A DNA stretch of 64,000 nucleotides from Arctopsyche grandis (Eukaryota; Arthropoda; Insecta; Trichoptera; Hydropsychidae), in NCBI RefSeq assembly GCF_051622035.1, contig NC_135358.1, forward strand, positions 994,501 to 1,058,500, written 5' to 3'. Under the pieces are notes generated by a model. That model searched no databases. It was not told the DNA's origin and saw only the letters and a list, made by a program, of their open reading frames with translations. The translations under genes were made by a program, and so were the position numbers. Below, in pieces: positions 1 to 64,000 of this stretch (the stretch's first letter is position 1; each line of letters opens with the position of its first letter).

Positions 1-1310
1 CTTTTTGCACTTTTTCTATAATAAGAGAGTAGTTTGCTTCATGCGGATTCCACACAATTGCATTATACTCTAGCTTACTTCTAACAAGCGAGTTGAAAAG
101 CAAGCGAGAAGACAAGGGGTTGGAGAATAATCTAGCATATCTCAAGACAAATCCAAGTCGACGAAAGGAAACGTCAGCGATTGTCTTGATGTGGTTGTGA
201 AAGGTGAATTGAGGATCAAAAGTGATACCCAAATCGACCATTGATTCCACGCGCTTCAACAATACGGATCCAATGGAATATCCGTGACAATAGAGCGAAT
301 TCGCACGTCCATAACTCATAATAGCACATTTACTAGTATTCAGTTCAAGCCCTAAACTGGAACTGAACTCTAAAACAGCGTTAATATCAGCTTGAAGGAG
401 AGAGGCTTGCCTCTCATCCTTAACAGCAAAGAATAGTTTAACGTCGTCAGCAAACAAGAGACATGAAGCATTGCGTAGTACTTTTGGGAGGTTATTAATG
501 ACTATTGTAAATAGTAAAGGGCCTAAGGTGGACCCCTGAGTTACACCAGATCGCGTAAAAAATGAAGGAGATTCATAAATACCATATCTAACAAATTGCT
601 TCCTATCACTAAGATAAGAAGCAAAGAGTTTAAGAAGACGTGGAGAAAAGCCCACTTCAGCTAATCTGATCATAAGAGCGTCATTGTTGACAAGATCAAA
701 TGCTTTTCGAAAGTCAAAGTAGGCTACATCAACTTGTTGTCCACGGTCAACTTTAGACATGGTATAATATGAAAAGCAGGCAAGATTAGTGGTAGTGGAA
801 CGACATGGTGAAAAACCATGCTGCTCATCACACAACAATCTTTTGAACTGCAAAAGAATCAAACGGTGAAGGATATTATCGAAAATTTTGGGAATAGCCG
901 AGATGATAGCAATAGGTCTGTAATTTTCAACCTCATTTTTAGAGCCACTTTTATGAATGGGAGTGACTCTAGATAATTTCCATTTTTCAGGATAATTACC
1001 AGAATCCAGAATAAGGTTAAAAATAAACTGAAGAGGCTCTAAGAGCGAATTACAGCATGCCTTTAATACGTCAGGGGGCACACCGTCAGGCCCAACAGAC
1101 CCTTTCAACTTCAAAATTGCTATCCTAACATCTCCAAGCGAGACCCGCGGAATGTCTATAACAACACCTTCAGTACCAATTTGGGAAGCCAAATTAGCAT
1201 CAAGGGATGGTGATCTCTGATCAAATACAGAGCTAAAAAAACTAGCAAAAGCTTTAGCGATCTCAGGACCGACACAACTTTTATTATTAAATGAGAACGA
1301 ATGCTCATTT
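1..1310 (-). mobile_element. Non-LTR retrotransposon reverse transcriptase fragment (family X), 5'-truncated
   Basis: Read on the minus strand, one open frame runs from about 1310 off the left edge and encodes most of a reverse transcriptase. In order it shows a VGPDGVPP motif, ENYRPIAIISAIPK, YFDFRKAFDLVNN (motif A), GVTQGSTLGPLLF (motif B, about 500-545), FADD (catalytic motif C, about 436-447) and a C-terminal LVRSKLEYNAIVWNP segment. The endonuclease and any ORF1 are absent, so the copy is 5'-truncated. The 3' end lies outside the window. The C-terminal segment matches the frames at 20925-21493, which places both in one family. The frame has no stops, so the insertion is fairly young. It lies upstream of the LRR exon at 2059, probably inside that gene's second intron. 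Clade (jockey, CR1 or similar) is not resolved. Confidence 0.9.
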
Positions 1311-1324
1311 AATAATAAAAGTTG
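1275..1324. repeat. Perfect 21-bp inverted repeat at the 5' truncation point of the retrotransposon
   Basis: Arms at 1275-1295 and 1304-1324 are exact reverse complements, separated by 8 bases. A 15-base word starting cgaatgctcattt occurs at 1298-1312 and again at 1327-1341. This sits exactly where the reverse-transcriptase frame ends, and looks like a fold-back or template-switch scar from the insertion. Confidence 0.8.
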
Positions 1325-2058
1325 ACCGAATGCTCATTTAATTTAAAAGTTTCTTTTATTTATAGTTTTTGTATCTATTTCTTTTATGTATATTATTTTG
1401 TATCTATTTATGTATAGTCTTTGTACCTATTTTAACACGAAAAAAGCCTTTTTTACTAACCTCTTATACTTTTCACATGGTTTTCGTGTAAGCGGTCATT
1501 TTTTATATCCCTTATCTCTTATCCGATCGTTTTCATACTTTGCCATATTGCTCATTTTGGTTATAAATATAAGTTAAGCAATTACGATGGTGAAAAAATA
1601 TCGTATTAGACACGATTGAAAATACTGCATCGTATTACACGGTGACGTTTATCTGTCACATTCATCATTCACATCGGTAGTTTCATTACTTTTCGCCCTG
1701 CCATCTCGTTGTCAAATTTTAATTATTTAAACGCCTATAACTTTTTCTTTTTTCACTCTATATTTTATAAAATTTGCTTTATAGGTTCTCGTTATATTTA
1801 ATATACAAACTACTGCTTAGGCAGACAAATAGTTAAAAAAAAAGAGTCTCGATAACACTTAAATTTTTTACAATTACTTTTTTTTGTACTATATTATTAT
1901 GCCAAGTGACAAATTTTATAAGAGGTTGCTAATAGTATATATATGTATGTATGAATGTATATTTGCTATCATTTTGAAAAAAATCTATTGCCATAGTTAT
2001 TTATAGCCTTGGCACAATAGGCTTGGCAATCAATTTATCCATTTGATTTTATTTTCAG

Positions 2059-2853
2059 AATTTCCCAAACGGGGAAAAAACCATAGATTATCTCATCATT
2101 AGAGACCTGACTGTCAAAAATAGAAAACTGTCACAAAATTGGATTAATACAACAATCTTCAGAATATCTACGCTTTACATGATTTCACCGGAAATCGACA
2201 GAATTGAGAACAGTGCGTTTAAAGGATTTGCTTTCGAAGAATTGAAACTTTTGCGTCTAGAAGATTTGAAAACTGATACATTAGAAGAAGGCACTTTTGA
2301 GGGTCTAAATATTGTGGAAGAATTGGAAATATACAAAGGCGAAATTAAACACATAAACGAAAACGCTTTGAAGGTGATTGCACCAAATTTGATTAGATTG
2401 ACCATGATGGAAATGCGGCTCCCTCTTAGTGTAACTAATTTAACAGGCACAGTTCCTTTACCTAAACTCGACCTTATTCGATTCGCTTTCAATGACGTGA
2501 GTTTTGACGCCGGGTCATTTTCTCGGGCGGGAAACGCCAGATACGCGTATTTCTATTATAATAAAAATTTCCATATCGGCTGTGGAACTTTCGAGAAAAT
2601 GCCATCAATGGAATTGTTATATTTAAATAACAACCTTCTTACTACATTGGATTCGTGTATTTTTGGCGAAGAAGCTTTAAGCGTGCTAAGAGGGAATTCT
2701 TTATCGATTGACTCAAATGAATGGAATTGTGATTGTGATTTGAATTGGTTGAAACAATTAAAAATTGAAAATAAAATTTTTGGCGATGCAAGGTGTGCGT
2801 CTCATTCGAATCTGCCTTTCGAGGAAGTCAATTTTTGCGACCATGCGACGTAA
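2059..2853 (+). CDS. LRR protein A, last coding exon only (5' exons not in view)
   Basis: The exon opens after ttttcag at 2056-2058 in phase 0 and ends with TAA at 2851-2853, giving 264 residues. It holds several LRR units (for example LEEGTFEGLN, CGTFEKMPSMELLYL, NNLLTTLDSCIFGEEA) and an LRR C-terminal cap of the NEWNCDCDLNWLKQL type, ending in CDHAT. It is the closest paralog of the last exon of the gene at 6108-7689, with identical length (795 bases) and high identity. No mucin, membrane or cytoplasmic region follows the cap, so the product would be secreted if the gene has a signal-peptide exon. Exons 1-2 are not visible. The left flank holds a retrotransposon, so they may lie beyond the left edge, or the copy may have lost them. 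Function is unknown. Confidence 0.75.
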   Translation, partial: NFPNGEKTIDYLIIRDLTVKNRKLSQNWINTTIFRISTLYMISPEIDRIENSAFKGFAFEELKLLRLEDLKTDTLEEGTFEGLNIVEELEIYKGEIKHINENALKVIAPNLIRLTMMEMRLPLSVTNLTGTVPLPKLDLIRFAFNDVSFDAGSFSRAGNARYAYFYYNKNFHIGCGTFEKMPSMELLYLNNNLLTTLDSCIFGEEALSVLRGNSLSIDSNEWNCDCDLNWLKQLKIENKIFGDARCASHSNLPFEEVNFCDHAT

Positions 2854-2883
2854 CTGTAACATGAAGTATATATTTATATATAT

Positions 2884-3418
2884 ATTGATCTGTTTAGTAT
2901 TTCCCTACATCAATTCAGGTCTAACATCAAGAGAATCTTGACCGATTGATTCATTTTTTCTCCTATTCTATTTTTTCAATATTTCCATTATTTTTATACT
3001 TTAGTTTAGTTATGTAATGTGCTATTTAATCATATTATAGCTTTCATTCTTTTCCTTTTCATTTGTTTATTTTGTATTTACCTTTTTCATTTGTTTTTTA
3101 TATTTGTAAATTTCAATTTCTTCTTATATTCTATCTTATAACCTTTTCCAAATATTTTAATACTATAGTTTAATTATGCAATGTACTACATATTTTGTCA
3201 TGCCTTTATTCTTTACTTTTTAATTTGTTTTCCTTATATTTATCTTTTTCATTTTTGTAAAAATCTATTATTGGACTCGGATGTTACATATATTATTTAT
3301 TTACTTTTTGTTTTTTTTATACCTATCTCTGTACATCCTGTCTGTTGATTTTTCAATTAATAAAATAAAAATAAAAATAAAATAAAATAAAATAAAATAA
3401 AAAATAAAAATAAAAATA
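2884..3418 (+). mobile_element. 3' end of non-LTR retrotransposon (family Z), truncated
   Basis: From gatctgtttagtatttcc to the A-rich tail of AAAATA units, this stretch is nearly identical to 51239-51725. There the same sequence continues 5' into a reverse-transcriptase C-terminus. Here only the last ORF codons, the 3' UTR and the tail remain. It sits just downstream of LRR exon A; the paralogous flank at 7690 lacks it. Confidence 0.8.
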
Positions 3419-4065
3419 TTTAATTAAGTAATATCTGATTAATTTTAAGATCAAGTAACTATTCTTCAAATAGACAATTGTTACGAAAAATTTGAATTTA
3501 TTTGAATTGTATACAAAAACTTTGTATTTATTTGAAATTAATTGAATATATGTATGAACAATTTGAAAATTATTAAATATGCCAATTAAAATAAAAACTT
3601 TGAATTTATTGTTCTCATCTAGTGATTGCAAGATATATGTACATCTATGGTTAAATATGAGTGTAGTCAAAATCTTATCTAAAAAAATAAGATTTTTCCT
3701 CTAAAAATATGGAAAAAAACGAATAGTCAATAACGATTGCCGACATCCATCATAAAAGGAATTCCAAAATTTTAACGAAAATTTCTTAACAAACAATACA
3801 ATAAAATAAGTAAATTTTACAATTCTTAGAAATTGGATGATTAGAAACATTGCTCGGAATATGTACATTGATAAGATCATGTGATGATTTTATTTTTAAA
3901 ATACAGTAAGGAAATTCAAGAAATTTCAAAATCTATACATATATCGAATAAAGACTGTAGCACTTTTAATATTTATTATAAATAAAGTATCTACAAGTGA
4001 ATTGAAGAATTAAAATAAATCAATTATAAAATGATGCCATACCTTTTAATATAGAGTGAACTTTT
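3419..4065. repeat. 3' flank of LRR A, duplicated at 7716-8250
   Basis: Blocks such as caaaatcttatct, aattttaacgaaaatttctt and aaataaatcaattataaaat occur in the same order after LRR A and LRR B. Together with the last exon and part of the intron they form a segmental duplication. The match stops near 4065 and 8250. No coding potential is seen. Confidence 0.7.
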
Positions 4066-4557
4066 GAGGGCTTGCAATCTGTGATAATATTGGAAATATA
4101 CAAATGCGAAGAAATTCTCATAAAAGAAAACGCTTTAAAACATTGCAACAGTTGGGTATCCTTAATCCGGTCAATTTAACCGGAACATTTCCTTTTCCCC
4201 AAACTCTAAATCTACATCACACAAAAAATGTCAAAACTATACTATGCATCTTTCCCTCACTTGGAAAAAGCTGAAATCGTATATATGGGCTCGAACGAAA
4301 TTGAGTACATCGACTGTGGAACTTTCGAGAAGATGAAATCATTGAAGCAGTGTCTGTGCAGAAAATTATGTTGACAGCATTGGATTCGTGCTTCTTAGTG
4401 ATGGCGTAATAAATAGTCTGGAATATACATACATATATGGATTGATAGAAATAGTTGGAATTACACTTGCGATTTGGAATGGTTGTAGTATTTGAGAATT
4501 TTGGGCAGGCCAAAATGTAAACCTTTCGATGAAGTTGAGTTTTGCGAAGAAACATAA
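4066..4557 (+). pseudogene. LRR family pseudogene 1
   Basis: Recognisable pieces of the LRR exon appear in order: an FEGL-like start, gaaaacgctttaaa (ENAL), a VNLTGTFPFP segment (NLTG is the family signature), CGTFEKMKSLKQ, a WNYTCDLEWL relic of the C-terminal cap, and an FDEVEFCEET ending with TAA at about 4557. Frameshifts and stops separate the pieces, and one cap cysteine is lost. It starts abruptly inside the LRR exon at the downstream breakpoint of the A duplication, with no splice acceptor or upstream exons. It is non-functional. Confidence 0.8.
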
Positions 4558-4833
4558 AATCTTTCAAGTCAGATTTATTCCTACATTATCAATTTATATT
4601 ATTACTAAATAAACGCTCATCAATGTATTCATACTTTTATTAACAATCACCAAAAAGACTTAAAAGTTATAAAGTATAAAAATTGAAAGATGAAATATGT
4701 TTTCATTGATACAATTTACTCTTAAAACAACACAACATATGTACATACATACATATTTTTAATATATACATTCTCATTGACATCATTTTGATTCGCTCTA
4801 GCAATTAATTTCCATATTAAATTTAATGTGTAG

Positions 4834-5556
4834 AATTTTCCAAATGGGAGACAAACCATAGGTATACTATTAATTGAAAATTTAGGGATAAATAAATAGA
4901 AATTCAGAATACAACAGCCTTCTAAATTTCAAGATTACCTGATTTCAGCCAAAATCGACGGTTTTGCACTTTGCAATCGACGCAAAATTGAGACACACGA
5001 AAGAAGTCTAGAAGACAAGAAAATTGATGCACTACAAAAAGGCACTTTTGGACGTCTAAAATAAGTGGAAGACTTTGAAATATACCAATGTGCAATAAAG
5101 CACATAAACGAAAACGTTCTGAAATATTAAAAACCCGCAGCGTAAGCAATATTACTGATACGGTTCCTTTACCTAAACTAAGGTATGTTCAAACCGCATT
5201 TAATGGTATATACGTTTTAGATGCTGGATCATTCTCTCAGATGAAAAATATCAAGAATTTGTATCTGAACTCTAATAAAATATTCGAAATTGGCTGTGAA
5301 ACCTTCGATAAGATGACATCGTTGGAAAAATTGTATTTGAATGATAACCTTCTAAGTACATTGGATTCTTGCGTTTTTGGTAATGAAGTTATAAGTAGAC
5401 TAAGAGAAAACGCTTTAAAGATTAGTAATAATAAATGGGATTATAATTTTGATTTGGACTGGTTAATTCATTTGAAAATTCAGAAAAATATTCAAAACAT
5501 CCCCAACGTATGCGTTGTCTTTCGACGATGCCATTTTTTGCGAGGAAAAAGTATAA
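4834..5556 (+). pseudogene. LRR family pseudogene 2
   Basis: A splice acceptor (gtgtag at about 4828-4833) is followed by AATTTTCCAAATGGGAG, the start of the last exon in this family. Stops follow almost at once and again near 5060. The middle section, about 5088-5510, is still open and reads like other family members (SITDTVPLPKL-like, LDAGSFSQMKNIKNLYL, CETFDKMTSLEKLYL). The C-terminal cap has lost cysteines (WDYNFDLDWL in place of WNCDCDL), and a frameshift moves the FDDAIFCEEKV ending into another frame. It is a decayed copy. Confidence 0.8.
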
Positions 5557-6107
5557 ATCGGCTGCTGACCGTATTTATTTACAACATCCCATAAATGTGT
5601 TAACCTGTGACCTACATATTTTGTTAATAATATTTGTATTTTAAAACTAGATGATTTGTTTGACTTTTATTAAATCAAATAATGTTTTATAGGTATAATA
5701 TACTCAATTGAAAGATGGCATATGTTTATTGATCTATTTTTTTAAACTATTTAATAGTGAATTTTGATTTATCTACATTCAGATATGAACATACATATGG
5801 ACTATAATAAATTGCCCATACTAGTTATTTACCAATAGTGACTACTACCATTAAAGATACAACGCTCTTTTATCTGATTTCCCAACTGCAATACATATGT
5901 ATATTCCAATTAAAGAAGAGTCAAGATTAATTTCAAAAGTATAAAAACATCGTGAGTTAAACACGTTGTCACAAAACACATACAATTAATCGATGATAGT
6001 CGAAGTGATAATTTGAGATAAACTAATTGCTTATCAGAATTCTTAATAACAATCATTCACGCTGGGAAAGTATGGTGAATACGGCGAACGTTTCACCACT
6101 GAAAACC
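5557..6107. other. Intergenic; 5' flank of LRR B
   Basis: AT-rich. The last 40 bases before the ATG at 6108 resemble those before the ATG at 9124 (ggaaagt..ggcgaa..cgaacgttt), which suggests a related 5' UTR. No other gene was seen. Confidence 0.4.
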
Positions 6108-7689
6108 ATGCATTTTAATACGTTAGAATTCTTCATTTTTACAATATTTCTATTAAAACTATAAAAATGTTAATCAGATTTACTATGTAAATTTCGCAGA
6201 TATTCGGGGGAAAAGAAAAATCTCAACCGGTGGAATCAAACATGGTCTAGAACGATTTTCTTGATGTATTTCGTTGTCATTTTCCCAGTAGCTCAGTCAT
6301 ATTCTGACTTACAAAAACAAAAATCCCTGTCATTTGTACCAAGGTGTACCACTTCTATTGCTGAAAATGATTTTTACCAAATCGATTGTGATTCTGCCGA
6401 CGAAAATTACTTGACATCAATGTTAGAAGTAGAAGTTGAGGTATACTTTAATTTTTAATCACCATCTGAAAAATATATAAATTTGACACTTAAATTATTA
6501 CGAATACATATGTACGTACATATGTATTTCCATACATTTTTATGAATATTATTATATTATATGTATATATATTGTAGATGTAATCGTCAGAAAATTTTGA
6601 TTTGTACTCACATTTGATTTCATTTGCTTGTACTCAGTTTCTAATTTTCTATGGCTTTTCATTTTAAAAGTTTCTTCTATGTATAGTTTTTGTGCCTATT
6701 TATTCTTATTTTTAACATGAAAAAAAAATCATTTTTGTATTTAATATACAAACTCCTGCTTAAGCAGACGAAATGTCGAGCCTCGATAAATTTCAAGTCA
6801 GTAGAACGGTTGATGATGACTAGTCATTACCTAGTCATCATCATAACTATTTATAGCCTTGGCATCCAATTTATCTATTCAATTTTATTTTCAGAATTTC
6901 CCAAACGGAGAAAAAACCATAGATTTCCTCATCATTAGAGACCTGACTGTTAAAAGTAGAAAACTGTCACAAAATTGGATTAATACAACAATCTTTAGAA
7001 TTTCAACGCTTTACATGCTTTCACCGGGAATCGACAGAATTGAGAACAATGCGTTTAAAGGATTTGCTTTCGAAGAATTGAAACTTTTGCGTCTCAAAGA
7101 TTTCAAAACTGATACATTAGAAGAAGGCACTTTTGAGGGTCTAAATATTTTGGAGCAGTTGGAAATACTTGGAGGCGAAATTAAACACATAAAAGAAAAC
7201 GCTTTAAAAGCGATTGCACCAAATTTGATTCGTTTGACCATAATGGAAATGCGACTGCCATTTAATGTAACTAATTTAACTGGCTCAGTTCCTTTACCTA
7301 AAATCGACGTCATTCAATTCTTTTCAAATGACACGAGTTTTGATGCTGAATCATTTTCTCAGGCGGGAAACGCCACGTACGTGTTTTTGGCCTATCATAA
7401 AAATTTACATATCGGCTGTGGAACTTTTGAGAAAATGCCATCATTAGAGTTGTTGTATTTAAATTACAACCGTCTTACTACATTGGATTCGTGCATTTTT
7501 GGCGAAGAAGCTATAAGCAGGCTAAGAGAGAATTCTTTATCGATTGACTTTAATGAATGGAATTGTGATTGTGATTTGAATTGGTTGAAACAATTAAAAA
7601 TTGAAAATAAAATTTATGGCGATGCAAGGTGTGCGTCACATTCGAATCTTCCTTTCGAGGAAGTCAATTTTTGCGACCATGCAACATAA
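6108..7689 (+). CDS. LRR protein B, predicted secreted (3 exons)
   Basis: Exons: 6108-6121 (14 bases, donor gttaga), 6200-6440 (acceptor gcag, donor gtatac) and 6895-7689 (acceptor ttcag). They join in frame (phase 2, then phase 0) to give 349 residues. Residues 1-22 are polar. A hydrophobic stretch, FLMYFVVIFPVAQS, ends in AQS-YS and looks like a signal peptide, though set back from the N-terminus. Next comes a two-cysteine segment ending EVEVE, then LRRs from about residue 86, and an LRR C-terminal cap around W307 (NEWNCDCDLNWLKQL) ending CDHAT. There is no membrane segment after the cap, unlike the long paralogs at 12175 and 17320, so a secreted product is inferred. It lies head-to-tail with its paralogs. 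No specific function can be assigned. Confidence 0.8.
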
Positions 7690-8443
7690 CTGTAACATGT
7701 AATGTTTAATTATTTTTAAAATCAATTAACTATTCTTTAATTAGACAATTGATATGAATAATTTGAAAATTATTAAATATACGAATTAAAACAAAAACTT
7801 TGTACTTATTGTTCACATGCAGTAACGATTGATCGTGATTACAAGATATGAATCTATGGTTTGATATAATTGTAGTCAAAATCTTATCTGGTAAGATAAG
7901 ATTTTTACTATAAAAATTTGGATCAATGACGATTGCCATCCTACATCTTAAAAGGAATCACAAAATTTTAACGAAAATTTCTTCACAAACAATACAATAT
8001 ATGTATGTATGTATGTAAATTGTACACTTATTGTAAATTGGCTAATTGGAAATATTGCTTGAAATTGATTAGTTGATATGATGATTTTATTTTTAAAATA
8101 CCGTATAATAATAAATTAATAATAAATTTCAAAATCTATATATTGGATAAAGACTTTTCGAAATTTATTATAAATAAAGTCCCTACAAGTGAAGTGAGCT
8201 ATGAAAATAAATCAATTATAAAATAATACTACACCTTTTAATGTATAAAGATTCCGAATACAACTAAAATAGCTACAATATTTTTTCAAATGTGTCAAAA
8301 ACGCCGAACTTCGGGAAATATGCCAACATAAGGTGTTTACAAAAATCTTTCTGGCGACCATAATATAAGACAAAACCGCTGATCCAATAATTTATAATAT
8401 ATGTTGTATTATATTTTGAGTTTTTGAATGACAGAACATATCA
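7690..8443. other. 3' flank of LRR B (duplicated part to about 8250)
   Basis: The first 560 bases align with the flank of LRR A but lack the retrotransposon present there. No coding potential is seen. Confidence 0.5.
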
Positions 8444-8623
8444 ATGGCTTGGTGCACAGATATTGTATGTCCATTTTTGAATTTGTATCGAATTTTCAGT
8501 TTGTATTTATGTATTCCACATAACTTACCATGATCGGAAAAACCTGAATTATTCCAGCACCTACAAACTTAAAATTTGATACAAATTCAAAAATGAACAT
8601 ACAATATCTGTAAACCAAGCCAT
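8444..8623. mobile_element. 180-bp MITE with long terminal inverted repeats
   Basis: The first and last roughly 57 bases are inverted copies of each other (atggcttgg...acagatattgtatg against its reverse complement), with only a few mismatches. The short spacer is unrelated to coding sequence. The trinucleotide tca lies immediately outside both ends and may be a target duplication. Superfamily is unknown. Confidence 0.65.
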
Positions 8624-9123
8624 TCATATGTATATACATATACTATTGCGAATATTTCGTAAGCGGTTATTTAGACATTAAATGAAATACGTGTTTTATT
8701 CGTGTTTTTGGAAGACACAACATTAATCGGGGTTTATGTAATATTTTCATTCATAAATACATATAATTTTTAAATTATCTTATGAAAAATTAATAATTTC
8801 GAAAAAATTAATAAATCAGGTCAACTATTGCAGTTATGATCACGCTACATTTATATGTTTATAAAATCCGATCAATACTTATCGTGTTTTTTCAACAAAT
8901 TAAAATTTTCAATTGTGTATTCTGAGAAGGGTTGGTTTTATCACAAAGAGAATTATGTCTTCAAGAGAGCTGACACATTTTCGAAGAACACAGTCCAATT
9001 ACTTATTAATTACTTTAGCGATTATTAAAGATAAAGTCTTCCGTCAAAACATCCGATCCGATAGTCATTCATTCATACTAAGGAAAGTTGGCGAAGGCAG
9101 CGAACGTTTCTATATCGAAAATC

Positions 9124-10370
9124 ATGGCTTCTCCGAGGTTTGGATTCTCCATATTTTAGTAATTATTATTTGGTTTTGAAAAATTTAAATACTAATAAAT
9201 TCAATTTGTAAAATTCACAGATATCAATCGTTGACTAGAGTGATTTTTTTAATATGTTTCTCAGTGATCTTTCCAATATCTCAATCCTATACAGTCCAAA
9301 ATTATTATGAAAAGCCTATAAATATAAAATCAACAAAATGCGACACTTATGCCATTGATTTATATTACATTGTCAAGTGCATTAATGTCAATGCAAATTT
9401 CTTGTCAACAATGATAGAAGAAGAAGTTGAGGTAAAACTCCTATTTTTTAATAATTAATTTAAAAGATTCTCAATATATGTATGTACAATATCATATTGA
9501 ATATTTTCTTTATACGAAATTTTTCACTATTTTCTTAATAATTTTAATTTTCAAAATTGATCTAAATTTTAGACTTTTCCAAACGACAAACGCTCCATAG
9601 ATTATCTCTTAGTTCAAAACTTATCAGTTGAAAACGGAAGGTTATCCCAAGGCTGGATAAATACAACAAATTATCGCATATTAGAACTACACGTAATTGA
9701 TACGAAAATCGAAAGCATTGAGAACAACGCATTTAAAGGATTTGCTTTCGAAGAATTGATATTATTACTAATACAAAATATGAAAATTGATACGTTAGAA
9801 GAGGGCACATTCGAAGGCCTGCTATCATTGAGCCAATTGAAAATATTTAATTGTGAAATTAATCACATCAATGAAAACGTTCTAAGAGCTGTAGCACCTA
9901 ATTTGCAAACGTTATCTCTGGCAAATATGATATTGCCCTTGAATCCGACCAACTTAACTGGAACAGTTCCATTACCTAAACTCAATCATGTTTACATGTC
10001 TTTCAACGAAATGACAAGCTTAGACGCTGGATCGTTCTCTCAGATTGAAAATGTAGAGTTGCTATATGTATACTTGAATCAAATCAAACATGTCGGCTGT
10101 GGAACTTTCGAGAAAATGAAGTCCTTGACTCTTTTATGGTTGCAAAGGAATCTTCTGACTACGTTGGATCCATGTGTTTTTGGTGATGAGGCTATAAACA
10201 ACCTGAGAAAAGACGTTTTAACAATCGGTAAAAATGAATGGAATTGTAACTGCGATTTGGCATGGTTAAAACAATTAAAAATTGAAAATAAAATTCAGGA
10301 CAATCCGACTTGTGCGTCACACTCAAATCTACCTTTCGAAAAAGTTAATTTTTGTGAAGAGGAATCTTAA
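9124..10370 (+). CDS. LRR protein C, predicted secreted (3 exons)
   Basis: Exons: 9124-9137 (14 bases, donor gtttgg), 9221-9431 (acceptor acag, donor gtaaaa) and 9573-10370 (acceptor ttttag). Joined, they give 340 residues. The N-terminus is MASPRYQSLTRVIFLICFSV followed by IFPISQS-YT, a good cleavable signal peptide. A two-cysteine segment ends MIEEEVE. LRRs follow (FAFEELILLL, LEEGTFEGLLSLSQL, NLTGTVPLPKL, CGTFEKMKSLTLLWL), then a C-terminal cap with NEWNCNCDLAWLKQL and a CEEES end. The exon sizes and phases match LRR B exactly, which supports the tiny first exon. There is no membrane segment, so it should be secreted. Repeat content is the same as in the long paralogs, so it may act as a soluble form, but this is inference. 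Confidence 0.85.
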
Positions 10371-10676
10371 ATCGAATCGATACTGATCAGACATACAAAC
10401 ATTGTCAAATGAAGAATTTTATCACATCATAAGTATTACATATGTATATGTATGTAAATGATTATATAAACTTATATAACCTTAGGTTATGACACGAAAA
10501 CGAATCATTTTTAAATTGTTAAATATACTAATTGAATTTAAAATATGTGTTAATAATATTTTTTATATTTTGCTTAAAATATGTTTTTATTTATCATATC
10601 CGTGTTCACTCGACAGATATTATATTAGAATATAAATAAGTAAATATATTCAAATAGCTATTTCTAAATATATGGA

Positions 10677-10910
10677 CTAGTACTAGTGTTTTTACCCGGC
10701 TTCGTTCGGTATTTGTAATATACATAAACCGTTTAAACATGGCCAATCTAATAGTAAACATTTTATTAAATTTTTTATTTGAATATTTTTGTTTTATTTT
10801 TAAATATTCATTTGTTTTTTTCTACGAACCAAACAAATATAAAAAGTCGCTTTCGAAATTATACATATTTGTTATAATAAATTATTTTGCTGTTAATAAA
10901 TATTAAATTG
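10677..10910 (+). repeat. Dispersed repeat starting ACTAGTGTTTTTACCCGGC
   Basis: The start (acccggcttcgttcggtatt, then a taaaccgtttaaacatgg block) recurs at 31942 (plus) and, inverted, up to 36621. It is a family of insertions whose best-preserved member is 31942-32709. Confidence 0.6.
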
Positions 10911-10918
10911 AAATTTTT

Positions 10919-11300
10919 TTTTTTATTTTTTTTTATTGAACATGAACACATACCTTCACAGGTCGCTCCAAAGCGACGAGTGCACTTACATATTTATACA
11001 GATACAGTTCAATCAATATACATAATCATTTTATACAATGCGAATTCATTCAATCATTCGCAGTGACGTATATAGAGAATTTTATAATCAAATTGGCGAA
11101 CTTTAAGACGCTGAATTTCATGAGATTAGCAAGAGTAATAAGAAAGGAGATGCCAATTTTACTGGAACCATTAAAATGAAAATGAAAAAAATTGGCAAAC
11201 TCGACCTGGAGTCACTAATCAATGTATGACCAGTGGGACTCTAGTGGGACTCGAGCCCGTGACTACTCTGCTCGAAAGCATAATAGTCCACGCTGCTGGA
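10919..11300 (-). mobile_element. tRNA-derived SINE, copy 1
   Basis: On the minus strand the element starts near 11300 with a tRNA-like head: an A-box region GCAGCGTGGACTA and a B-box-like GGGCTCGAGTCCC. A body follows that is shared with 30600-30958 and 53010-53460 (gccaattttac...aattggcaaact on the plus strand). It ends near 10919 in an A-rich tail. Its 3' end has the conserved loop GCTTTGGAGCGACCTGTGA, but the outer stem found in other copies is lost; a 6-bp stem GTCGCT/AGCGAC replaces it. Confidence 0.75.
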
Positions 11301-11960
11301 TAAAAGCTTTTATATTTTTATTTTTTTTAATAAGTTTTTTCCTCTGTGTTTTTTAACGTTTAAAGCGTCATTTTTTTCATCAATTACATGTGTCAATTAA
11401 ACGCCTTTATCAAAAAAAAAATCAAATATTCACGCACTTTTAAAAATGTACACATGTAAAAACTGAATAACTATGTATAAAATTTGCAGAAGGTTCATTA
11501 GATATGTACTGTCGGGGAGGACTCAAATTTCAATAGAATACTGTATCGTTACCGGAAATGCAAAATTTCAAGAAAATCGATTTATTTCAAGCATTTTTTT
11601 TCACGCTACATCAACGACAAATGTAAATACAATTACATAGTATCTAAAGCGAAATCTGATGCGAGCTAATGACCTAATCGAACGATAACAACCATCGAGA
11701 TAGCATCGAAAGTAAACAAAGAGACCACTCGAACTGAAATTGCATTATTTTGCCCTTAGATCGACTTTCTTGGTGGGTTTCAATCGGCAACGAAACCCAG
11801 GCATTCAACGCAATAAATCAATAAAAATCATCCAACAATTATACGTCAAATGGCGTTCTCGGAGTATAATCCAGAGAGAGATATCAATCACATTTTTTGC
11901 GGAAACGAAGATAACCGCTAATTAAACAAAATTGCGCGGTTGGTCGAATATTGATCCCCG
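11301..11960. other. Intergenic, nothing recognised
   Basis: AT-rich sequence with a slightly GC-richer part after 11640. No gene-like reading frame or repeat family was recognised. Confidence 0.4.
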
Positions 11961-12174
11961 TCGACATATGGTCGTTAATATTTTAATATATATGTATGTA
12001 CATTGCTCACGCAGATTTCGCATATCTGTCACTTTCGCAATCGCGACAATTCGCCATCCATTCGTCGAAAGTTCGCCGAAGGTTGGGGACGTTGTTCGCG
12101 AGATGGTCATGGTCGTTCAGGGGTTAAAAATCAGTCATTTTGTGTCGTGATGATAATTATTCGCATCGAGAGGA
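11961..12174 (+). promoter_or_regulatory. Promoter/5' UTR block shared with LRR E
   Basis: Upstream of LRR D and LRR E (17131-17319) several words are identical and similarly spaced: agatttcgcatatctgtca at 12013-12031 and 17171-17189, ttggggacgttgt at 12083-12095 and 17243-17255, and gtgatgataatt just before the ATG. The surrounding non-coding sequence is much less alike, so this is either conserved control sequence or 5' UTR. Confidence 0.6.
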
Positions 12175-15100
12175 ATGCGGATGAAACAAAATATACTTAC
12201 TGTCACCGCATCTGAAAAAAAGGAAAAGTTAGTACTCACATCGTATACATACATACATACATAGATAACTCACATAATACATTTAAAAAAGTGTAAAATT
12301 AAAATTACAGTTGTGTTTTTTTATATAATTCACAGCTATTTAGTGGAAAAAACAAGATCGGCGCAATGGAATCAGATATTGGCGGGGATAGTTTGCGTTG
12401 TTGGTTTTATAGTGATTTTTGGATTGACTTTGTACATTTCCATTACCAAGAGTAATGAATGTGCTTCCAATAAATCTCAACCACACAACAATTTTTCAAA
12501 GACATATCAAAGTGTGTCCAAATGCCGCACTACGCAAAGTACTCTAATTTGTACTATCAATTGTAATAACATCGCATTAACAGACCATTTAACAGGCCTT
12601 TTAGAAGACGAATTTGAGGTATAAATAATTTAGATACATATTTATTTCACGACCAATAGAACATAATAGTGATATTTCCACAAGGCCCATTTGATGAGGG
12701 AAAAATTTTACAAATGACAATCAATCACAGGGTCTGGATATACAAATGATAATTCTTCATAATTAGACCCCAGTTAATTATTTTCCAGTTGTAATTTCCT
12801 TTGACTTTAACCTAACTATGTTAGTAATTTAATATTCACATACATATGAAGTAAAATAAATATTTATAAGTAAGTTCGATTTAAATGTGAAATCGGAATC
12901 GGAGTCACTCAATTTTTAGTAATTCTGATTCCAAGTTCAAAGCCTTAAAGTATTAATTTTTATAAATTATTTTTCCCAAAAATTTGCCATTAATTAACCT
13001 GAACAATAAAAAAAATATAAAACTAATGTATATTCTTCATTATTTACTAAATTCGATTATCACTTTGATTGATTTTTGTAGTTTTTTATCTCGTTTACGA
13101 GATGTGAGCGTTTAAAAAAATGAGCAATTTTTACAGATTTTTGGCTTTTGCAGTCTTTAACTCAGGATCTATGTAGTATTAAAAACGTAAGCATTAAAAT
13201 CAAATATTTTTTTCTATTACTATAAAATACTTAATTAATTATATAAATACAAAAATATATATATAAATATACTTAATTAATTAAATACAAAAATATATTA
13301 TGAGCTTATTTCTAATTTATCGCTAATTTACACTTAACCTCGTTTATAAGGGTTGGTTTTTTTGTCTCAATTTGAGTGGAAATGATTTCAAATTGAGTTA
13401 AAAAATTGTTTATAACCGTTTGCATAATGCAATATATCAATATAAAAAGCATGTGACTATTGATTCCAGTAGATTTTGAGTTAAAGCTGCAAAAGCCAAA
13501 AATCTGTAAAAATCACATTAGAATTTAGTGGATCAAATTTAGTAAAAATTGATTAAATTCTGCTCCGGTTGCTCAGTGTAATTATTGCCAGATTTTTGAT
13601 AATGAATACTTACATACTGAATGCTCATATATGTAAGTAAATATATATAATATGAAAATGGAAAGAATACTGCATCAATAAATCGGTTTGACCAAATTGT
13701 GGACTTATCATCGTTGTGCACTACCGTCGTTATTGTGCACTACATATACAATATATTTACGTACATATGTACATATAAGTATAATGTAGATTATAGTATG
13801 TACATATGATATTCACATTTTATAAAGTATTTTTTTTTTCTAGAAATTTCCAAATTGCAATTATTTGGAAAAAGAACTCAACATAGAAGGAATGTTAGTT
13901 GTAAATGGAGTGATAACTCAAAATTGGATCAACACGAACAAATTTTCAATCAAAAAACTGAGAATATCATCCAAAAACATCATTAACGTCGAAGACGATT
14001 CGTTCAACGGACAAGCCTTCGAAGAATTGGAAATTTTGAGCTTGGTTTTAATGAAAATTGAAGTTTTGCAAGAGGGAACTTTCAGAGGTTTACAAATGCT
14101 TAAAGAATTGAATTTACAAAGATGCACCGTCAAACAGATCAACGAAAAAGCTCTGCTACACGTTGCATCCTCTTTGCAAACGTTACTAGTACATGAGATG
14201 CAATTAGAATTCAATCCAAAAAATTTAACCGGATCAATTCTATTGCCCGGTATTTCGACCATCGATTTCAGTTATAACAAATTGGGCAAGAATTTAAAAA
14301 GAGAATCGATTTCACATGTCGGTCACAATCTTGTGCAGATTTATTTGTTAAGCAGTCAAATTGAACAGATAGGCTGTGGCACTTTCGAGAAGATGACGTC
14401 ACTGAAGCAGATCTTTCTCTCTGGAAATATGCTTAGTACATTAGAACCGTGTGTTTTCGGAGAAACAGTCATAAATAATTTGCCGATTGGAGCTATCTAT
14501 ATAAACCAAAATTATTGGAACTGTGACTGTTGTTTGCTTTGGTTGAAGCAATTGAGAATACAAAAAAAAATCGCCGGAAACCCAACGTGCCAATCAAACC
14601 ATTCTTTGCCTTTTGAAGCAGTCGAATTTTGCAATGAAGATTTTCCAAATTGTCCTTCAAAGCCTGAGGAATCAACAACCACTACTACTACTACTACTAC
14701 TATAACTACTACTAGTACTCAAGAATACGAAGATACAACATCGGCAACAAGTTCAGAAGAGTCAACAACCATCACTACTACTATAACTACTACTTCTACT
14801 ACTACTCGAGAATCCGAAAATACAACATTGGTAACAGATTCAGAAGAATCAACACTAGGAGAAACATTGACGTCTCCCGAAGGATCATCGAATACAATAA
14901 ACTTAAAATGCTATGTGAATCAAAACGATAGTCAAACTACAATCTTCCAATACAACTATACATATATAAACTTCGACCTCACAAGCAAAGGGGATAAAAA
15001 ATTTCAAATAAAAATCGATTCAATAATGAATAATAACGATGCTATAATCTGGTTTGAAGGTAGAAGCGACCCCAATAAGACCTTCTGCCGGACCAACTTC

Positions 15101-15718
15101 AAAACTGATAGCGAATTCGATGTCGATGACCTGGAACAAGGAATATCCTATATATTTTGCTACTTGCACAATGGACGGATACTATCACCGTGGAATTGCA
15201 AATCGAAATCTACGCCACCACCATTTTCCCTACGACCTTGGATAATCAACGAAGACAAAGCTTTCATAATCGGCATTATCACATTCATGCTCTTGATATG
15301 CGTCTTTCTAGGAGCTGTGATAGTTTTCATAGCGATCAGAAAGAACCCATCGCTGCTTCGAGGCAGTAAAAGAGTGGTTATGGTGAAAAAATCCGATGCA
15401 ATCGTGATGCCGGCTAAATTTAAAGCCGAGGAAAAGTGTGCCGAGTTTAAGCGAGATGTGACAGCTAGGACATCGTTCAGAAGGACCACTTTTAGAAGGA
15501 GCGTCTCTGAAACGAGTATAATGAGTGGAAGCTACGTGTCAGCAGCTGAGCCTACTACTGTTCAATTGTTGAATTGGAGATTGGAAAGGTTGAGGAGTCG
15601 AAATAATAATGAAAAAGTCATAATGGAATCAGTCACACCCCCTCCACTTGCGGCTCGTCCTGGAGTTTCGAACTTTCCCGATGATTATGATAGTTTTTCG
15701 GGAATATCAATGGCTTAA
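12175..15718 (+). CDS. LRR transmembrane protein D, long form (3 exons)
   Basis: Exons: 12175-12227 (donor gttagt), 12336-12618 (acceptor cacag, donor gtataa) and 13844-15718 (acceptor ttctag). They give 736 residues. The start was chosen because the 53-base first exon has the same length and reading (MRMKQNILTV here, MLIKQNIFTV in E) as its paralog. Order of parts: a polar N-terminus, a hydrophobic segment at about 40-62 without a clear cleavage site, two or three cysteines, LRRs from about 115, a cap around W337 (YWNCDCCLLWLKQL), and a Thr/Ser-rich mucin-like stalk at about 388-450 encoded by an (ACT)n microsatellite. Next are a beta-rich domain resembling fibronectin III (about 464-575), a membrane segment (about 585-610) and a tail of about 125 residues containing KNPSLLRGSKRV and RRSVSETS. 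A surface receptor or adhesion role is inferred; ligand and family name are unknown. Polyadenylation signal aataaa is near 16013. Confidence 0.85.
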
Positions 15719-17130
15719 TCAAATCAATGTTGTATAAAATATATAAAATGTTTTTAATATATCTATACATTAATGCTTATTCTACATCTCTAAATGTAAA
15801 AATTCACCAACTGGTTTTAAGTTATTGGAAAATCTGAAATCGAAAATTTTCAGCAAAGTGAAGACCAGTCTTATAATATATAATTTTAAAACAATATAAA
15901 TATGAGCAGCTCAGAAAATAGCTTTGACAAATTTAGGGCTTCCCGATTATTATTATATTGACTATTGTAATGTAATTTTGTAATTTTGTATATATGTATG
16001 TACCTAATTTATGAATAAACTCCATTTTTTATTGTTAATTAAAAAAATACATGCGTTTTTATATATGTATGCATACAAACCTATAATACTTCTTATCTCA
16101 TAACATCTATACCGACACTTGCAAATCATTTATTTTTATTCAGTCCAAAATTAAATATCATAAGAAAAAACAAGACATTATTTTTATTATTGAAACTAAA
16201 AATTTCATTACTAGATATTTTAACCAGCAAAAATTTAATCACTTCATTCGATTAAAAATAGCAAAACTTTATCGAAAATTGAAATATACATACTATAATA
16301 TTAGTGCTTTAAATTTATTTTAGCAATAGCACATTTATACGATCTAAATATGATTATTCTTTTAACCATATTGACAAAAGATCGAAATTCAACCGTTATT
16401 CGGTAACCTTCGAACTAAATTTGCATATTATCTATGTATAATAAAAAAAAAAACAATGTTGCTAAATTTAATAATATTTCGTAAAACGTCAAATCTACTC
16501 TAAATTATTTACGAATGTGATTTTAATGCCGTTATACAAAAAATTTAAAATTAAATATTCACCTCAAAATATGGTTGGATTTATAATATCAAAATTCATT
16601 TTGAACTTTAATAAATACTCGTAGCTAATTTTACGTACATCTATGTACATATATATGTATGTATATCCTTACATGAGAATGTGCATACATATGTATGTAC
16701 ATACATTGTATATATGAAAATATCGTAAGCTTAAAAAATCTGATTTGGACTGACGAGTTAATCGGACGATAGGATGACTTGAGATAAAATAAAATAAATA
16801 TAGTACATAATTCTAAATTTTTATCAATAAAATCATAGGTTGTGCAATTTGCGTTCGAATTTATTGAACTTAATTAAATAATTATACATATGTATATGCT
16901 CAAACATTTCCTTTGGGATTTATTTTCAAAAATATCAATTATTTGTTCTATTTCAATTTTACAAATAATGTATTGGCCCTTCAATTCCAATTACATATGT
17001 GGCAGACGGCAGTTCGAATTATTAAGTGTGATATAATATCTACTATTATATTTTTACAATAGACTAAAACAAAATTTTAATATGAATATGTATGTATGTG
17101 TGTATGTAGTTGCGAAATACATAATACCTG
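15719..17130. other. Intergenic between LRR D and LRR E
   Basis: 3' UTR of D to about 16030, then AT-rich sequence with TATG microsatellites near 16640-16700 and 17090. No gene seen. Confidence 0.4.
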
Positions 17131-17319
17131 GCGGCATATGGCAGTTAATACTTTAATTTCGTATGTACATAGATTTCGCATATCTGTCAGTTCACAATAA
17201 TTGTGATAATTCACTATCCATTTGACGAAAGCTCGTCGAAGCTTGGGGACGTTGTGCTACCGACGATCACAGCTGGGAAAGTGTAAAAAAATTAGTGATG
17301 ATAATTGAAATCTATGGAA
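17131..17319 (+). promoter_or_regulatory. Promoter/5' UTR block shared with LRR D
   Basis: Partner of 11961-12174, with the same conserved words in the same order and a 70 to 72-base spacing between the two longest. Confidence 0.6.
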
Positions 17320-19458
17320 ATGCTGATAAAACAGAATATTTTTACTGTTAATACGTCGGACGGAAAGGAATAGTCAGTATTCGTACTATATGTGAAACTG
17401 TATGTATTTTTTCAATAATTTTATTATATAAATGTCAATTTTTTTTCAGCTTTTTCGTACATAAAAATAAATCAGTGGAATGGCTTCGAATTTTAACCAT
17501 AATCATTTTTGCTGTCAGTTTTTTGTTAATTCTTGCAATCATTCTATTACTAACGATAGACACAGAAGTCAAATTATTAAACGAAAAACATCCGACGCCG
17601 CAGAGATCTCTTAATAAATATCCATGTGAAAACAAAAGTAACTCTTCGTGTTCTTTCACATGTGAAAATATCAACGGCTTATCAGCAATTTTAGAAGAAA
17701 TGGTCGAGGTAATTTAATTTTCCCATTCTTTAAAGTACATACAGATTCAACAATATTCTAATTATTTTCAAATTACTTCAGACAAATGAGTGCGAGCAGT
17801 ATATAATAAATGAGCTTACAATAGAAGGATCTTCGATTGAAGTATTAACTCAGAATTGGATTGAAACACAAAGATTCCACATAAATGAACTGACAATAAG
17901 ATCAAATCAGATCCAGAACATCCAGAGCAGAGCATTTAAAGGTTTCGCTTTTGAAGAACTAAAATTTTTAACCCTAGTCTTGGTTCGAATTGTTGATTTA
18001 AAAGCAGACATTTTTGAAGGCTTAACAAAACTAGAACGTCTGCAATTGCAACAATGCGACATTGGGCATATTAGCGATAAGGCTTTGGAACATGTAAGTT
18101 CTACATTAACAACATTACAAATGCAAAAAATTGAAACTACTTGGGATCCTGTTAATTTAACTGGATCACTATCACTGTCTAATTTAGTAACAGTCCACTT
18201 CTCCGATAACAAATTTGGCGATGTATTGAAAGACAAAAGCTTTTCTAAGCTTGATAAGTGTCAGCAAATTTATTTACATAGGAGTCAAATTACACACATC
18301 GCTTGTGGAACTTTCGTGGGCATGAAATCTTTGGAAAAGATTGATTTAAGTGATAATGATCTCACAAGTTTAGGTGAGTGCGTTTTCGAATACGATGAAA
18401 TTAATAAATCTAATAGATTTATTATAAACGTAGATAATAATAGATGGCGTTGTGATTGCGATTTGAAGTGGTTAAAAAAGTTAAGAGTCGAAGGTAAAGT
18501 TGAAGGAGATCCAAAGTGCTCGTGGCCCTCTAATGAAACTTTTGAAAATGTCAATTTTTGTCATGAAGATCTTACTTCTGAAACACCAATAAGTACCTCA
18601 CCTGCAACGTCCACAAGTCCCGAATATCCATTGATGGATTGTATGTACTGTGACGATGTTTCTACAAAGAAACGGTTTGTTTCGGTGCCAGACAGAACTG
18701 TCCAACTTAACGTAAGCACTGACCACTTTGAACCAAACAGAACGGTCGAAATTAATATTCAAAATCACTCACCAAAACCGGAAGATTTAATTATTTGGTT
18801 TATAGACCAAGAAGAAGAAGAAACAATAGATTCATGCAGTGTCGCATCGGGAATGATGAGTTTGAAAATTCACAACTTAACATATAACGAAACGTACACA
18901 TTTTGCTACTTGGATGCCGGATATCTTCTAACACCATTAAATTGCATATCGAAACTAATGCCAGAGCGTTTCTCCAAAAGATCGTGGATAAATAACGGAG
19001 AAAAGCCGTTCATAATTGGCATCACCATATTTACACTCCTCATATGTTGCGTAAGCGGAGCAACACTAGCTTACATAGCCATAAGAAAGAATCCATCACT
19101 ACTGCGAGGTAGCAAAAGAGTAATCATGGCGAAATCTGATGCAATTACATTTCCAGCTACATTTAAACACACCCATCAGACTAAATTTGATGATAAAATT
19201 GCTGATTTCAAACGAAATTTGGCTAGGAGGAGCTCGTGCAGGAAGAGTCCTCTTAGAAGAAGCGTTTCTGATTCGAGTTTGTTAAGTGGAAGCTATATTT
19301 CAACGGTTGAGCCAACTGCTGTTCAATTGTTGAATTGGAGATTGGAAAAATTGAGGAGTCGCACTGATGATGAAAGGGTTATAATGGAAACGGTCGTGCC
19401 TCGGTCTTTGGGTTTACCAGAGGATTATGATACTTTTTCAGGAATGTCGAGCATTTAG
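17320..19458 (+). CDS. LRR transmembrane protein E, long form (3 exons)
   Basis: Exons: 17320-17372 (donor gtcagt), 17450-17708 (acceptor ttcag, donor gtaatt) and 17782-19458 (acceptor cttcag). They give 662 residues. An in-frame ATG six bases earlier (17314) would add two residues; 17320 matches paralog D and has a better context. Parts: polar N-terminus, a strongly hydrophobic segment (ILTIIIFAVSFLLILAIILL), a cysteine pair, LRRs, a cap around W326 (RWRCDCDLKWLKKL), a short Ser/Thr-Pro linker in place of D's mucin stalk, and a beta-rich domain (about 420-505). A membrane segment follows at about 514-540, then a tail of about 120 residues. The tail is the best conserved part shared with D (KNPSLLRGSKRV, RRSVSDSSLLSGSY, VQLLNWRLEKLRSR, DYDTFSGMS). 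A possible polyadenylation signal aataaa is at about 19512. A surface receptor or adhesion protein is inferred. Confidence 0.85.
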
Positions 19459-20485
19459 TGTAATTGTTATTGCAATTTGGTTAGTTGTTTTAGGTATTGG
19501 GACTGAATTGTAATAAACATGTTATATAATTTAAAGTATTTACATGACCGAAAAGTTATGATCATAATTTGGTACTCAAATTTTAATAGTTCAATGTTAA
19601 ACATTCAGTTTCATCCAATTCAATTTGGTTCATCGATTCATTGTAATTTCTTATGTTTAAAAAAATACTGGGATTGTGTTCTTTTTATATTATATAAAAT
19701 CTTAATTAGATATAAAATCAGGAATTTTTCAATAAGTAGATAAGTTCAAGTTTGGTTAGAGTAAATCAATTTAGAAACAATATTGACTGCTTCCGTTATA
19801 TGTCGAATATTTTTTAAAAACATGTACCATTTTAATTTTCAATCCACTCGCCAAATTTGTGTTTACATAGAATAAATTTAAAATAAATATAATATATTTT
19901 TCTTGACCTTGTACCTCTTTAATGCCAGCACTAATTCCGACACAATTTCTTCTATTATTAAACTGATTCTTCACCTAATTGTTAATGTAATCAATATCCA
20001 CTTCGCTTTTTATATAATATTTTACAGAAGATTATTTTTCATTTGAATTTTTCTTTCACAAAAAAAATAAAAATCAACACGCTAATAGATAACTGTAAAG
20101 TCATATAATATTACAGATAAATTAACAATGGCTTTTAATATTTTTTTCATTGTGTTTATGATACACAAACATGCATACATATATTAAAATATTAGGTAAG
20201 TTTACATTAAATATTAACAGTAAAATAGAAATTAAACAAAATAACCTACCTCATTGTTTTATATGATCGATGAATTTCAACACAAGAGTTACATGGAGAT
20301 TTTTTTCTATATCTGAGCTTTTAATTTTAATCTTATTTGACAATTTATTTTGATTTTTAGATGTTTTTATTATAATTGCATTATGTAATATGTTCACAAT
20401 ACGTCTTCAGTTACAGGTCCAGTAATTATTATCCACATATTTTACATCAGTTTTCCTTGTTTTTATATTTTTATAATGTTTTTCA
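19459..20485. other. Intergenic, AT-rich
   Basis: Nothing recognised beyond the 3' UTR of LRR E. Confidence 0.4.
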
Positions 20486-20690
20486 ATTCTGGATTACCCA
20501 AACATAATTTGCTTTAGATCGTCTTCTTTGGTTTAAAATAATAAAGAATATTAATAAAATTTTATACGGATTATAAATAGGTTTTAAAGTAATTTTTCTT
20601 TATTATTCTTTTAGCACTAACATTAAAATAAGGTTGTATTTGTTGATTGATATTTCGTACATTACATACTTAGTTATTTATTTTTATTAT
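20486..20690 (+). mobile_element. Degenerate 3' end of jockey-type element (family Y)
   Basis: The end of the ORF and the 3' UTR of the element at 37430-40174 can be followed here with many changes (ttacccaaacataatttgctttag, ggattataaataggtttt, cactaacattaaaat). No intact coding part. Confidence 0.6.
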
Positions 20691-20924
20691 TTTATTGTAA
20701 TTCATTACGTCCTAAATTATTATTTATTATGGCCCTAAATATAGATAGCCAAAGTAACGATGCAAGTGGGTTTATCGCCGTTATTAATAATAATTGCAAT
20801 TGTTTAATTCAAAATGTACTAAAAAGGACATTTGCTTCAATACCATATAATGAAAAAGAGATTATTGTTAAGAGCCCAAAACCAACACCAATATTGATTA
20901 TTCATTCAATAATATCGAATATTC

Positions 20925-21702
20925 ATTCAGCCAGCAGCATAGCTCGTCATAGTTTCGTTTTACGCAATGCTCACAATTTCAATAATTTAAGAGTTTTGCG
21001 TCTTCTTTATAACGCATTGGTCCGAAGTATTTTGGAATCTGATGCCATTATATGGAGTCCCAGTGAATTAACTCACTCTCTAAAAATTGAAAGAGTTCAA
21101 AGGAAGTTCCTCCGCTATTTATATATGAGGGAGTTTGGATACTACCCTCAACTGTTTCCTAGTGCTTTTGTACAAGGTTCTGTTGGCTATAGTTCCCTAT
21201 CTCATCGGCGGGATATGCTTCTTGTGTGTCATTTCTTCAAATTATTAAGAGGTGATATTTACAACCCAACTATATTGGAAGAAATGAAATTTTGGGTTCC
21301 ATCTCGCCTCATTGATTATCGATTGCGTCCATTGTTCCAAACAATTAAAGCAAGAACTAATGTTCTTGCTTTTTCACCAATCGCTCGAGTCTTACGCTGC
21401 TTGAATTTGGTCAGCAATCACATTGATATTTTTAATATTTCACCGGATAATCTATCCGTATTTTTACTGTTTTTTACTTTTAATTCAATTTAAACTATTT
21501 ATATATTTATATACTTTTTTTTATTATTTTCACTTTTTAATTTTTATGTACAATTTTTTAAATGTTTTATTTTATTTATTTTTCTATTATTGTTGTTTTA
21601 TTTTGTCTTATGTATTTGAGCTTTTATGTATTGTCTGGCCACAGTGTTAAAATGGGGGTGACCTGTAAAGACACTGTGGTATACTTGTATATTAAAATAA
21701 AT
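20925..21702 (+). mobile_element. Family X retrotransposon, 3' part with RT C-terminus and terminal hairpin
   Basis: An open frame ending at 21493 encodes the C-terminal tail of a reverse transcriptase (LLYNALVRSILESDAIIWSP, RVQRKFLRYLYMREF, ARTNVLAFSPIARVLRCLN), matching the fragment at 1-1310. The frame happens to stay open back to 20729, but that part has no family similarity. After an AT-rich 3' UTR comes a hairpin, ccacagtgt (21639-21647) with acactgtgg (21671-21679), and the element ends in AAAATAAATAAAT. It is heavily 5'-truncated. Confidence 0.8.
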
Positions 21703-21908
21703 AAATGCTTTTTATTATTACGAAATTATGTTCACAATACATCTTATATCTATTTTAATAGCTACTGATTTAATAGCTACTATTTTAATAGCATTTTCTA
21801 TTTTTATTTAATTTGGTTAGTAATCATAGTATTATATTATTCTAATGTTAATGTACAGCATAATAGGAAAAAGAGCTCAAAAACCTATTTACAATTCTTA
21901 TAAACTCC
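21703..21908 (-). mobile_element. Family Y retrotransposon 3' UTR fragment
   Basis: Reverse complement of the 3' UTR of the element at 37430-40174 (ends GCATTTAAAAATC in full copies). Its 3' end abuts the tail of the family X copy on the left. Confidence 0.75.
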
Positions 21909-22401
21909 TGCTCACACAGTTCTTTTTCGAATGGCTCCTATTCCAAGAGCTATTCGACTTCTCAATGAAATCGTTGCTGCCGTGCCTGAATGCAATATTT
22001 TCCATTATTTTAACATGTTTATCTGGCAACCTACGCTCATCATTATTCTCTCAATTTGAATATGATGTATGTGTGGAATCTCAATCTACTCTCTTCCATT
22101 TGGGCCTCGCAGGGATGTTTTGTATTTGTAGCTTGTTCTTATTTATCGGAACAGGCTGCAGGTGCAAGACATTCCCTTATTTGTATTTTTACTTTTAATT
22201 TTAATTATTACTTTAAAGTTTTTTTATGATTGTGTTAAATGCTGTATTATCTTTTACTTTTCTTTTTTTTTAATTTTTTGTATCTTAATTTTTTGCTTTT
22301 GCTTTTTGTTTTATCTATTATTTTGTTTATTTTATTATGTACACCATTGTGGCGCATTAGGTTCTTCCTGTAATGCCACAATGGTCAAAAACGTTAAATA
22401 A
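21909..22401 (+). mobile_element. Family X retrotransposon, 3' end with hairpin
   Basis: It begins inside the RT C-terminus (FRMAPIPRAIRLLNEIVAA, shared with the minus-strand copy at 23855-24470), then has a 3' UTR sharing long blocks with that copy. It ends in an 11-bp perfect hairpin, accattgtggc (22343-22353) with gccacaatggt (22375-22385), followed by an A-rich tail. Confidence 0.8.
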
Positions 22402-22412
22402 GTAAATAGATA

Positions 22413-23030
22413 AATGCTCACAATACATCTAATACATAATAATAATTAAAGACTCTCTAAAGTCGATGACCTAAAGCAGATTGTGTTTAGTTAATCTATA
22501 TACATTTTTTTGATTTTTAAATGCTTTTTATTATTACTAAATTATGTTCACAATACATCTTATATCTATCATAATAGCTACTGATCTACTGATCATTTTC
22601 TATTTTACAATTTAATTTAAACTGGTCAGTAATCATAGTATTATATGATTCTAATGTTAATGTACAGCATAATAGGAAAAAGAGCTCAAAAACCCATTAA
22701 CAATTCTTATAAATGCTCATAATACATCTAATACATAATATTAATTAAAGACTCTCTAAAGTCGATGACCTAAGGCAGATTGTGTTTAGTTAATCTGTGT
22801 GTTCTACCTGAAGGGTATAGACATTTTGTCGTAATCACCGAGACTCTTCACAAGTATGTTAGTATTATTAGTTATTCTGTCATAGAATTTACTGGTTAGT
22901 TTGTTAGTAATGTCTGTAACAAACGGATTATTATATAAGGCATACAGTTTTTTCAAGTTAGTATATATGGATGTATTATAAATTATTTTTAGGGATTTAT
23001 TTTGTATTACTTGGAGCTTGGAAAGGTTAA
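22413..23030 (-). mobile_element. Family Y retrotransposon 3' end(s), with a second partial copy
   Basis: From about 22515 to 23030 this is the reverse complement of the last part of the ORF plus the 3' UTR of the element at 37430-40174 (SKLQVIQNK back-translation at the right end). The stretch 22413-22490 repeats an inner part of the same UTR, so either two insertions or an internal duplication is present. Confidence 0.75.
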
Positions 23031-23854
23031 ACGGAAACGATGTAAAATCGACTTCAATAAGTTTACAAACACTGCGTATACAAAGTCATGCTGAGACACC
23101 CGAGACACGCCGCAGATATTTTTCCAACAAAGTGAAACACGTTTGACATGTGACAAGAGGAGATTTCGAACGACGATGTCGACTATCTATCATCGCAGAT
23201 GTCAATCACGCAATCGCACCGTGATTTCATTCGTGAAAATTCTGCTTATACACACATATGTAGCTATAAATACAATATAGAATATATTTTCCGAGCACAC
23301 AATACTACGGCTTTCCATTGTGCACGTATACGAGAATACACACAATCTGATATAGCGCTTTCACAGTACGTTGGCACGGTCGGTAACAATGCCAAGGGTG
23401 GGTTATGACGGATCATTTGTACGCGCGTCACACATCTCTGCAGCAGCTGCTATGTGTAGCTCTACACTTTATAGTGCGTTTGCGGTCGCTTTGGCAGCCA
23501 ACTCGCCCTAGAAACCCGCTATAAGCGCCGCCAAACCCGTTGCCAGGAAGTGCTACAACTTCGATTGTCTCTTACGACTAATCGCTTCTGCATACATACA
23601 TACATACATAATATTACACACGTGTTACTCTTACTCAACTTTGTTGTAACCGACTGCACGATTCGGTTTAACCTTACCTTTATACGTGATCATATTGATT
23701 GGAAAAAATTCATTTATTATAATCTGGACGAAAATTCTCATTTTATTGTATTATACATATACATATGTACATATGTATATTTGACAGGTCAGTTGATTGT
23801 TATTAGTTGGGGAAAATATGTGATATAATATTACTATATACATATTTATTTATT
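23031..23854. other. GC-richer intergenic stretch, unrecognised
   Basis: Base composition is less AT-rich than its neighbours between about 23080 and 23600. No open frame, splice pattern or repeat family was recognised. It could be an old promoter or an unclassified element. Confidence 0.3.
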
Positions 23855-24470
23855 TATTTATTTTAAACAGACCATTGTGGCATAACAGGAATTCCTAAAG
23901 CGCCACAATGGTCAAAAAATATAACACAAAAAAGAAAAAAAACAAAATAACAATTAAACATAAACATAAATACATCCATACATACATAAAAAATAGCATT
24001 TATAATAACAGATAAAGTAAACATATCAAATAAAATATAGCATAAGGAATGCCTTGCACCTACAGCCAGTTTCAATAAATATGTAAGAAACAACTACAAA
24101 TACAAAACATCCCTGTAAGGCCCAAATGGAAGAGAGTTAATCAAAATTTCACTCATAAATCACAATCAATCATGAAAACAATGATGAGCGCAGACTACCA
24201 GATAAATGGGTTAGAGTAATTTCCGACAATTTACGCTCACTAAGGTGGAAAATATCACATTCAGTCTCGGCAGCAACGATTTCATTAAGAAGTCGGATAG
24301 CTCTTGGAATAGGAGCCATTCGAAAAAGGACTGTGCGGGCAGGAGGTACAGCCAGCAAATGATGATGTCTACCACGCACATAGTGAATAGGGACATAAAG
24401 CCCCAACTGCTCCAGCAACAACGGGCATGACGTATTACCACGATGAAATTCGTCAACTGATATGTAATAT
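23855..24470 (-). mobile_element. Family X retrotransposon, 3' end with hairpin
   Basis: On the minus strand, from about 24470, it encodes the end of the reverse transcriptase (HHLLAVPPARTVLF, RMAPIPRAIRLLNEIV, ECDIFHLSERKLSEI). A 3' UTR homologous to 21909-22401 follows, then an 11-bp perfect hairpin (23871-23881 with 23902-23912) and a tail of AAATA repeats ending near 23855. Confidence 0.85.
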
Positions 24471-24599
24471 GGGTGGGCCGAAATGTATCATCTGAATTTT
24501 TTCACATGTGTCTTTTTGATTATTGAAAATTTTTGAAAAATATAAATTGTGCTGTATAATTAATATTTTTTTGTTACTTAAATAAAATTTTTCTCTTTA

Positions 24600-24690
24600 G
24601 TATAAATATTTATTTATTTTTTACAATTTCGCCATAGTGACATTATAGATTAGCTCCAGGTCGTCACTATGACAAATTTATTACAAGATA
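24600..24690 (-). mobile_element. Retrotransposon 3' end with hairpin, inserted in the satellite
   Basis: Stem catagtgac (24633-24641) pairs with gtcactatg (24663-24671). On the minus strand the hairpin is followed by AATAAATAAATA. The loop is a diverged form of the family X loop. The 5' limit is unclear; the insertion may extend to about 25440. Confidence 0.55.
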
Positions 24691-25440
24691 TTGAAAACTC
24701 ATAATCAGAGATAGATAGGCGCGAAAATGCGCTGAAACGGGATCCTATTGTTAATTTCGACTATTCCTCAAAAATTCTATTGATAACTGGCTTACCTCGA
24801 TAAAATAAACGAATTTTTGTTATTAAACCACAAGAGTAGTCGAAATATATTTTTTTAAGTGGAATTTTATTTATTTCTCATATAAAGACAATTTAATATA
24901 TTATCTCTATTAATTCAATTTAGATTCGTGTAAATACGAGTAAATGATAGTACGAGATGTTAACTCGCAATTTTACCGATTTAAAATTCAGCACAATTCC
25001 AATTAACCCTTTTAAACGAAAACAAATAAAGTGTGGCCAGAACATTATTCCAATAAACATGATTCAATAGAAAATACTCAATATAAAATAGTATCAACAG
25101 TGGGAAAAAATCCCAAGTGAAAATACGTACTTTTGACTTTTGATTTAAACTGGACGACTACTTAGAAAGATTTGAAAGCTGAAAAGTACTACAAATGAAA
25201 GATAAAATACCTGACTATAGATTCCAATATTCATTTTGAACAGGAAATTGACAGATTTCAAGACATCGACCGAACAACACCAAGATATATAAAAATCGCG
25301 CGATTTAAAAAACATATACCTCCGAATCTCGAGCCAATCAACATTTTTTATTACCAGATTCGTGTTCACTAGGCATAGATCTATAAGAAAGATCGTATCT
25401 CGTCTCTGAACCAAAAAAAAAGTCGTCATTTGTCAAACAG
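24691..25440. other. Unrecognised stretch inside the satellite interruption
   Basis: A 94-residue minus-strand frame (25145-25429) has no recognisable domain. Probably the remainder of the inserted element. Confidence 0.3.
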
Positions 25441-26082
25441 TGTTATAGAATATTTAAAAAAAATAAAAATTGTGCTGTATAAATGAATATATTAATATTT
25501 TTTTTATTAGTTAAATAAACATTTTTTCTAGTATATATGTAGATGCAAACGTTCACTTTTAAATTATTAGTTAAATAAAATATGTTCTCTCTAATATAAC
25601 GATGCAAGCGTTCACTTTTAATTTTTTTCATTGCATATGTACGTAAATATGTATGTATGTAATGTATACAGTTGGGCCAAAATGTATCATCTGATATTGT
25701 TCTGTTGTCTTTTTGATAATTGAAATTTTTTTAGAAATAAAAATCGAGCTCTACAAATGAATGTATTAAGATTTGTTTTAATTAGTTAAATAAAATATGT
25801 TCTCTCTAGTATAACGATGCAAGCGTTCACTTTTACATTTTTTCATTGCATATGTATGTACGTTATGTATATAGGTGGGCCAAAATGTATCATCTGATTT
25901 TGTTCGGATGTTTCTTTTTAATTATTGAAAATTCATATAAAATAAAAATAGTGCTATATTATTAAATGTATTGAATTTTATTTAAATTATTTTTTAAATA
26001 TTATGTTTATCAAATTATGCATAATAAAATATGATCTCTCTGGCATAACATTGAAAATATTTATAAGTATCAATTATGTTTT

Positions 26083-26122
26083 AAAATTTTAAGCTTATAT
26101 GTACATATAAGCTTAAAATTTT
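26083..26122. repeat. 40-bp perfect palindrome
   Basis: Twenty base pairs around the centre at 26102/26103 (atatgtacatat core flanked by aagctt sites) with no loop. It replaces the expected end of the third satellite monomer. Confidence 0.8.
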
Positions 26123-26290
26123 TTACATATATTGAAAAATCTTGTTTTTTTCGATTAAACATACGTATGTAACCATGTCGTACATATATTTTCAATTATT
26201 TAATGGTTGTATGAAATAAAAATAGTATTGTATAATTAACGTATTTTATTTTAGTTGCATTATTTACTTGTATATATTATTAAATAAATT

Positions 26291-29200
26291 CATCATATTA
26301 TTTAATAATGATTATATTTTATTAAATAAATTCATTTATTTAATAATACATAAGTAGAAAACATATTTACAGGCTGTTGCGGTGATATAATTGTCGTTTT
26401 GATTCAACATATGTACGTCACAGTTAAAACACTGCCAACAAAACGTACGAATATAATACGAACATAATAACAAATCAACAAAAAACTTATATACATATAT
26501 ATACTGTTTGCTACTAATGTTTCCTCGAGGACAATAAGTCTCTGAGCATTTACCGCCATATATTAAAAGTTTATTTAATTAATTATTTTTTCTATTGCTG
26601 TTTAATATTGTTTATATGTAGGTAGATAGTTTTTACCATTTTTTTTCATATTGAACAATAACATATAAATATTAAATTAAACAAATTTAAAAGGTATTTG
26701 AAAAAAATACGACCGCGTGCGAATCGAATACATGACCGACACATTTATTTTTTATTTTTTTAATTAATTGCTTAATATGCCATAACCCATGCGATGATAT
26801 TTCATCGGGCAAAACCCAAGTTAAATAATATATTTATTAAATTATGCTGAAAAAATATACATACTCTCCGATGCTACGTATTTAGGTTCATTACAAAATA
26901 TTACAATTGAATTATTTTATTGTATTATACGTTATTATTTTATATTAATACCAATTTATTTTATTTTTACATGCTTTCTATATAAAATTTGCACAAAATA
27001 ATCGTTCAAGATAAAAGTTCCGATTGTTTCGTTTGTTCGCATTTTGGCAATTGATATTGTTGACATTATACGTGCCATCAAAATTATCACAATATCACGG
27101 TACATTTTAATTAAATCAAACTATACGTACACGTTGTACAAATTTATCTCGACAAGTAAAATTATCAGTTAATTTTACATACAAACACGTAACTGAAGTG
27201 CCCGATAACGCGTCGGCAGAATTACCAGTACAAAGACGTAAAGAGATAAAAATTTCACCTCAGTTCGCTTTATTAGCGATATGTCATATTGTACGTTGCA
27301 GTTGTTTATTGCATTTAAAACGCATTCGGCTACACTGACGATTAGTCGGATGCATACAAGCAAAATACATACGAGAACGGTGCCAAATCACAACTCGAAA
27401 ATCAAACAATTATATTTCACATAAACACTGCCGAAACGATCTATATTTATAAAACAAATCACTGCATGCACTATGTATAGCATTTTAGTCCAAACGTTTA
27501 CGTGTTAGATCAATCCTTGAATTAATTATAGCGTGTGATGCATTTTTGTATATTAAAATGGCGCTGGCGCATTTGTCAAACATCAATCAAAAGTAATGTT
27601 AAAAATTAACCTCACTTTCGACTGACAAACGACTTATGCACTCGGCCAAGTGTTACGAATGAACTAATCGTATAGTGCGACCGTGAAAATTCGGAAAATT
27701 GCTGTATCATGTGTATGTAATTAACCATGCAACTTTGATGCACTGAATTTCATTAAAGAACTTGAACTGAAATTATTGTTTTGCATACTATAAATATTGA
27801 CTCATTCTTAAAATACACTTTATTGTGAATGGATTAAATTATAATGGATTTCTAAATTTTAATATAATAATTGCATGAGACGCATCTTTGAAACTATTGT
27901 AGTAATACTTCATTAGATGTGACACGCTGATTGCAAGATCTTTATTAGTGAACTGGTTAATCATCAATTTCAACTAAGAAGATGATCAAAATGTGGATAT
28001 TATATTTGAATTCAATAAAATGTAACATATTTTAAATTTTCTGTTTATTTATACATCACAATGTGACTTAATTGTGTAAATTTGTTGCCTTACTTGAACA
28101 CAGCTAAATAGACATAATACATTTAACTGAAGCATTTTACCATACATATAATCACGTAACTTTATGTATAACAAGCTATTTATTTGGATATATCGTACAG
28201 AGATTTGAAGACGAAATTTTCAAAAGCTTTTCAAATGCTAATAGTAAACATTTCCATCAAAAGCACTGACTTTCTCTTATAAATATTTTCTCTTATTTCA
28301 TATTATTTATTGTGACGTTATGTTTTAGTTAGAAAATATCATTATATGTAGACACGTTGGCAATATTATACTAGATTATTGATATTACGAGCAACATCAA
28401 TGTCGAGAAAATATTATATTGAAATTGTTTTGTTCAATAAATTTAAGAAAAATATATGTCAATTTATATAGAAAACTTTCTTATTGGCATAGCTTAAGTA
28501 CGGATTTTTCTATAATATCAATTAAAGCTTATAATGACGATTATAATTGATACTTATAATGTTTTTCATTTTTTATCTGAAACTACATACATGAATGTAG
28601 TTTCATATGTATGTATATGATGCATAAAATATTGGCCACAGTTTTGGTAACAATTGAAAACTACACATGGCTAAAATCGAATGACCCAAATCAATTTAAA
28701 CCCTGGACTTATCAGTTTGCAAGCAAAAGCCCCACCAGCTTAGCAATGGCTTCATTTTGTACATGTATCTGTTATACATATGTATATGTATGTATGTATG
28801 TATGTATATGTAGTATAGATAAAATTTTATAAATAAATAAAGAAGAGTTTGCACGTGACACAAACTCATCAAAGCTATTATTTTAAGCTAACAAACGACA
28901 ATAGAGTTAATAGCTTTCTTTTAAAATACAATTCTTTTTTTCTCCCAACACTATAAAATGTATCGATTTGTTCACCATTATAAATAGACACGCAAACGTG
29001 AAGAATTTTTACGACAAATTTAATTTAAATTTCCCCGCGATACGAAACAAAACAAAATAAAATAAAATGAGAAAAAGAATAAAAAAATGTCGCATATCAT
29101 TAGAGATTATAATTGCCGCCGACGTATAAATCAGGCAGATTTATTTACATCCACGAGCACACGTTTGTTTCGTTTAATTGTTGAACGATTTCGACAAAAC

Positions 29201-30599
29201 AATGGTAAGAACATGCCGACATTAACCCTCAAGCTAATGAAATCATTTCCACCACAGCAATTTCAATTCAAAAACGCTCCATGGATTACAAAAAATCATT
29301 ATATTACATTTATATCGAATCTTTTACCTCTCATGGAAACTAAACGGTTTCTTCTCAATTATTATCATGACATTCTTCTTTGTTAGATTTTATGAAACAG
29401 TATCCAAAGTGTGTACATAAATAAGTTCCAATTTTAATGTATCCATTGTACGGCATTTATGTTTACATATATTGCTCTATATTTTCGTTAAATTGTGGTC
29501 AGTCTCTTAAATAGTAAATCTTAGGAATATAAAGACCTTTAAAAACAAACCAAATATATTCGTCAAAATCAACGAATTTATCTATTTTACTCTTCTACGA
29601 ACATACACGAAACGTGTTTTTCATTTTTCATTTTTTTCTGTAGAGTCCGAATCGTAAAAAATCAACCGACTGTTACTCCTTTTAATTATTTTCTTTATTT
29701 GATATTATTATGGTATGTGTCAACCAGAGTCTCCAATTTTATTGAAATAAATCCACAAATAAATTTAAATTGAATAAAAGTCATGAATTTAAATTACATT
29801 ATAAATAAAATCGCCAAATTGCAGGTATTTTTGATATATTGTGGCCAAAACCGATTGTTTTCTCCATCATATACTTTATTTTATTCTCATTTTTCGCACT
29901 GATTTATTTGTGTATGAAATTCATACACATACACTATTAAAATACTTATACTTTACTATTTCATAATTTAATAAATTCGGGTTACATGTCAATTTTACAT
30001 GATTTTTTTAATTCCTTTAATTTTTTATATTCTGAAAATCGCTATTATTTTTATAATTACTAACAATTTTATATCTTTGAGTCGATCTTACTAAAATCGT
30101 TCAAGTTGAATCGTTAAATAAAGTCAGAGCCTAAGTCGGTAAAATTTGATCCGACTCCACGCCCTGCTTATATTTATTTAAATGGGCAGGTGAAAGTTGA
30201 AAATAAACTAAAAATTTAACGCTAATTTCGTAAAATTGTTGAATTCCGGCCTTTGATCACGTCAAAAAAATATCTAAATCTAAGATACCATGAGAATATA
30301 CCTATATACTAAACTAGTGTTTCTGCCAGTTGATTTCAACGGGTGTTTTCGGAAAGGAATTGATACACGAATTAAAATAAAGTTATATGTTATACATAAA
30401 TATAATGTAAGGTAATTTATAGGCGCACGTGCGCACGTATTAATAGAAAAAGTTGAGTGCACGCATTACACGCTCGCCGATACAAACCATTCACCCGTTC
30501 GAAATGATGAATGAATGTATGTGTGTGATTGTGTGTCTTCGTGGACATGTGTATATGTGTACGCTCCCGCGCAGCGCATCTGACGCTGACGTCACCCAT
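26291..30599. other. Long intergenic region, no gene supported
   Basis: AT-rich throughout, with slightly GC-richer patches near 27200-27700 and 30420-30600. Frames such as 29087-29386 (99 residues) have no recognisable domain or splice partners. A TATG microsatellite lies near 28780-28810. Confidence 0.4.
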
Positions 30600-30958
30600 T
30601 CCAACAATCGCTCAATTACATATCAATTAATATCCACAGAGACATACATACATCTATGGTCAAATTTGTAAATTTGCATAATTTTAAACAATTCAGCGAA
30701 ATTCAGTAAATACATATCAATTAACATCCACAGAAACATTTATGGTCAAATTTATAAATTTGCAAAATTCAAGATTGCTGAAAACTCGAGATTTTGTGAG
30801 AAAATGGGTAAGGTTGCCAATTTGTTGGAACCATTTCCATGAAAATCAGATAAATTGGCAAACTCTGATAAGAAATGATCGACCTGGAGTCATAAATCCG
30901 AGGTCGTTCTGTTCAAAGCATTACATATATACTAACCACTAGTCTATTCTACTGGTTA
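30600..30958 (-). mobile_element. tRNA-derived SINE, copy 2
   Basis: The body matches copies 1 and 3 (gttgccaatttgttggaacc, aaattggcaaactctgata, gatcgacctggagtcat). The tRNA-like head at about 30890-30958 is decayed. At its 3' side a segment of about 110 bases (atccacagagacat...tttatggtcaaattt) is present twice in tandem (about 30630 and 30728). No terminal hairpin was found. Confidence 0.7.
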
Positions 30959-31034
30959 TATATGTGTATTTTTTGATAAATCCAAATTTTAAACTGTAGG
31001 TTTCCGTATATCTATATATGTATGTATATAAAAT

Positions 31035-31190
31035 TGAATGTCTGTCTCGTATAGGCTCCTAAACCACTCAACCGATTACGATGGAACTTTCAGAATTTGT
31101 TGTATGCATGTTCGGGAAGCTTACTGTGAAAAAACGGGAAAACGGGCTTTTGAAGGGGGCCCGGGCCTCCCGCAAATAATATGTACTTTT
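31035..31190 (+). repeat. Dispersed insect repeat with 'cctaaaccactcaaccgat' motif
   Basis: The phrase aaaccactcaaccgattacg followed by gatggaactttcag resembles a block at about 59910-59950 in this window and, from memory, repeats common in insect genomes. Class not assigned. Confidence 0.35.
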
Positions 31191-31941
31191 TTAAAGTACA
31201 TATATACATATTATAAAAGCATTATTTGGCCTTTATACTCTTAGGGTTTTTTGAACACTAATCAAAATGGTATAAATGTTTTCGAGTAAAGGATTTTATC
31301 TACTTATGGCATAATAAAATTTAGGGAAATATCTGTTCTATATTTCAAAACAAATTAATTAAATAACCTTTGGCCGATTCAAGCAGGTAACAAGCGGGCA
31401 GTTAAAAGTATGAAATTAGTGCATTTTTACATCGATAATGAAGATAAAATCTTTCACATTTACCTATTTGCAAATTTGCTATGAAACTTTTAACTTAAAA
31501 TGATGCACGCGTTATTCCTAGAATAATTCAACAGAAATATACTAATAAATGATTGATTTTAATCGTTAAAAGTATCCGTTTGTCTTTCGACTTTAGGAAA
31601 ATTCGTTATTCATACTTGTTAAAATTTTGCTATATAATTGCGAACGGTAGACTGGATTTAGAATATTTCAAAATCAAAGTTAGTTTTTAAACTAATAATA
31701 TTTGTCGTTTACGAATTGATTTTTATTATTCAACTGTTTTCTATGTTGATTATTTTAACCCATAATGAACATGTATCAATCTGAAGTATGTATGTACATA
31801 TATGTATCTGAAGTATGTATGTATGTATAAGTACATATATACAAATTTTAAAAAGCTCTCACAGATAAAAGTCATCCCAAATTCAATACATTATTACCTA
31901 TTACCTACTATGTTGATATTTTACGGTTTTATTTTATTATA
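31191..31941. other. Intergenic, AT-rich
   Basis: Nothing recognised apart from a TATG microsatellite near 31785-31835. Confidence 0.4.
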
Positions 31942-32070
31942 TACTAGCTGTATTACCCGGCTTCGCTCAGTATTTATAATATAAACCGCTTAAACATGAC
32001 TACTCTAAACATTTTATTAAAAAACATTTTTTAAAAAAATAATTTTTTTTTTGTTTTTTTATTTTTTTTC

Positions 32071-32208
32071 CTTCTAGGGCTTCGCCCTCGGCGCCCCCCT
32101 GAGCCTTTGCATTCTAGGGCTTCGCCCTCGGCCCTCCCTGAGCCTTTTGCCCTCTAGGGCTTCGCCCTCGGTGCCCCCCTGAGCCTTTGCCTTCTAGGGC
32201 TTCGCCCT
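32071..32208 (+). repeat. 40-bp GC-rich minisatellite, about 3.4 copies
   Basis: The word ctagggcttcgccct recurs at 32074, 32114, 32154 and 32194, a strict 40-base period. Each of these words is itself near-palindromic (agggcttcgccct). Composition is strikingly unlike the surroundings. Confidence 0.9.
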
Positions 32209-32512
32209 AATTATATATTAGATAATGTTGTATGTTTAATTTTTACTTCATGTATGAAAGCATTATTTTTTTTAAAATGAAACTATTTTTTAACGTTTGT
32301 ATACATTTGCTTTAATTTTTCATTTTATGTGTTGTTATAGTATTTAATTAATTTCATTTATTTCACTGTATTGTATTTATGTATATAAATTAATATGAAA
32401 TATATTTTGAATAATTAGCAACAATATTAAATGAATATTAATTGAATTAATTGAATACCCACATCATTTTTTTTTACATATTTTGAAATTGTTTTTTACT
32501 AAAATGAGTCAA

Positions 32513-32662
32513 GGGGGGGGGGGGGGGGGCATTTTAAAGTTTGCACCGGGTCCCGGATTTTCTCTCTACGGCCCAGCTTGGGACCAATCATCCAAACTGG
32601 AACGGGAACGGGAGCGGGAACGGGAACTGGAACGGGAACGCAACGGGAACGGTAACGGGAAT
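32513..32662 (+). repeat. G17 run and GGAACG hexamer repeat
   Basis: Seventeen consecutive G at 32513-32529, then imperfect aacggg/ggaacg hexamers from about 32599 to 32662. Confidence 0.85.
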
Positions 32663-33156
32663 TGCATGCGTTATTGTGGCATTGCAAAGCATGCCGGGTT
32701 CAGCTAGTAATACATATATACAAATATTTTATTTTTACCTGGTAGATTTCCGACATTATCTAGTTTTGTCCAGCGATGCTCGAACGGAGGAAAGTCGGAT
32801 AAACTTACAAAAGCCTTATGATATCGGATATCGGAGGTTAATATGGTGTTTGAGAATAATAGTTTTGACATATTGACCTAATCATAACACCAGATATACA
32901 TATTTAATAAGAAATATATGAAATTCGGCGTAGTGCAGGGTTAATAAAGATCCCGCGTGTCCCTTGGCCGAGCCAGATCAAAGTTGGGGACCTTGGGGTC
33001 CCACAAAAGATGTCAAGCAATGGCACCGGGCCCAGGGGAACGCCTCAGCTGCGGAAATACTCACCTTCACACACACTGACAAACGAAAATACGACCGGAC
33101 GGACAGACAGACACACGTAGATTACAGGGGGGTTGGGCTTCCCGGCTTTAGCGACA

Positions 33157-33162
33157 TATAAA
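33157..33162 (+). promoter_or_regulatory. TATA box of troponin C gene 1
   Basis: TATAAA, with the predicted start about 30 bases downstream near 33187 (tcattcatcag). It lies about 220 bases before the proposed ATG-only exon. The position mirrors the second troponin C gene. Confidence 0.6.
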
Positions 33163-33186
33163 GACCTGGTCGGGACCTGGTAGTCA

Positions 33187-35100
33187 TTCATCAGAGTCGA
33201 GGTGGTCGTGGTAGTGGTGGTACACCCACACTATATATATTCAAATATAATCTGGCTGAAAACATCTTAGAGAGGCTGCGCTTTCTGGGACAGCACGTAC
33301 ACCCCAGTGTTCTCGTGTTTTTGTCTCTGCTCGGCTTCTTGCTTTACGTGTTTTCACAGTACTTTTGAAAACACTCACAGCAATGGTTACTATTGTGGTT
33401 AAATATCGTTTCTACTCCATTCGTTCAAAGTGAAGTGAAATTATTCGACAGTCATACATTATACATAGTGCGATCGATCATTCATTTACGAAATTTATTA
33501 AATTTTTACTCTGAACGCTCCGGAACAGTTTTTTTTTTTCATTGAAATGCGAATAAATTCAGTGTGTTTTAAAATTAAAATAAAACAATAAAAATCAAAA
33601 CCAAATAACAAAGATTACTGTGCTTCGTTTTTAAACCGGCTACATTGCAATAAGTTGTGGGTATTGGAAGTAGTCGGTGTTGGAATGATAATTTAAAATT
33701 TCAAACGGTGATCACTTTCAATAATACACCACTTTAATGTTGTTAGTTTAGAAACGACGATGAATTCAAATATTCGCATTGTAATTTAAAAAAAAAACTG
33801 TCAACTTTTTGTATGATATTTTCATTTTAATTTTGAGTTCATTTCAACTTAGATATATGTGAACTGTTGAGAATTAAACAAAATTTGTTATGTTACAGGA
33901 AGAACTTGACAAGGACCAGATTGCCCGTAAGATTTTATTTTCAGATTGTGCACTTTTCGATTAATTTTATTTATATTTAGCTGTTAAATAATTTAAAATC
34001 AGTATAATTTTTATGCAAACGAAATATTTCTGTTCGGATAAGAATCTTTTCTTGTATAGTTTTGTATTCATATTCATAAATTGTACCGAAGCCAAAAGAT
34101 AAAATGTTGTTAATAGTCTTTCTAAAATTCTTTTCATAATTAAAAAATAATAATTTAATAATAAAACAGTCCTCAAGAACGCCTTCGATGCCTTCGATCA
34201 AGAAAAGAAGGGATGCATCGGCACAGTAATGGTTGGAACCATTCTAGGAATGCTGGGTATCTCCCTCACCGATCAAATGTTGGCTGATATCATTGCTGAA
34301 GTCGACGAGGATGGTAAATAGCCTCGAATACAACCAATTCACATCCAATTACAGTAATAATCGTATTGATTAAATATTCAAACAGGATCTGGCGAGTTGG
34401 AATTCGAAGAATTCGTAACGCTTGCAGCTAGATTCATGGTAGAGGAAGATGCTGAAGCAATGCAAGCCGAATTAAAGGAGGCCTTCAGATTGTACGACAA
34501 AGAAGGTTAATATAAAATGTAATTATTACTTTTATTCATCAAATATAATAAGCATTAATAATAATGTATTGTCAAAGGTAACGGTTACATTACAACTGCC
34601 GTATTGAGAGAAATTCTCAAGGAGTTGGATGACAAGATCACCGCTGAAGATTTGGACATGATGATTGAAGAAATTGATTCTGACGGTTCAGGAACCGTTG
34701 ATTTCGATGGTCAGTATTTTATCATTAAATAAGTTCAATTAATCGTCAAGTGCTTGTTAATAATTTGATTGAAATATTACAGAATTCATGGAAGTCATGA
34801 CCGGTGGTGATGATTAAATCAACAATGCCAAATATTATTATTGTTATTATAAAAGACACATACCCGATTCTATTGTATCGATAGAAGATTGCGTCTTTAA
34901 TAAGCAGAAAACCAACCAAATGGTGTGATATTAATTTATTATTGATGTAAATAATAATAAATTTACATTTATATTATTGTATAAGTAAGCACACGATCAG
35001 TATTTATTTATTTATTTTATCTCTAATGACCATGAAATATTTGTAATATATATTGTTAAAAGTGTATATTATAGGATTTCGCAACAAATAAAATATATTT
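33187..35100 (+). CDS. TpnC: Troponin C 1 (6 exons; coding 33383-34817)
   Basis: Coding exons: 33383-33385 (ATG only, donor gttact; inferred), 33899-33926, 34170-34313, 34386-34505, 34578-34709 and 34783-34817. All later junctions are GT-AG and in frame, giving 153 residues starting [20 protein letters not shown] and ending MTGGDD. Four EF-hands: loop I (about 20-31) lacks acidic ligands and is inactive; loop II (56-67, [12 protein letters not shown]) and loop IV (132-143, [12 protein letters not shown]) are canonical; loop III (96-107) ends in V instead of E. This is the usual insect pattern, with calcium bound mainly at II and IV. Troponin C binds calcium on the thin filament and relieves troponin I inhibition. 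The ATG exon is the least certain part: it is the only ATG followed by GT in the right interval. aataaa is near 35088. The paralog lies at 42661-44040. Confidence 0.9.
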
Positions 35101-36294
35101 ATTTATAAATTAATTATGTTTTATTGATTTTAAAACTGAATGTACATACATACATACATACTATATCAAAAACTAGAAAAATTCATCGGCATTGACCCGG
35201 GAAAGTAAAAGTTGAACTTTTCTGAAAATTTTGTAATCTACAATCGATAGAGCTACTTTACTAAATTTTCTTGTCCACAATTAAAAACTAAATATTTGCT
35301 TAATCTATATCTTTTGACAAACTTTCATCATACATATTATATAGGAGATTGACTTTATGATAAGAATTTAATGACCTTAATATCATGTTGTATATTTTTG
35401 AGACGGATCAAAATATAGAATTAGATTCAATATGACATAAATCATTGTATTATTTGATACAAATACAATAAAAATATAAAGATGTGAGGCAATTTTTCAT
35501 GCTAAAAAATTGCAAACGCCTCGATGGAGATATCGATGATGTCTTGAGCTTTTTTTAGCCGTCATTGACAATCGTTTAAGAATAACAAAAGCTTGTCGCC
35601 ACCGCCGTTTGTTGTTCGCTACAGTGATTAATTAAGTTGATTCTAACGTTTGAGGATTGAAAGCTTTCTAATTACGTTTTGGCAACGCCACAATGGTTTC
35701 CCCGATAGCTGGTTAAGAGAGCCGACCTTCTTCCTCTTGTAAATTTGTACATTCTTAATCAGATTGTACCATTTGGCACATTTCGACATTTTGTGAAAAT
35801 TAAAAGCGAAACAATAGTGTCTCATTTCACAATAAGATTATCCTATGTTGTTTATCGTGCCGACCTTAACCGTTTTTCCAATTCGAAATAAGCTTCTCGG
35901 TTTATTTGCGTACGGTTTGAAATTTCAATAACAGTCTATCTTATAATTTATAACTACCGTTTAATTCATCCGTAAGCTTTTCAACTTTACGTCTGAAAAT
36001 ATCGAAACCAACGCACGATGACAATGAAACATTGTAATATTTAATATCCAAATGTCGTATTTAATAAATATCAAAACATTTTATCATGTTGAAAGTTTCT
36101 TACCGATCCATTAATCATATTTTTATGCACAATTTTCCTAATTGAAAAATTTATTACCAAAGTTTAAAAGTTATATTTTTGTTCCTTAAAACTCTCAGAA
36201 ACAGATTATCGAATGCCTGCCTAATATTATTATAATGGTGGAATTTTTCTGTTGGCACAATTTCGAAGATTAAAAGACTGATAAATGTTGTATG
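35101..36294. other. Intergenic downstream of troponin C 1
   Basis: No gene or repeat family recognised. Confidence 0.4.
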
Positions 36295-36397
36295 TTATAC
36301 ATCAGCGTTTCCCAACCTGTGGTACGCGAAAAAAATCAGTAATGGCGGACATGCAGGAATGAATGATTTATAATCATAAAAATATAAATATTTTTTA

Positions 36398-36621
36398 AAT
36401 CTAATATATAATTTCGAAAGAGACTTTGTAAGTTCGTATCTTTGTTTGGAACTTCGAAAACAAAATAAAATTTCCATGACGACAATTCAATTGGTTGAAT
36501 ATTATATTTTTTTCGATTCAAATAAATTTATTAAAAAACAAATGAATATTTACTATTAGATTCGCCATGTTTAAGCTGTTTATATTACAAATACTGAGCG
36601 AAGCCGGGTAAAACAACTAGT
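36398..36621 (-). repeat. Dispersed repeat with ACTAG...ACCCGGCTTCGC end, nested in hAT
   Basis: The inverted copy of the 10677/31942 repeat starts at about 36621 (actagttgttttacccggct on the minus strand) and runs left to roughly 36398. It interrupts the hAT element. Confidence 0.55.
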
Positions 36622-36799
36622 AAGTAATAAACATTATCTTAATTAGTCATCGTCGACGTCAATATGTACAGTCGATGATCGAAAATCTGTTTTCCTCAGA
36701 TCCGGCATGGATTTTGGAGTGAATTTTTAAGTTTACCGCGTTCACGCTCCAACAAATAAATAACTTGAATTTGACACTTGAGAACAGTTTGATAATAAT

Positions 36800-37370
36800 T
36801 TTTAATGTTGCAGATAAAATTGAAAGTTCATATGATAGAAAATTAAATTTGTGGAATTTATGTATCGAAAATGATCAAACTGAAGTATTTGAAACTACAT
36901 AATTTCTTATCTGAAAACAAGAGTCTTATGTTTCGGGATATACGTGAAAAAATAATTAAATATTTAATAGGGCTGAAATCGTCTTTTACTCAGTGCTTCT
37001 CCAAACCTTAAGAAGCAAACAATTTGATTTCAAGCCCATTTGACAATGAAAATTTTCGGACAGCTACCAAGGAAAAGGAGAACTTGATTGAACTTTCAAA
37101 TTTTAGCATTTAAAAACTGAATTCGAAATAAATAAGATTATTAATTTTTGGCTAGGTATTAGTGAAGAATATGAACAGCTTTATGACATAGCGCTTAAAT
37201 TTCTGTCGCCGTTTACTCGCACTGAACTGGTTGAGAGAGCTTTCTCTTCATATATTTTAATAAGACAATTATATAAATTGATTGAATCCAGCTCCAGACT
37301 TAAGTGTAAATCTCGCATCATTTGAACCAAATTTAAAAAAACAAAGTACAAGGATTTATTCCTATCAGTA
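36800..37370 (+). pseudogene. hAT transposase remnant
   Basis: Short stretches in shifting frames resemble the C-terminal half of hAT transposases of the ZBED/SCAND3-like type: FLSENKSLMFRDIREKI, KYLIGLKSSFTQCF, an ENLIEL block, LVERAFSS in the dimerisation region, and APDLSVNLASFEPNLKK at the end. Stops and frameshifts are frequent, and the N-terminal zinc finger and catalytic core are missing. It is flanked by the hAT ends and target duplication, which supports the assignment. Confidence 0.75.
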
Positions 37371-37429
37371 ATAGAAGTTTGACAAGATAGTAGATAAATA
37401 TATTAACATTTGAGCATATAATAATTTCG

Positions 37430-40174
37430 ACTCCGCAAAAAAAAAATTCCATAAAATTTCTTACCAAAACAGATTTACATATTGCGTAAAACATTTAGAA
37501 CTAACCGCCATCGAACTAACAATTAACAACACCCGTCACATAGTAGCATCCGCTTACAATCCTCCCCAAAAACGATTATTGGCATCCGATCTTTACAAAA
37601 TATTTAACATTGGTAGTTCGGTAGTGGTAGCTGGTGACTTTAATGCCAAACATCCGTTATGGAGTTGCGTAAACACTGACCAACAAGGCACAACTCTTTT
37701 TAAATACATTCAACTAACACATACAATCTTACTTCATCCGGATACATACACACACTATCCCACAAATAACTCACAACCATCCACACTAGATCTTGTCCTC
37801 GTCAAGAACTGCCCAAAAATATCGACACCAAATGCCCTTCAAACCCTGTCGTCTGATCATCTCCCGATAATCTTCTCAATCGACGGGAAACCCGAGAAAA
37901 TCATCAAGCATAGTTGGGATTACGGGAGAGCTAACTGGCGAGAGTTCAAGTCGTACATAAATGACCAAACCATTCTAACTTCTACCACACTCACAAACAA
38001 AACCGAAATCGACAGCTCCATAATACACCTAACGGAATCAATAACTCGATCCAAACACCTTCACATACCTAAGACACAATACATTGAACACAAATTAGAG
38101 ATAACTGACTTTGTTGCAAATCTAATTAAAAGTAAAAATAAACTCCGTAAAATTTGGCAAACATCAAAAAATCCAGCATTGAAAACATTAATTAATAAGC
38201 TCACATATCAAATTAAAATTAGAATCAAAGAAATCAAAAATGAAGCTTGGTCTAAAAAATTACAAAAATTGAGCTCAGTTGATGGCTCTCTATGGAAATT
38301 AGCTAAAGCGATTCGCAGGACAAAAAACTCGATTCCTCCATTAGATGATGCAGGAATCTCAGTGACGCGTGATTGCGACAAAGCAGAACTATTATCAAAA
38401 TCCTTCCAAAAACATCACACACTCACACAACATTACAATCACATACCAACGCATAATAAAGTCAACCGGTCCATTAAAATCATCAAAAAAACTCCCACTA
38501 ACAGTACTAAAAATATAAAATTGGTGCATCCGTGTGAAATCCAAAATATAATACGTAATTTAAAAAATAAAAAGGCACCTGGGCGAGATTCAATAGATAA
38601 CATCACAATCAAACAACTTCCATTTAAAGCTTTAGTCTCACTATCTAAAATATTCAACGCATGTTTACTCACCGGGTATTTCCCAGAATACTGGAAAACA
38701 GCCAACGTAATTCCCATACTTAAGCCCGATAAAAGCTCAAAAAACCCGGCCAATTATCGACCCATTAGCTTACTTTGCACGCTTTCAAAAATTCTGGAAA
38801 AAATAATCTACACACGTTTACTTAAAGTCGTAAATAAGAAATTAATAAATGAACAATTTGGATTTCGCACTGGACATTCCACGACCCAACAACTAACAAG
38901 ACTAATTGAACACGTGACGAAGAACTTTAATATGAAGAGAAGTACCGGAATGGTATGTCTCGACATAGAAAAGTCCTTCGACACGGTTTGGCACGATGGA
39001 CTCATTCATAAGCTCCTTATTAACAAAATACCAAACTACCTAATTCTCATCGTCAAATCGTACTTAACTCGTAGAAAGCTAGTGGTTAGCGTAAATAATG
39101 AATTATCGTCTCCAAAAATAATCGCAGCTGGCGTTCCGCAGGGGAGCTTGCTTGGCCCACTCTTGTTCTCCATATATATAAATGACATACCTATCCCAAA
39201 AAACTGTCACATAGCCCTATATGCAGATGATACAGCTTGCTTCACAAGTAGCAAAAAACCAGACACTATTCTTAAAAATCTTGAATTTGCAATTAAAACA
39301 ATGACTGAACACTTCACTAAGTGGAAAATTCAAATTAATCAAACCAAAACAGACGCCATATTCTTTAGTGTTAGAAAACATAAGCCAAGTTCAGATCTGA
39401 AAATCCCCTCTGGAGAAAGTCTGAAATGGCAGTCAGTAATAAAATATTTAGGAGTAACGTTTGATAAAAGAATGAGATGGGCACCTCACATTGAGGCAGC
39501 GAAATGCAAGGCGATGCGAGGTATATCCTCAATATATCCAATATTTAATCGCCATAGTTCTTTATCAACGCTAAATAAAATAAAATTATATCGCGCGCTC
39601 ATATTACCATTATTAACCTATGCTTCACCTGTATGGAATAACGCCTCGAATACTAACCTTTCCAAGCTCCAAGTAATACAAAATAAATCCCTTAAAATAA
39701 TTTATAATACACCCATATATACTAACCTGAAAAAACTGCATGCTATATATTATATTCCGTTTGTTACAGACATTACTAACAAACTAACCAGTAGATTCTA
39801 TGAAAGAATCACTAATAACCATACTAACACACTTGTGAAGAGTCTCGGTGATTACAACAAAATGTCTATACCCTTCAGGTATAAACACAGATTACCTAAA
39901 CACAATCTGCTTTAGGTCATCGACTTTAGATAGTCTTTAATTAATATTATGTATTAGATGTATTATGAACATTTATAAGGATTGTAAATAGGTTTTTGAG
40001 CTCTTTTTCCTATTATGCTTTAGATTAACATTAGAATAATATAATACTGTGATTACTAACCAAATTAAATTAAAATTGTAAAATAGAAAATGATCAGTAG
40101 ATCAGTAGCTATTAAAATAGATATAAGATGTATTGTGAACATAATTTCGTAATAATAAAAAGCATTTAAAAATC
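37430..40174 (+). mobile_element. Jockey-type non-LTR retrotransposon (family Y), 5'-truncated, RT frame intact
   Basis: The frame is open from about 37430 to the stop at 39913-39915. It first encodes the C-terminal part of an apurinic-type endonuclease (ELTAIELTINNTRHIVASAY, GDFNAKHPLW, STLDLVL, SSDHLPII), then a full reverse transcriptase: KKAPGRDSIDN, NYRPISLLCTLSKILE, LDIEKSFDTVWHDGL (motif A), GVPQGSLLGPLLF (motif B), YADD (motif C), KYLGVTFDKRMRW, and the C-terminal YASPVWNNAS. The 3' UTR runs to GCATTTAAAAATC at about 40174. ORF1 and the endonuclease N-terminus are lost. It is inserted into a hAT element. The UTR recurs at least six times in the window, so the family has been active here. 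Confidence 0.9.
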
Positions 40175-40354
40175 AAAAAATATTGCGTATATCCTGTCTT
40201 CACATTCCTTACCATGCAAATACTATATATAATAATTACACTTGCAAAAACAAATTTCATGAAATACAATAATTTTATATGGTGGTACAATTTAGCGTTA
40301 TGTACTACCAAGTGGTACGCAAGTCAAAAAAGGTTGGGAAATGCTGTTATACAT

Positions 40355-42630
40355 GATTAAATAAAGAGTTTATTTTCTGACAAAAATGACGCAAAACTGA
40401 ATCGCCAACAGAAGTTTGTGGTAACAAATATGTGATGTAAACAAATTCAAAAAGAATGTAATAAACGATTCATATCAAAAAGAAAGACATTGATTGAAAT
40501 TAAAATTTCCATATTCTAACTGTGTACATATGTATACATATCTACGTATTAAAATTCTTGAATTTTTCCTTTTTCAGAAGTCACAAATTTTTAAGAAAAT
40601 ATAAGTTTATAGTTTATAATAGTTTTAATTTTTATATAGGCATAAAATATAATTAATTATATTTAAAACCTGTTTATTTTTTTCTTTAAAAATCATGAAA
40701 AAACGTCATCAGAGATCAATACCTGATACAAATAGGTAAATATCTCAAAGTAGACATTTTTCACGAGCACGCTACTTAATCTATTAATACTTCGTACGTG
40801 TGTAAATACATACATATGTATTTATATAAAGTAGAAATTATATGAATGTAAATAAATACAAGGCTGATTTACATCCACGAGAAGCAGTATTTCTACAAAA
40901 GATTTCTATAATATTATTTACATAATATTATAGAAAACACTACTGTTATTTTTCATATGCACTTCAATAAAAAAACATGTCCCCAAAAGTGATATATTTT
41001 GAGAAACATTAAAAATTATATTGAAAAACTGAAAATATCGGTTATTTCTTAATAATTGGGGGGTCATTCTAATGTATGTTTGTATACGAGAAGATTAATT
41101 CAAAGTTAGCATTTAATATTAAATCGATTAAGTCTCCAAAGTTTTCACATATTATTCAGTTAAATGATGTATACATAAATTTTACTCGGAATTTCACATC
41201 TGTTCCGATAGAAATTTACTAATAATTGAATCCAAACGATGGAAGTCAAAATTGAAATCGTTCAAATTAGTTATTCACGCCAGAAATTTAATAATTCAGA
41301 CACGTGTCCGAGCTTTTCCCAAACGAACTGGAAGTAAACTGGTCCGAAATTACTTGGCAAACATTAAACGTACATTCAATTTAATTAATTTATAAATAGC
41401 CGGTAAAGTTTCGTGATGCATGTACTTGATAGTTTATGAATGGAAACCTTTATGTCGATCGAAACCGCTATAAAATGATTTCGTTCGAAAATCTATGAGA
41501 TAAGAAAACTTTACTCATTGACGGCAAATTTCTAATTCGCATTCAATTTAACAATATTATAATAAAACTTTATGCATCAAATTTTAATATTTGAATAAGA
41601 ATAATATTTAGCATATTTACTTTTTAGCAATAAATGAAGTTTTGTGATCATGCGAAAATTCGAACTCAAGATTTTGACTGATTCGAACACAGAATCGATC
41701 ACTGATCACGTTTTTTCATGATAAGAAAATGTGTGTGTGTCTGTCTATATGTTAGTATGTCAGTAGTTTTTGGGAATTTTTGAACAAAATCCGACAACCG
41801 GAAGAAGAACTTTTGTCTTGTGTAAGTTTCGCTCAATTCTTATTAAAAATATCATAACCGGTATGTTTAATTATCCAATTTTGTTTAAAAACCTTTTTAT
41901 ATTCTTCAAATACATAAAATAAAGTTGGTTGTTCACGTCCAATTTTTTTTATTTACATACTTCGACATGTTTGTAAAAATTGGTTAATTTAGATATGTGT
42001 TATATAACTAATTGATCATTCTTGTACTATTATCATGCTCTAATCGAGCTCTATATATTATCTCCAAAAATTGCTATGACGTTGAAATTTTATTACAGAT
42101 TTATAAGCAATAGTAAATATTGATTTTTATTCGAGAGGTCATTGTATTCGCTTCGCACTTCCTATTTTTTCAACAACGAATGGTACAATGATCCTCAATC
42201 GGGATCATTTTAATCAGCTGCAATCTATTGTTCACGGTTCAATATTGTGTACGAAGCGTTCTTATAATTCCAACGCTGACCGTGACTTGTATATAAGCCA
42301 ACAGTGACAAATTGGAACTCATCAAACATTTGATTTTGGTCGATAGAAATACAAATCAACGATACAATGTGATTTTAATTTGAAAAGTATGTATATTCTT
42401 GTCTATTTGACTGGTTTTTTTTTTCTTTTTTTAGATATATTGACTAATGAGTAGTTCAAGTGCTTATTGAGACCTGGAAAGTTTACGTAGAATAGTTTTT
42501 AATTAATCTGTGAAGTGAAAATATGCATCACGAGCCAGCACTGGTGTCCCGGAACGCGGTATGCGATCATGACCGGGAAAAAAATTCCAGACATGCGGTG
42601 ATCGACATTGGCAATCCGTCATAACCCACT
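40355..42630. other. Intergenic between hAT element and troponin C 2
   Basis: Contains a 14-bp inverted repeat at 40904-40935 and the repeat at 41675-41955. Otherwise AT-rich, with no gene recognised. Confidence 0.4.
41675..41955 (+). repeat. Dispersed repeat shared with 59615-60130
   Basis: Shared words in order: gaatcga.cactgatcacgtttt, a TG-rich run, ttttgaaca, gtgtaagttt, ccggtatgt and the end ttaagtcgtaggtt-like block. The second copy is longer. Confidence 0.5.
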
Positions 42631-42636
42631 TATAAA
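42631..42636 (+). promoter_or_regulatory. TATA box of troponin C gene 2
   Basis: TATAAA about 30 bases before gtgtcactcttag (about 42657-42669), an initiator-like start. The ATG-only exon follows within 80 bases. Confidence 0.7.
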
Positions 42637-42660
42637 GGCTTCCTTCTGAATTAGAAGTGT

Positions 42661-44040
42661 CACTCTTAGAACTGCTTCGGTAGTGTTGTGAGAACTGCTT
42701 TTGAGTGATAGAAGAAAATCTTAATTCAAAAAAATGGTGCGTGGTTTTGTTTAGTGATTTACATACATACATATATTGTTGTAAAAGTGTCATATAATAA
42801 TATTATTATTTTTATATTCACATTTGTAGGAAGAACTCGACAAGGAACAAATCCAACGTAAGTATTTCATTTTTATCAAAATTAGACGTATTAAATGAGA
42901 TTGAACTTAATTATTAAATAAAAATCAAATTCAATAAAAAATACGATCGCTAAAAACCCTATACATAAAGTGATAATATTTTTATTGCCCAAAAATCGTA
43001 AAATCGCAAATGTTCCGGTTTATGTGCTGTATATATAAATTTTATTGCATTAGCATTATTTTATTGATTATTCAAATGATATAGTGTTTGTAAAAAAAGT
43101 GCAAATATAATTAAAAGCAATTCAAAATAATGTTTCAAACATTTATATGCAGTTTTGAAGAATGCCTTCGACGCTTTCGATCAAGAAAAAAAAGGTGTCA
43201 TAAGTACGGACATGATCGGTACAATCTTGGAGATGTTGGGTCATATATTGGACGATGATACTCTTGCAGAAATCATCAGTGAGGTTGATCAGGATGGTAA
43301 GAATGGCTTTATATTTATATTATATTGTATGTACATTTTAAACTAAATTTAATTAAATTTTTAAAGATATTCATATAAAAGTTGTTAATTTTGTTTGTGC
43401 TTCCAGGATCTGGTGAGTTGGAATTTCCAGAGTTTTGTCAATTAGCTGCTAAGTTCTTGACAGAAGAAGAAGAAGATCAAGAAGCTATGGTGAAAGAGTT
43501 GAGAGAAGCTTTCAGGATGTATGACAAAGAAGGTTTGTATCTTAGTTATAATAAAAATAAATTGTAATTTATAGCGACATCTGTTTATTTTTTTATTAAC
43601 TAAAATGAATTCTTATAGGTAACGGTTACATTACGACAGATGTCTTGCGGGAAATTTTCAAAGAATTAGATGACAAAATTACGGCTGAAGATCTTGACAT
43701 GATGATTGAAGAAATTGATTCTGATGGATCAGGAACTGTAGACTTTGATGGTATATTATATTAATTTATTAAATTATTTTTTTGATATATTTAATATACT
43801 AATTTATATTTTTTTCACAGAATTTCTTGAAGTAATGACTGGCGAATAAGCTACAAGAAGTAATAATTTAATTAAAATTAATTTAAGTTCTAATTTATTC
43901 GGATTTTTTGACATTTTGACAAAACGACAAAACCGTCAAAGAATCCAAATCAACAATGTTCTAGTGCGCACTAAATATTACGAATCATATTTATAAATTA
44001 TTCTTTTATAATAAAAATATTTTCTAAAATTAGCAAGTGA
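42661..44040 (+). CDS. TpnC: Troponin C 2 (6 exons; coding 42734-43849)
   Basis: Coding exons: 42734-42736 (ATG only, donor gtgcgt), 42830-42857, 43153-43296, 43407-43532, 43619-43750 and 43821-43849. All junctions are GT-AG and in frame, giving 153 residues from [20 protein letters not shown] to EVMTGE. Four EF-hands as in troponin C 1: loop I inactive; II (56-67, [12 protein letters not shown]) and IV (134-145, [12 protein letters not shown]) complete; III (98-109) with V at the last position. Intron positions are identical to troponin C 1, so the two are tandem duplicates. They differ most in the first EF-hand and in the linker helix, where this copy has [10 protein letters not shown] and is two residues longer, while its C-terminus is two shorter. 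It is likely a muscle-type-specific isoform; which one cannot be told. Confidence 0.93.
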
Positions 44041-46012
44041 CATTTTTATTCATTGTGTGGAATGTTACAATATAATTTCCATTGCGATAAATTGTTTATA
44101 GCAATCAACAAGTATGACACTGTTTTACCCATACAAATAATTGACTTATAAATGCTGACCGTCTATTTTTTTATGTATAATGATGCAAAGATTTATTATA
44201 TATAAATTAAACGTTATATAATAATGGTTACGATTGCGTTCATAACGCAATTTTTACAAATAAGTGGGTCAGACAATTTTTATACACAATATGCGTTTAT
44301 TATAATATTTTCCTTAAACACGACTTTATATCAATTTTTCTTAAGCACACACTATTATATTAATCAAAATTTGTACATACATGTAATTTATTTACTTTAA
44401 ACTGCAGCCTTCGAAAATGTGACCATATAAGGACCATTGCCTTTGTGTTCATATTCACGATTTTTTTTCTATACGAGTCTTAATAATATGATGCTTACTT
44501 AAAATGAGTAAGAAATACTTCACTTTTATCTTTCTCGTGACCTGAAAATGGTTTAAAATAGTCGCCAATATGATCAGCACATCTTTTTTTTGTGTTTTAC
44601 ATAATGTGTGATTTTTTAATATTCTTTAATGTGCGATTTATCGATACTAACAGGTTAGACTCAATACTAATCTAATTTAGATTTCTTATGGAAATCGCAT
44701 CTAGTTTGTCGCCTCTTGATTTATTTATGTTCAAACTCTTCCTACGCATCGTTTCTTAATCTGATCACGAGAATGTAGTCGATAGGAAAAGCTGACACTG
44801 TTAAAGGAAAACAGGCTTGTTTGCAAACGCCGGTGAAAAGTGAAAATTTTCACCGCGCAATGAGATCGTATTTTATCGACATATTTTTATATCGAAGTTA
44901 ATACGTCGAATTATGTACAGAACTATCATTGCGTCGATTCACAAATGACATAATACGAATTACGTAAATTCATCGAATAAAAATCAACCGTCTGTGAACG
45001 AAGAGGTAAAATGACAATTTTCGCGGTTAACATTTGTCAATGGAAAATGAGGCAAAATGCTACTTTTATTTACGCAAAAAATTAAAATAAACAGTCACGT
45101 ACAATTTTACTACACTCCTTCATATAAAAAATAATTCATTTAAAGTTAAACTTTATTAAAAAAAAAAAGTACACTCAAATAATACACTTTTCTTATGCGG
45201 AATTTTCAATAGCGGAAAAATGTAATAAAATACAGTATAATAAAACATTTAAGAGGGCATCACAATCAGACTTTCTAGACTGAATCGCATTTTTTTACCC
45301 GAGTCGTATCATTTTCGTTTGAAATAAAACGACGGCTTTTTGTCAATTCCATCGAACGAAATCGCACCTGTGCAATTCGCGAACGGAAAATTCGACACAC
45401 CTTATGAAACCTCATTCCGTTTACATTTTTGTACGTGATGTATATAGTAAATTAAATTCACACACACACACCCACCCACTTAACTATTGAACTGAAAAAA
45501 TAATTCGTATAAAATATATTTCAACGATTGCACAACTGCACAAAAATTGCACCGTTTGTGACTTACTTCATTTTTTTATTTTACGGACATAAAAAAATCA
45601 TAACCAAACACACATCATCATTATCATTCGCCCAATATATGAGCCAAACACCATGCTTTTAAGTATCAAAAGAAACAAATCAAAACAGAAACTATCATGT
45701 ATCTGATACTTGACCTATCTGCCCATCTAATGGTTGCAAAAACACATTCTACTTTTATACCACACATCTGAAAAGATTATGATTTAATAAACTTATCTTC
45801 GTCGTAATACAAAACAAACATTATATAGATATAATGTGTATAAGTATAAAAAAAATAACAATAGAAACAACCATGTATCGGATTCTTGATATATTTGTAC
45901 ATATACTATGAAAAAAAATGCTTTTTATGTACATATATAATAGCATACATGTATTTATTTCATTTTAGATCATAATGTTTACTAAATATCAAATAGTTAT
46001 ACATCATGCTTA
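44041..46012. other. Intergenic, no gene recognised
   Basis: AT-rich, with a short (CA)n run near 45460. No convincing frames. Confidence 0.4.
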
Positions 46013-46561
46013 TTAACCTTTGAAGGACAGAGCGTCGAGATCGATCGAGTGTTCCGAACTGGGGTCGGTTAATACCTATTTTTTAATCAAAATACAGCTT
46101 TTCTCAATACAAATGGGTTCAATATATATCTTATTAATCATTTTATACATCAACATAAAAAAAAGTTTTAGTCCTATAGCATGTTTTTGACTATTCTTGA
46201 TTATTTTAACTGCAAACGCACATAGGTAAGGCCAACAGACGACTGCATGACTCAATAGCCATGCGCCAAAGGCGATGAAAAATACCTTACGAAAATATAG
46301 AATATGCAAGCGAACAATCAAAAACATGACTAATCGCTACCACCTTTAAATTACATATACTTTGGAACGTAGAAATGTATAAATGTATTTTAAAGATTTT
46401 CCCCTTTTCTAAATCATACAAAATTTATTAAAATAAATTTCTTGTAGTTCATTCTAGGAATACAAGAAATATAGGGTGTATAGCTTTGATAACCACATAG
46501 TTATTACGAAATACGTAAAAATTGGGGCACTTGCATCCCCACTTCGGTGAGGGAGGGTTAA
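46013..46561 (+). mobile_element. TTAA-flanked non-autonomous element, copy 1 (541 bp)
   Basis: The element runs from 46017 (CCTTTGAAGGACAGAGCG) to 46557 (GGTGAGGGAGGG) with TTAA directly outside both ends (46013-46016, 46558-46561). The same sequence, inverted, lies at 55700-56299, also between two TTAA. TTAA targets point to a piggyBac-type mobiliser. No transposase is encoded. Confidence 0.8.
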
Positions 46562-48002
46562 TCTATATAAAAATTAAAACAGAAACTACTGTGTGTCTAA
46601 TTATTTATATATCTTGTATATAGTATATGTATATATGTACATTGTACGTACATACATATAACTGTTGCAAATGGCATTGTAACACATATAAACATATGTC
46701 CATACTACATATTTTTATTTTCATTATTCATACACATATCTTCTTTGTAACGTGTGCTTAATATCATGCATTTATCAAGTATCAAAAAAATCAAAACTCT
46801 GATATACCATGTGTTGCGTATACGGTGACTATCAGGCCCGATTCTTGACCTATCTGTACCACTAATGGTTTCGCAACTGTACTTCAAGTCATGGTCACAT
46901 CATAAAGCACACGATCAGCTATTATATTATTATATCAACGAAAGTGTTAGACAAGAGGAGGCCGTCACGAAAAGTCGATTTGTGGCACGAGCGACCGGTT
47001 TCGTCTTCCAGTGGTCTTCTTCGGTGAATCATCAGGTGTGGCTTTCTTCTCGCGAAAACATCCGGTGATTTGAGAACGCGTGGTCAGTCGGTGGGTGGTG
47101 GGTGGCAGGGTGCGCCAGGACACGATCTATCGTACTATACGCAGATATATAGGTGATTGTGTAAGAAGTCGTGATCCTCTGAAGCGAATGCAGACCACTT
47201 CCTCGCCACCTGAACCAGATTGTTGACCAGCAAATGCCACCTGAAACACGACGGGCTATTTCTTATAAAACTTTCAAATTTATCGTTCGATCTTGTACGA
47301 GTTGGATATGTAGAATGTATGCGCAAAATCGGACAAAGGAAACGCTCGCGTCGAAAGTGTGTTACTGGAACTTTCATCCAAGTTCACTTGATTGAAATGA
47401 GCGTTCGCGTATAAATATAAGCTTATTTTTATTACACGAAGCAGAAAGTTTGTTTGTTTGCTCGTTCGTTCCTTTTACAATTTTGAACCGGTTTACTGAT
47501 CTGGACCAAATTTTGCATACATATATAAAAATATATGTACATGTGATCCTTGGAATGTTGAGGTTAGATGAAATTTGAACACCCTATCACTATTTTGGGA
47601 TGCTAATCATTGTTGTACATTAAAATTATGAATATTAAGTAAAATAAACTGCTTTTTATAGATTCAGAAACCAATTCTTCATATATGTACATATGTATAT
47701 ATGAAAATATTTCCAATACTTACATTACTTTTTTTAAACAATCCTTCAAAATGTGTATGAAAAGAATGCACTCTCCTGCTAAATAAAATTCACTTCGGTT
47801 TATGCGGTGATTTAAAACATATTTTTCTACTTGACACCCTGCATACTTTCATAAATTGTAATTCAAATGGTGCCCAAAAATATATAAAAACATACCTAAA
47901 TTTATAATTCAGTAACAGAAAAATCTCTAAAATTAATACATATAATCCTTACATCAATTAAATTAACATTTTACTACCATGTTTGAATGTATGTACATAA
48001 TA
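46562..48002. other. Intergenic, with a GC-richer patch at about 46900-47400
   Basis: The patch has no recognisable domain in any frame and no repeat relatives in the window. It might be a promoter or 5' exon of a gene outside the window. Confidence 0.3.
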
Positions 48003-48117
48003 AATCGTCAACAGTTTGTCGTCTTACCTTTCGCTCCCGTATCTATGTATGTCGCTGGCTCAGGGGTTCCCCAGGGCTCTAACCTAGGACCTTTGCTCTT
48101 TAATTTATTTGTCAATG
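48003..48117 (+). mobile_element. Short reverse-transcriptase relic
   Basis: One frame reads NRQQFVVLPFAPVSMYVAGS followed by GVPQGSNLGPLLFNLFVN, which is motif B of non-LTR reverse transcriptases. The frame is lost right after and no YADD motif follows. Confidence 0.8.
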
Positions 48118-50551
48118 TTAAAATATGATTTTTTCCATGGATATATAATACCCAAAGACATCAAAATATTTAAATATAATTAATTTTATTGTACAATGTA
48201 GATTTTTTTTATTATTATTCCAGCCTTATAAATATTTAATACATTTGCATAGCACAGAGGGTACAATAAATCTCTTAAGAGATATTTCGAATATGTAGTT
48301 AAGGCATATTTCGAAACGGACTAAAATTTAATTTACAAAAAAAAAACATTTTAATTAAAATATACATTAAATCAAAAAAAATGAAATCAAGTCAAATGTC
48401 GAAGAGTCAAAAGAGTTGCGAAAGCATGGCGAGCTGGACACTTCTCACATAAATCGAACGTATACTAATCGACAGCTTATCTGGTCTTTAACTCTTCATA
48501 ATGGAGTCGTAATTCACACGGAGAGCTTTCGCAGAATGTGCACATTTACCGACACACTAGCACAGTAGCGATTTCAAGCGAAGAAAATTTACACCAAGTC
48601 CTCAACACATCAAAGCCAAGACGTTTTGAACGATATCTGCAAAGTGTGTTCACGCAATTGGAATTTATGGACAAGACTTGTCAATAAGCTTACACGCGAG
48701 CGGCACTAGGTTCACATTATAACTGGGCCAAGCGTGGCAACACTTACGAAATACCCTGTATATTATAAATAGGTGTACGTCATTTCGAGGCCTCTCCGTA
48801 GTCGGATTCGACTTCGACCTTGTTTGTTTGGAATTTCATTGGAAATTTCACCGAAATTCCTAAATTTTCCGGTCAACGAACGCTGGCGCTATACGCGAAT
48901 TCAAATTTTTATCGATTTTATTTCATTAAGAATTATTGCGGTTAATAAATAGTAATCTAGGTGCAATTAACCGATCGCGCCATTTAAGGACGGTCAGTTG
49001 CGGATAAACGATCCGGTTGAGATTATTAGATGTATAAAAGTGTTGGGAAACAAAACTTGAAATATGTCGTGTTGGATGATTTTGCAATGGCGATGACAGA
49101 TTGTTCGATTATAATTGTATGCTAATTTTGACGGAACTGCTATAAATTTCAGTGTAAATGAGGAATTGTAGTGTAACCTTTGAACGCCTACTGATTGTTT
49201 GACTTTTTATGCGAAAAATATTGATTTGATTTATAGTTACGTTTCAAGAGCGCGTTGCGAATTTAAATATTATTAAATTATGGATATTATTCTGATGTTA
49301 AAACCATAAAGGTTATTTAAATGCGAATCGTTTATACACTGGAATGATATAATATGGATTTGGGCCAAAAGTTGAGTAAGACTTTGACCAAATTGAATCA
49401 CCTTTGTTGGATCCTTCCCAACTTTTTAATGTTTCAACTTACAAAAACGAAAAAATAACGAGAATCTTCGTAACAAGTTGATTAATTTTATTTGATCTTA
49501 TATTGCATACCAATTTTACCAATTTTATTTCATGGTTGTAGATTCAACTTCGTAGACGTGAAGATATTATATTTTTAAATATTTTTTGTCGTGTCTTTAC
49601 AGTTGCCCAAAATGACACTATGACCAAACATTCAAACAAAAAAAGAATTCACGTGAAAAGAAAAAATACATAAATTAGGAGAAAAAAACATGATAAAAAA
49701 CTAGAAAGAGCATGATAAACATTTTAAAAATCGTAAACAAATATAGTTGGACGATCAAGTTTCAGAAGATTGAGTCGAATATAAAAAATGACATGTTTTT
49801 TAGAGAAGATGAATCTTTATTAATGTATAAAATAATACAATTATTATTAGTTAATTTAATATATCAAATGTACCTACCTATCCATATGAAAATTAACCAA
49901 TATAAATTTTCTAATTATATTTGGTTATATACATATGTATTTTAATAAAAAAATCTGAGATTTAAATAAGTAGGTACATATGTACATATATATGTACATA
50001 TTCATTTTTTACTTATTTTCATTTTAAAATAACAAAAAATATCAATGGATTTTGATATTATGAAAACAAAATATAAAAAAAATCTTAATCATAAAGTGAA
50101 CCAAAATGAAAAGCTTTCTACATATGAAAGTAGTTAGTTTAATAATAGTTTGTTTTAATACGTTATATTATATACATATATTAATTGAAATTATATAATA
50201 ATATTATGATTGATTTATTTATAAGTACCATTAACAATTTTTAATTGCATTTATACAATCTGAAAAGAATATTTCAGTCTAAACACCTCTATATAAACCG
50301 CAATGTAATATCTGTAAGTAAAAAATAGATACATTTCAAGCCGTCAAATTGAACTGTGAATACGTTGAAGTTTGATTGAAATTCAAAATCAGCACGTACA
50401 ACCATTTTTAATTAACATGCGATAAATAAGCACGGAAGTACATTCGATATACAAACCGTGTAAGCCAAAGTGAAACAATTTAAATTTATTGCTCCAGTTC
50501 CTTCGATCCGAGCCAAGTCCACGTCTCAAATAAATCCACAAAAATTTGATT
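48118..50551. other. Intergenic, possible promoter near 48765
   Basis: TATAAATAGG near 48765 lies about 30 bases before ccgtagtcggattc within a GC-richer patch (48400-49000). No coding exon was identified downstream. The remainder is AT-rich. Confidence 0.3.
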
Positions 50552-50990
50552 TTTAAATGCTTTTTATTATTACGAAATTATGTTCACAATACATCTTATA
50601 TCTACAATTTTAATAGCGACTGATCTACTGATCATTTTCTATTTTACAATTTTAATTTAATTTGATTAGTAATCATAGCATTATATTATTCTAATGTTAA
50701 TGTACAGCATAATAGGAAAAAGAGCTCAAAAACCTATTTACAATTCTTATAAATGCTCATAATACATCTAATACATAATATTAATTAAAGACTATGTAAA
50801 GTCGATGACCTAAAGCAGATTGTGTTTAGGTAATCTGTGTGTTATACCTGAAAGGTATAGACATTTTGTTGTAATCACCGAGACTTAGACGAGACTAAGA
50901 CACCGGAATATTATATGTGACATGCAGTGTTTTCAAGTTAGTATATATAGGTGTATTATAAATTATTTTTAGGGATTAAACACATGTACA
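50552..50990 (-). mobile_element. Family Y retrotransposon 3' end
   Basis: Reverse complement of the 3' UTR and last ORF codons of the 37430-40174 element (ctttttattattacgaaatt, gtcgatgacctaaagcag, gtatagacattttgt). A short deletion or rearrangement lies near 50880-50920. Confidence 0.8.
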
Positions 50991-51049
50991 TAATATTGTA
51001 CACACCGCAATTGTCATTACCTACATATGTACGTGTATAACAATACGTG

Positions 51050-51730
51050 TATTCTTCTTTAAGCTCATAAATGGTTTCCTTGATTGTTCTGATTTACTGA
51101 ATAAGGTTAATTTCAGAATCCCAGTTCGATACCCTAGACGCGTTGCACTCTTTTCACTTGATCCTTTCAATACTAATTCCCAAAAATATTTTTATCTGCA
51201 GCGCGTTTATCGTATGTTTAACGGAGAGCTGAATGAGGTTGATCTGTTTGGTATTTCCCTACATCAATTCAGGTCTAACATCAAGAGAATCTTGACCGAT
51301 TGATTCATTTTTTCTTCTATTCTATTTTTCCAATATTTCCATTATTTTTATACTTTAGTTTAGTTATGTAATGTGCTATTTAATCATATTATAGCTTTCA
51401 TTCCTTTCCATTTCATTTGTTTATTTTGTATTTACCTTTTTCATTTGTTTTTTATATTTGTAAATTTCAATTTCTTCTTATATTCTATCTTATAACCTTT
51501 TCCAATTATTTTAATACTATAGTTTAATTATGCAATGTACTACATATTTTGTCATGCCTTTATTCTTTACTTTTTAATTTGTTTTCCTTATATTTATCTT
51601 TTTCATTTTTGTAAAAATCTATTATTGGACTCGGGTGTTACATATATTATTTATTTACTTTTTGTGTTTTTTATACCTATCTCTGTACATCCTGTCTGTT
51701 GATTTTTCAATTAATAAAATAAAAATAAAA
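51050..51730 (+). mobile_element. Family Z non-LTR retrotransposon 3' end with RT C-terminus
   Basis: A frame from about 51050 encodes a reverse-transcriptase C-terminal tail (RIPVRYPRRVALFSLDPFNT, YLQRVYRMFNGELNEVDLFG, FRSNIKRILTD, stop). It continues into the 3' UTR that is also found at 2884-3418 and ends in AAAATA repeats. Confidence 0.8.
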
Positions 51731-53009
51731 ATAAATAACAACGACGGTAAGCGTGAGTTAACCGAGGTTATGGCTTTGTAACGAAGCTCACGACTATCGA
51801 GCTTTTTAATCACGGTCTCGATTATGCTATTATGCCTGTGAGATACTTGAAAATTTCAAGAATAAGATGCAGTTTCAAAAAAATGAGTTTTCCATTCAGT
51901 TGGACCGGATTCGGTGTCGAGTTGCGTCACATACTCGCAGTTCGTGACGCAATTTTTCGGGTTCAAAATTCGTATCGGAACTTGTGAACGTACGAAACCT
52001 TGCCGTGCTTGATACGCGCCAGTGCCTCTCAAATGGGGCGAAAAAAGTGACGATGGCACGAAGGCCGCTATAGGAAATATCGTGAAAGCTGTATACGTAT
52101 GTATGTATATGTAGATAGAGGAAGTCTATGGTGAGATTTCGATACTTGGCTTCCGACATTGGAAAATTTTGCCTTTACGATTCATAAAATTATATTAGAA
52201 ATTAACTTAAAGTGCTAATACATATATCAAATTGAATAAATAAACCATTCCAACATTGATGAAAGTGAACGCTCAGTTTATATATAAATTACTATAATAA
52301 TTATTACGAGTTGTGCATGAACAGTTCTGGTTATTATATGTACAATCAATCAATTCCGTACGATTCATTTGCATTCGTTTTTAAACTATTTACTTTGCGA
52401 AATTTTCCCCCTTATTTCTTTAACATTGATAAGTGCAATTATATCGTTTGAGATCGTAATTATTAATTGTTGCAAAATGTCGATTGATAATCTTAGCCAT
52501 ATATTATATTAAAACTAAGTACATAGATAAAGTAAAAATAGATAGAATATTGCTCTACATAGTTACGGTTAATTTGATATTTAAAGCGACGATGTACTGA
52601 AATACTATTTATTTATTTTAACATTTTTAAGAGAAACTTATAGCTAATACAAAAATAATAAAATGAATAGTTATACAAGTTTCTTCAGATAGCATGAAAA
52701 ATCTGAGTAAAGTAGAATTAGCTAGGAAGGATTTATCAAATAAAAAAATACAAAAAAAAAATTATGAAAAATTCATAAGAATTATCTTAATTGATTACTT
52801 CTGCTCTATACTTTGCTACATAAAAACATTTAAAGATTATGATAAGTAATAGTATAAAGTTAAGCGAAAAGCGATTATGATAAGTAATAATATAAAGTTA
52901 AGCGAAAAGGGTTAAAAAAACGATCTGGAAAATGAGTTCTTAATTGTATATAAACTATCGTGAAATATAATTTTTTTTTTTATTTATTTACATACATATT
53001 TTCACATAC
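51731..53009. other. Intergenic
   Basis: A less AT-rich stretch at 51740-52090 has no recognised content. An imperfect direct repeat (gattatgataagtaat.. aagttaagcgaaaa) occurs twice near 52835 and 52875. No gene. Confidence 0.4.
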
Positions 53010-53460
53010 ATATATACAAATATACCAGGAAGGCTTAACAGGTAAACCCCAAATGCGCCTTCCTGGTCCACATAATTATTACATAGATACATGTAAATCT
53101 AAATATCTGACATCTATGGTCAGTATACATATATTACAAACATCGTATTAATACGATAAATAACTTTCATGTAACAATACGAATTTTATATTCGATAAAC
53201 AACCACAGAGACATCTATAGTGAGCAATATGGTGAAACCTAAGATATAACAATAACTAAAGGTTCGCAACAGAAAATTGGGAAGGAAACGCCAATTTTAC
53301 AGGAATCGTTTCAATGAAAATCAGAAAAATTGGCAAATTCTGATAAGAAACGATCGACCTTGACAAATCAAGGTCTGGCCAATAGCGAGACTTAGCGGGA
53401 ATCGAACTCGTAACATCAAGTACGAAATAATTCAACATTCACCACTAGACCACGCTGCTG
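53010..53460 (-). mobile_element. tRNA-derived SINE, copy 3 (most complete)
   Basis: On the minus strand it starts at 53460 with CAGCAGCGTGGTCTAGTGG (A-box) and, about 45 bases on, GAGTTCGATTCC (B-box), both close to tRNA consensus. The shared SINE body follows (53270-53380). The 3' end carries an 11-bp perfect hairpin, accaggaaggc (53024-53034) with gccttcctggt (53057-53067), with a loop like that of family X retrotransposons. Length is about 450 bases. Confidence 0.85.
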
Positions 53461-53520
53461 ATTATATATAAATGATTCAATTTATTTAAGATTGCTTTAA
53501 TTATCTATCTGTACATATGT

Positions 53521-54072
53521 ATAAAAGAAGTAAAGAGACGTGTGAAATAAGGATGGAGTGCATTTGAACGAATGAATGTTGTTTTTAAATCAAAAATGCC
53601 ACTCTATCTGAAGAAAAAGATCTTCGATCAATGCATTTTGCCAGCGATGACGTATGGATGTGAAACTTGGACATTGAACGCCAAGATGTTACACAAAGTT
53701 CAATTCACTCAAAGAAGTATGGAACACTCTATGCTCTGGATAACGAGGAAAGTCAGGAAGCGGAATACGTGCGTGAGAAGTATGACAAGGGAAGTGGACA
53801 TAGTAGATAGAGTACAGAGATTGAAATGGCAATGGGCGGGTCACGTGGCTAGAAGAACGGACAAAAGGTGGACAAAAGAAGTGCTATAATGGTACCCGAG
53901 AGAATGTACAGGGATAAAAGGCAGACCGCAGGGAAGATGGGTAGATGAAATTAGGAAAATGTGTGAAGTGAGATGGATGTGAGTTGCGCAAAACAGAGAC
54001 GAGTGGAAACGTGTTGGAGAGGCCTTCGTCCAAAAGTAAATAGTGAGTGGCTGTAGATGATGATGATACACA
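53521..54072 (+). mobile_element. RTE-type retrotransposon relic
   Basis: The frame encodes the C-terminus of an RTE-like reverse transcriptase: KKKIFDQCILPAMTYGCETW, QRSMEHSMLWI, RVQRLKWQWAGHVARRTDKR, then after a stop at 53887 WVDEIRKM and a DEWKRVGEAF segment. In-frame stops also occur near 53552 and 53982 and at the end. The tail is GATGATGATGATA, a simple repeat typical of RTE 3' ends. It is inactive. Confidence 0.85.
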
Positions 54073-55695
54073 CATATGTAAGGTATGTTAGGTATATTCT
54101 CAAATTAGTGCTAATTTTTATGTAGCTTCAATTTTTCTTACAAATCATGTTGTTTAAAATCATATTTTATAAAAACATTATGCGGCGCATTCTGATTATA
54201 ATATCAATTTAATATAATGTCATTTAAAAAATATATCTTGAGAATTAATTGAAAGCTATCTGCACATTCTGTTGGGTTTATAAAACGATTCATTAAAAAG
54301 GGATAATATTTTTGTCACGTTTTATAAAATAATAAATATCACACATTCCAATTTTGGCACTTTTTTTTTTTTAATATATTGAATCCCATTGATATAATTA
54401 CATAGATTATTCAATAAATCTTATATATATATAATGAAGATAATGCGTTTCATCATATTACACCTTATCGATTGATTTAATATTCCAAAGTGAAAAAAAC
54501 TTACACTGTCTGATTTGGACAGTTATTTCTGATTTTATTATAGTTTCGAAATTATTTTTAGAACCAATTTATCTAAAAAAAAAAAACAAGAAAATAAACC
54601 AACAACATTTCTGCTAATTCAAAGCAGAAATGAAAGCAAAATGAATATGAAATATACATATATATTATGATCAATTTAACCTAACTATTATAGTTATAAT
54701 ACAACTTACCAACACTGATAATTAAATATAATCGAAATATAATACAAACTAGCAAACTCTTGATGTATATTATCAACAAACATTTCACACATAACGAGAT
54801 AGAGTCCAATGAGTATAACCTTAGGTCTCTTAATAGACTTGGTCTACTTTTTTTAAGTCTACGTTTTAAGCGCTCGGTCACGGTTGCGCCTTAATTAAGG
54901 CGTTGATTTTAACAAATGGCCTTTGGTGATAAAGGAATAGTATCGACCAATCTGATTGGCAATTTTTCAACGGGTTATCAACATTTCTGCCGCAGCCTTG
55001 GTATAGTTAAAGTGCGATTTGTGTGAAATTCGCATTGCGAAACAAACGCTTAGCGGAAGGCAAAGTCGACGGGAGCTTTAACCTGTAAAAGTATGTATGT
55101 ATGTATGTACATAAGTACCTACTTACTGAATGGTTATATAGCATAAGATGGCAATCGGTACCTTGCTCTGGCTATTCTGAATTAATTGTTAAAACGACAA
55201 CGGAATCAAAGCACGACGTTGAGGAATTTGCTGGCGTGAAAGGTCTCAAAGATACCCATAAATATTTATACATACGTATATACGAGTATAATATGTATGG
55301 ATAAAAGTTACGCGAGACTGTGCAAAACGTATGCAAAAAAGCACAGGTAAACGTTAAAGATTAGAGAGATATCTAATACACATTGGAAATTTAGAATGTG
55401 CCATTTCGCAATCGAGGAAAGAGATTTCGAGCGAATTGCTGTTGCAAAAAAATTATTTGCAGAGATATGTATGTGATATAATATTTGCAAGTAATCGAGC
55501 CAAATTAATATCGGACACGATTGTCATACTGTTCGTATTAAAAAGCTAATAATATTGCAATTGTTAAAATTCGCAGTGAAAATGTAACCGAATCGATTTC
55601 CTGACATACTCTTTCAGATTATAATATTATTATTATACATACAGGAAACAAATAATATAAATATACACGTTAAAAAAATAATATTGAATAAAAGC
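54073..55695. other. Intergenic
   Basis: A 16-bp palindrome, cgccttaattaaggcg, lies near 54888 in a GC-richer patch (54880-55080). No gene recognised. Confidence 0.35.
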
Positions 55696-56303
55696 TTAAC
55701 CCTCCCTCACCGCAGTGGGGTATGCAAGTGCCCCATTTTTTACGTTTTTCGTAATAACTATGTGGTTTTCAAAGCTATACACCCTATATTTCTTGTATTC
55801 CTGGAATGAATTACAAGAAATTTATTTTAATAGATTTTGTATGATTTAGAAAAGGGGTACATCGTAAAAAAAATACATTTATACATTTCTACGTTCCAAA
55901 GTATGATTTAAAGGCGATAGCGATAAGTCATGTTTTTGACTGTTTGCTTGCATATTCTTGTTGATCGATGAATCAATGCGAGAGAAAGAGACAGCTATAT
56001 TTTCGTAAGCTATTGCTTTCGTCGCTTTTTGGCGCGTGGCTATTGAGTCATGCAGTTGCCTGTTGGCCTTACCTATGTATGTTTGCATGTCGATTTTTGT
56101 CGTTATTTTTTAATACAAAAATAGTCAAAAACATGCTGTAGGACTAAAACTTTTTATGTTGACTTATAAAATGATTAATAAAATATATATTGAACCCTTT
56201 TGTATTGAGAAAAGCTGTATTTTGATTAAAAAATACTGGGGTCTTACTCGACAACGGTTCGGGACGCTCGTTCGATCTCGACGCTCCGTCCTTCAAAGGT
56301 TAA
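55696..56303 (-). mobile_element. TTAA-flanked non-autonomous element, copy 2 (600 bp, inverted)
   Basis: Runs from CCCTCCCTCACC at 55700 to ccttcaaagg at 56299, bounded by TTAA (55696-55699 and 56300-56303). Same family as 46017-46557 but inverted. The middle differs by a block near 55955-56040. Confidence 0.8.
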
Positions 56304-57339
56304 TAATTATAATGATTTTTTCGATCGTTTTTTGCCCCAGATTCCAAATGAATCATAATTCAACGATTACTCAAAGGATTAACGTTCGCCTCGACAAAAT
56401 TAAAGGTTACACACTTTTTATAACAATAAAAAGAATGTTATACAAAGCACTACAATGTTATTATTTATTTACGATGCTTATTAAAGTATGATACAGAAAG
56501 GCGCTGCTATTAATTGTATACATACGACAAAAGCGATTGTTATACAAAATATAATGGTCAGATCACGAGTTCAACATAATATCGCTGTTTTAAATACAAA
56601 GCAATTTTGTATAATATTCTCAATATACCCACATACATACATACATATACAATATACATAAGAAAGTCACTGTGGATAATTTAAAATTAATGCAAAAAGT
56701 ACTTCATAGTCTTCCGCGACAATTTGCGGTCAGTATAAAGATACATAAAAATTCATTTCATGTAGGGATAGCTACACATATCCTGTTGGTTGAACCTTTG
56801 GACCAGTTGGCTCGAAGGTCAATTGTTTTCGATCGGAATTAAATTTATGTACTTACTACATATACATATATGTATATGTATGTATACAAGCGTCTGTCGG
56901 CGGTTGTAATTAAAATGTATGGTTAGCCAGTAATGCAATCGTGACCAAAAAAAGTGGGCCGACGGAGACAATATGGCGGCCCCAGCACTGAAAAAATGTT
57001 CTTGACAGTGGTATTTGATTGTATTTTTTTTTTAAATCGCCAAACAGGTGCTTTTTGGCTATAAATTTATATTTGACACTCTCATATTCTTTCATTATCG
57101 CATAAAACTATTACAACCACATGTGTTTGTAGGTATAACATACATAATATGTTACACATTCAATAAGTTCTCGAAATGTGTCTATTATTCTTAAACAGAA
57201 TATATTTATACATTAGACAGCAGCATGTCTAATTAATGTCGGTGGTTGGGCTTTTGCCTAGCACCGAGAAGCGCCAATTTGAAAACTCAATTGAAAAGAA
57301 TTTATTCTGAGTATATCTGAAATGCTAATGGTCAGACTT
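56304..57339. other. Intergenic
   Basis: AT-rich, TATG microsatellite near 56865-56885; nothing else recognised. Confidence 0.4.
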
Positions 57340-57445
57340 GGATATTTGTGACTCCAAGTTGATCGTTTCCTATCAGAGTTTGCCAATTTTTCTTTTCATA
57401 TTGTTGAAACGGTTCCAAAATTGTTGAAACGGTTAAATTGGCTAA
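57340..57445 (+). mobile_element. SINE body fragment, plus strand
   Basis: gactccaagttgatcgtttc, atcagagtttgccaattttt and gaaacggttcc match the minus-strand bodies of the three SINE copies. A head could begin near 57230, but no clear A or B box was seen. Confidence 0.55.
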
Positions 57446-57486
57446 AAACCATCCTACTTACTATGCCACCACTATTTGAGTATGAT

Positions 57487-58308
57487 TAAAGGTCTGTTCA
57501 TACTTAAGAGCACTGCACGGCTTCAGCGCTGCACGACTCCGTTTCAAATATGTCATTTTGTTACATTTCTATTCATATCTACCTACACGTCGCGGTCACG
57601 TCACGTTCACAGCACTTTGGCCGAGTGCAAGGCAAAATCGGCTTACTTATACATTACAGGCCATGACGATACGGCGCAATATTGCTTACATAGTATTGTC
57701 GAGTACTTACAATATGAATGCATACACGTGCATTCGTAGCTACGCGTCAGAATACAAGTCATCAAAAATTATGTATAATCGCGTTTTTGTTGGAAGAAGA
57801 AGCTTACGAAGGCAATAAAAAAGCACGGAGGCGTTTTTATGTGCATCCCATGTTAAAAAATAGAAAAACCGAAGGAGAGTTTTGGACACTGTATAAGGAG
57901 CTTGTGGATGATGGACAAAAATTTTTTAAATATTTCCGTATGAAACGATACCAATTTGAAACAATACTGGATAAAATAAAAACTCAAATCACCAAAAAAT
58001 CTACAAAATATAATGAAGCATCGTCAAAAAGTCATTGTCACTATCGATAATTGGTCCAAAATAGCAAATCGGCATACTCATGGCACGTAATTCTCGTGTA
58101 TATGTATATCCACGATGGCTAAAAATACGGATACGATACGTTGACGGATGTTGCTGTAAGGTATGAACAGGAAATGTCGGGTACTGCTGTAAGCCTGCCG
58201 TGGTGTAAACGTGACGGTTGATATGAACATACCCATACAAAATGTACCAAAGAATACTTTTCGTACGGCCGGATACCTGCTGAAGTCGGTCTGCAGAACA
58301 GACCTTAA
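57487..58308 (+). mobile_element. PIF/Harbinger element, internally deleted
   Basis: Ends AGGTCTGTTC (57490) and GAACAGACCT (to 58305) are perfect 10-bp inverted repeats; a CTTCAGC block further in also matches in inverted order. Both sides have TAA (57487-57489, 58306-58308), the usual 3-bp target for this superfamily. At 816 bp it keeps only part of the transposase. Confidence 0.75.
57718..58050 (+). pseudogene. PIF/Harbinger transposase, N-terminal part only
   Basis: Residues about 12-100 of this frame read like the N-terminal region of Harbinger/HARBI1-type transposases: RRRFYVHPMLKNRKTEGEF, LYKELVDDGQKFFKYFRM, FETILDKIKTQITKKSTKY. The frame then ends and none of the DDE catalytic core follows before the right inverted repeat. 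It is a non-functional remnant in a deletion derivative. Confidence 0.8.
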
Positions 58309-58440
58309 TGTACAATAAAATGTATGTACAGGTTTAAAATTCATATATGTATGTACATACATATGTCTCGTAACGTTCGAGTTTTTCAGTGTCTCATAAT
58401 TCAGCGACTTATATAATAAAAATGCTGCATTGTTTGTAAT

Positions 58441-58500
58441 TGGCCAGGAAGGCGCATTGGGGATTACCTGTCAGGCCTTCCTAGTATATACATACATAAG
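58441..58500 (+). mobile_element. 3' end hairpin of SINE/family X type
   Basis: ccaggaaggc (58444-58453) pairs with gccttcctag (58475-58484), 9 of 10 pairs. The loop GCATTGGGGATTACCTGTCAG is close to copy 3 of the SINE. The 5' part of the element could not be traced. Confidence 0.65.
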
Positions 58501-59292
58501 TATGAAAATAAAAAAATATGATATATTTGAAGTTAATTAAGACGAGCTTAAACTTTTTGAAACTTATTTTTATCACATATTCGTATGGTGCTATGTTATT
58601 TTTAAATTATCCTTGCATTTCTAATGAAGGAATAAGCTTAATTTAATGTCCGCGCTAACATTAAATTGGTTAGAAAAAAATGTTAGTAATAACAAGACTA
58701 TCTCATATGTTTATATGAGTCCATCAAAGAAAACTTAAAATCTAAAAACTATAGGAATGGATTAATCGTTTTTATGAGTGTCTAGAAAACATCAAATTAT
58801 ACGGTTATTGTAAATTCCTAGATTTTGTTCCCTCATGCAAAAGTTATCCAAAGCCCCCTCACCCCCCCCCCCCCCTTAACCTGATTTTTAAAATATTAGA
58901 TGAAAAAATTCAAACTGCTTGTCGATACACATTGACATAAAACTATTAGTATAATAATTCTTAAAAAAAATATTCAGCTCACCGATTTTCTCGATTAAAG
59001 GTTTGCAAAATTGTGTAATGAGTCTTATGGATACATTTCCGATTAAGAATTTTATTTCATAATGTCATCACGCGATTAATTATCCTACTTGAAACCAAAT
59101 GGCTTTTTATGGTCTGCAACGATACAAGCCAATGATTATTTGGATCTTTTCATATTCTGGGTCGTAAAATAAAGTTAAAGCAAAATAATATTATATACAT
59201 AAAAGTAATAAACTATTTAGATATTTTCGGCAATATTAAATTATATTGAGTATACCAATGTAAATATAGATTTGAACCCCCTGTTAAGCTGG
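58501..59292. other. Intergenic
   Basis: Run of C near 58863-58876; nothing else recognised. Confidence 0.4.
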
Positions 59293-60535
59293 GCTCTCAT
59301 TAAGGCTTCCAATCCCGGGATCCCGGGATCCCAGTGTTTTCTGGCACCGTGAATCTCGGTGCTGAAACTAGTCTGAATACCGGTATTACGGTGCTGGCAG
59401 AAATTTCTATAAAAACATTATTTTTACAAAAATATTATGGAAAAAACATAAAGCAATATTATATAATGAACAATGGTGGGATGAGCAATAACAGTCATAG
59501 TCCAGTTGTTTACCAACCGTTTCGACGCCGGCTTGCCGTTTCCACGAAATGGTATGAACGGCCTGTATTTTGTCGCAGATATTGTGCTCAACCGCGATGA
59601 TATTTGAAGTATATTTTAACTAATTCGAACTCAGAATCGACCACTGATCACGTTTTCGTGATCTAGAAAATATGTGTGTGTGTGTTTCTGTGTTTCTGTA
59701 TGAGTGTCTGTATGTTTATTGTGTGTCAGTGTATTTTGGGGATTTTTTGAACACTGTTCGTCCTATCGAACTGAAACTTAGTATTGGTTACTGAAATTTT
59801 TATCGATACACCGTAATTTTTTTTCAAATTGTTAAGTTGACCGGAAATGGTACCTTCCCTTTTAGGTGTTCTCTTTCTTTTTAGGTTTTTGATTTAAATT
59901 ATCTCCCAAACCACTCATCAAATCGGACTGAAGTAGAACTTTAGTCTGTGTAAGTTTTCCTACATTTGTGTTCAATTTGTATTGAAAATGCTCATAGCCG
60001 GTATGTGTGAACGTGTATGTACATATGTACATATGTATGTTCGATTATCGAATTTTGTTTTTTATACTTCTTATATTCCTCAAATTCATAGATAAAGTCG
60101 TAGGTTAGTCACATCCAAATTTTTTAGATTAATTAAATGTAATTGGAGTTTTTTTTTATATTGGGTGGATTATTTCAACTATTTGTAAAAAACAAATCAA
60201 TGAATCAAAGCGATGTTTTTTACTTTATTTTATTACATTTTCGGATGTGTTTTATTTCATCTTAGAAATTTATAGATGCGAACCGAAAATTTAAAGAATG
60301 TAGCCAAACTCTCAAAATTATTACGCCAATATGCGAGTATTTTTTGCGTGAAACATCGGGAGAGTTTGCAAAATGCAATTGAACGTTTTTGAAATATGAA
60401 AACATGCAATTGAACTTTTTTTTCTTATACATTTGAAATCCCGGTGCTAGCACCAGGATCCCGGGATCGGAAATTCCCAGCACCGCAATCCCGGTGCTGA
60501 AGTAACCTTCCGGGATTGGAAGGACTAGCTCTCAT
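59293..60535. mobile_element. hAT-like non-autonomous element with exact 8-bp target duplication
   Basis: The 8-bp duplication gctctcat lies at 59293-59300 and 60528-60535. Terminal inverted repeats contain CTTCCAATCCCGG on both sides. Next to them are GC-rich subterminal repeats of ggtgctg/cagcacc and cccgggatc. Length 1227 bp; no transposase. A dispersed repeat (59615-60130) fills the middle. Confidence 0.85.
59615..60130 (+). repeat. Dispersed repeat nested in the hAT-like element
   Basis: Related to 41675-41955. Starts near taactaattcgaactcagaa, has a (TG)n stretch and a gatcacgttttcgtgatc hairpin. Confidence 0.5.
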
Positions 60536-62790
60536 GCTTTGCATGACTTTGCTATGAGGTAGCTACGCCACTGGTTTAAATCAATGATACATAGCTCAAA
60601 CTTGAATCATATATGTACATATAATCAGTATATGTATTCTTAATGATAGGTCCAATCAAAGTCAGCTTTCAATACAATCGATACAGCGATATAAAGCAAT
60701 TTTTAATGCAAAAATTAAAATCAAAGAACAGCGATTTCTACCAGAATGATTTGAAAAGGTTTCTACCAGAATGATTTGAAAAGAAACTTATATGGAACAT
60801 ATTTTGAAAAATAAGTCACTCGGCTCAATCTGCTTTCAATGTATGTATGTATGTACATATAAGTACGTAATTGACGAGTTCACATTAAGATCGTTTGCGT
60901 AAATTCGATACGTTTCGAGTTCAAATACATCGGTCAAAACGCAACGTAACTTAAAATGTTGCCACATCGATGTTAAATAATGCAGCGACAGGTGTTTTGA
61001 AATATAACCAAAGGAAACTATCATAATTTTATATTTATATGCGTCAGTGTGCAATATAAGAAATAATATGGCCAGCAATAACTCGAACGTAATGACACAA
61101 TTAAGGACAGATAATATCAATCATTGGTTGTTTATATTTATTTTGCATTTTTTTTCCGTTTGCATAAATCTACACTGTTTCGAATAATGCAATGTAATGA
61201 AACAATTCGTTTGAAATACGTGTATTTATGGTTTTTTGTGCGGCTTTGGAGTTGATAATGTATAATCAGAATAAATGGCGCGCGATTTTGCACGCTAAAC
61301 GTTTTGTTTGGATTTTATAATCGTTTTGTGTATTTATAGATATTTCGCGCTAAATATGGAGAGTTGGTGATCGTGAGTGCACGTTTCTGGCTCGATTCTA
61401 TAAAAGCCAATGTCAAAAGTCTTTAAAAAGTAAAAATCCAACCAATAAAAATAAAAAAAACAGACAAATTTGAAATTTTCATCATGCAAATCCAATAATT
61501 GGAAAACCGATACTTTTTAAATTAAAAACAATACGATAAAATTTTTCGACTAAATAATGATGACTACTTACTATATTATTTGTACATATGCATAAGAAAA
61601 TGTAACATATTTCATATTTAACATTAATCACAAAATTACAAATTAAATTTACATGTGAAATTATTATCAAAACTTTCTTTTGTTATATTGTAAATATTAA
61701 AAAAAAACACTTTTTAGTGTGTTTATTTAAAGATCGTTGTAATATATGTATGTACGTACATACATACATTATATATGTAAACTACACGTACATATGTATA
61801 TAGAATTTTAAATTGATTAATTTTACGATATATATTGATATAAATAAATTCAGACGCATTTAAACTTTAAACGAAGCATTTAAACGAAACTTTCCACAAA
61901 AAGTACACACTAAGATCTCATGAATGCTTAAAAAAATGTGCAGAAGACAAAAACGTTATACAAAATTGATAATATTCATACAAAACGTAGTAAATCTATT
62001 GTGGGTAAATTTGTACCTTGAAATAGGGTAATTCAAAATTGAACTTTCTCTCAAATAGAAGGCGAAATCGAATACCATTGTTCGCACTTTTGTCGATAAA
62101 AACTAACAGAAGTCGTACAATTTTTATTCATAAATCGAAAAAACGATTACCAAAATGAGTGTGCAAGAAAATTTTACACTTGAAGACAATAGCCTGTTCG
62201 GAATTTGTAATTCAAGGCTCGTTTACCAGTCGAACGGTTAATTTCATTTGCGAATCTAAATTGCAATTCACGGCTGCACTTTGAGTGCAAGGGCGCTCGG
62301 TGCATTCGAACATTTAACGTTTCACTGACTTTTTCAACTCGATTGCAAGTGCATTTTTATTCAGGTGCATTCCGAAAGCGAAAGTGCGAAGGATAGACAC
62401 TATATATACAATGCACGTAGTCACACTATCTCTGCTATCATATGCGTGGAAAATATCGGGAAAATTTTTAAACTTTTCCAATCAGTTCGACATTATTTGC
62501 ATACTGTATAGTTTATTATGCATTGCACGAATATTAACATAATGTTTATTGAACAACTTAGACAGGATTTTGAAAATTTAATTAAATTTCTAGTACTTAC
62601 TTAACATTATTGAACTTTTAACACGCAATTTACGAAATAGATTTAATGGGTCTATCATTTTTTTTTGTATTAATGAAAAACATATGCATCATAACTAAGA
62701 ATACAGTAAAAAAAATTATATACTTTTAGATTTTTTAATGGCTTATTCATTAAAGCAAGAATTTAAAAAAATATATAATAATTTTTTTTA
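60536..62790. other. Intergenic
   Basis: AT-rich with small GC-richer patches near 61240-61400 and 62200-62400. No gene recognised. Confidence 0.4.
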
Positions 62791-62794
62791 ATAG

Positions 62795-62880
62795 AAAATG
62801 ATCAGTAGGTCAGTAGCTATTAAAAAATATATAAGACGCATTGTGAACATAATTTAGTAATAATAAAAACATCAAAACCG
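62795..62880 (+). mobile_element. Family Y 3' terminus fragment
   Basis: aatagaaaatgatcagtag to aataataaaaac matches the last 80 bases of the 3' UTR of the element at 37430-40174. Confidence 0.7.
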
Positions 62881-62994
62881 ATCAAACCACGTACCGATGG
62901 TACGTGGATCACATTGTTTATTTTCTTTTTCTAAACCTTGTATAGAACGACATCCCATATCAATTTTAAAAAATAAAACTGTCACTCACTATAG

Positions 62995-63200
62995 ATTTTT
63001 AAATGATTTTTATTATTACGAAATAATGTTCATAATACATATCTATTTTAATATCTACTGATCTACTGATCATTTTCTATTTTACAATTTTAATTTAATT
63101 TTGTTAGTAATCATAGTAATATATTATTCTAATGTTAATGTTCAGAATAATAGGAAAAAAATGGCTCAAAAACCTATTTACAATTCTTATTTATGTAATT
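62995..63200 (-). mobile_element. Family Y 3' UTR fragment
   Basis: Reverse complement of the same UTR, starting at gatttttaaatgatttttat and ending near caattcttattta. It faces the plus-strand fragment 115 bases to the left. Confidence 0.7.
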
Positions 63201-64000
63201 TAGAGTTTCCTGAATCTACGAAGCTGTTAGAAATATCAACAATTTGTAAATAAATTACAAATATTTTTCGAAGTTCTATATTTATTTGGTCAGTAAGTTC
63301 GTTTGATTTATATTAATAGGTCACTGACTGCTTGACCATTGTTTGTTTGTTAAAAAATACTTAAAACAGTAAACGATTTAATGACCATTCATTTGTATCT
63401 ATGTAAATATATTATTAAATGTTCAAATAACTTACCGACCATTTATTGAAAAAAATCTAACCATTTAATTAGTTGCCTTTTTCTAATACATATGTGAGGT
63501 ACATTTAATGCCAAAAATGATACGAAATTATACTACGAAAATGATTGGTAGACACTATTTAAAATAATTTATCTGTGAAAATGTGCTAAGAATTTAATAA
63601 TCAATCATTTTTATGATAAATAATTTTATAAATGTATGTATTTGTATGTAAAAATATTTTGAAAGTTTTAAATTTCTATTTATTTTCGTTTAAATACAAA
63701 ATAGTCAACTATTTTTGCCTATATAAATAAATTAACGTGTTCAAAATAAAAATTATATTCACCTATTGATAAAATATTAATATATTCACTTTCGTGAAAC
63801 GATTCAGTGATCGCGTTCAGTTTTTACCATCGGAATATTTTCTTTTTTTTACACACGAAAACGGTATCGAGCGAAAGTTTAATTTTCCCATCAAACGCCA
63901 TATATCATACAATAATTTCCTACATAAGTATAATAAAATCGATATTTTCACATCCGCTTTAAAAATGTGGTAAAATTCCACTATGACTATGTTATGCGTA
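63201..64000. other. Intergenic to window end
   Basis: AT-rich; nothing recognised. Confidence 0.4.

Follow-up and report, generated by a model that had tools for sequence, protein, structure and literature searches.

Six hairpins in a 64-kb stretch of Arctopsyche grandis DNA (the window) belong to a family of structures found at the 3' ends of tRNA-headed SINEs and of elements from six LINE families, right before TAAA-type or A-rich tails. Very probably, a group of related stringent-type LINEs, together with the SINEs that depend on them, has this hairpin as its 3' recognition element, which the LINE protein would recognize by analogy with UnaL2 and ZfL2. The hairpin keeps its position and fold, covaries between families and is shared by LINEs and SINEs; one SINE body carries different tails, and single SINE copies lose pairs without compensation. 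An earlier note had proposed recognition of a 3' RNA fold by the element's reverse transcriptase, and the end position, the covariation between families and the LINE/SINE sharing support that reading.

Six hairpins of one design

All six hairpins were found at the positions and on the strands that the earlier note had given. Folding revealed a common design: a lower stem of 10-13 pairs, a small internal loop, an upper stem of 4-5 pairs and a tip of 4-5 bases. The "loop" of 20-23 bases described previously is therefore present as the part above the stem, yet it is itself folded into upper stem and tip. Fold energies ranged from -19.9 to -26.0 kcal/mol. For five of the hairpins none of 200 dinucleotide shuffles was as stable (z -5.1 to -7.5); the hairpin at 58444 was less stable relative to its shuffles (z -2.1, 5/200 folding as well). 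R1, a covariance model trained on the same six hairpins that it then retrieves, scored them at 51.6-56.1 bits in a scan of the window. With their own reverse strands set aside, the next match was 49587-49625 on the minus strand (16.0 bits, E 0.031), and the remaining matches reached at most 11.8 bits. Scanning the 64-kb window with Rfam 15 gave no match at the gathering score. The elements and hairpins were located as follows.

2..1333, minus: reverse transcriptase part of LINE-A1 ORF2 (RVT_1; 99.8% over 435 aa to LINE-A1); the 3' hairpin of this copy lies just beyond the window edge and is seen in L053
20951..21493, plus: C-terminal ORF2 part of a 5'-truncated LINE-B copy (180 aa match LINE-B ORF2 at 98.9% aa identity), within an open frame listed as 20651-21493
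21637..21681, plus: hairpin 1, 3' end of the LINE-B copy, then ATACTTGTATATTAAAATAAATAAATG (fold; R1 52.9 bits)
21905..22404, plus: 5'-truncated LINE-A1 copy (A1 protein fragments; 3' border by eye) inside another repeat, which occurs uninterrupted at 22709, 39976 and 50749; ATAAA may be a 5-bp duplication, though it could also belong to the tail
22342..22386, plus: hairpin 2, 3' end of the LINE-A1 copy (R1 56.1 bits; stem and loop as in 30 LINE-A1 loci)
23847..24442, minus: 5'-truncated LINE-A2 copy, ORF2 C-terminus and 3' UTR (matches L084 at 100% identity in 90 aa and at 98.5% in 326 nt)
23870..23913, minus: hairpin 3, 3' end of the LINE-A2 copy, ahead of a AAATAAATAAAT-type tail (R1 54.1 bits; identical in L084)
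24607..24700, minus: 5'-truncated copy with SINE-S4/LINE-F tail (95.7% over 94 to SINE S4 of L115; 88.5% over 61 to LINE-F of L119)
24630..24674, minus: hairpin 4, SINE-S4/LINE-F tail (R1 51.6 bits); its type of pattern has 486 genome matches
49587..49625, minus: degraded seventh hairpin, LINE-B-like 3' end (R1 match above; 49593-49701 is 70% identical over 111 to a LINE-B 3' end)
52995..53460, minus: tRNA-headed SINE ending in a LINE-D-type tail, as aligned over head, core and tail (3' border by eye); 85.3% identical over 156 to a SINE of L115 that carries the S4 tail
53023..53068, minus: hairpin 5, tail of that SINE (R1 54.7 bits)
57214..57492, plus: SINE S1, 5' part (57286-57489, 82.3% over 209 to SINE S1 of L023; borders by eye)
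about 57491-58308: DNA-transposon-like insert splitting SINE S1 (borders by eye)
58306..58515, plus: SINE S1, 3' part (58347-58487, 84.8% over 151 to SINE S1 of L023; borders by eye)
58442..58486, plus: hairpin 6, tail of the split SINE S1, with one broken stem pair (R1 54.4 bits; z -2.1)

The assignment to LINE ends thus holds for three hairpins (B, A1 and A2), whereas those at 53024 and 58444 belong to tRNA-headed SINEs and that at 24633 to a truncated SINE-S4/LINE-F tail. Nor are the stems unrelated in sequence, as had been stated: MAFFT aligned them in register and nearly without gaps, and changes fall mainly in the middle pairs, on both sides together. Two-sided changes affect lower-stem columns 3, 7-10 and 12 and one upper-stem pair.

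The covariation claimed for the six hairpins was confirmed against shuffles. Of all cells, 95.8% were paired, versus 81.1% in shuffles, none of 500 of which reached this value; two-sided change affected 7 of 16 pairs versus 3.5 (1/500), and the covariation score was 0.596 versus 0.270 (0/500). Further pair types did not exceed the shuffles (15 versus 12.8; 85/500). When the registers of the six hairpins were slid, 33-61% of positions paired. A chance origin was considered and rejected. A microRNA-type hairpin was also rejected, on general knowledge, the conserved part here being the upper and not the lower stem.

The hairpin is terminal in six LINE families

Copies were sampled from the 475.7 Mb of genome surrounding the window. 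The terminal position before an A-rich tail, anticipated in the earlier note, was borne out. In 30 of 30 LINE-A1 loci examined, which are near-identical copies, the hairpin was terminal and followed by a TAAA-type tail. Among further LINE ends, 11 of 12 scoring at least 38.5 bits and 7 of 8 scoring at least 15.9 bits carried the terminal hairpin, the exception in each set being degenerate. The ends with a hairpin before (TAAA)n include those of LINE-B, C, D and E. LINE-F is known from one locus and LINE-D from three damaged copies; some of the six families have many near-identical copies and long open frames.

ORF2 identity between the families is about 32-60%. Their LINE nature is indicated by endonuclease (PF03372) and reverse transcriptase (PF00078) domains in one ORF, 5'-truncated copies with empty sites, and A-rich or repeat tails; in LINE-B the endonuclease model scores below its cut-off. 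The best PDB sequence matches to ORF2 were LINE-1 ORF2 and R2-type proteins, a result that does not place the clade. In LINE-A1, B, C and E the linker contains PxWF, and another W follows the first at a distance of 19 residues. In ZfL2-2, W325 and W344 have the same 19-residue spacing (PMC4176376), and by this sequence feature the four families may be likened to ZfL2-2, as a resemblance only. A search of IMG/VR with the reverse transcriptase protein returned no relatives. A loop-pattern search there gave 22 stretches, in which R1 lists seven matches; these were taken as chance because they score at most 16.4 bits and are confined to model positions 12-34.

Arms of the same family pair best

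Pairing between families was counted with a fixed stem-to-upper-part geometry, because choosing the distance for best pairing favors pairing. The subfamily rows A2, S1, S2T and S4 were omitted from permutations because their families had already entered. Own arms paired at 65 of 72 positions in the six LINE families, swapped arms at 8.93 of 12 on average, and the true arrangement alone (1/720) reached this level, in a permutation statistic without a phylogenetic null whose rows are not independent because the families share ancestry. Adding SINE S2 gave 77 of 84 paired positions, with 1 of 5040 permutations as good. Both sides had changed in 6 of 12 columns, or in 9 of 12 with S2. The middle columns by themselves gave a weaker result (32/36 paired; 2/720 permutations as good). 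Covariation extends beyond the window, as the interpretation in the earlier note would require, with sampled families pairing above arm-swapped controls.

The stem middles of LINE-D and LINE-B, which are nearest relatives with 60% identical ORF2 C-termini, read GGAAGG versus CAGTGT. Pairing is largely kept in the six hairpins, but sampled LINE-B, C and E copies have one or two stem mismatches. LINE-B has U.U at columns 10/39 in four of six B-like ends, these columns being paired in L092 and the window copy; L091 is degenerate. LINE-C1 has C.U at 7/42 in four of five sampled copies, LINE-C2 has C.A at 10/39 in L109 and L110, and LINE-E has two adjacent mismatches in all three sampled copies. 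Perfect pairing is therefore not required, and some of these mismatches may have a function, as stem mismatches of UnaL2 are reported to have.

SINEs carry LINE tails

LINE-like tails are present on tRNA-headed SINEs: the hairpin tail of SINE S1 is also that of LINE-D (L103), SINE S4 and LINE-F have nearly identical tails, and one SINE body occurs with either the LINE-D-type or the LINE-F-type tail. Tail sharing between LINEs and SINEs with different bodies is a classic sign of stringent recognition. Genome searches found no partner LINE for SINE S2, whose columns 16/35 read A-T 59, T-A 37 and G-C, G-T, T-G and A-A once each among 100 listed rows of 1,689. The SINE heads look tRNA-like, with putative A and B boxes judged by eye against the box consensus; ARAGORN reported no tRNA in the 64-kb window. 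SINE S1 looks recently active, and 9 of 30 loci are 98.6-100% identical to their nearest copy.

A model of recognition and its alternatives

From these observations, and in the case of binding from the analogy with UnaL2 and ZfL2, we infer that the ORF2 protein binds the hairpin, which bases it would read, where reverse transcription would start, and that selection causes the pairing. In the element RNA, the hairpin would be followed by a short spacer and a terminal TAAA-type repeat. The ORF2 protein of the LINE would grip the folded stem in a sequence-tolerant way, probably with the region between endonuclease and reverse transcriptase, and would read the upper stem and tip; target-primed reverse transcription would then begin inside the repeat. 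Because the stem would be held mainly as a helix, it could drift by paired changes, with the upper part more conserved. SINEs would become mobile by bearing a LINE's tail, and for them a change of tail would be a change of host LINE.

Pairing might instead be kept by copying at the DNA or cDNA level, through quasi-palindrome correction in which template switching templates one arm on the other, and not by selection on RNA. The strongly different LINE-D and LINE-B stem middles, despite their similar ORF2 C-termini, could arise in this way, since one switch could alter both arms. The individual SINEs argue otherwise. In a sample of 30 SINE-S1 loci, obtained with a pattern that itself fixed columns 11-14, 14 had a perfect stem and three lacking the 3' arm were left out; all 21 changed pairs in the other 13 were one-sided, five still pairing as G-U. 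Column 8 was mutated in 79 S1-type copies, and in only 5 of these did the opposite base pair with it. Such uncompensated loss argues for selection on active RNAs and not for DNA-level correction, and mismatches also persist in LINE-B, C and E, so we consider copying very unlikely. Shared descent of a functionless 3' UTR, with pairing persisting through inertia, appears less credible still: the families are related and their outer and inner stem bases similar, but families this divergent in ORF2 have replaced middle-column bases on both sides, swapped arms pair worse, and pairs broken in individual SINE copies go uncompensated.

We likewise see little probability that the hairpin serves to form the 3' end of the element RNA, to export it or to stabilize it, as a terminator-like or histone-type signal, in place of reverse transcriptase recognition. 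It is 3' terminal, directly before the tail, and signals of that kind also keep a stem. However, it occurs on LINEs as well as on tRNA-headed SINEs, two classes usually transcribed by different RNA polymerases, and the family-specific LINE tails on SINEs point to the LINE machinery. A role at the RNA end and a role in recognition could coexist.

Relation to known systems

The hairpin group appears to add a further case to a mechanism already known. The eel UnaL2 and zebrafish ZfL2-1 and ZfL2-2 are stringent-type L2-clade LINEs with a 3'-terminal stem-loop before a short repeat, that of UnaL2 being common to a SINE; in ZfL2, stems are exchangeable, loops are not, and a broken stem abolishes movement (PMC4176376). 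UnaL2 has a GGAUA tip loop and functional stem mismatches, as recounted in PMC5135761. The Arctopsyche grandis elements likewise end in a stem-loop and short repeat shared by LINEs and SINEs. Unlike those systems, six LINE families of one genome here have one upper-stem module on different, covarying stems, the repeat is TAAA-type and not TGTAA, and the hairpin is described from sequence. Plant L1 LINEs and monocot SINEs share a 3' hairpin with conserved loop and flank bases and a variable stem with compensatory changes (Ohshima, PMC3747384); that hairpin differs in host kingdom and in its conserved UCU loop and CGAG flank. HaSE1 and HaSE2 of Helicoverpa and PxSE of Plutella have a common tRNA head and conserved central domain but differing 3' regions, and some lepidopteran SINEs carry the tail of a partner LINE (PMC3272025, PMC8010984). 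A term search found neither "hairpin" nor "stem" in the main text of these two papers; unlike those SINEs as described, the tails examined here are variants of one hairpin.

A more speculative reading, which we think unlikely, is that several LINE families of this genome all read the upper stem and tip, while details of stem and tip serve as a loose address: LINEs would alter it to shake off SINEs, which would catch up by swapping tails. It would fit a recently active-looking SINE S1 where only three damaged LINE-D copies were found. One hairpin design on different stems, together with shared SINE bodies, offers a natural set for testing what the LINE enzyme reads (helix, mismatch or tip) and suits study of the co-evolution of recognition and tail and of SINE host change. 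Covarying RNA structure was in this case detectable by reading a sequence without tools and was later upheld by copies sampled across the genome.

Shape and covariation of the six hairpins

The six hairpins proposed in the earlier note are present at the positions it gave, beginning at 21639, 22343, 23871 (minus), 24633 (minus), 53024 (minus) and 58444, in a window that is AT-rich (G+C 26-37% in 2-kb steps) and holds numerous transposons. They have a common design, comprising a lower stem of 10 to 13 pairs, a small internal loop, an upper stem of 4 or 5 pairs and a tip of 4 or 5 bases; the upper stem reads U, A or G, G, G or A opposite C or U, C, U, G or A. Folding energies ranged from -19.9 to -26.0 kcal/mol. 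Five of the six were equalled by none of 200 dinucleotide shuffles; hairpin 58444, in which one pair is lost, was equalled by 5 of 200. A covariance model built from the six scored those same six at 51.6 to 56.1 bits within the window, and its best further match there, own reverse strands set aside, was 49587-49625 (minus; 16.0 bits). This match adjoins sequence 70% similar to the 3' end of the family LINE-B and is a seventh, degraded hairpin.

The stems had been described as unrelated in sequence, a description that did not hold, since MAFFT put all six in line almost gap-free. The accompanying claim, that pairing is kept despite change in the stems, was borne out in this alignment, in which 95.8% of cells were paired against 81.1% in shuffles (0 of 500 as high). 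Two-sided change was found in 7 of 16 pairs against 3.5 in the shuffles, which do not model the kinship tree (1 of 500). The score for covariation reached 0.596, compared with 0.270 in shuffles (0 of 500). Further pair types among the six were not above shuffles (15 against 12.8; 85 of 500). As a control, sliding the register by 1 to 3 columns lowered pairing to 33-61%.

The hairpin at the 3' ends of LINE families

Across the 475,669,232-base genome, one hairpin type, searched as a 21-base pattern with at most 2 mismatches, gave 10,250 matches, and the reversed control gave 0. The reverse transcriptase (RT) open frame at 2-1333 (minus) of the window is a member of LINE family A1. Of the 11,307 first-look candidates for this family, 95 received a score; identity was 97-100% in 75 of these and 91% in the other 20. 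In copy L083 two open frames, of 370 and 989 codons, overlap; the second frame of the family carries endonuclease and RT domains, as a domain search on locus L056 showed. In 29 of the 30 best loci, the longest frame had the hairpin of window copy 22343 downstream of it. The claimed place at the element 3' end was confirmed here by a direct match in all 30 loci, followed by CCAAAACTAT, TAAA repeats of varying length and then flank; these loci are near-identical copies, and two of them, L077 and L078, have a common flank as well. LINE-A2, whose ORF2 is 88% identical to that of A1, carries the hairpin of window copy 23871.

When the ORF2 C-terminus of the 21639 element served as query, 150 matches out of 10,649 candidates were scored, and these fell into several classes. 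Twelve 3' ends were fetched. In eleven of them the covariance model found the hairpin with a score of at least 38.5 bits; the twelfth (L091) scored 10.0 bits, with a degenerate hairpin readable. LINE-D, a more distant relative, used as query added eight 3' ends, seven at 15.9 bits or above and one (L104) with a partial, rearranged hairpin. The families defined from these ends are LINE-B (965 codons), LINE-C (972 codons, two subfamilies), LINE-D, based on three damaged or partial copies, and LINE-E. A single locus, L119, defines LINE-F; its C-terminal fragment shows 46% identity with C and 32-35% with the remaining families. ORF2 identities were 36-38% for A to B, C and E, 45% for B-C, 48% for B-E and 47% for C-E; LINE-D is 60% identical to LINE-B, in the ORF2 C-terminus only.

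Pairing between families and decay of single copies

We compared one sequence each for A1, B, C1, D, E and F at fixed geometry. The families' own arms paired at 65 of 72 positions, and arms exchanged between families averaged 8.93 of 12; among 720 arm permutations, which do not model the kinship tree, the true arrangement alone reached 65 pairs. With the SINE S2 added, 77 of 84 positions were paired (1 of 5,040 permutations, likewise not modelling kinship). Two-sided change between families occurred in 6 of 12 columns (9 of 12 with S2), and the six middle columns alone paired at 32 of 36 positions, which 2 of 720 permutations equalled. Among 100 listed of the 1,689 S2 matches, columns 16/35 read A-T in 59, T-A in 37, and G-C, G-T, T-G and A-A in one each; these variants are mainly two subfamilies and hence reflect few events.

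If DNA-level copying between the arms were the cause of the pairing, its effect should be seen in single copies too. We examined 30 loci of the SINE S1, picked by a 21-base pattern that fixes columns 11-14 and the loop. The stem was perfect in 14, and three that had lost the 3' arm were left out; the other 13 held 21 changed pairs, every one of them one-sided, with five still G-U paired. The column-8 A/C pattern gave 388 matches; S1-type copies made up 79 of the 100 listed, and the pairing partner was present in 5 of these 79. Single copies decay freely, and these data suggest that pairing is kept only by active lineages.

In the three S1 loci left out (L033, L040 and L051), the 5' arm and loop are kept and similarity ends right after CCTGTTA or CCTGTTAGG, as if the copies had been cut at nearly one place in the hairpin. 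One match to the column-8 pattern, G000:C1:5795469-5795503, looks like the 3' arm of a LINE-A hairpin running into the loop and 3' arm of SINE S1, and is a possible chimera of the two.

Tails common to SINEs and LINEs

The reading of all six hairpins as element ends stands with an amendment, in that 53024 and 58444 belong to SINEs that appear to be tRNA-headed (heads read by eye). The latter SINE is split by a 0.8-kb insert, which may be Harbinger-like:

57491-58308, DNA-transposon-like insert in SINE, inverted ends AGGTCTGTTC/GAACAGACCT, TAA-like duplication

The tail of SINE S1 is that of LINE-D: in L103, a hairpin with the same stem and loop lies about 100 bases beyond the point where the LINE-D protein match stops. 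SINE S4 (L114, L115) and LINE-F have in common the type of tail seen in window copy 24633, which has 486 pattern matches in the genome; their tips differ, GCUAA in S4 versus ACUAC in LINE-F. The third tail, S2, with its 1,689 pattern matches in the genome, is found on SINEs L027, L117 and L118; a partner LINE for it was not found. For most of its length, the body of window SINE 53024, which has the LINE-D tail, can be aligned with the body of L114, which has the LINE-F tail (the L114 hairpin carries a deletion; L115 has an intact one). A single SINE body has thus been combined with more than one tail of this hairpin design.

At 10900-11330 (minus) the window holds a SINE of this core whose S2-type tail (CACTCGTCGCTTTGGAGCGACCTGTGAAGG) has decayed. 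Local repeats at 24461-24607 and 25461-26280 flank the 24633 copy on both sides, and this copy seems to have inserted in them.

A 3' hairpin with a conserved loop, a variable stem and compensatory changes is reported as common to plant L1 elements and monocot SINEs (PMC3747384), and SINE tail exchange is stated for lepidopteran SINEs (PMC8010984). A description of this particular hairpin was not found in the literature searched, mostly journals readable without subscription. What is special here is that, within one genome, a single hairpin design recurs in six LINE families as well as in at least three SINE tails.

Proposed recognition of the hairpin

Stringent recognition of the hairpin by the LINE protein is the best-supported reading, and binding we infer by analogy. 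The protein would recognize a 3' hairpin whose paired stem is tolerant in sequence and whose upper part is conserved, on a tail common to SINEs. In ZfL2-1 and ZfL2-2, stems are reported to be exchangeable and loops not, a broken stem to abolish movement, and the binding region to lie between endonuclease and RT (PMC4176376). Such behavior predicts the pattern observed here, namely, a conserved upper part, a stem that is tolerant yet paired, a 3' terminal place and a tail shared between LINEs and SINEs. In the linkers of LINE-A1, B, C and E, PxWF is found together with a tryptophan 19 residues after the first, a spacing that by eye resembles that of W325-W344 reported for ZfL2-2 (PMC4176376).

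Counter to the simple picture of a fully paired stem, mismatches were found in several stems. Columns 10/39 are U.U in four of six B-like LINE ends (L088, L089, L090 and L099) and paired in L092 and the window LINE-B copy; the hairpin of L091 is degenerate. Four of five LINE-C1 copies have C.U at 7/42, LINE-C2 has C.A at 10/39 in L109 and L110, and LINE-E has two adjacent mismatches in all three copies. An unpaired C and a U-U mismatch are reported as requirements of the UnaL2 stem (PMC5135761), so that by analogy the mismatches of LINE-B, C and E may be functional; they may otherwise be intermediates of compensatory change.

Nine of the 30 S1 loci share 98.6-100% identity with the copy nearest to them, and only three copies of LINE-D, all damaged, were found in the genome. 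With near-identical S1 copies yet only damaged LINE-D, the system makes it testable which LINE moves SINE S1. A second S1-like tail, with the S1 stem, a shorter loop and other upstream sequence, may mark an unseen live LINE:

L080:4022-4065 (plus), second S1-like tail
L096:200-243 (minus), second S1-like tail

Other features of the window

37414-39915, 833-codon frame of another LINE, endonuclease and RT domains, 27-30% identical to the hairpin LINEs
2047-19458, related open-frame cluster (2047-2853, 6847-7689, 9573-10370, 13844-15718 and 17734-19458)

The 3' part of the 37414-39915 LINE is found again at 22807-23028 and near 50813-50975. The frames of the cluster look by eye like putative leucine-rich-repeat proteins.
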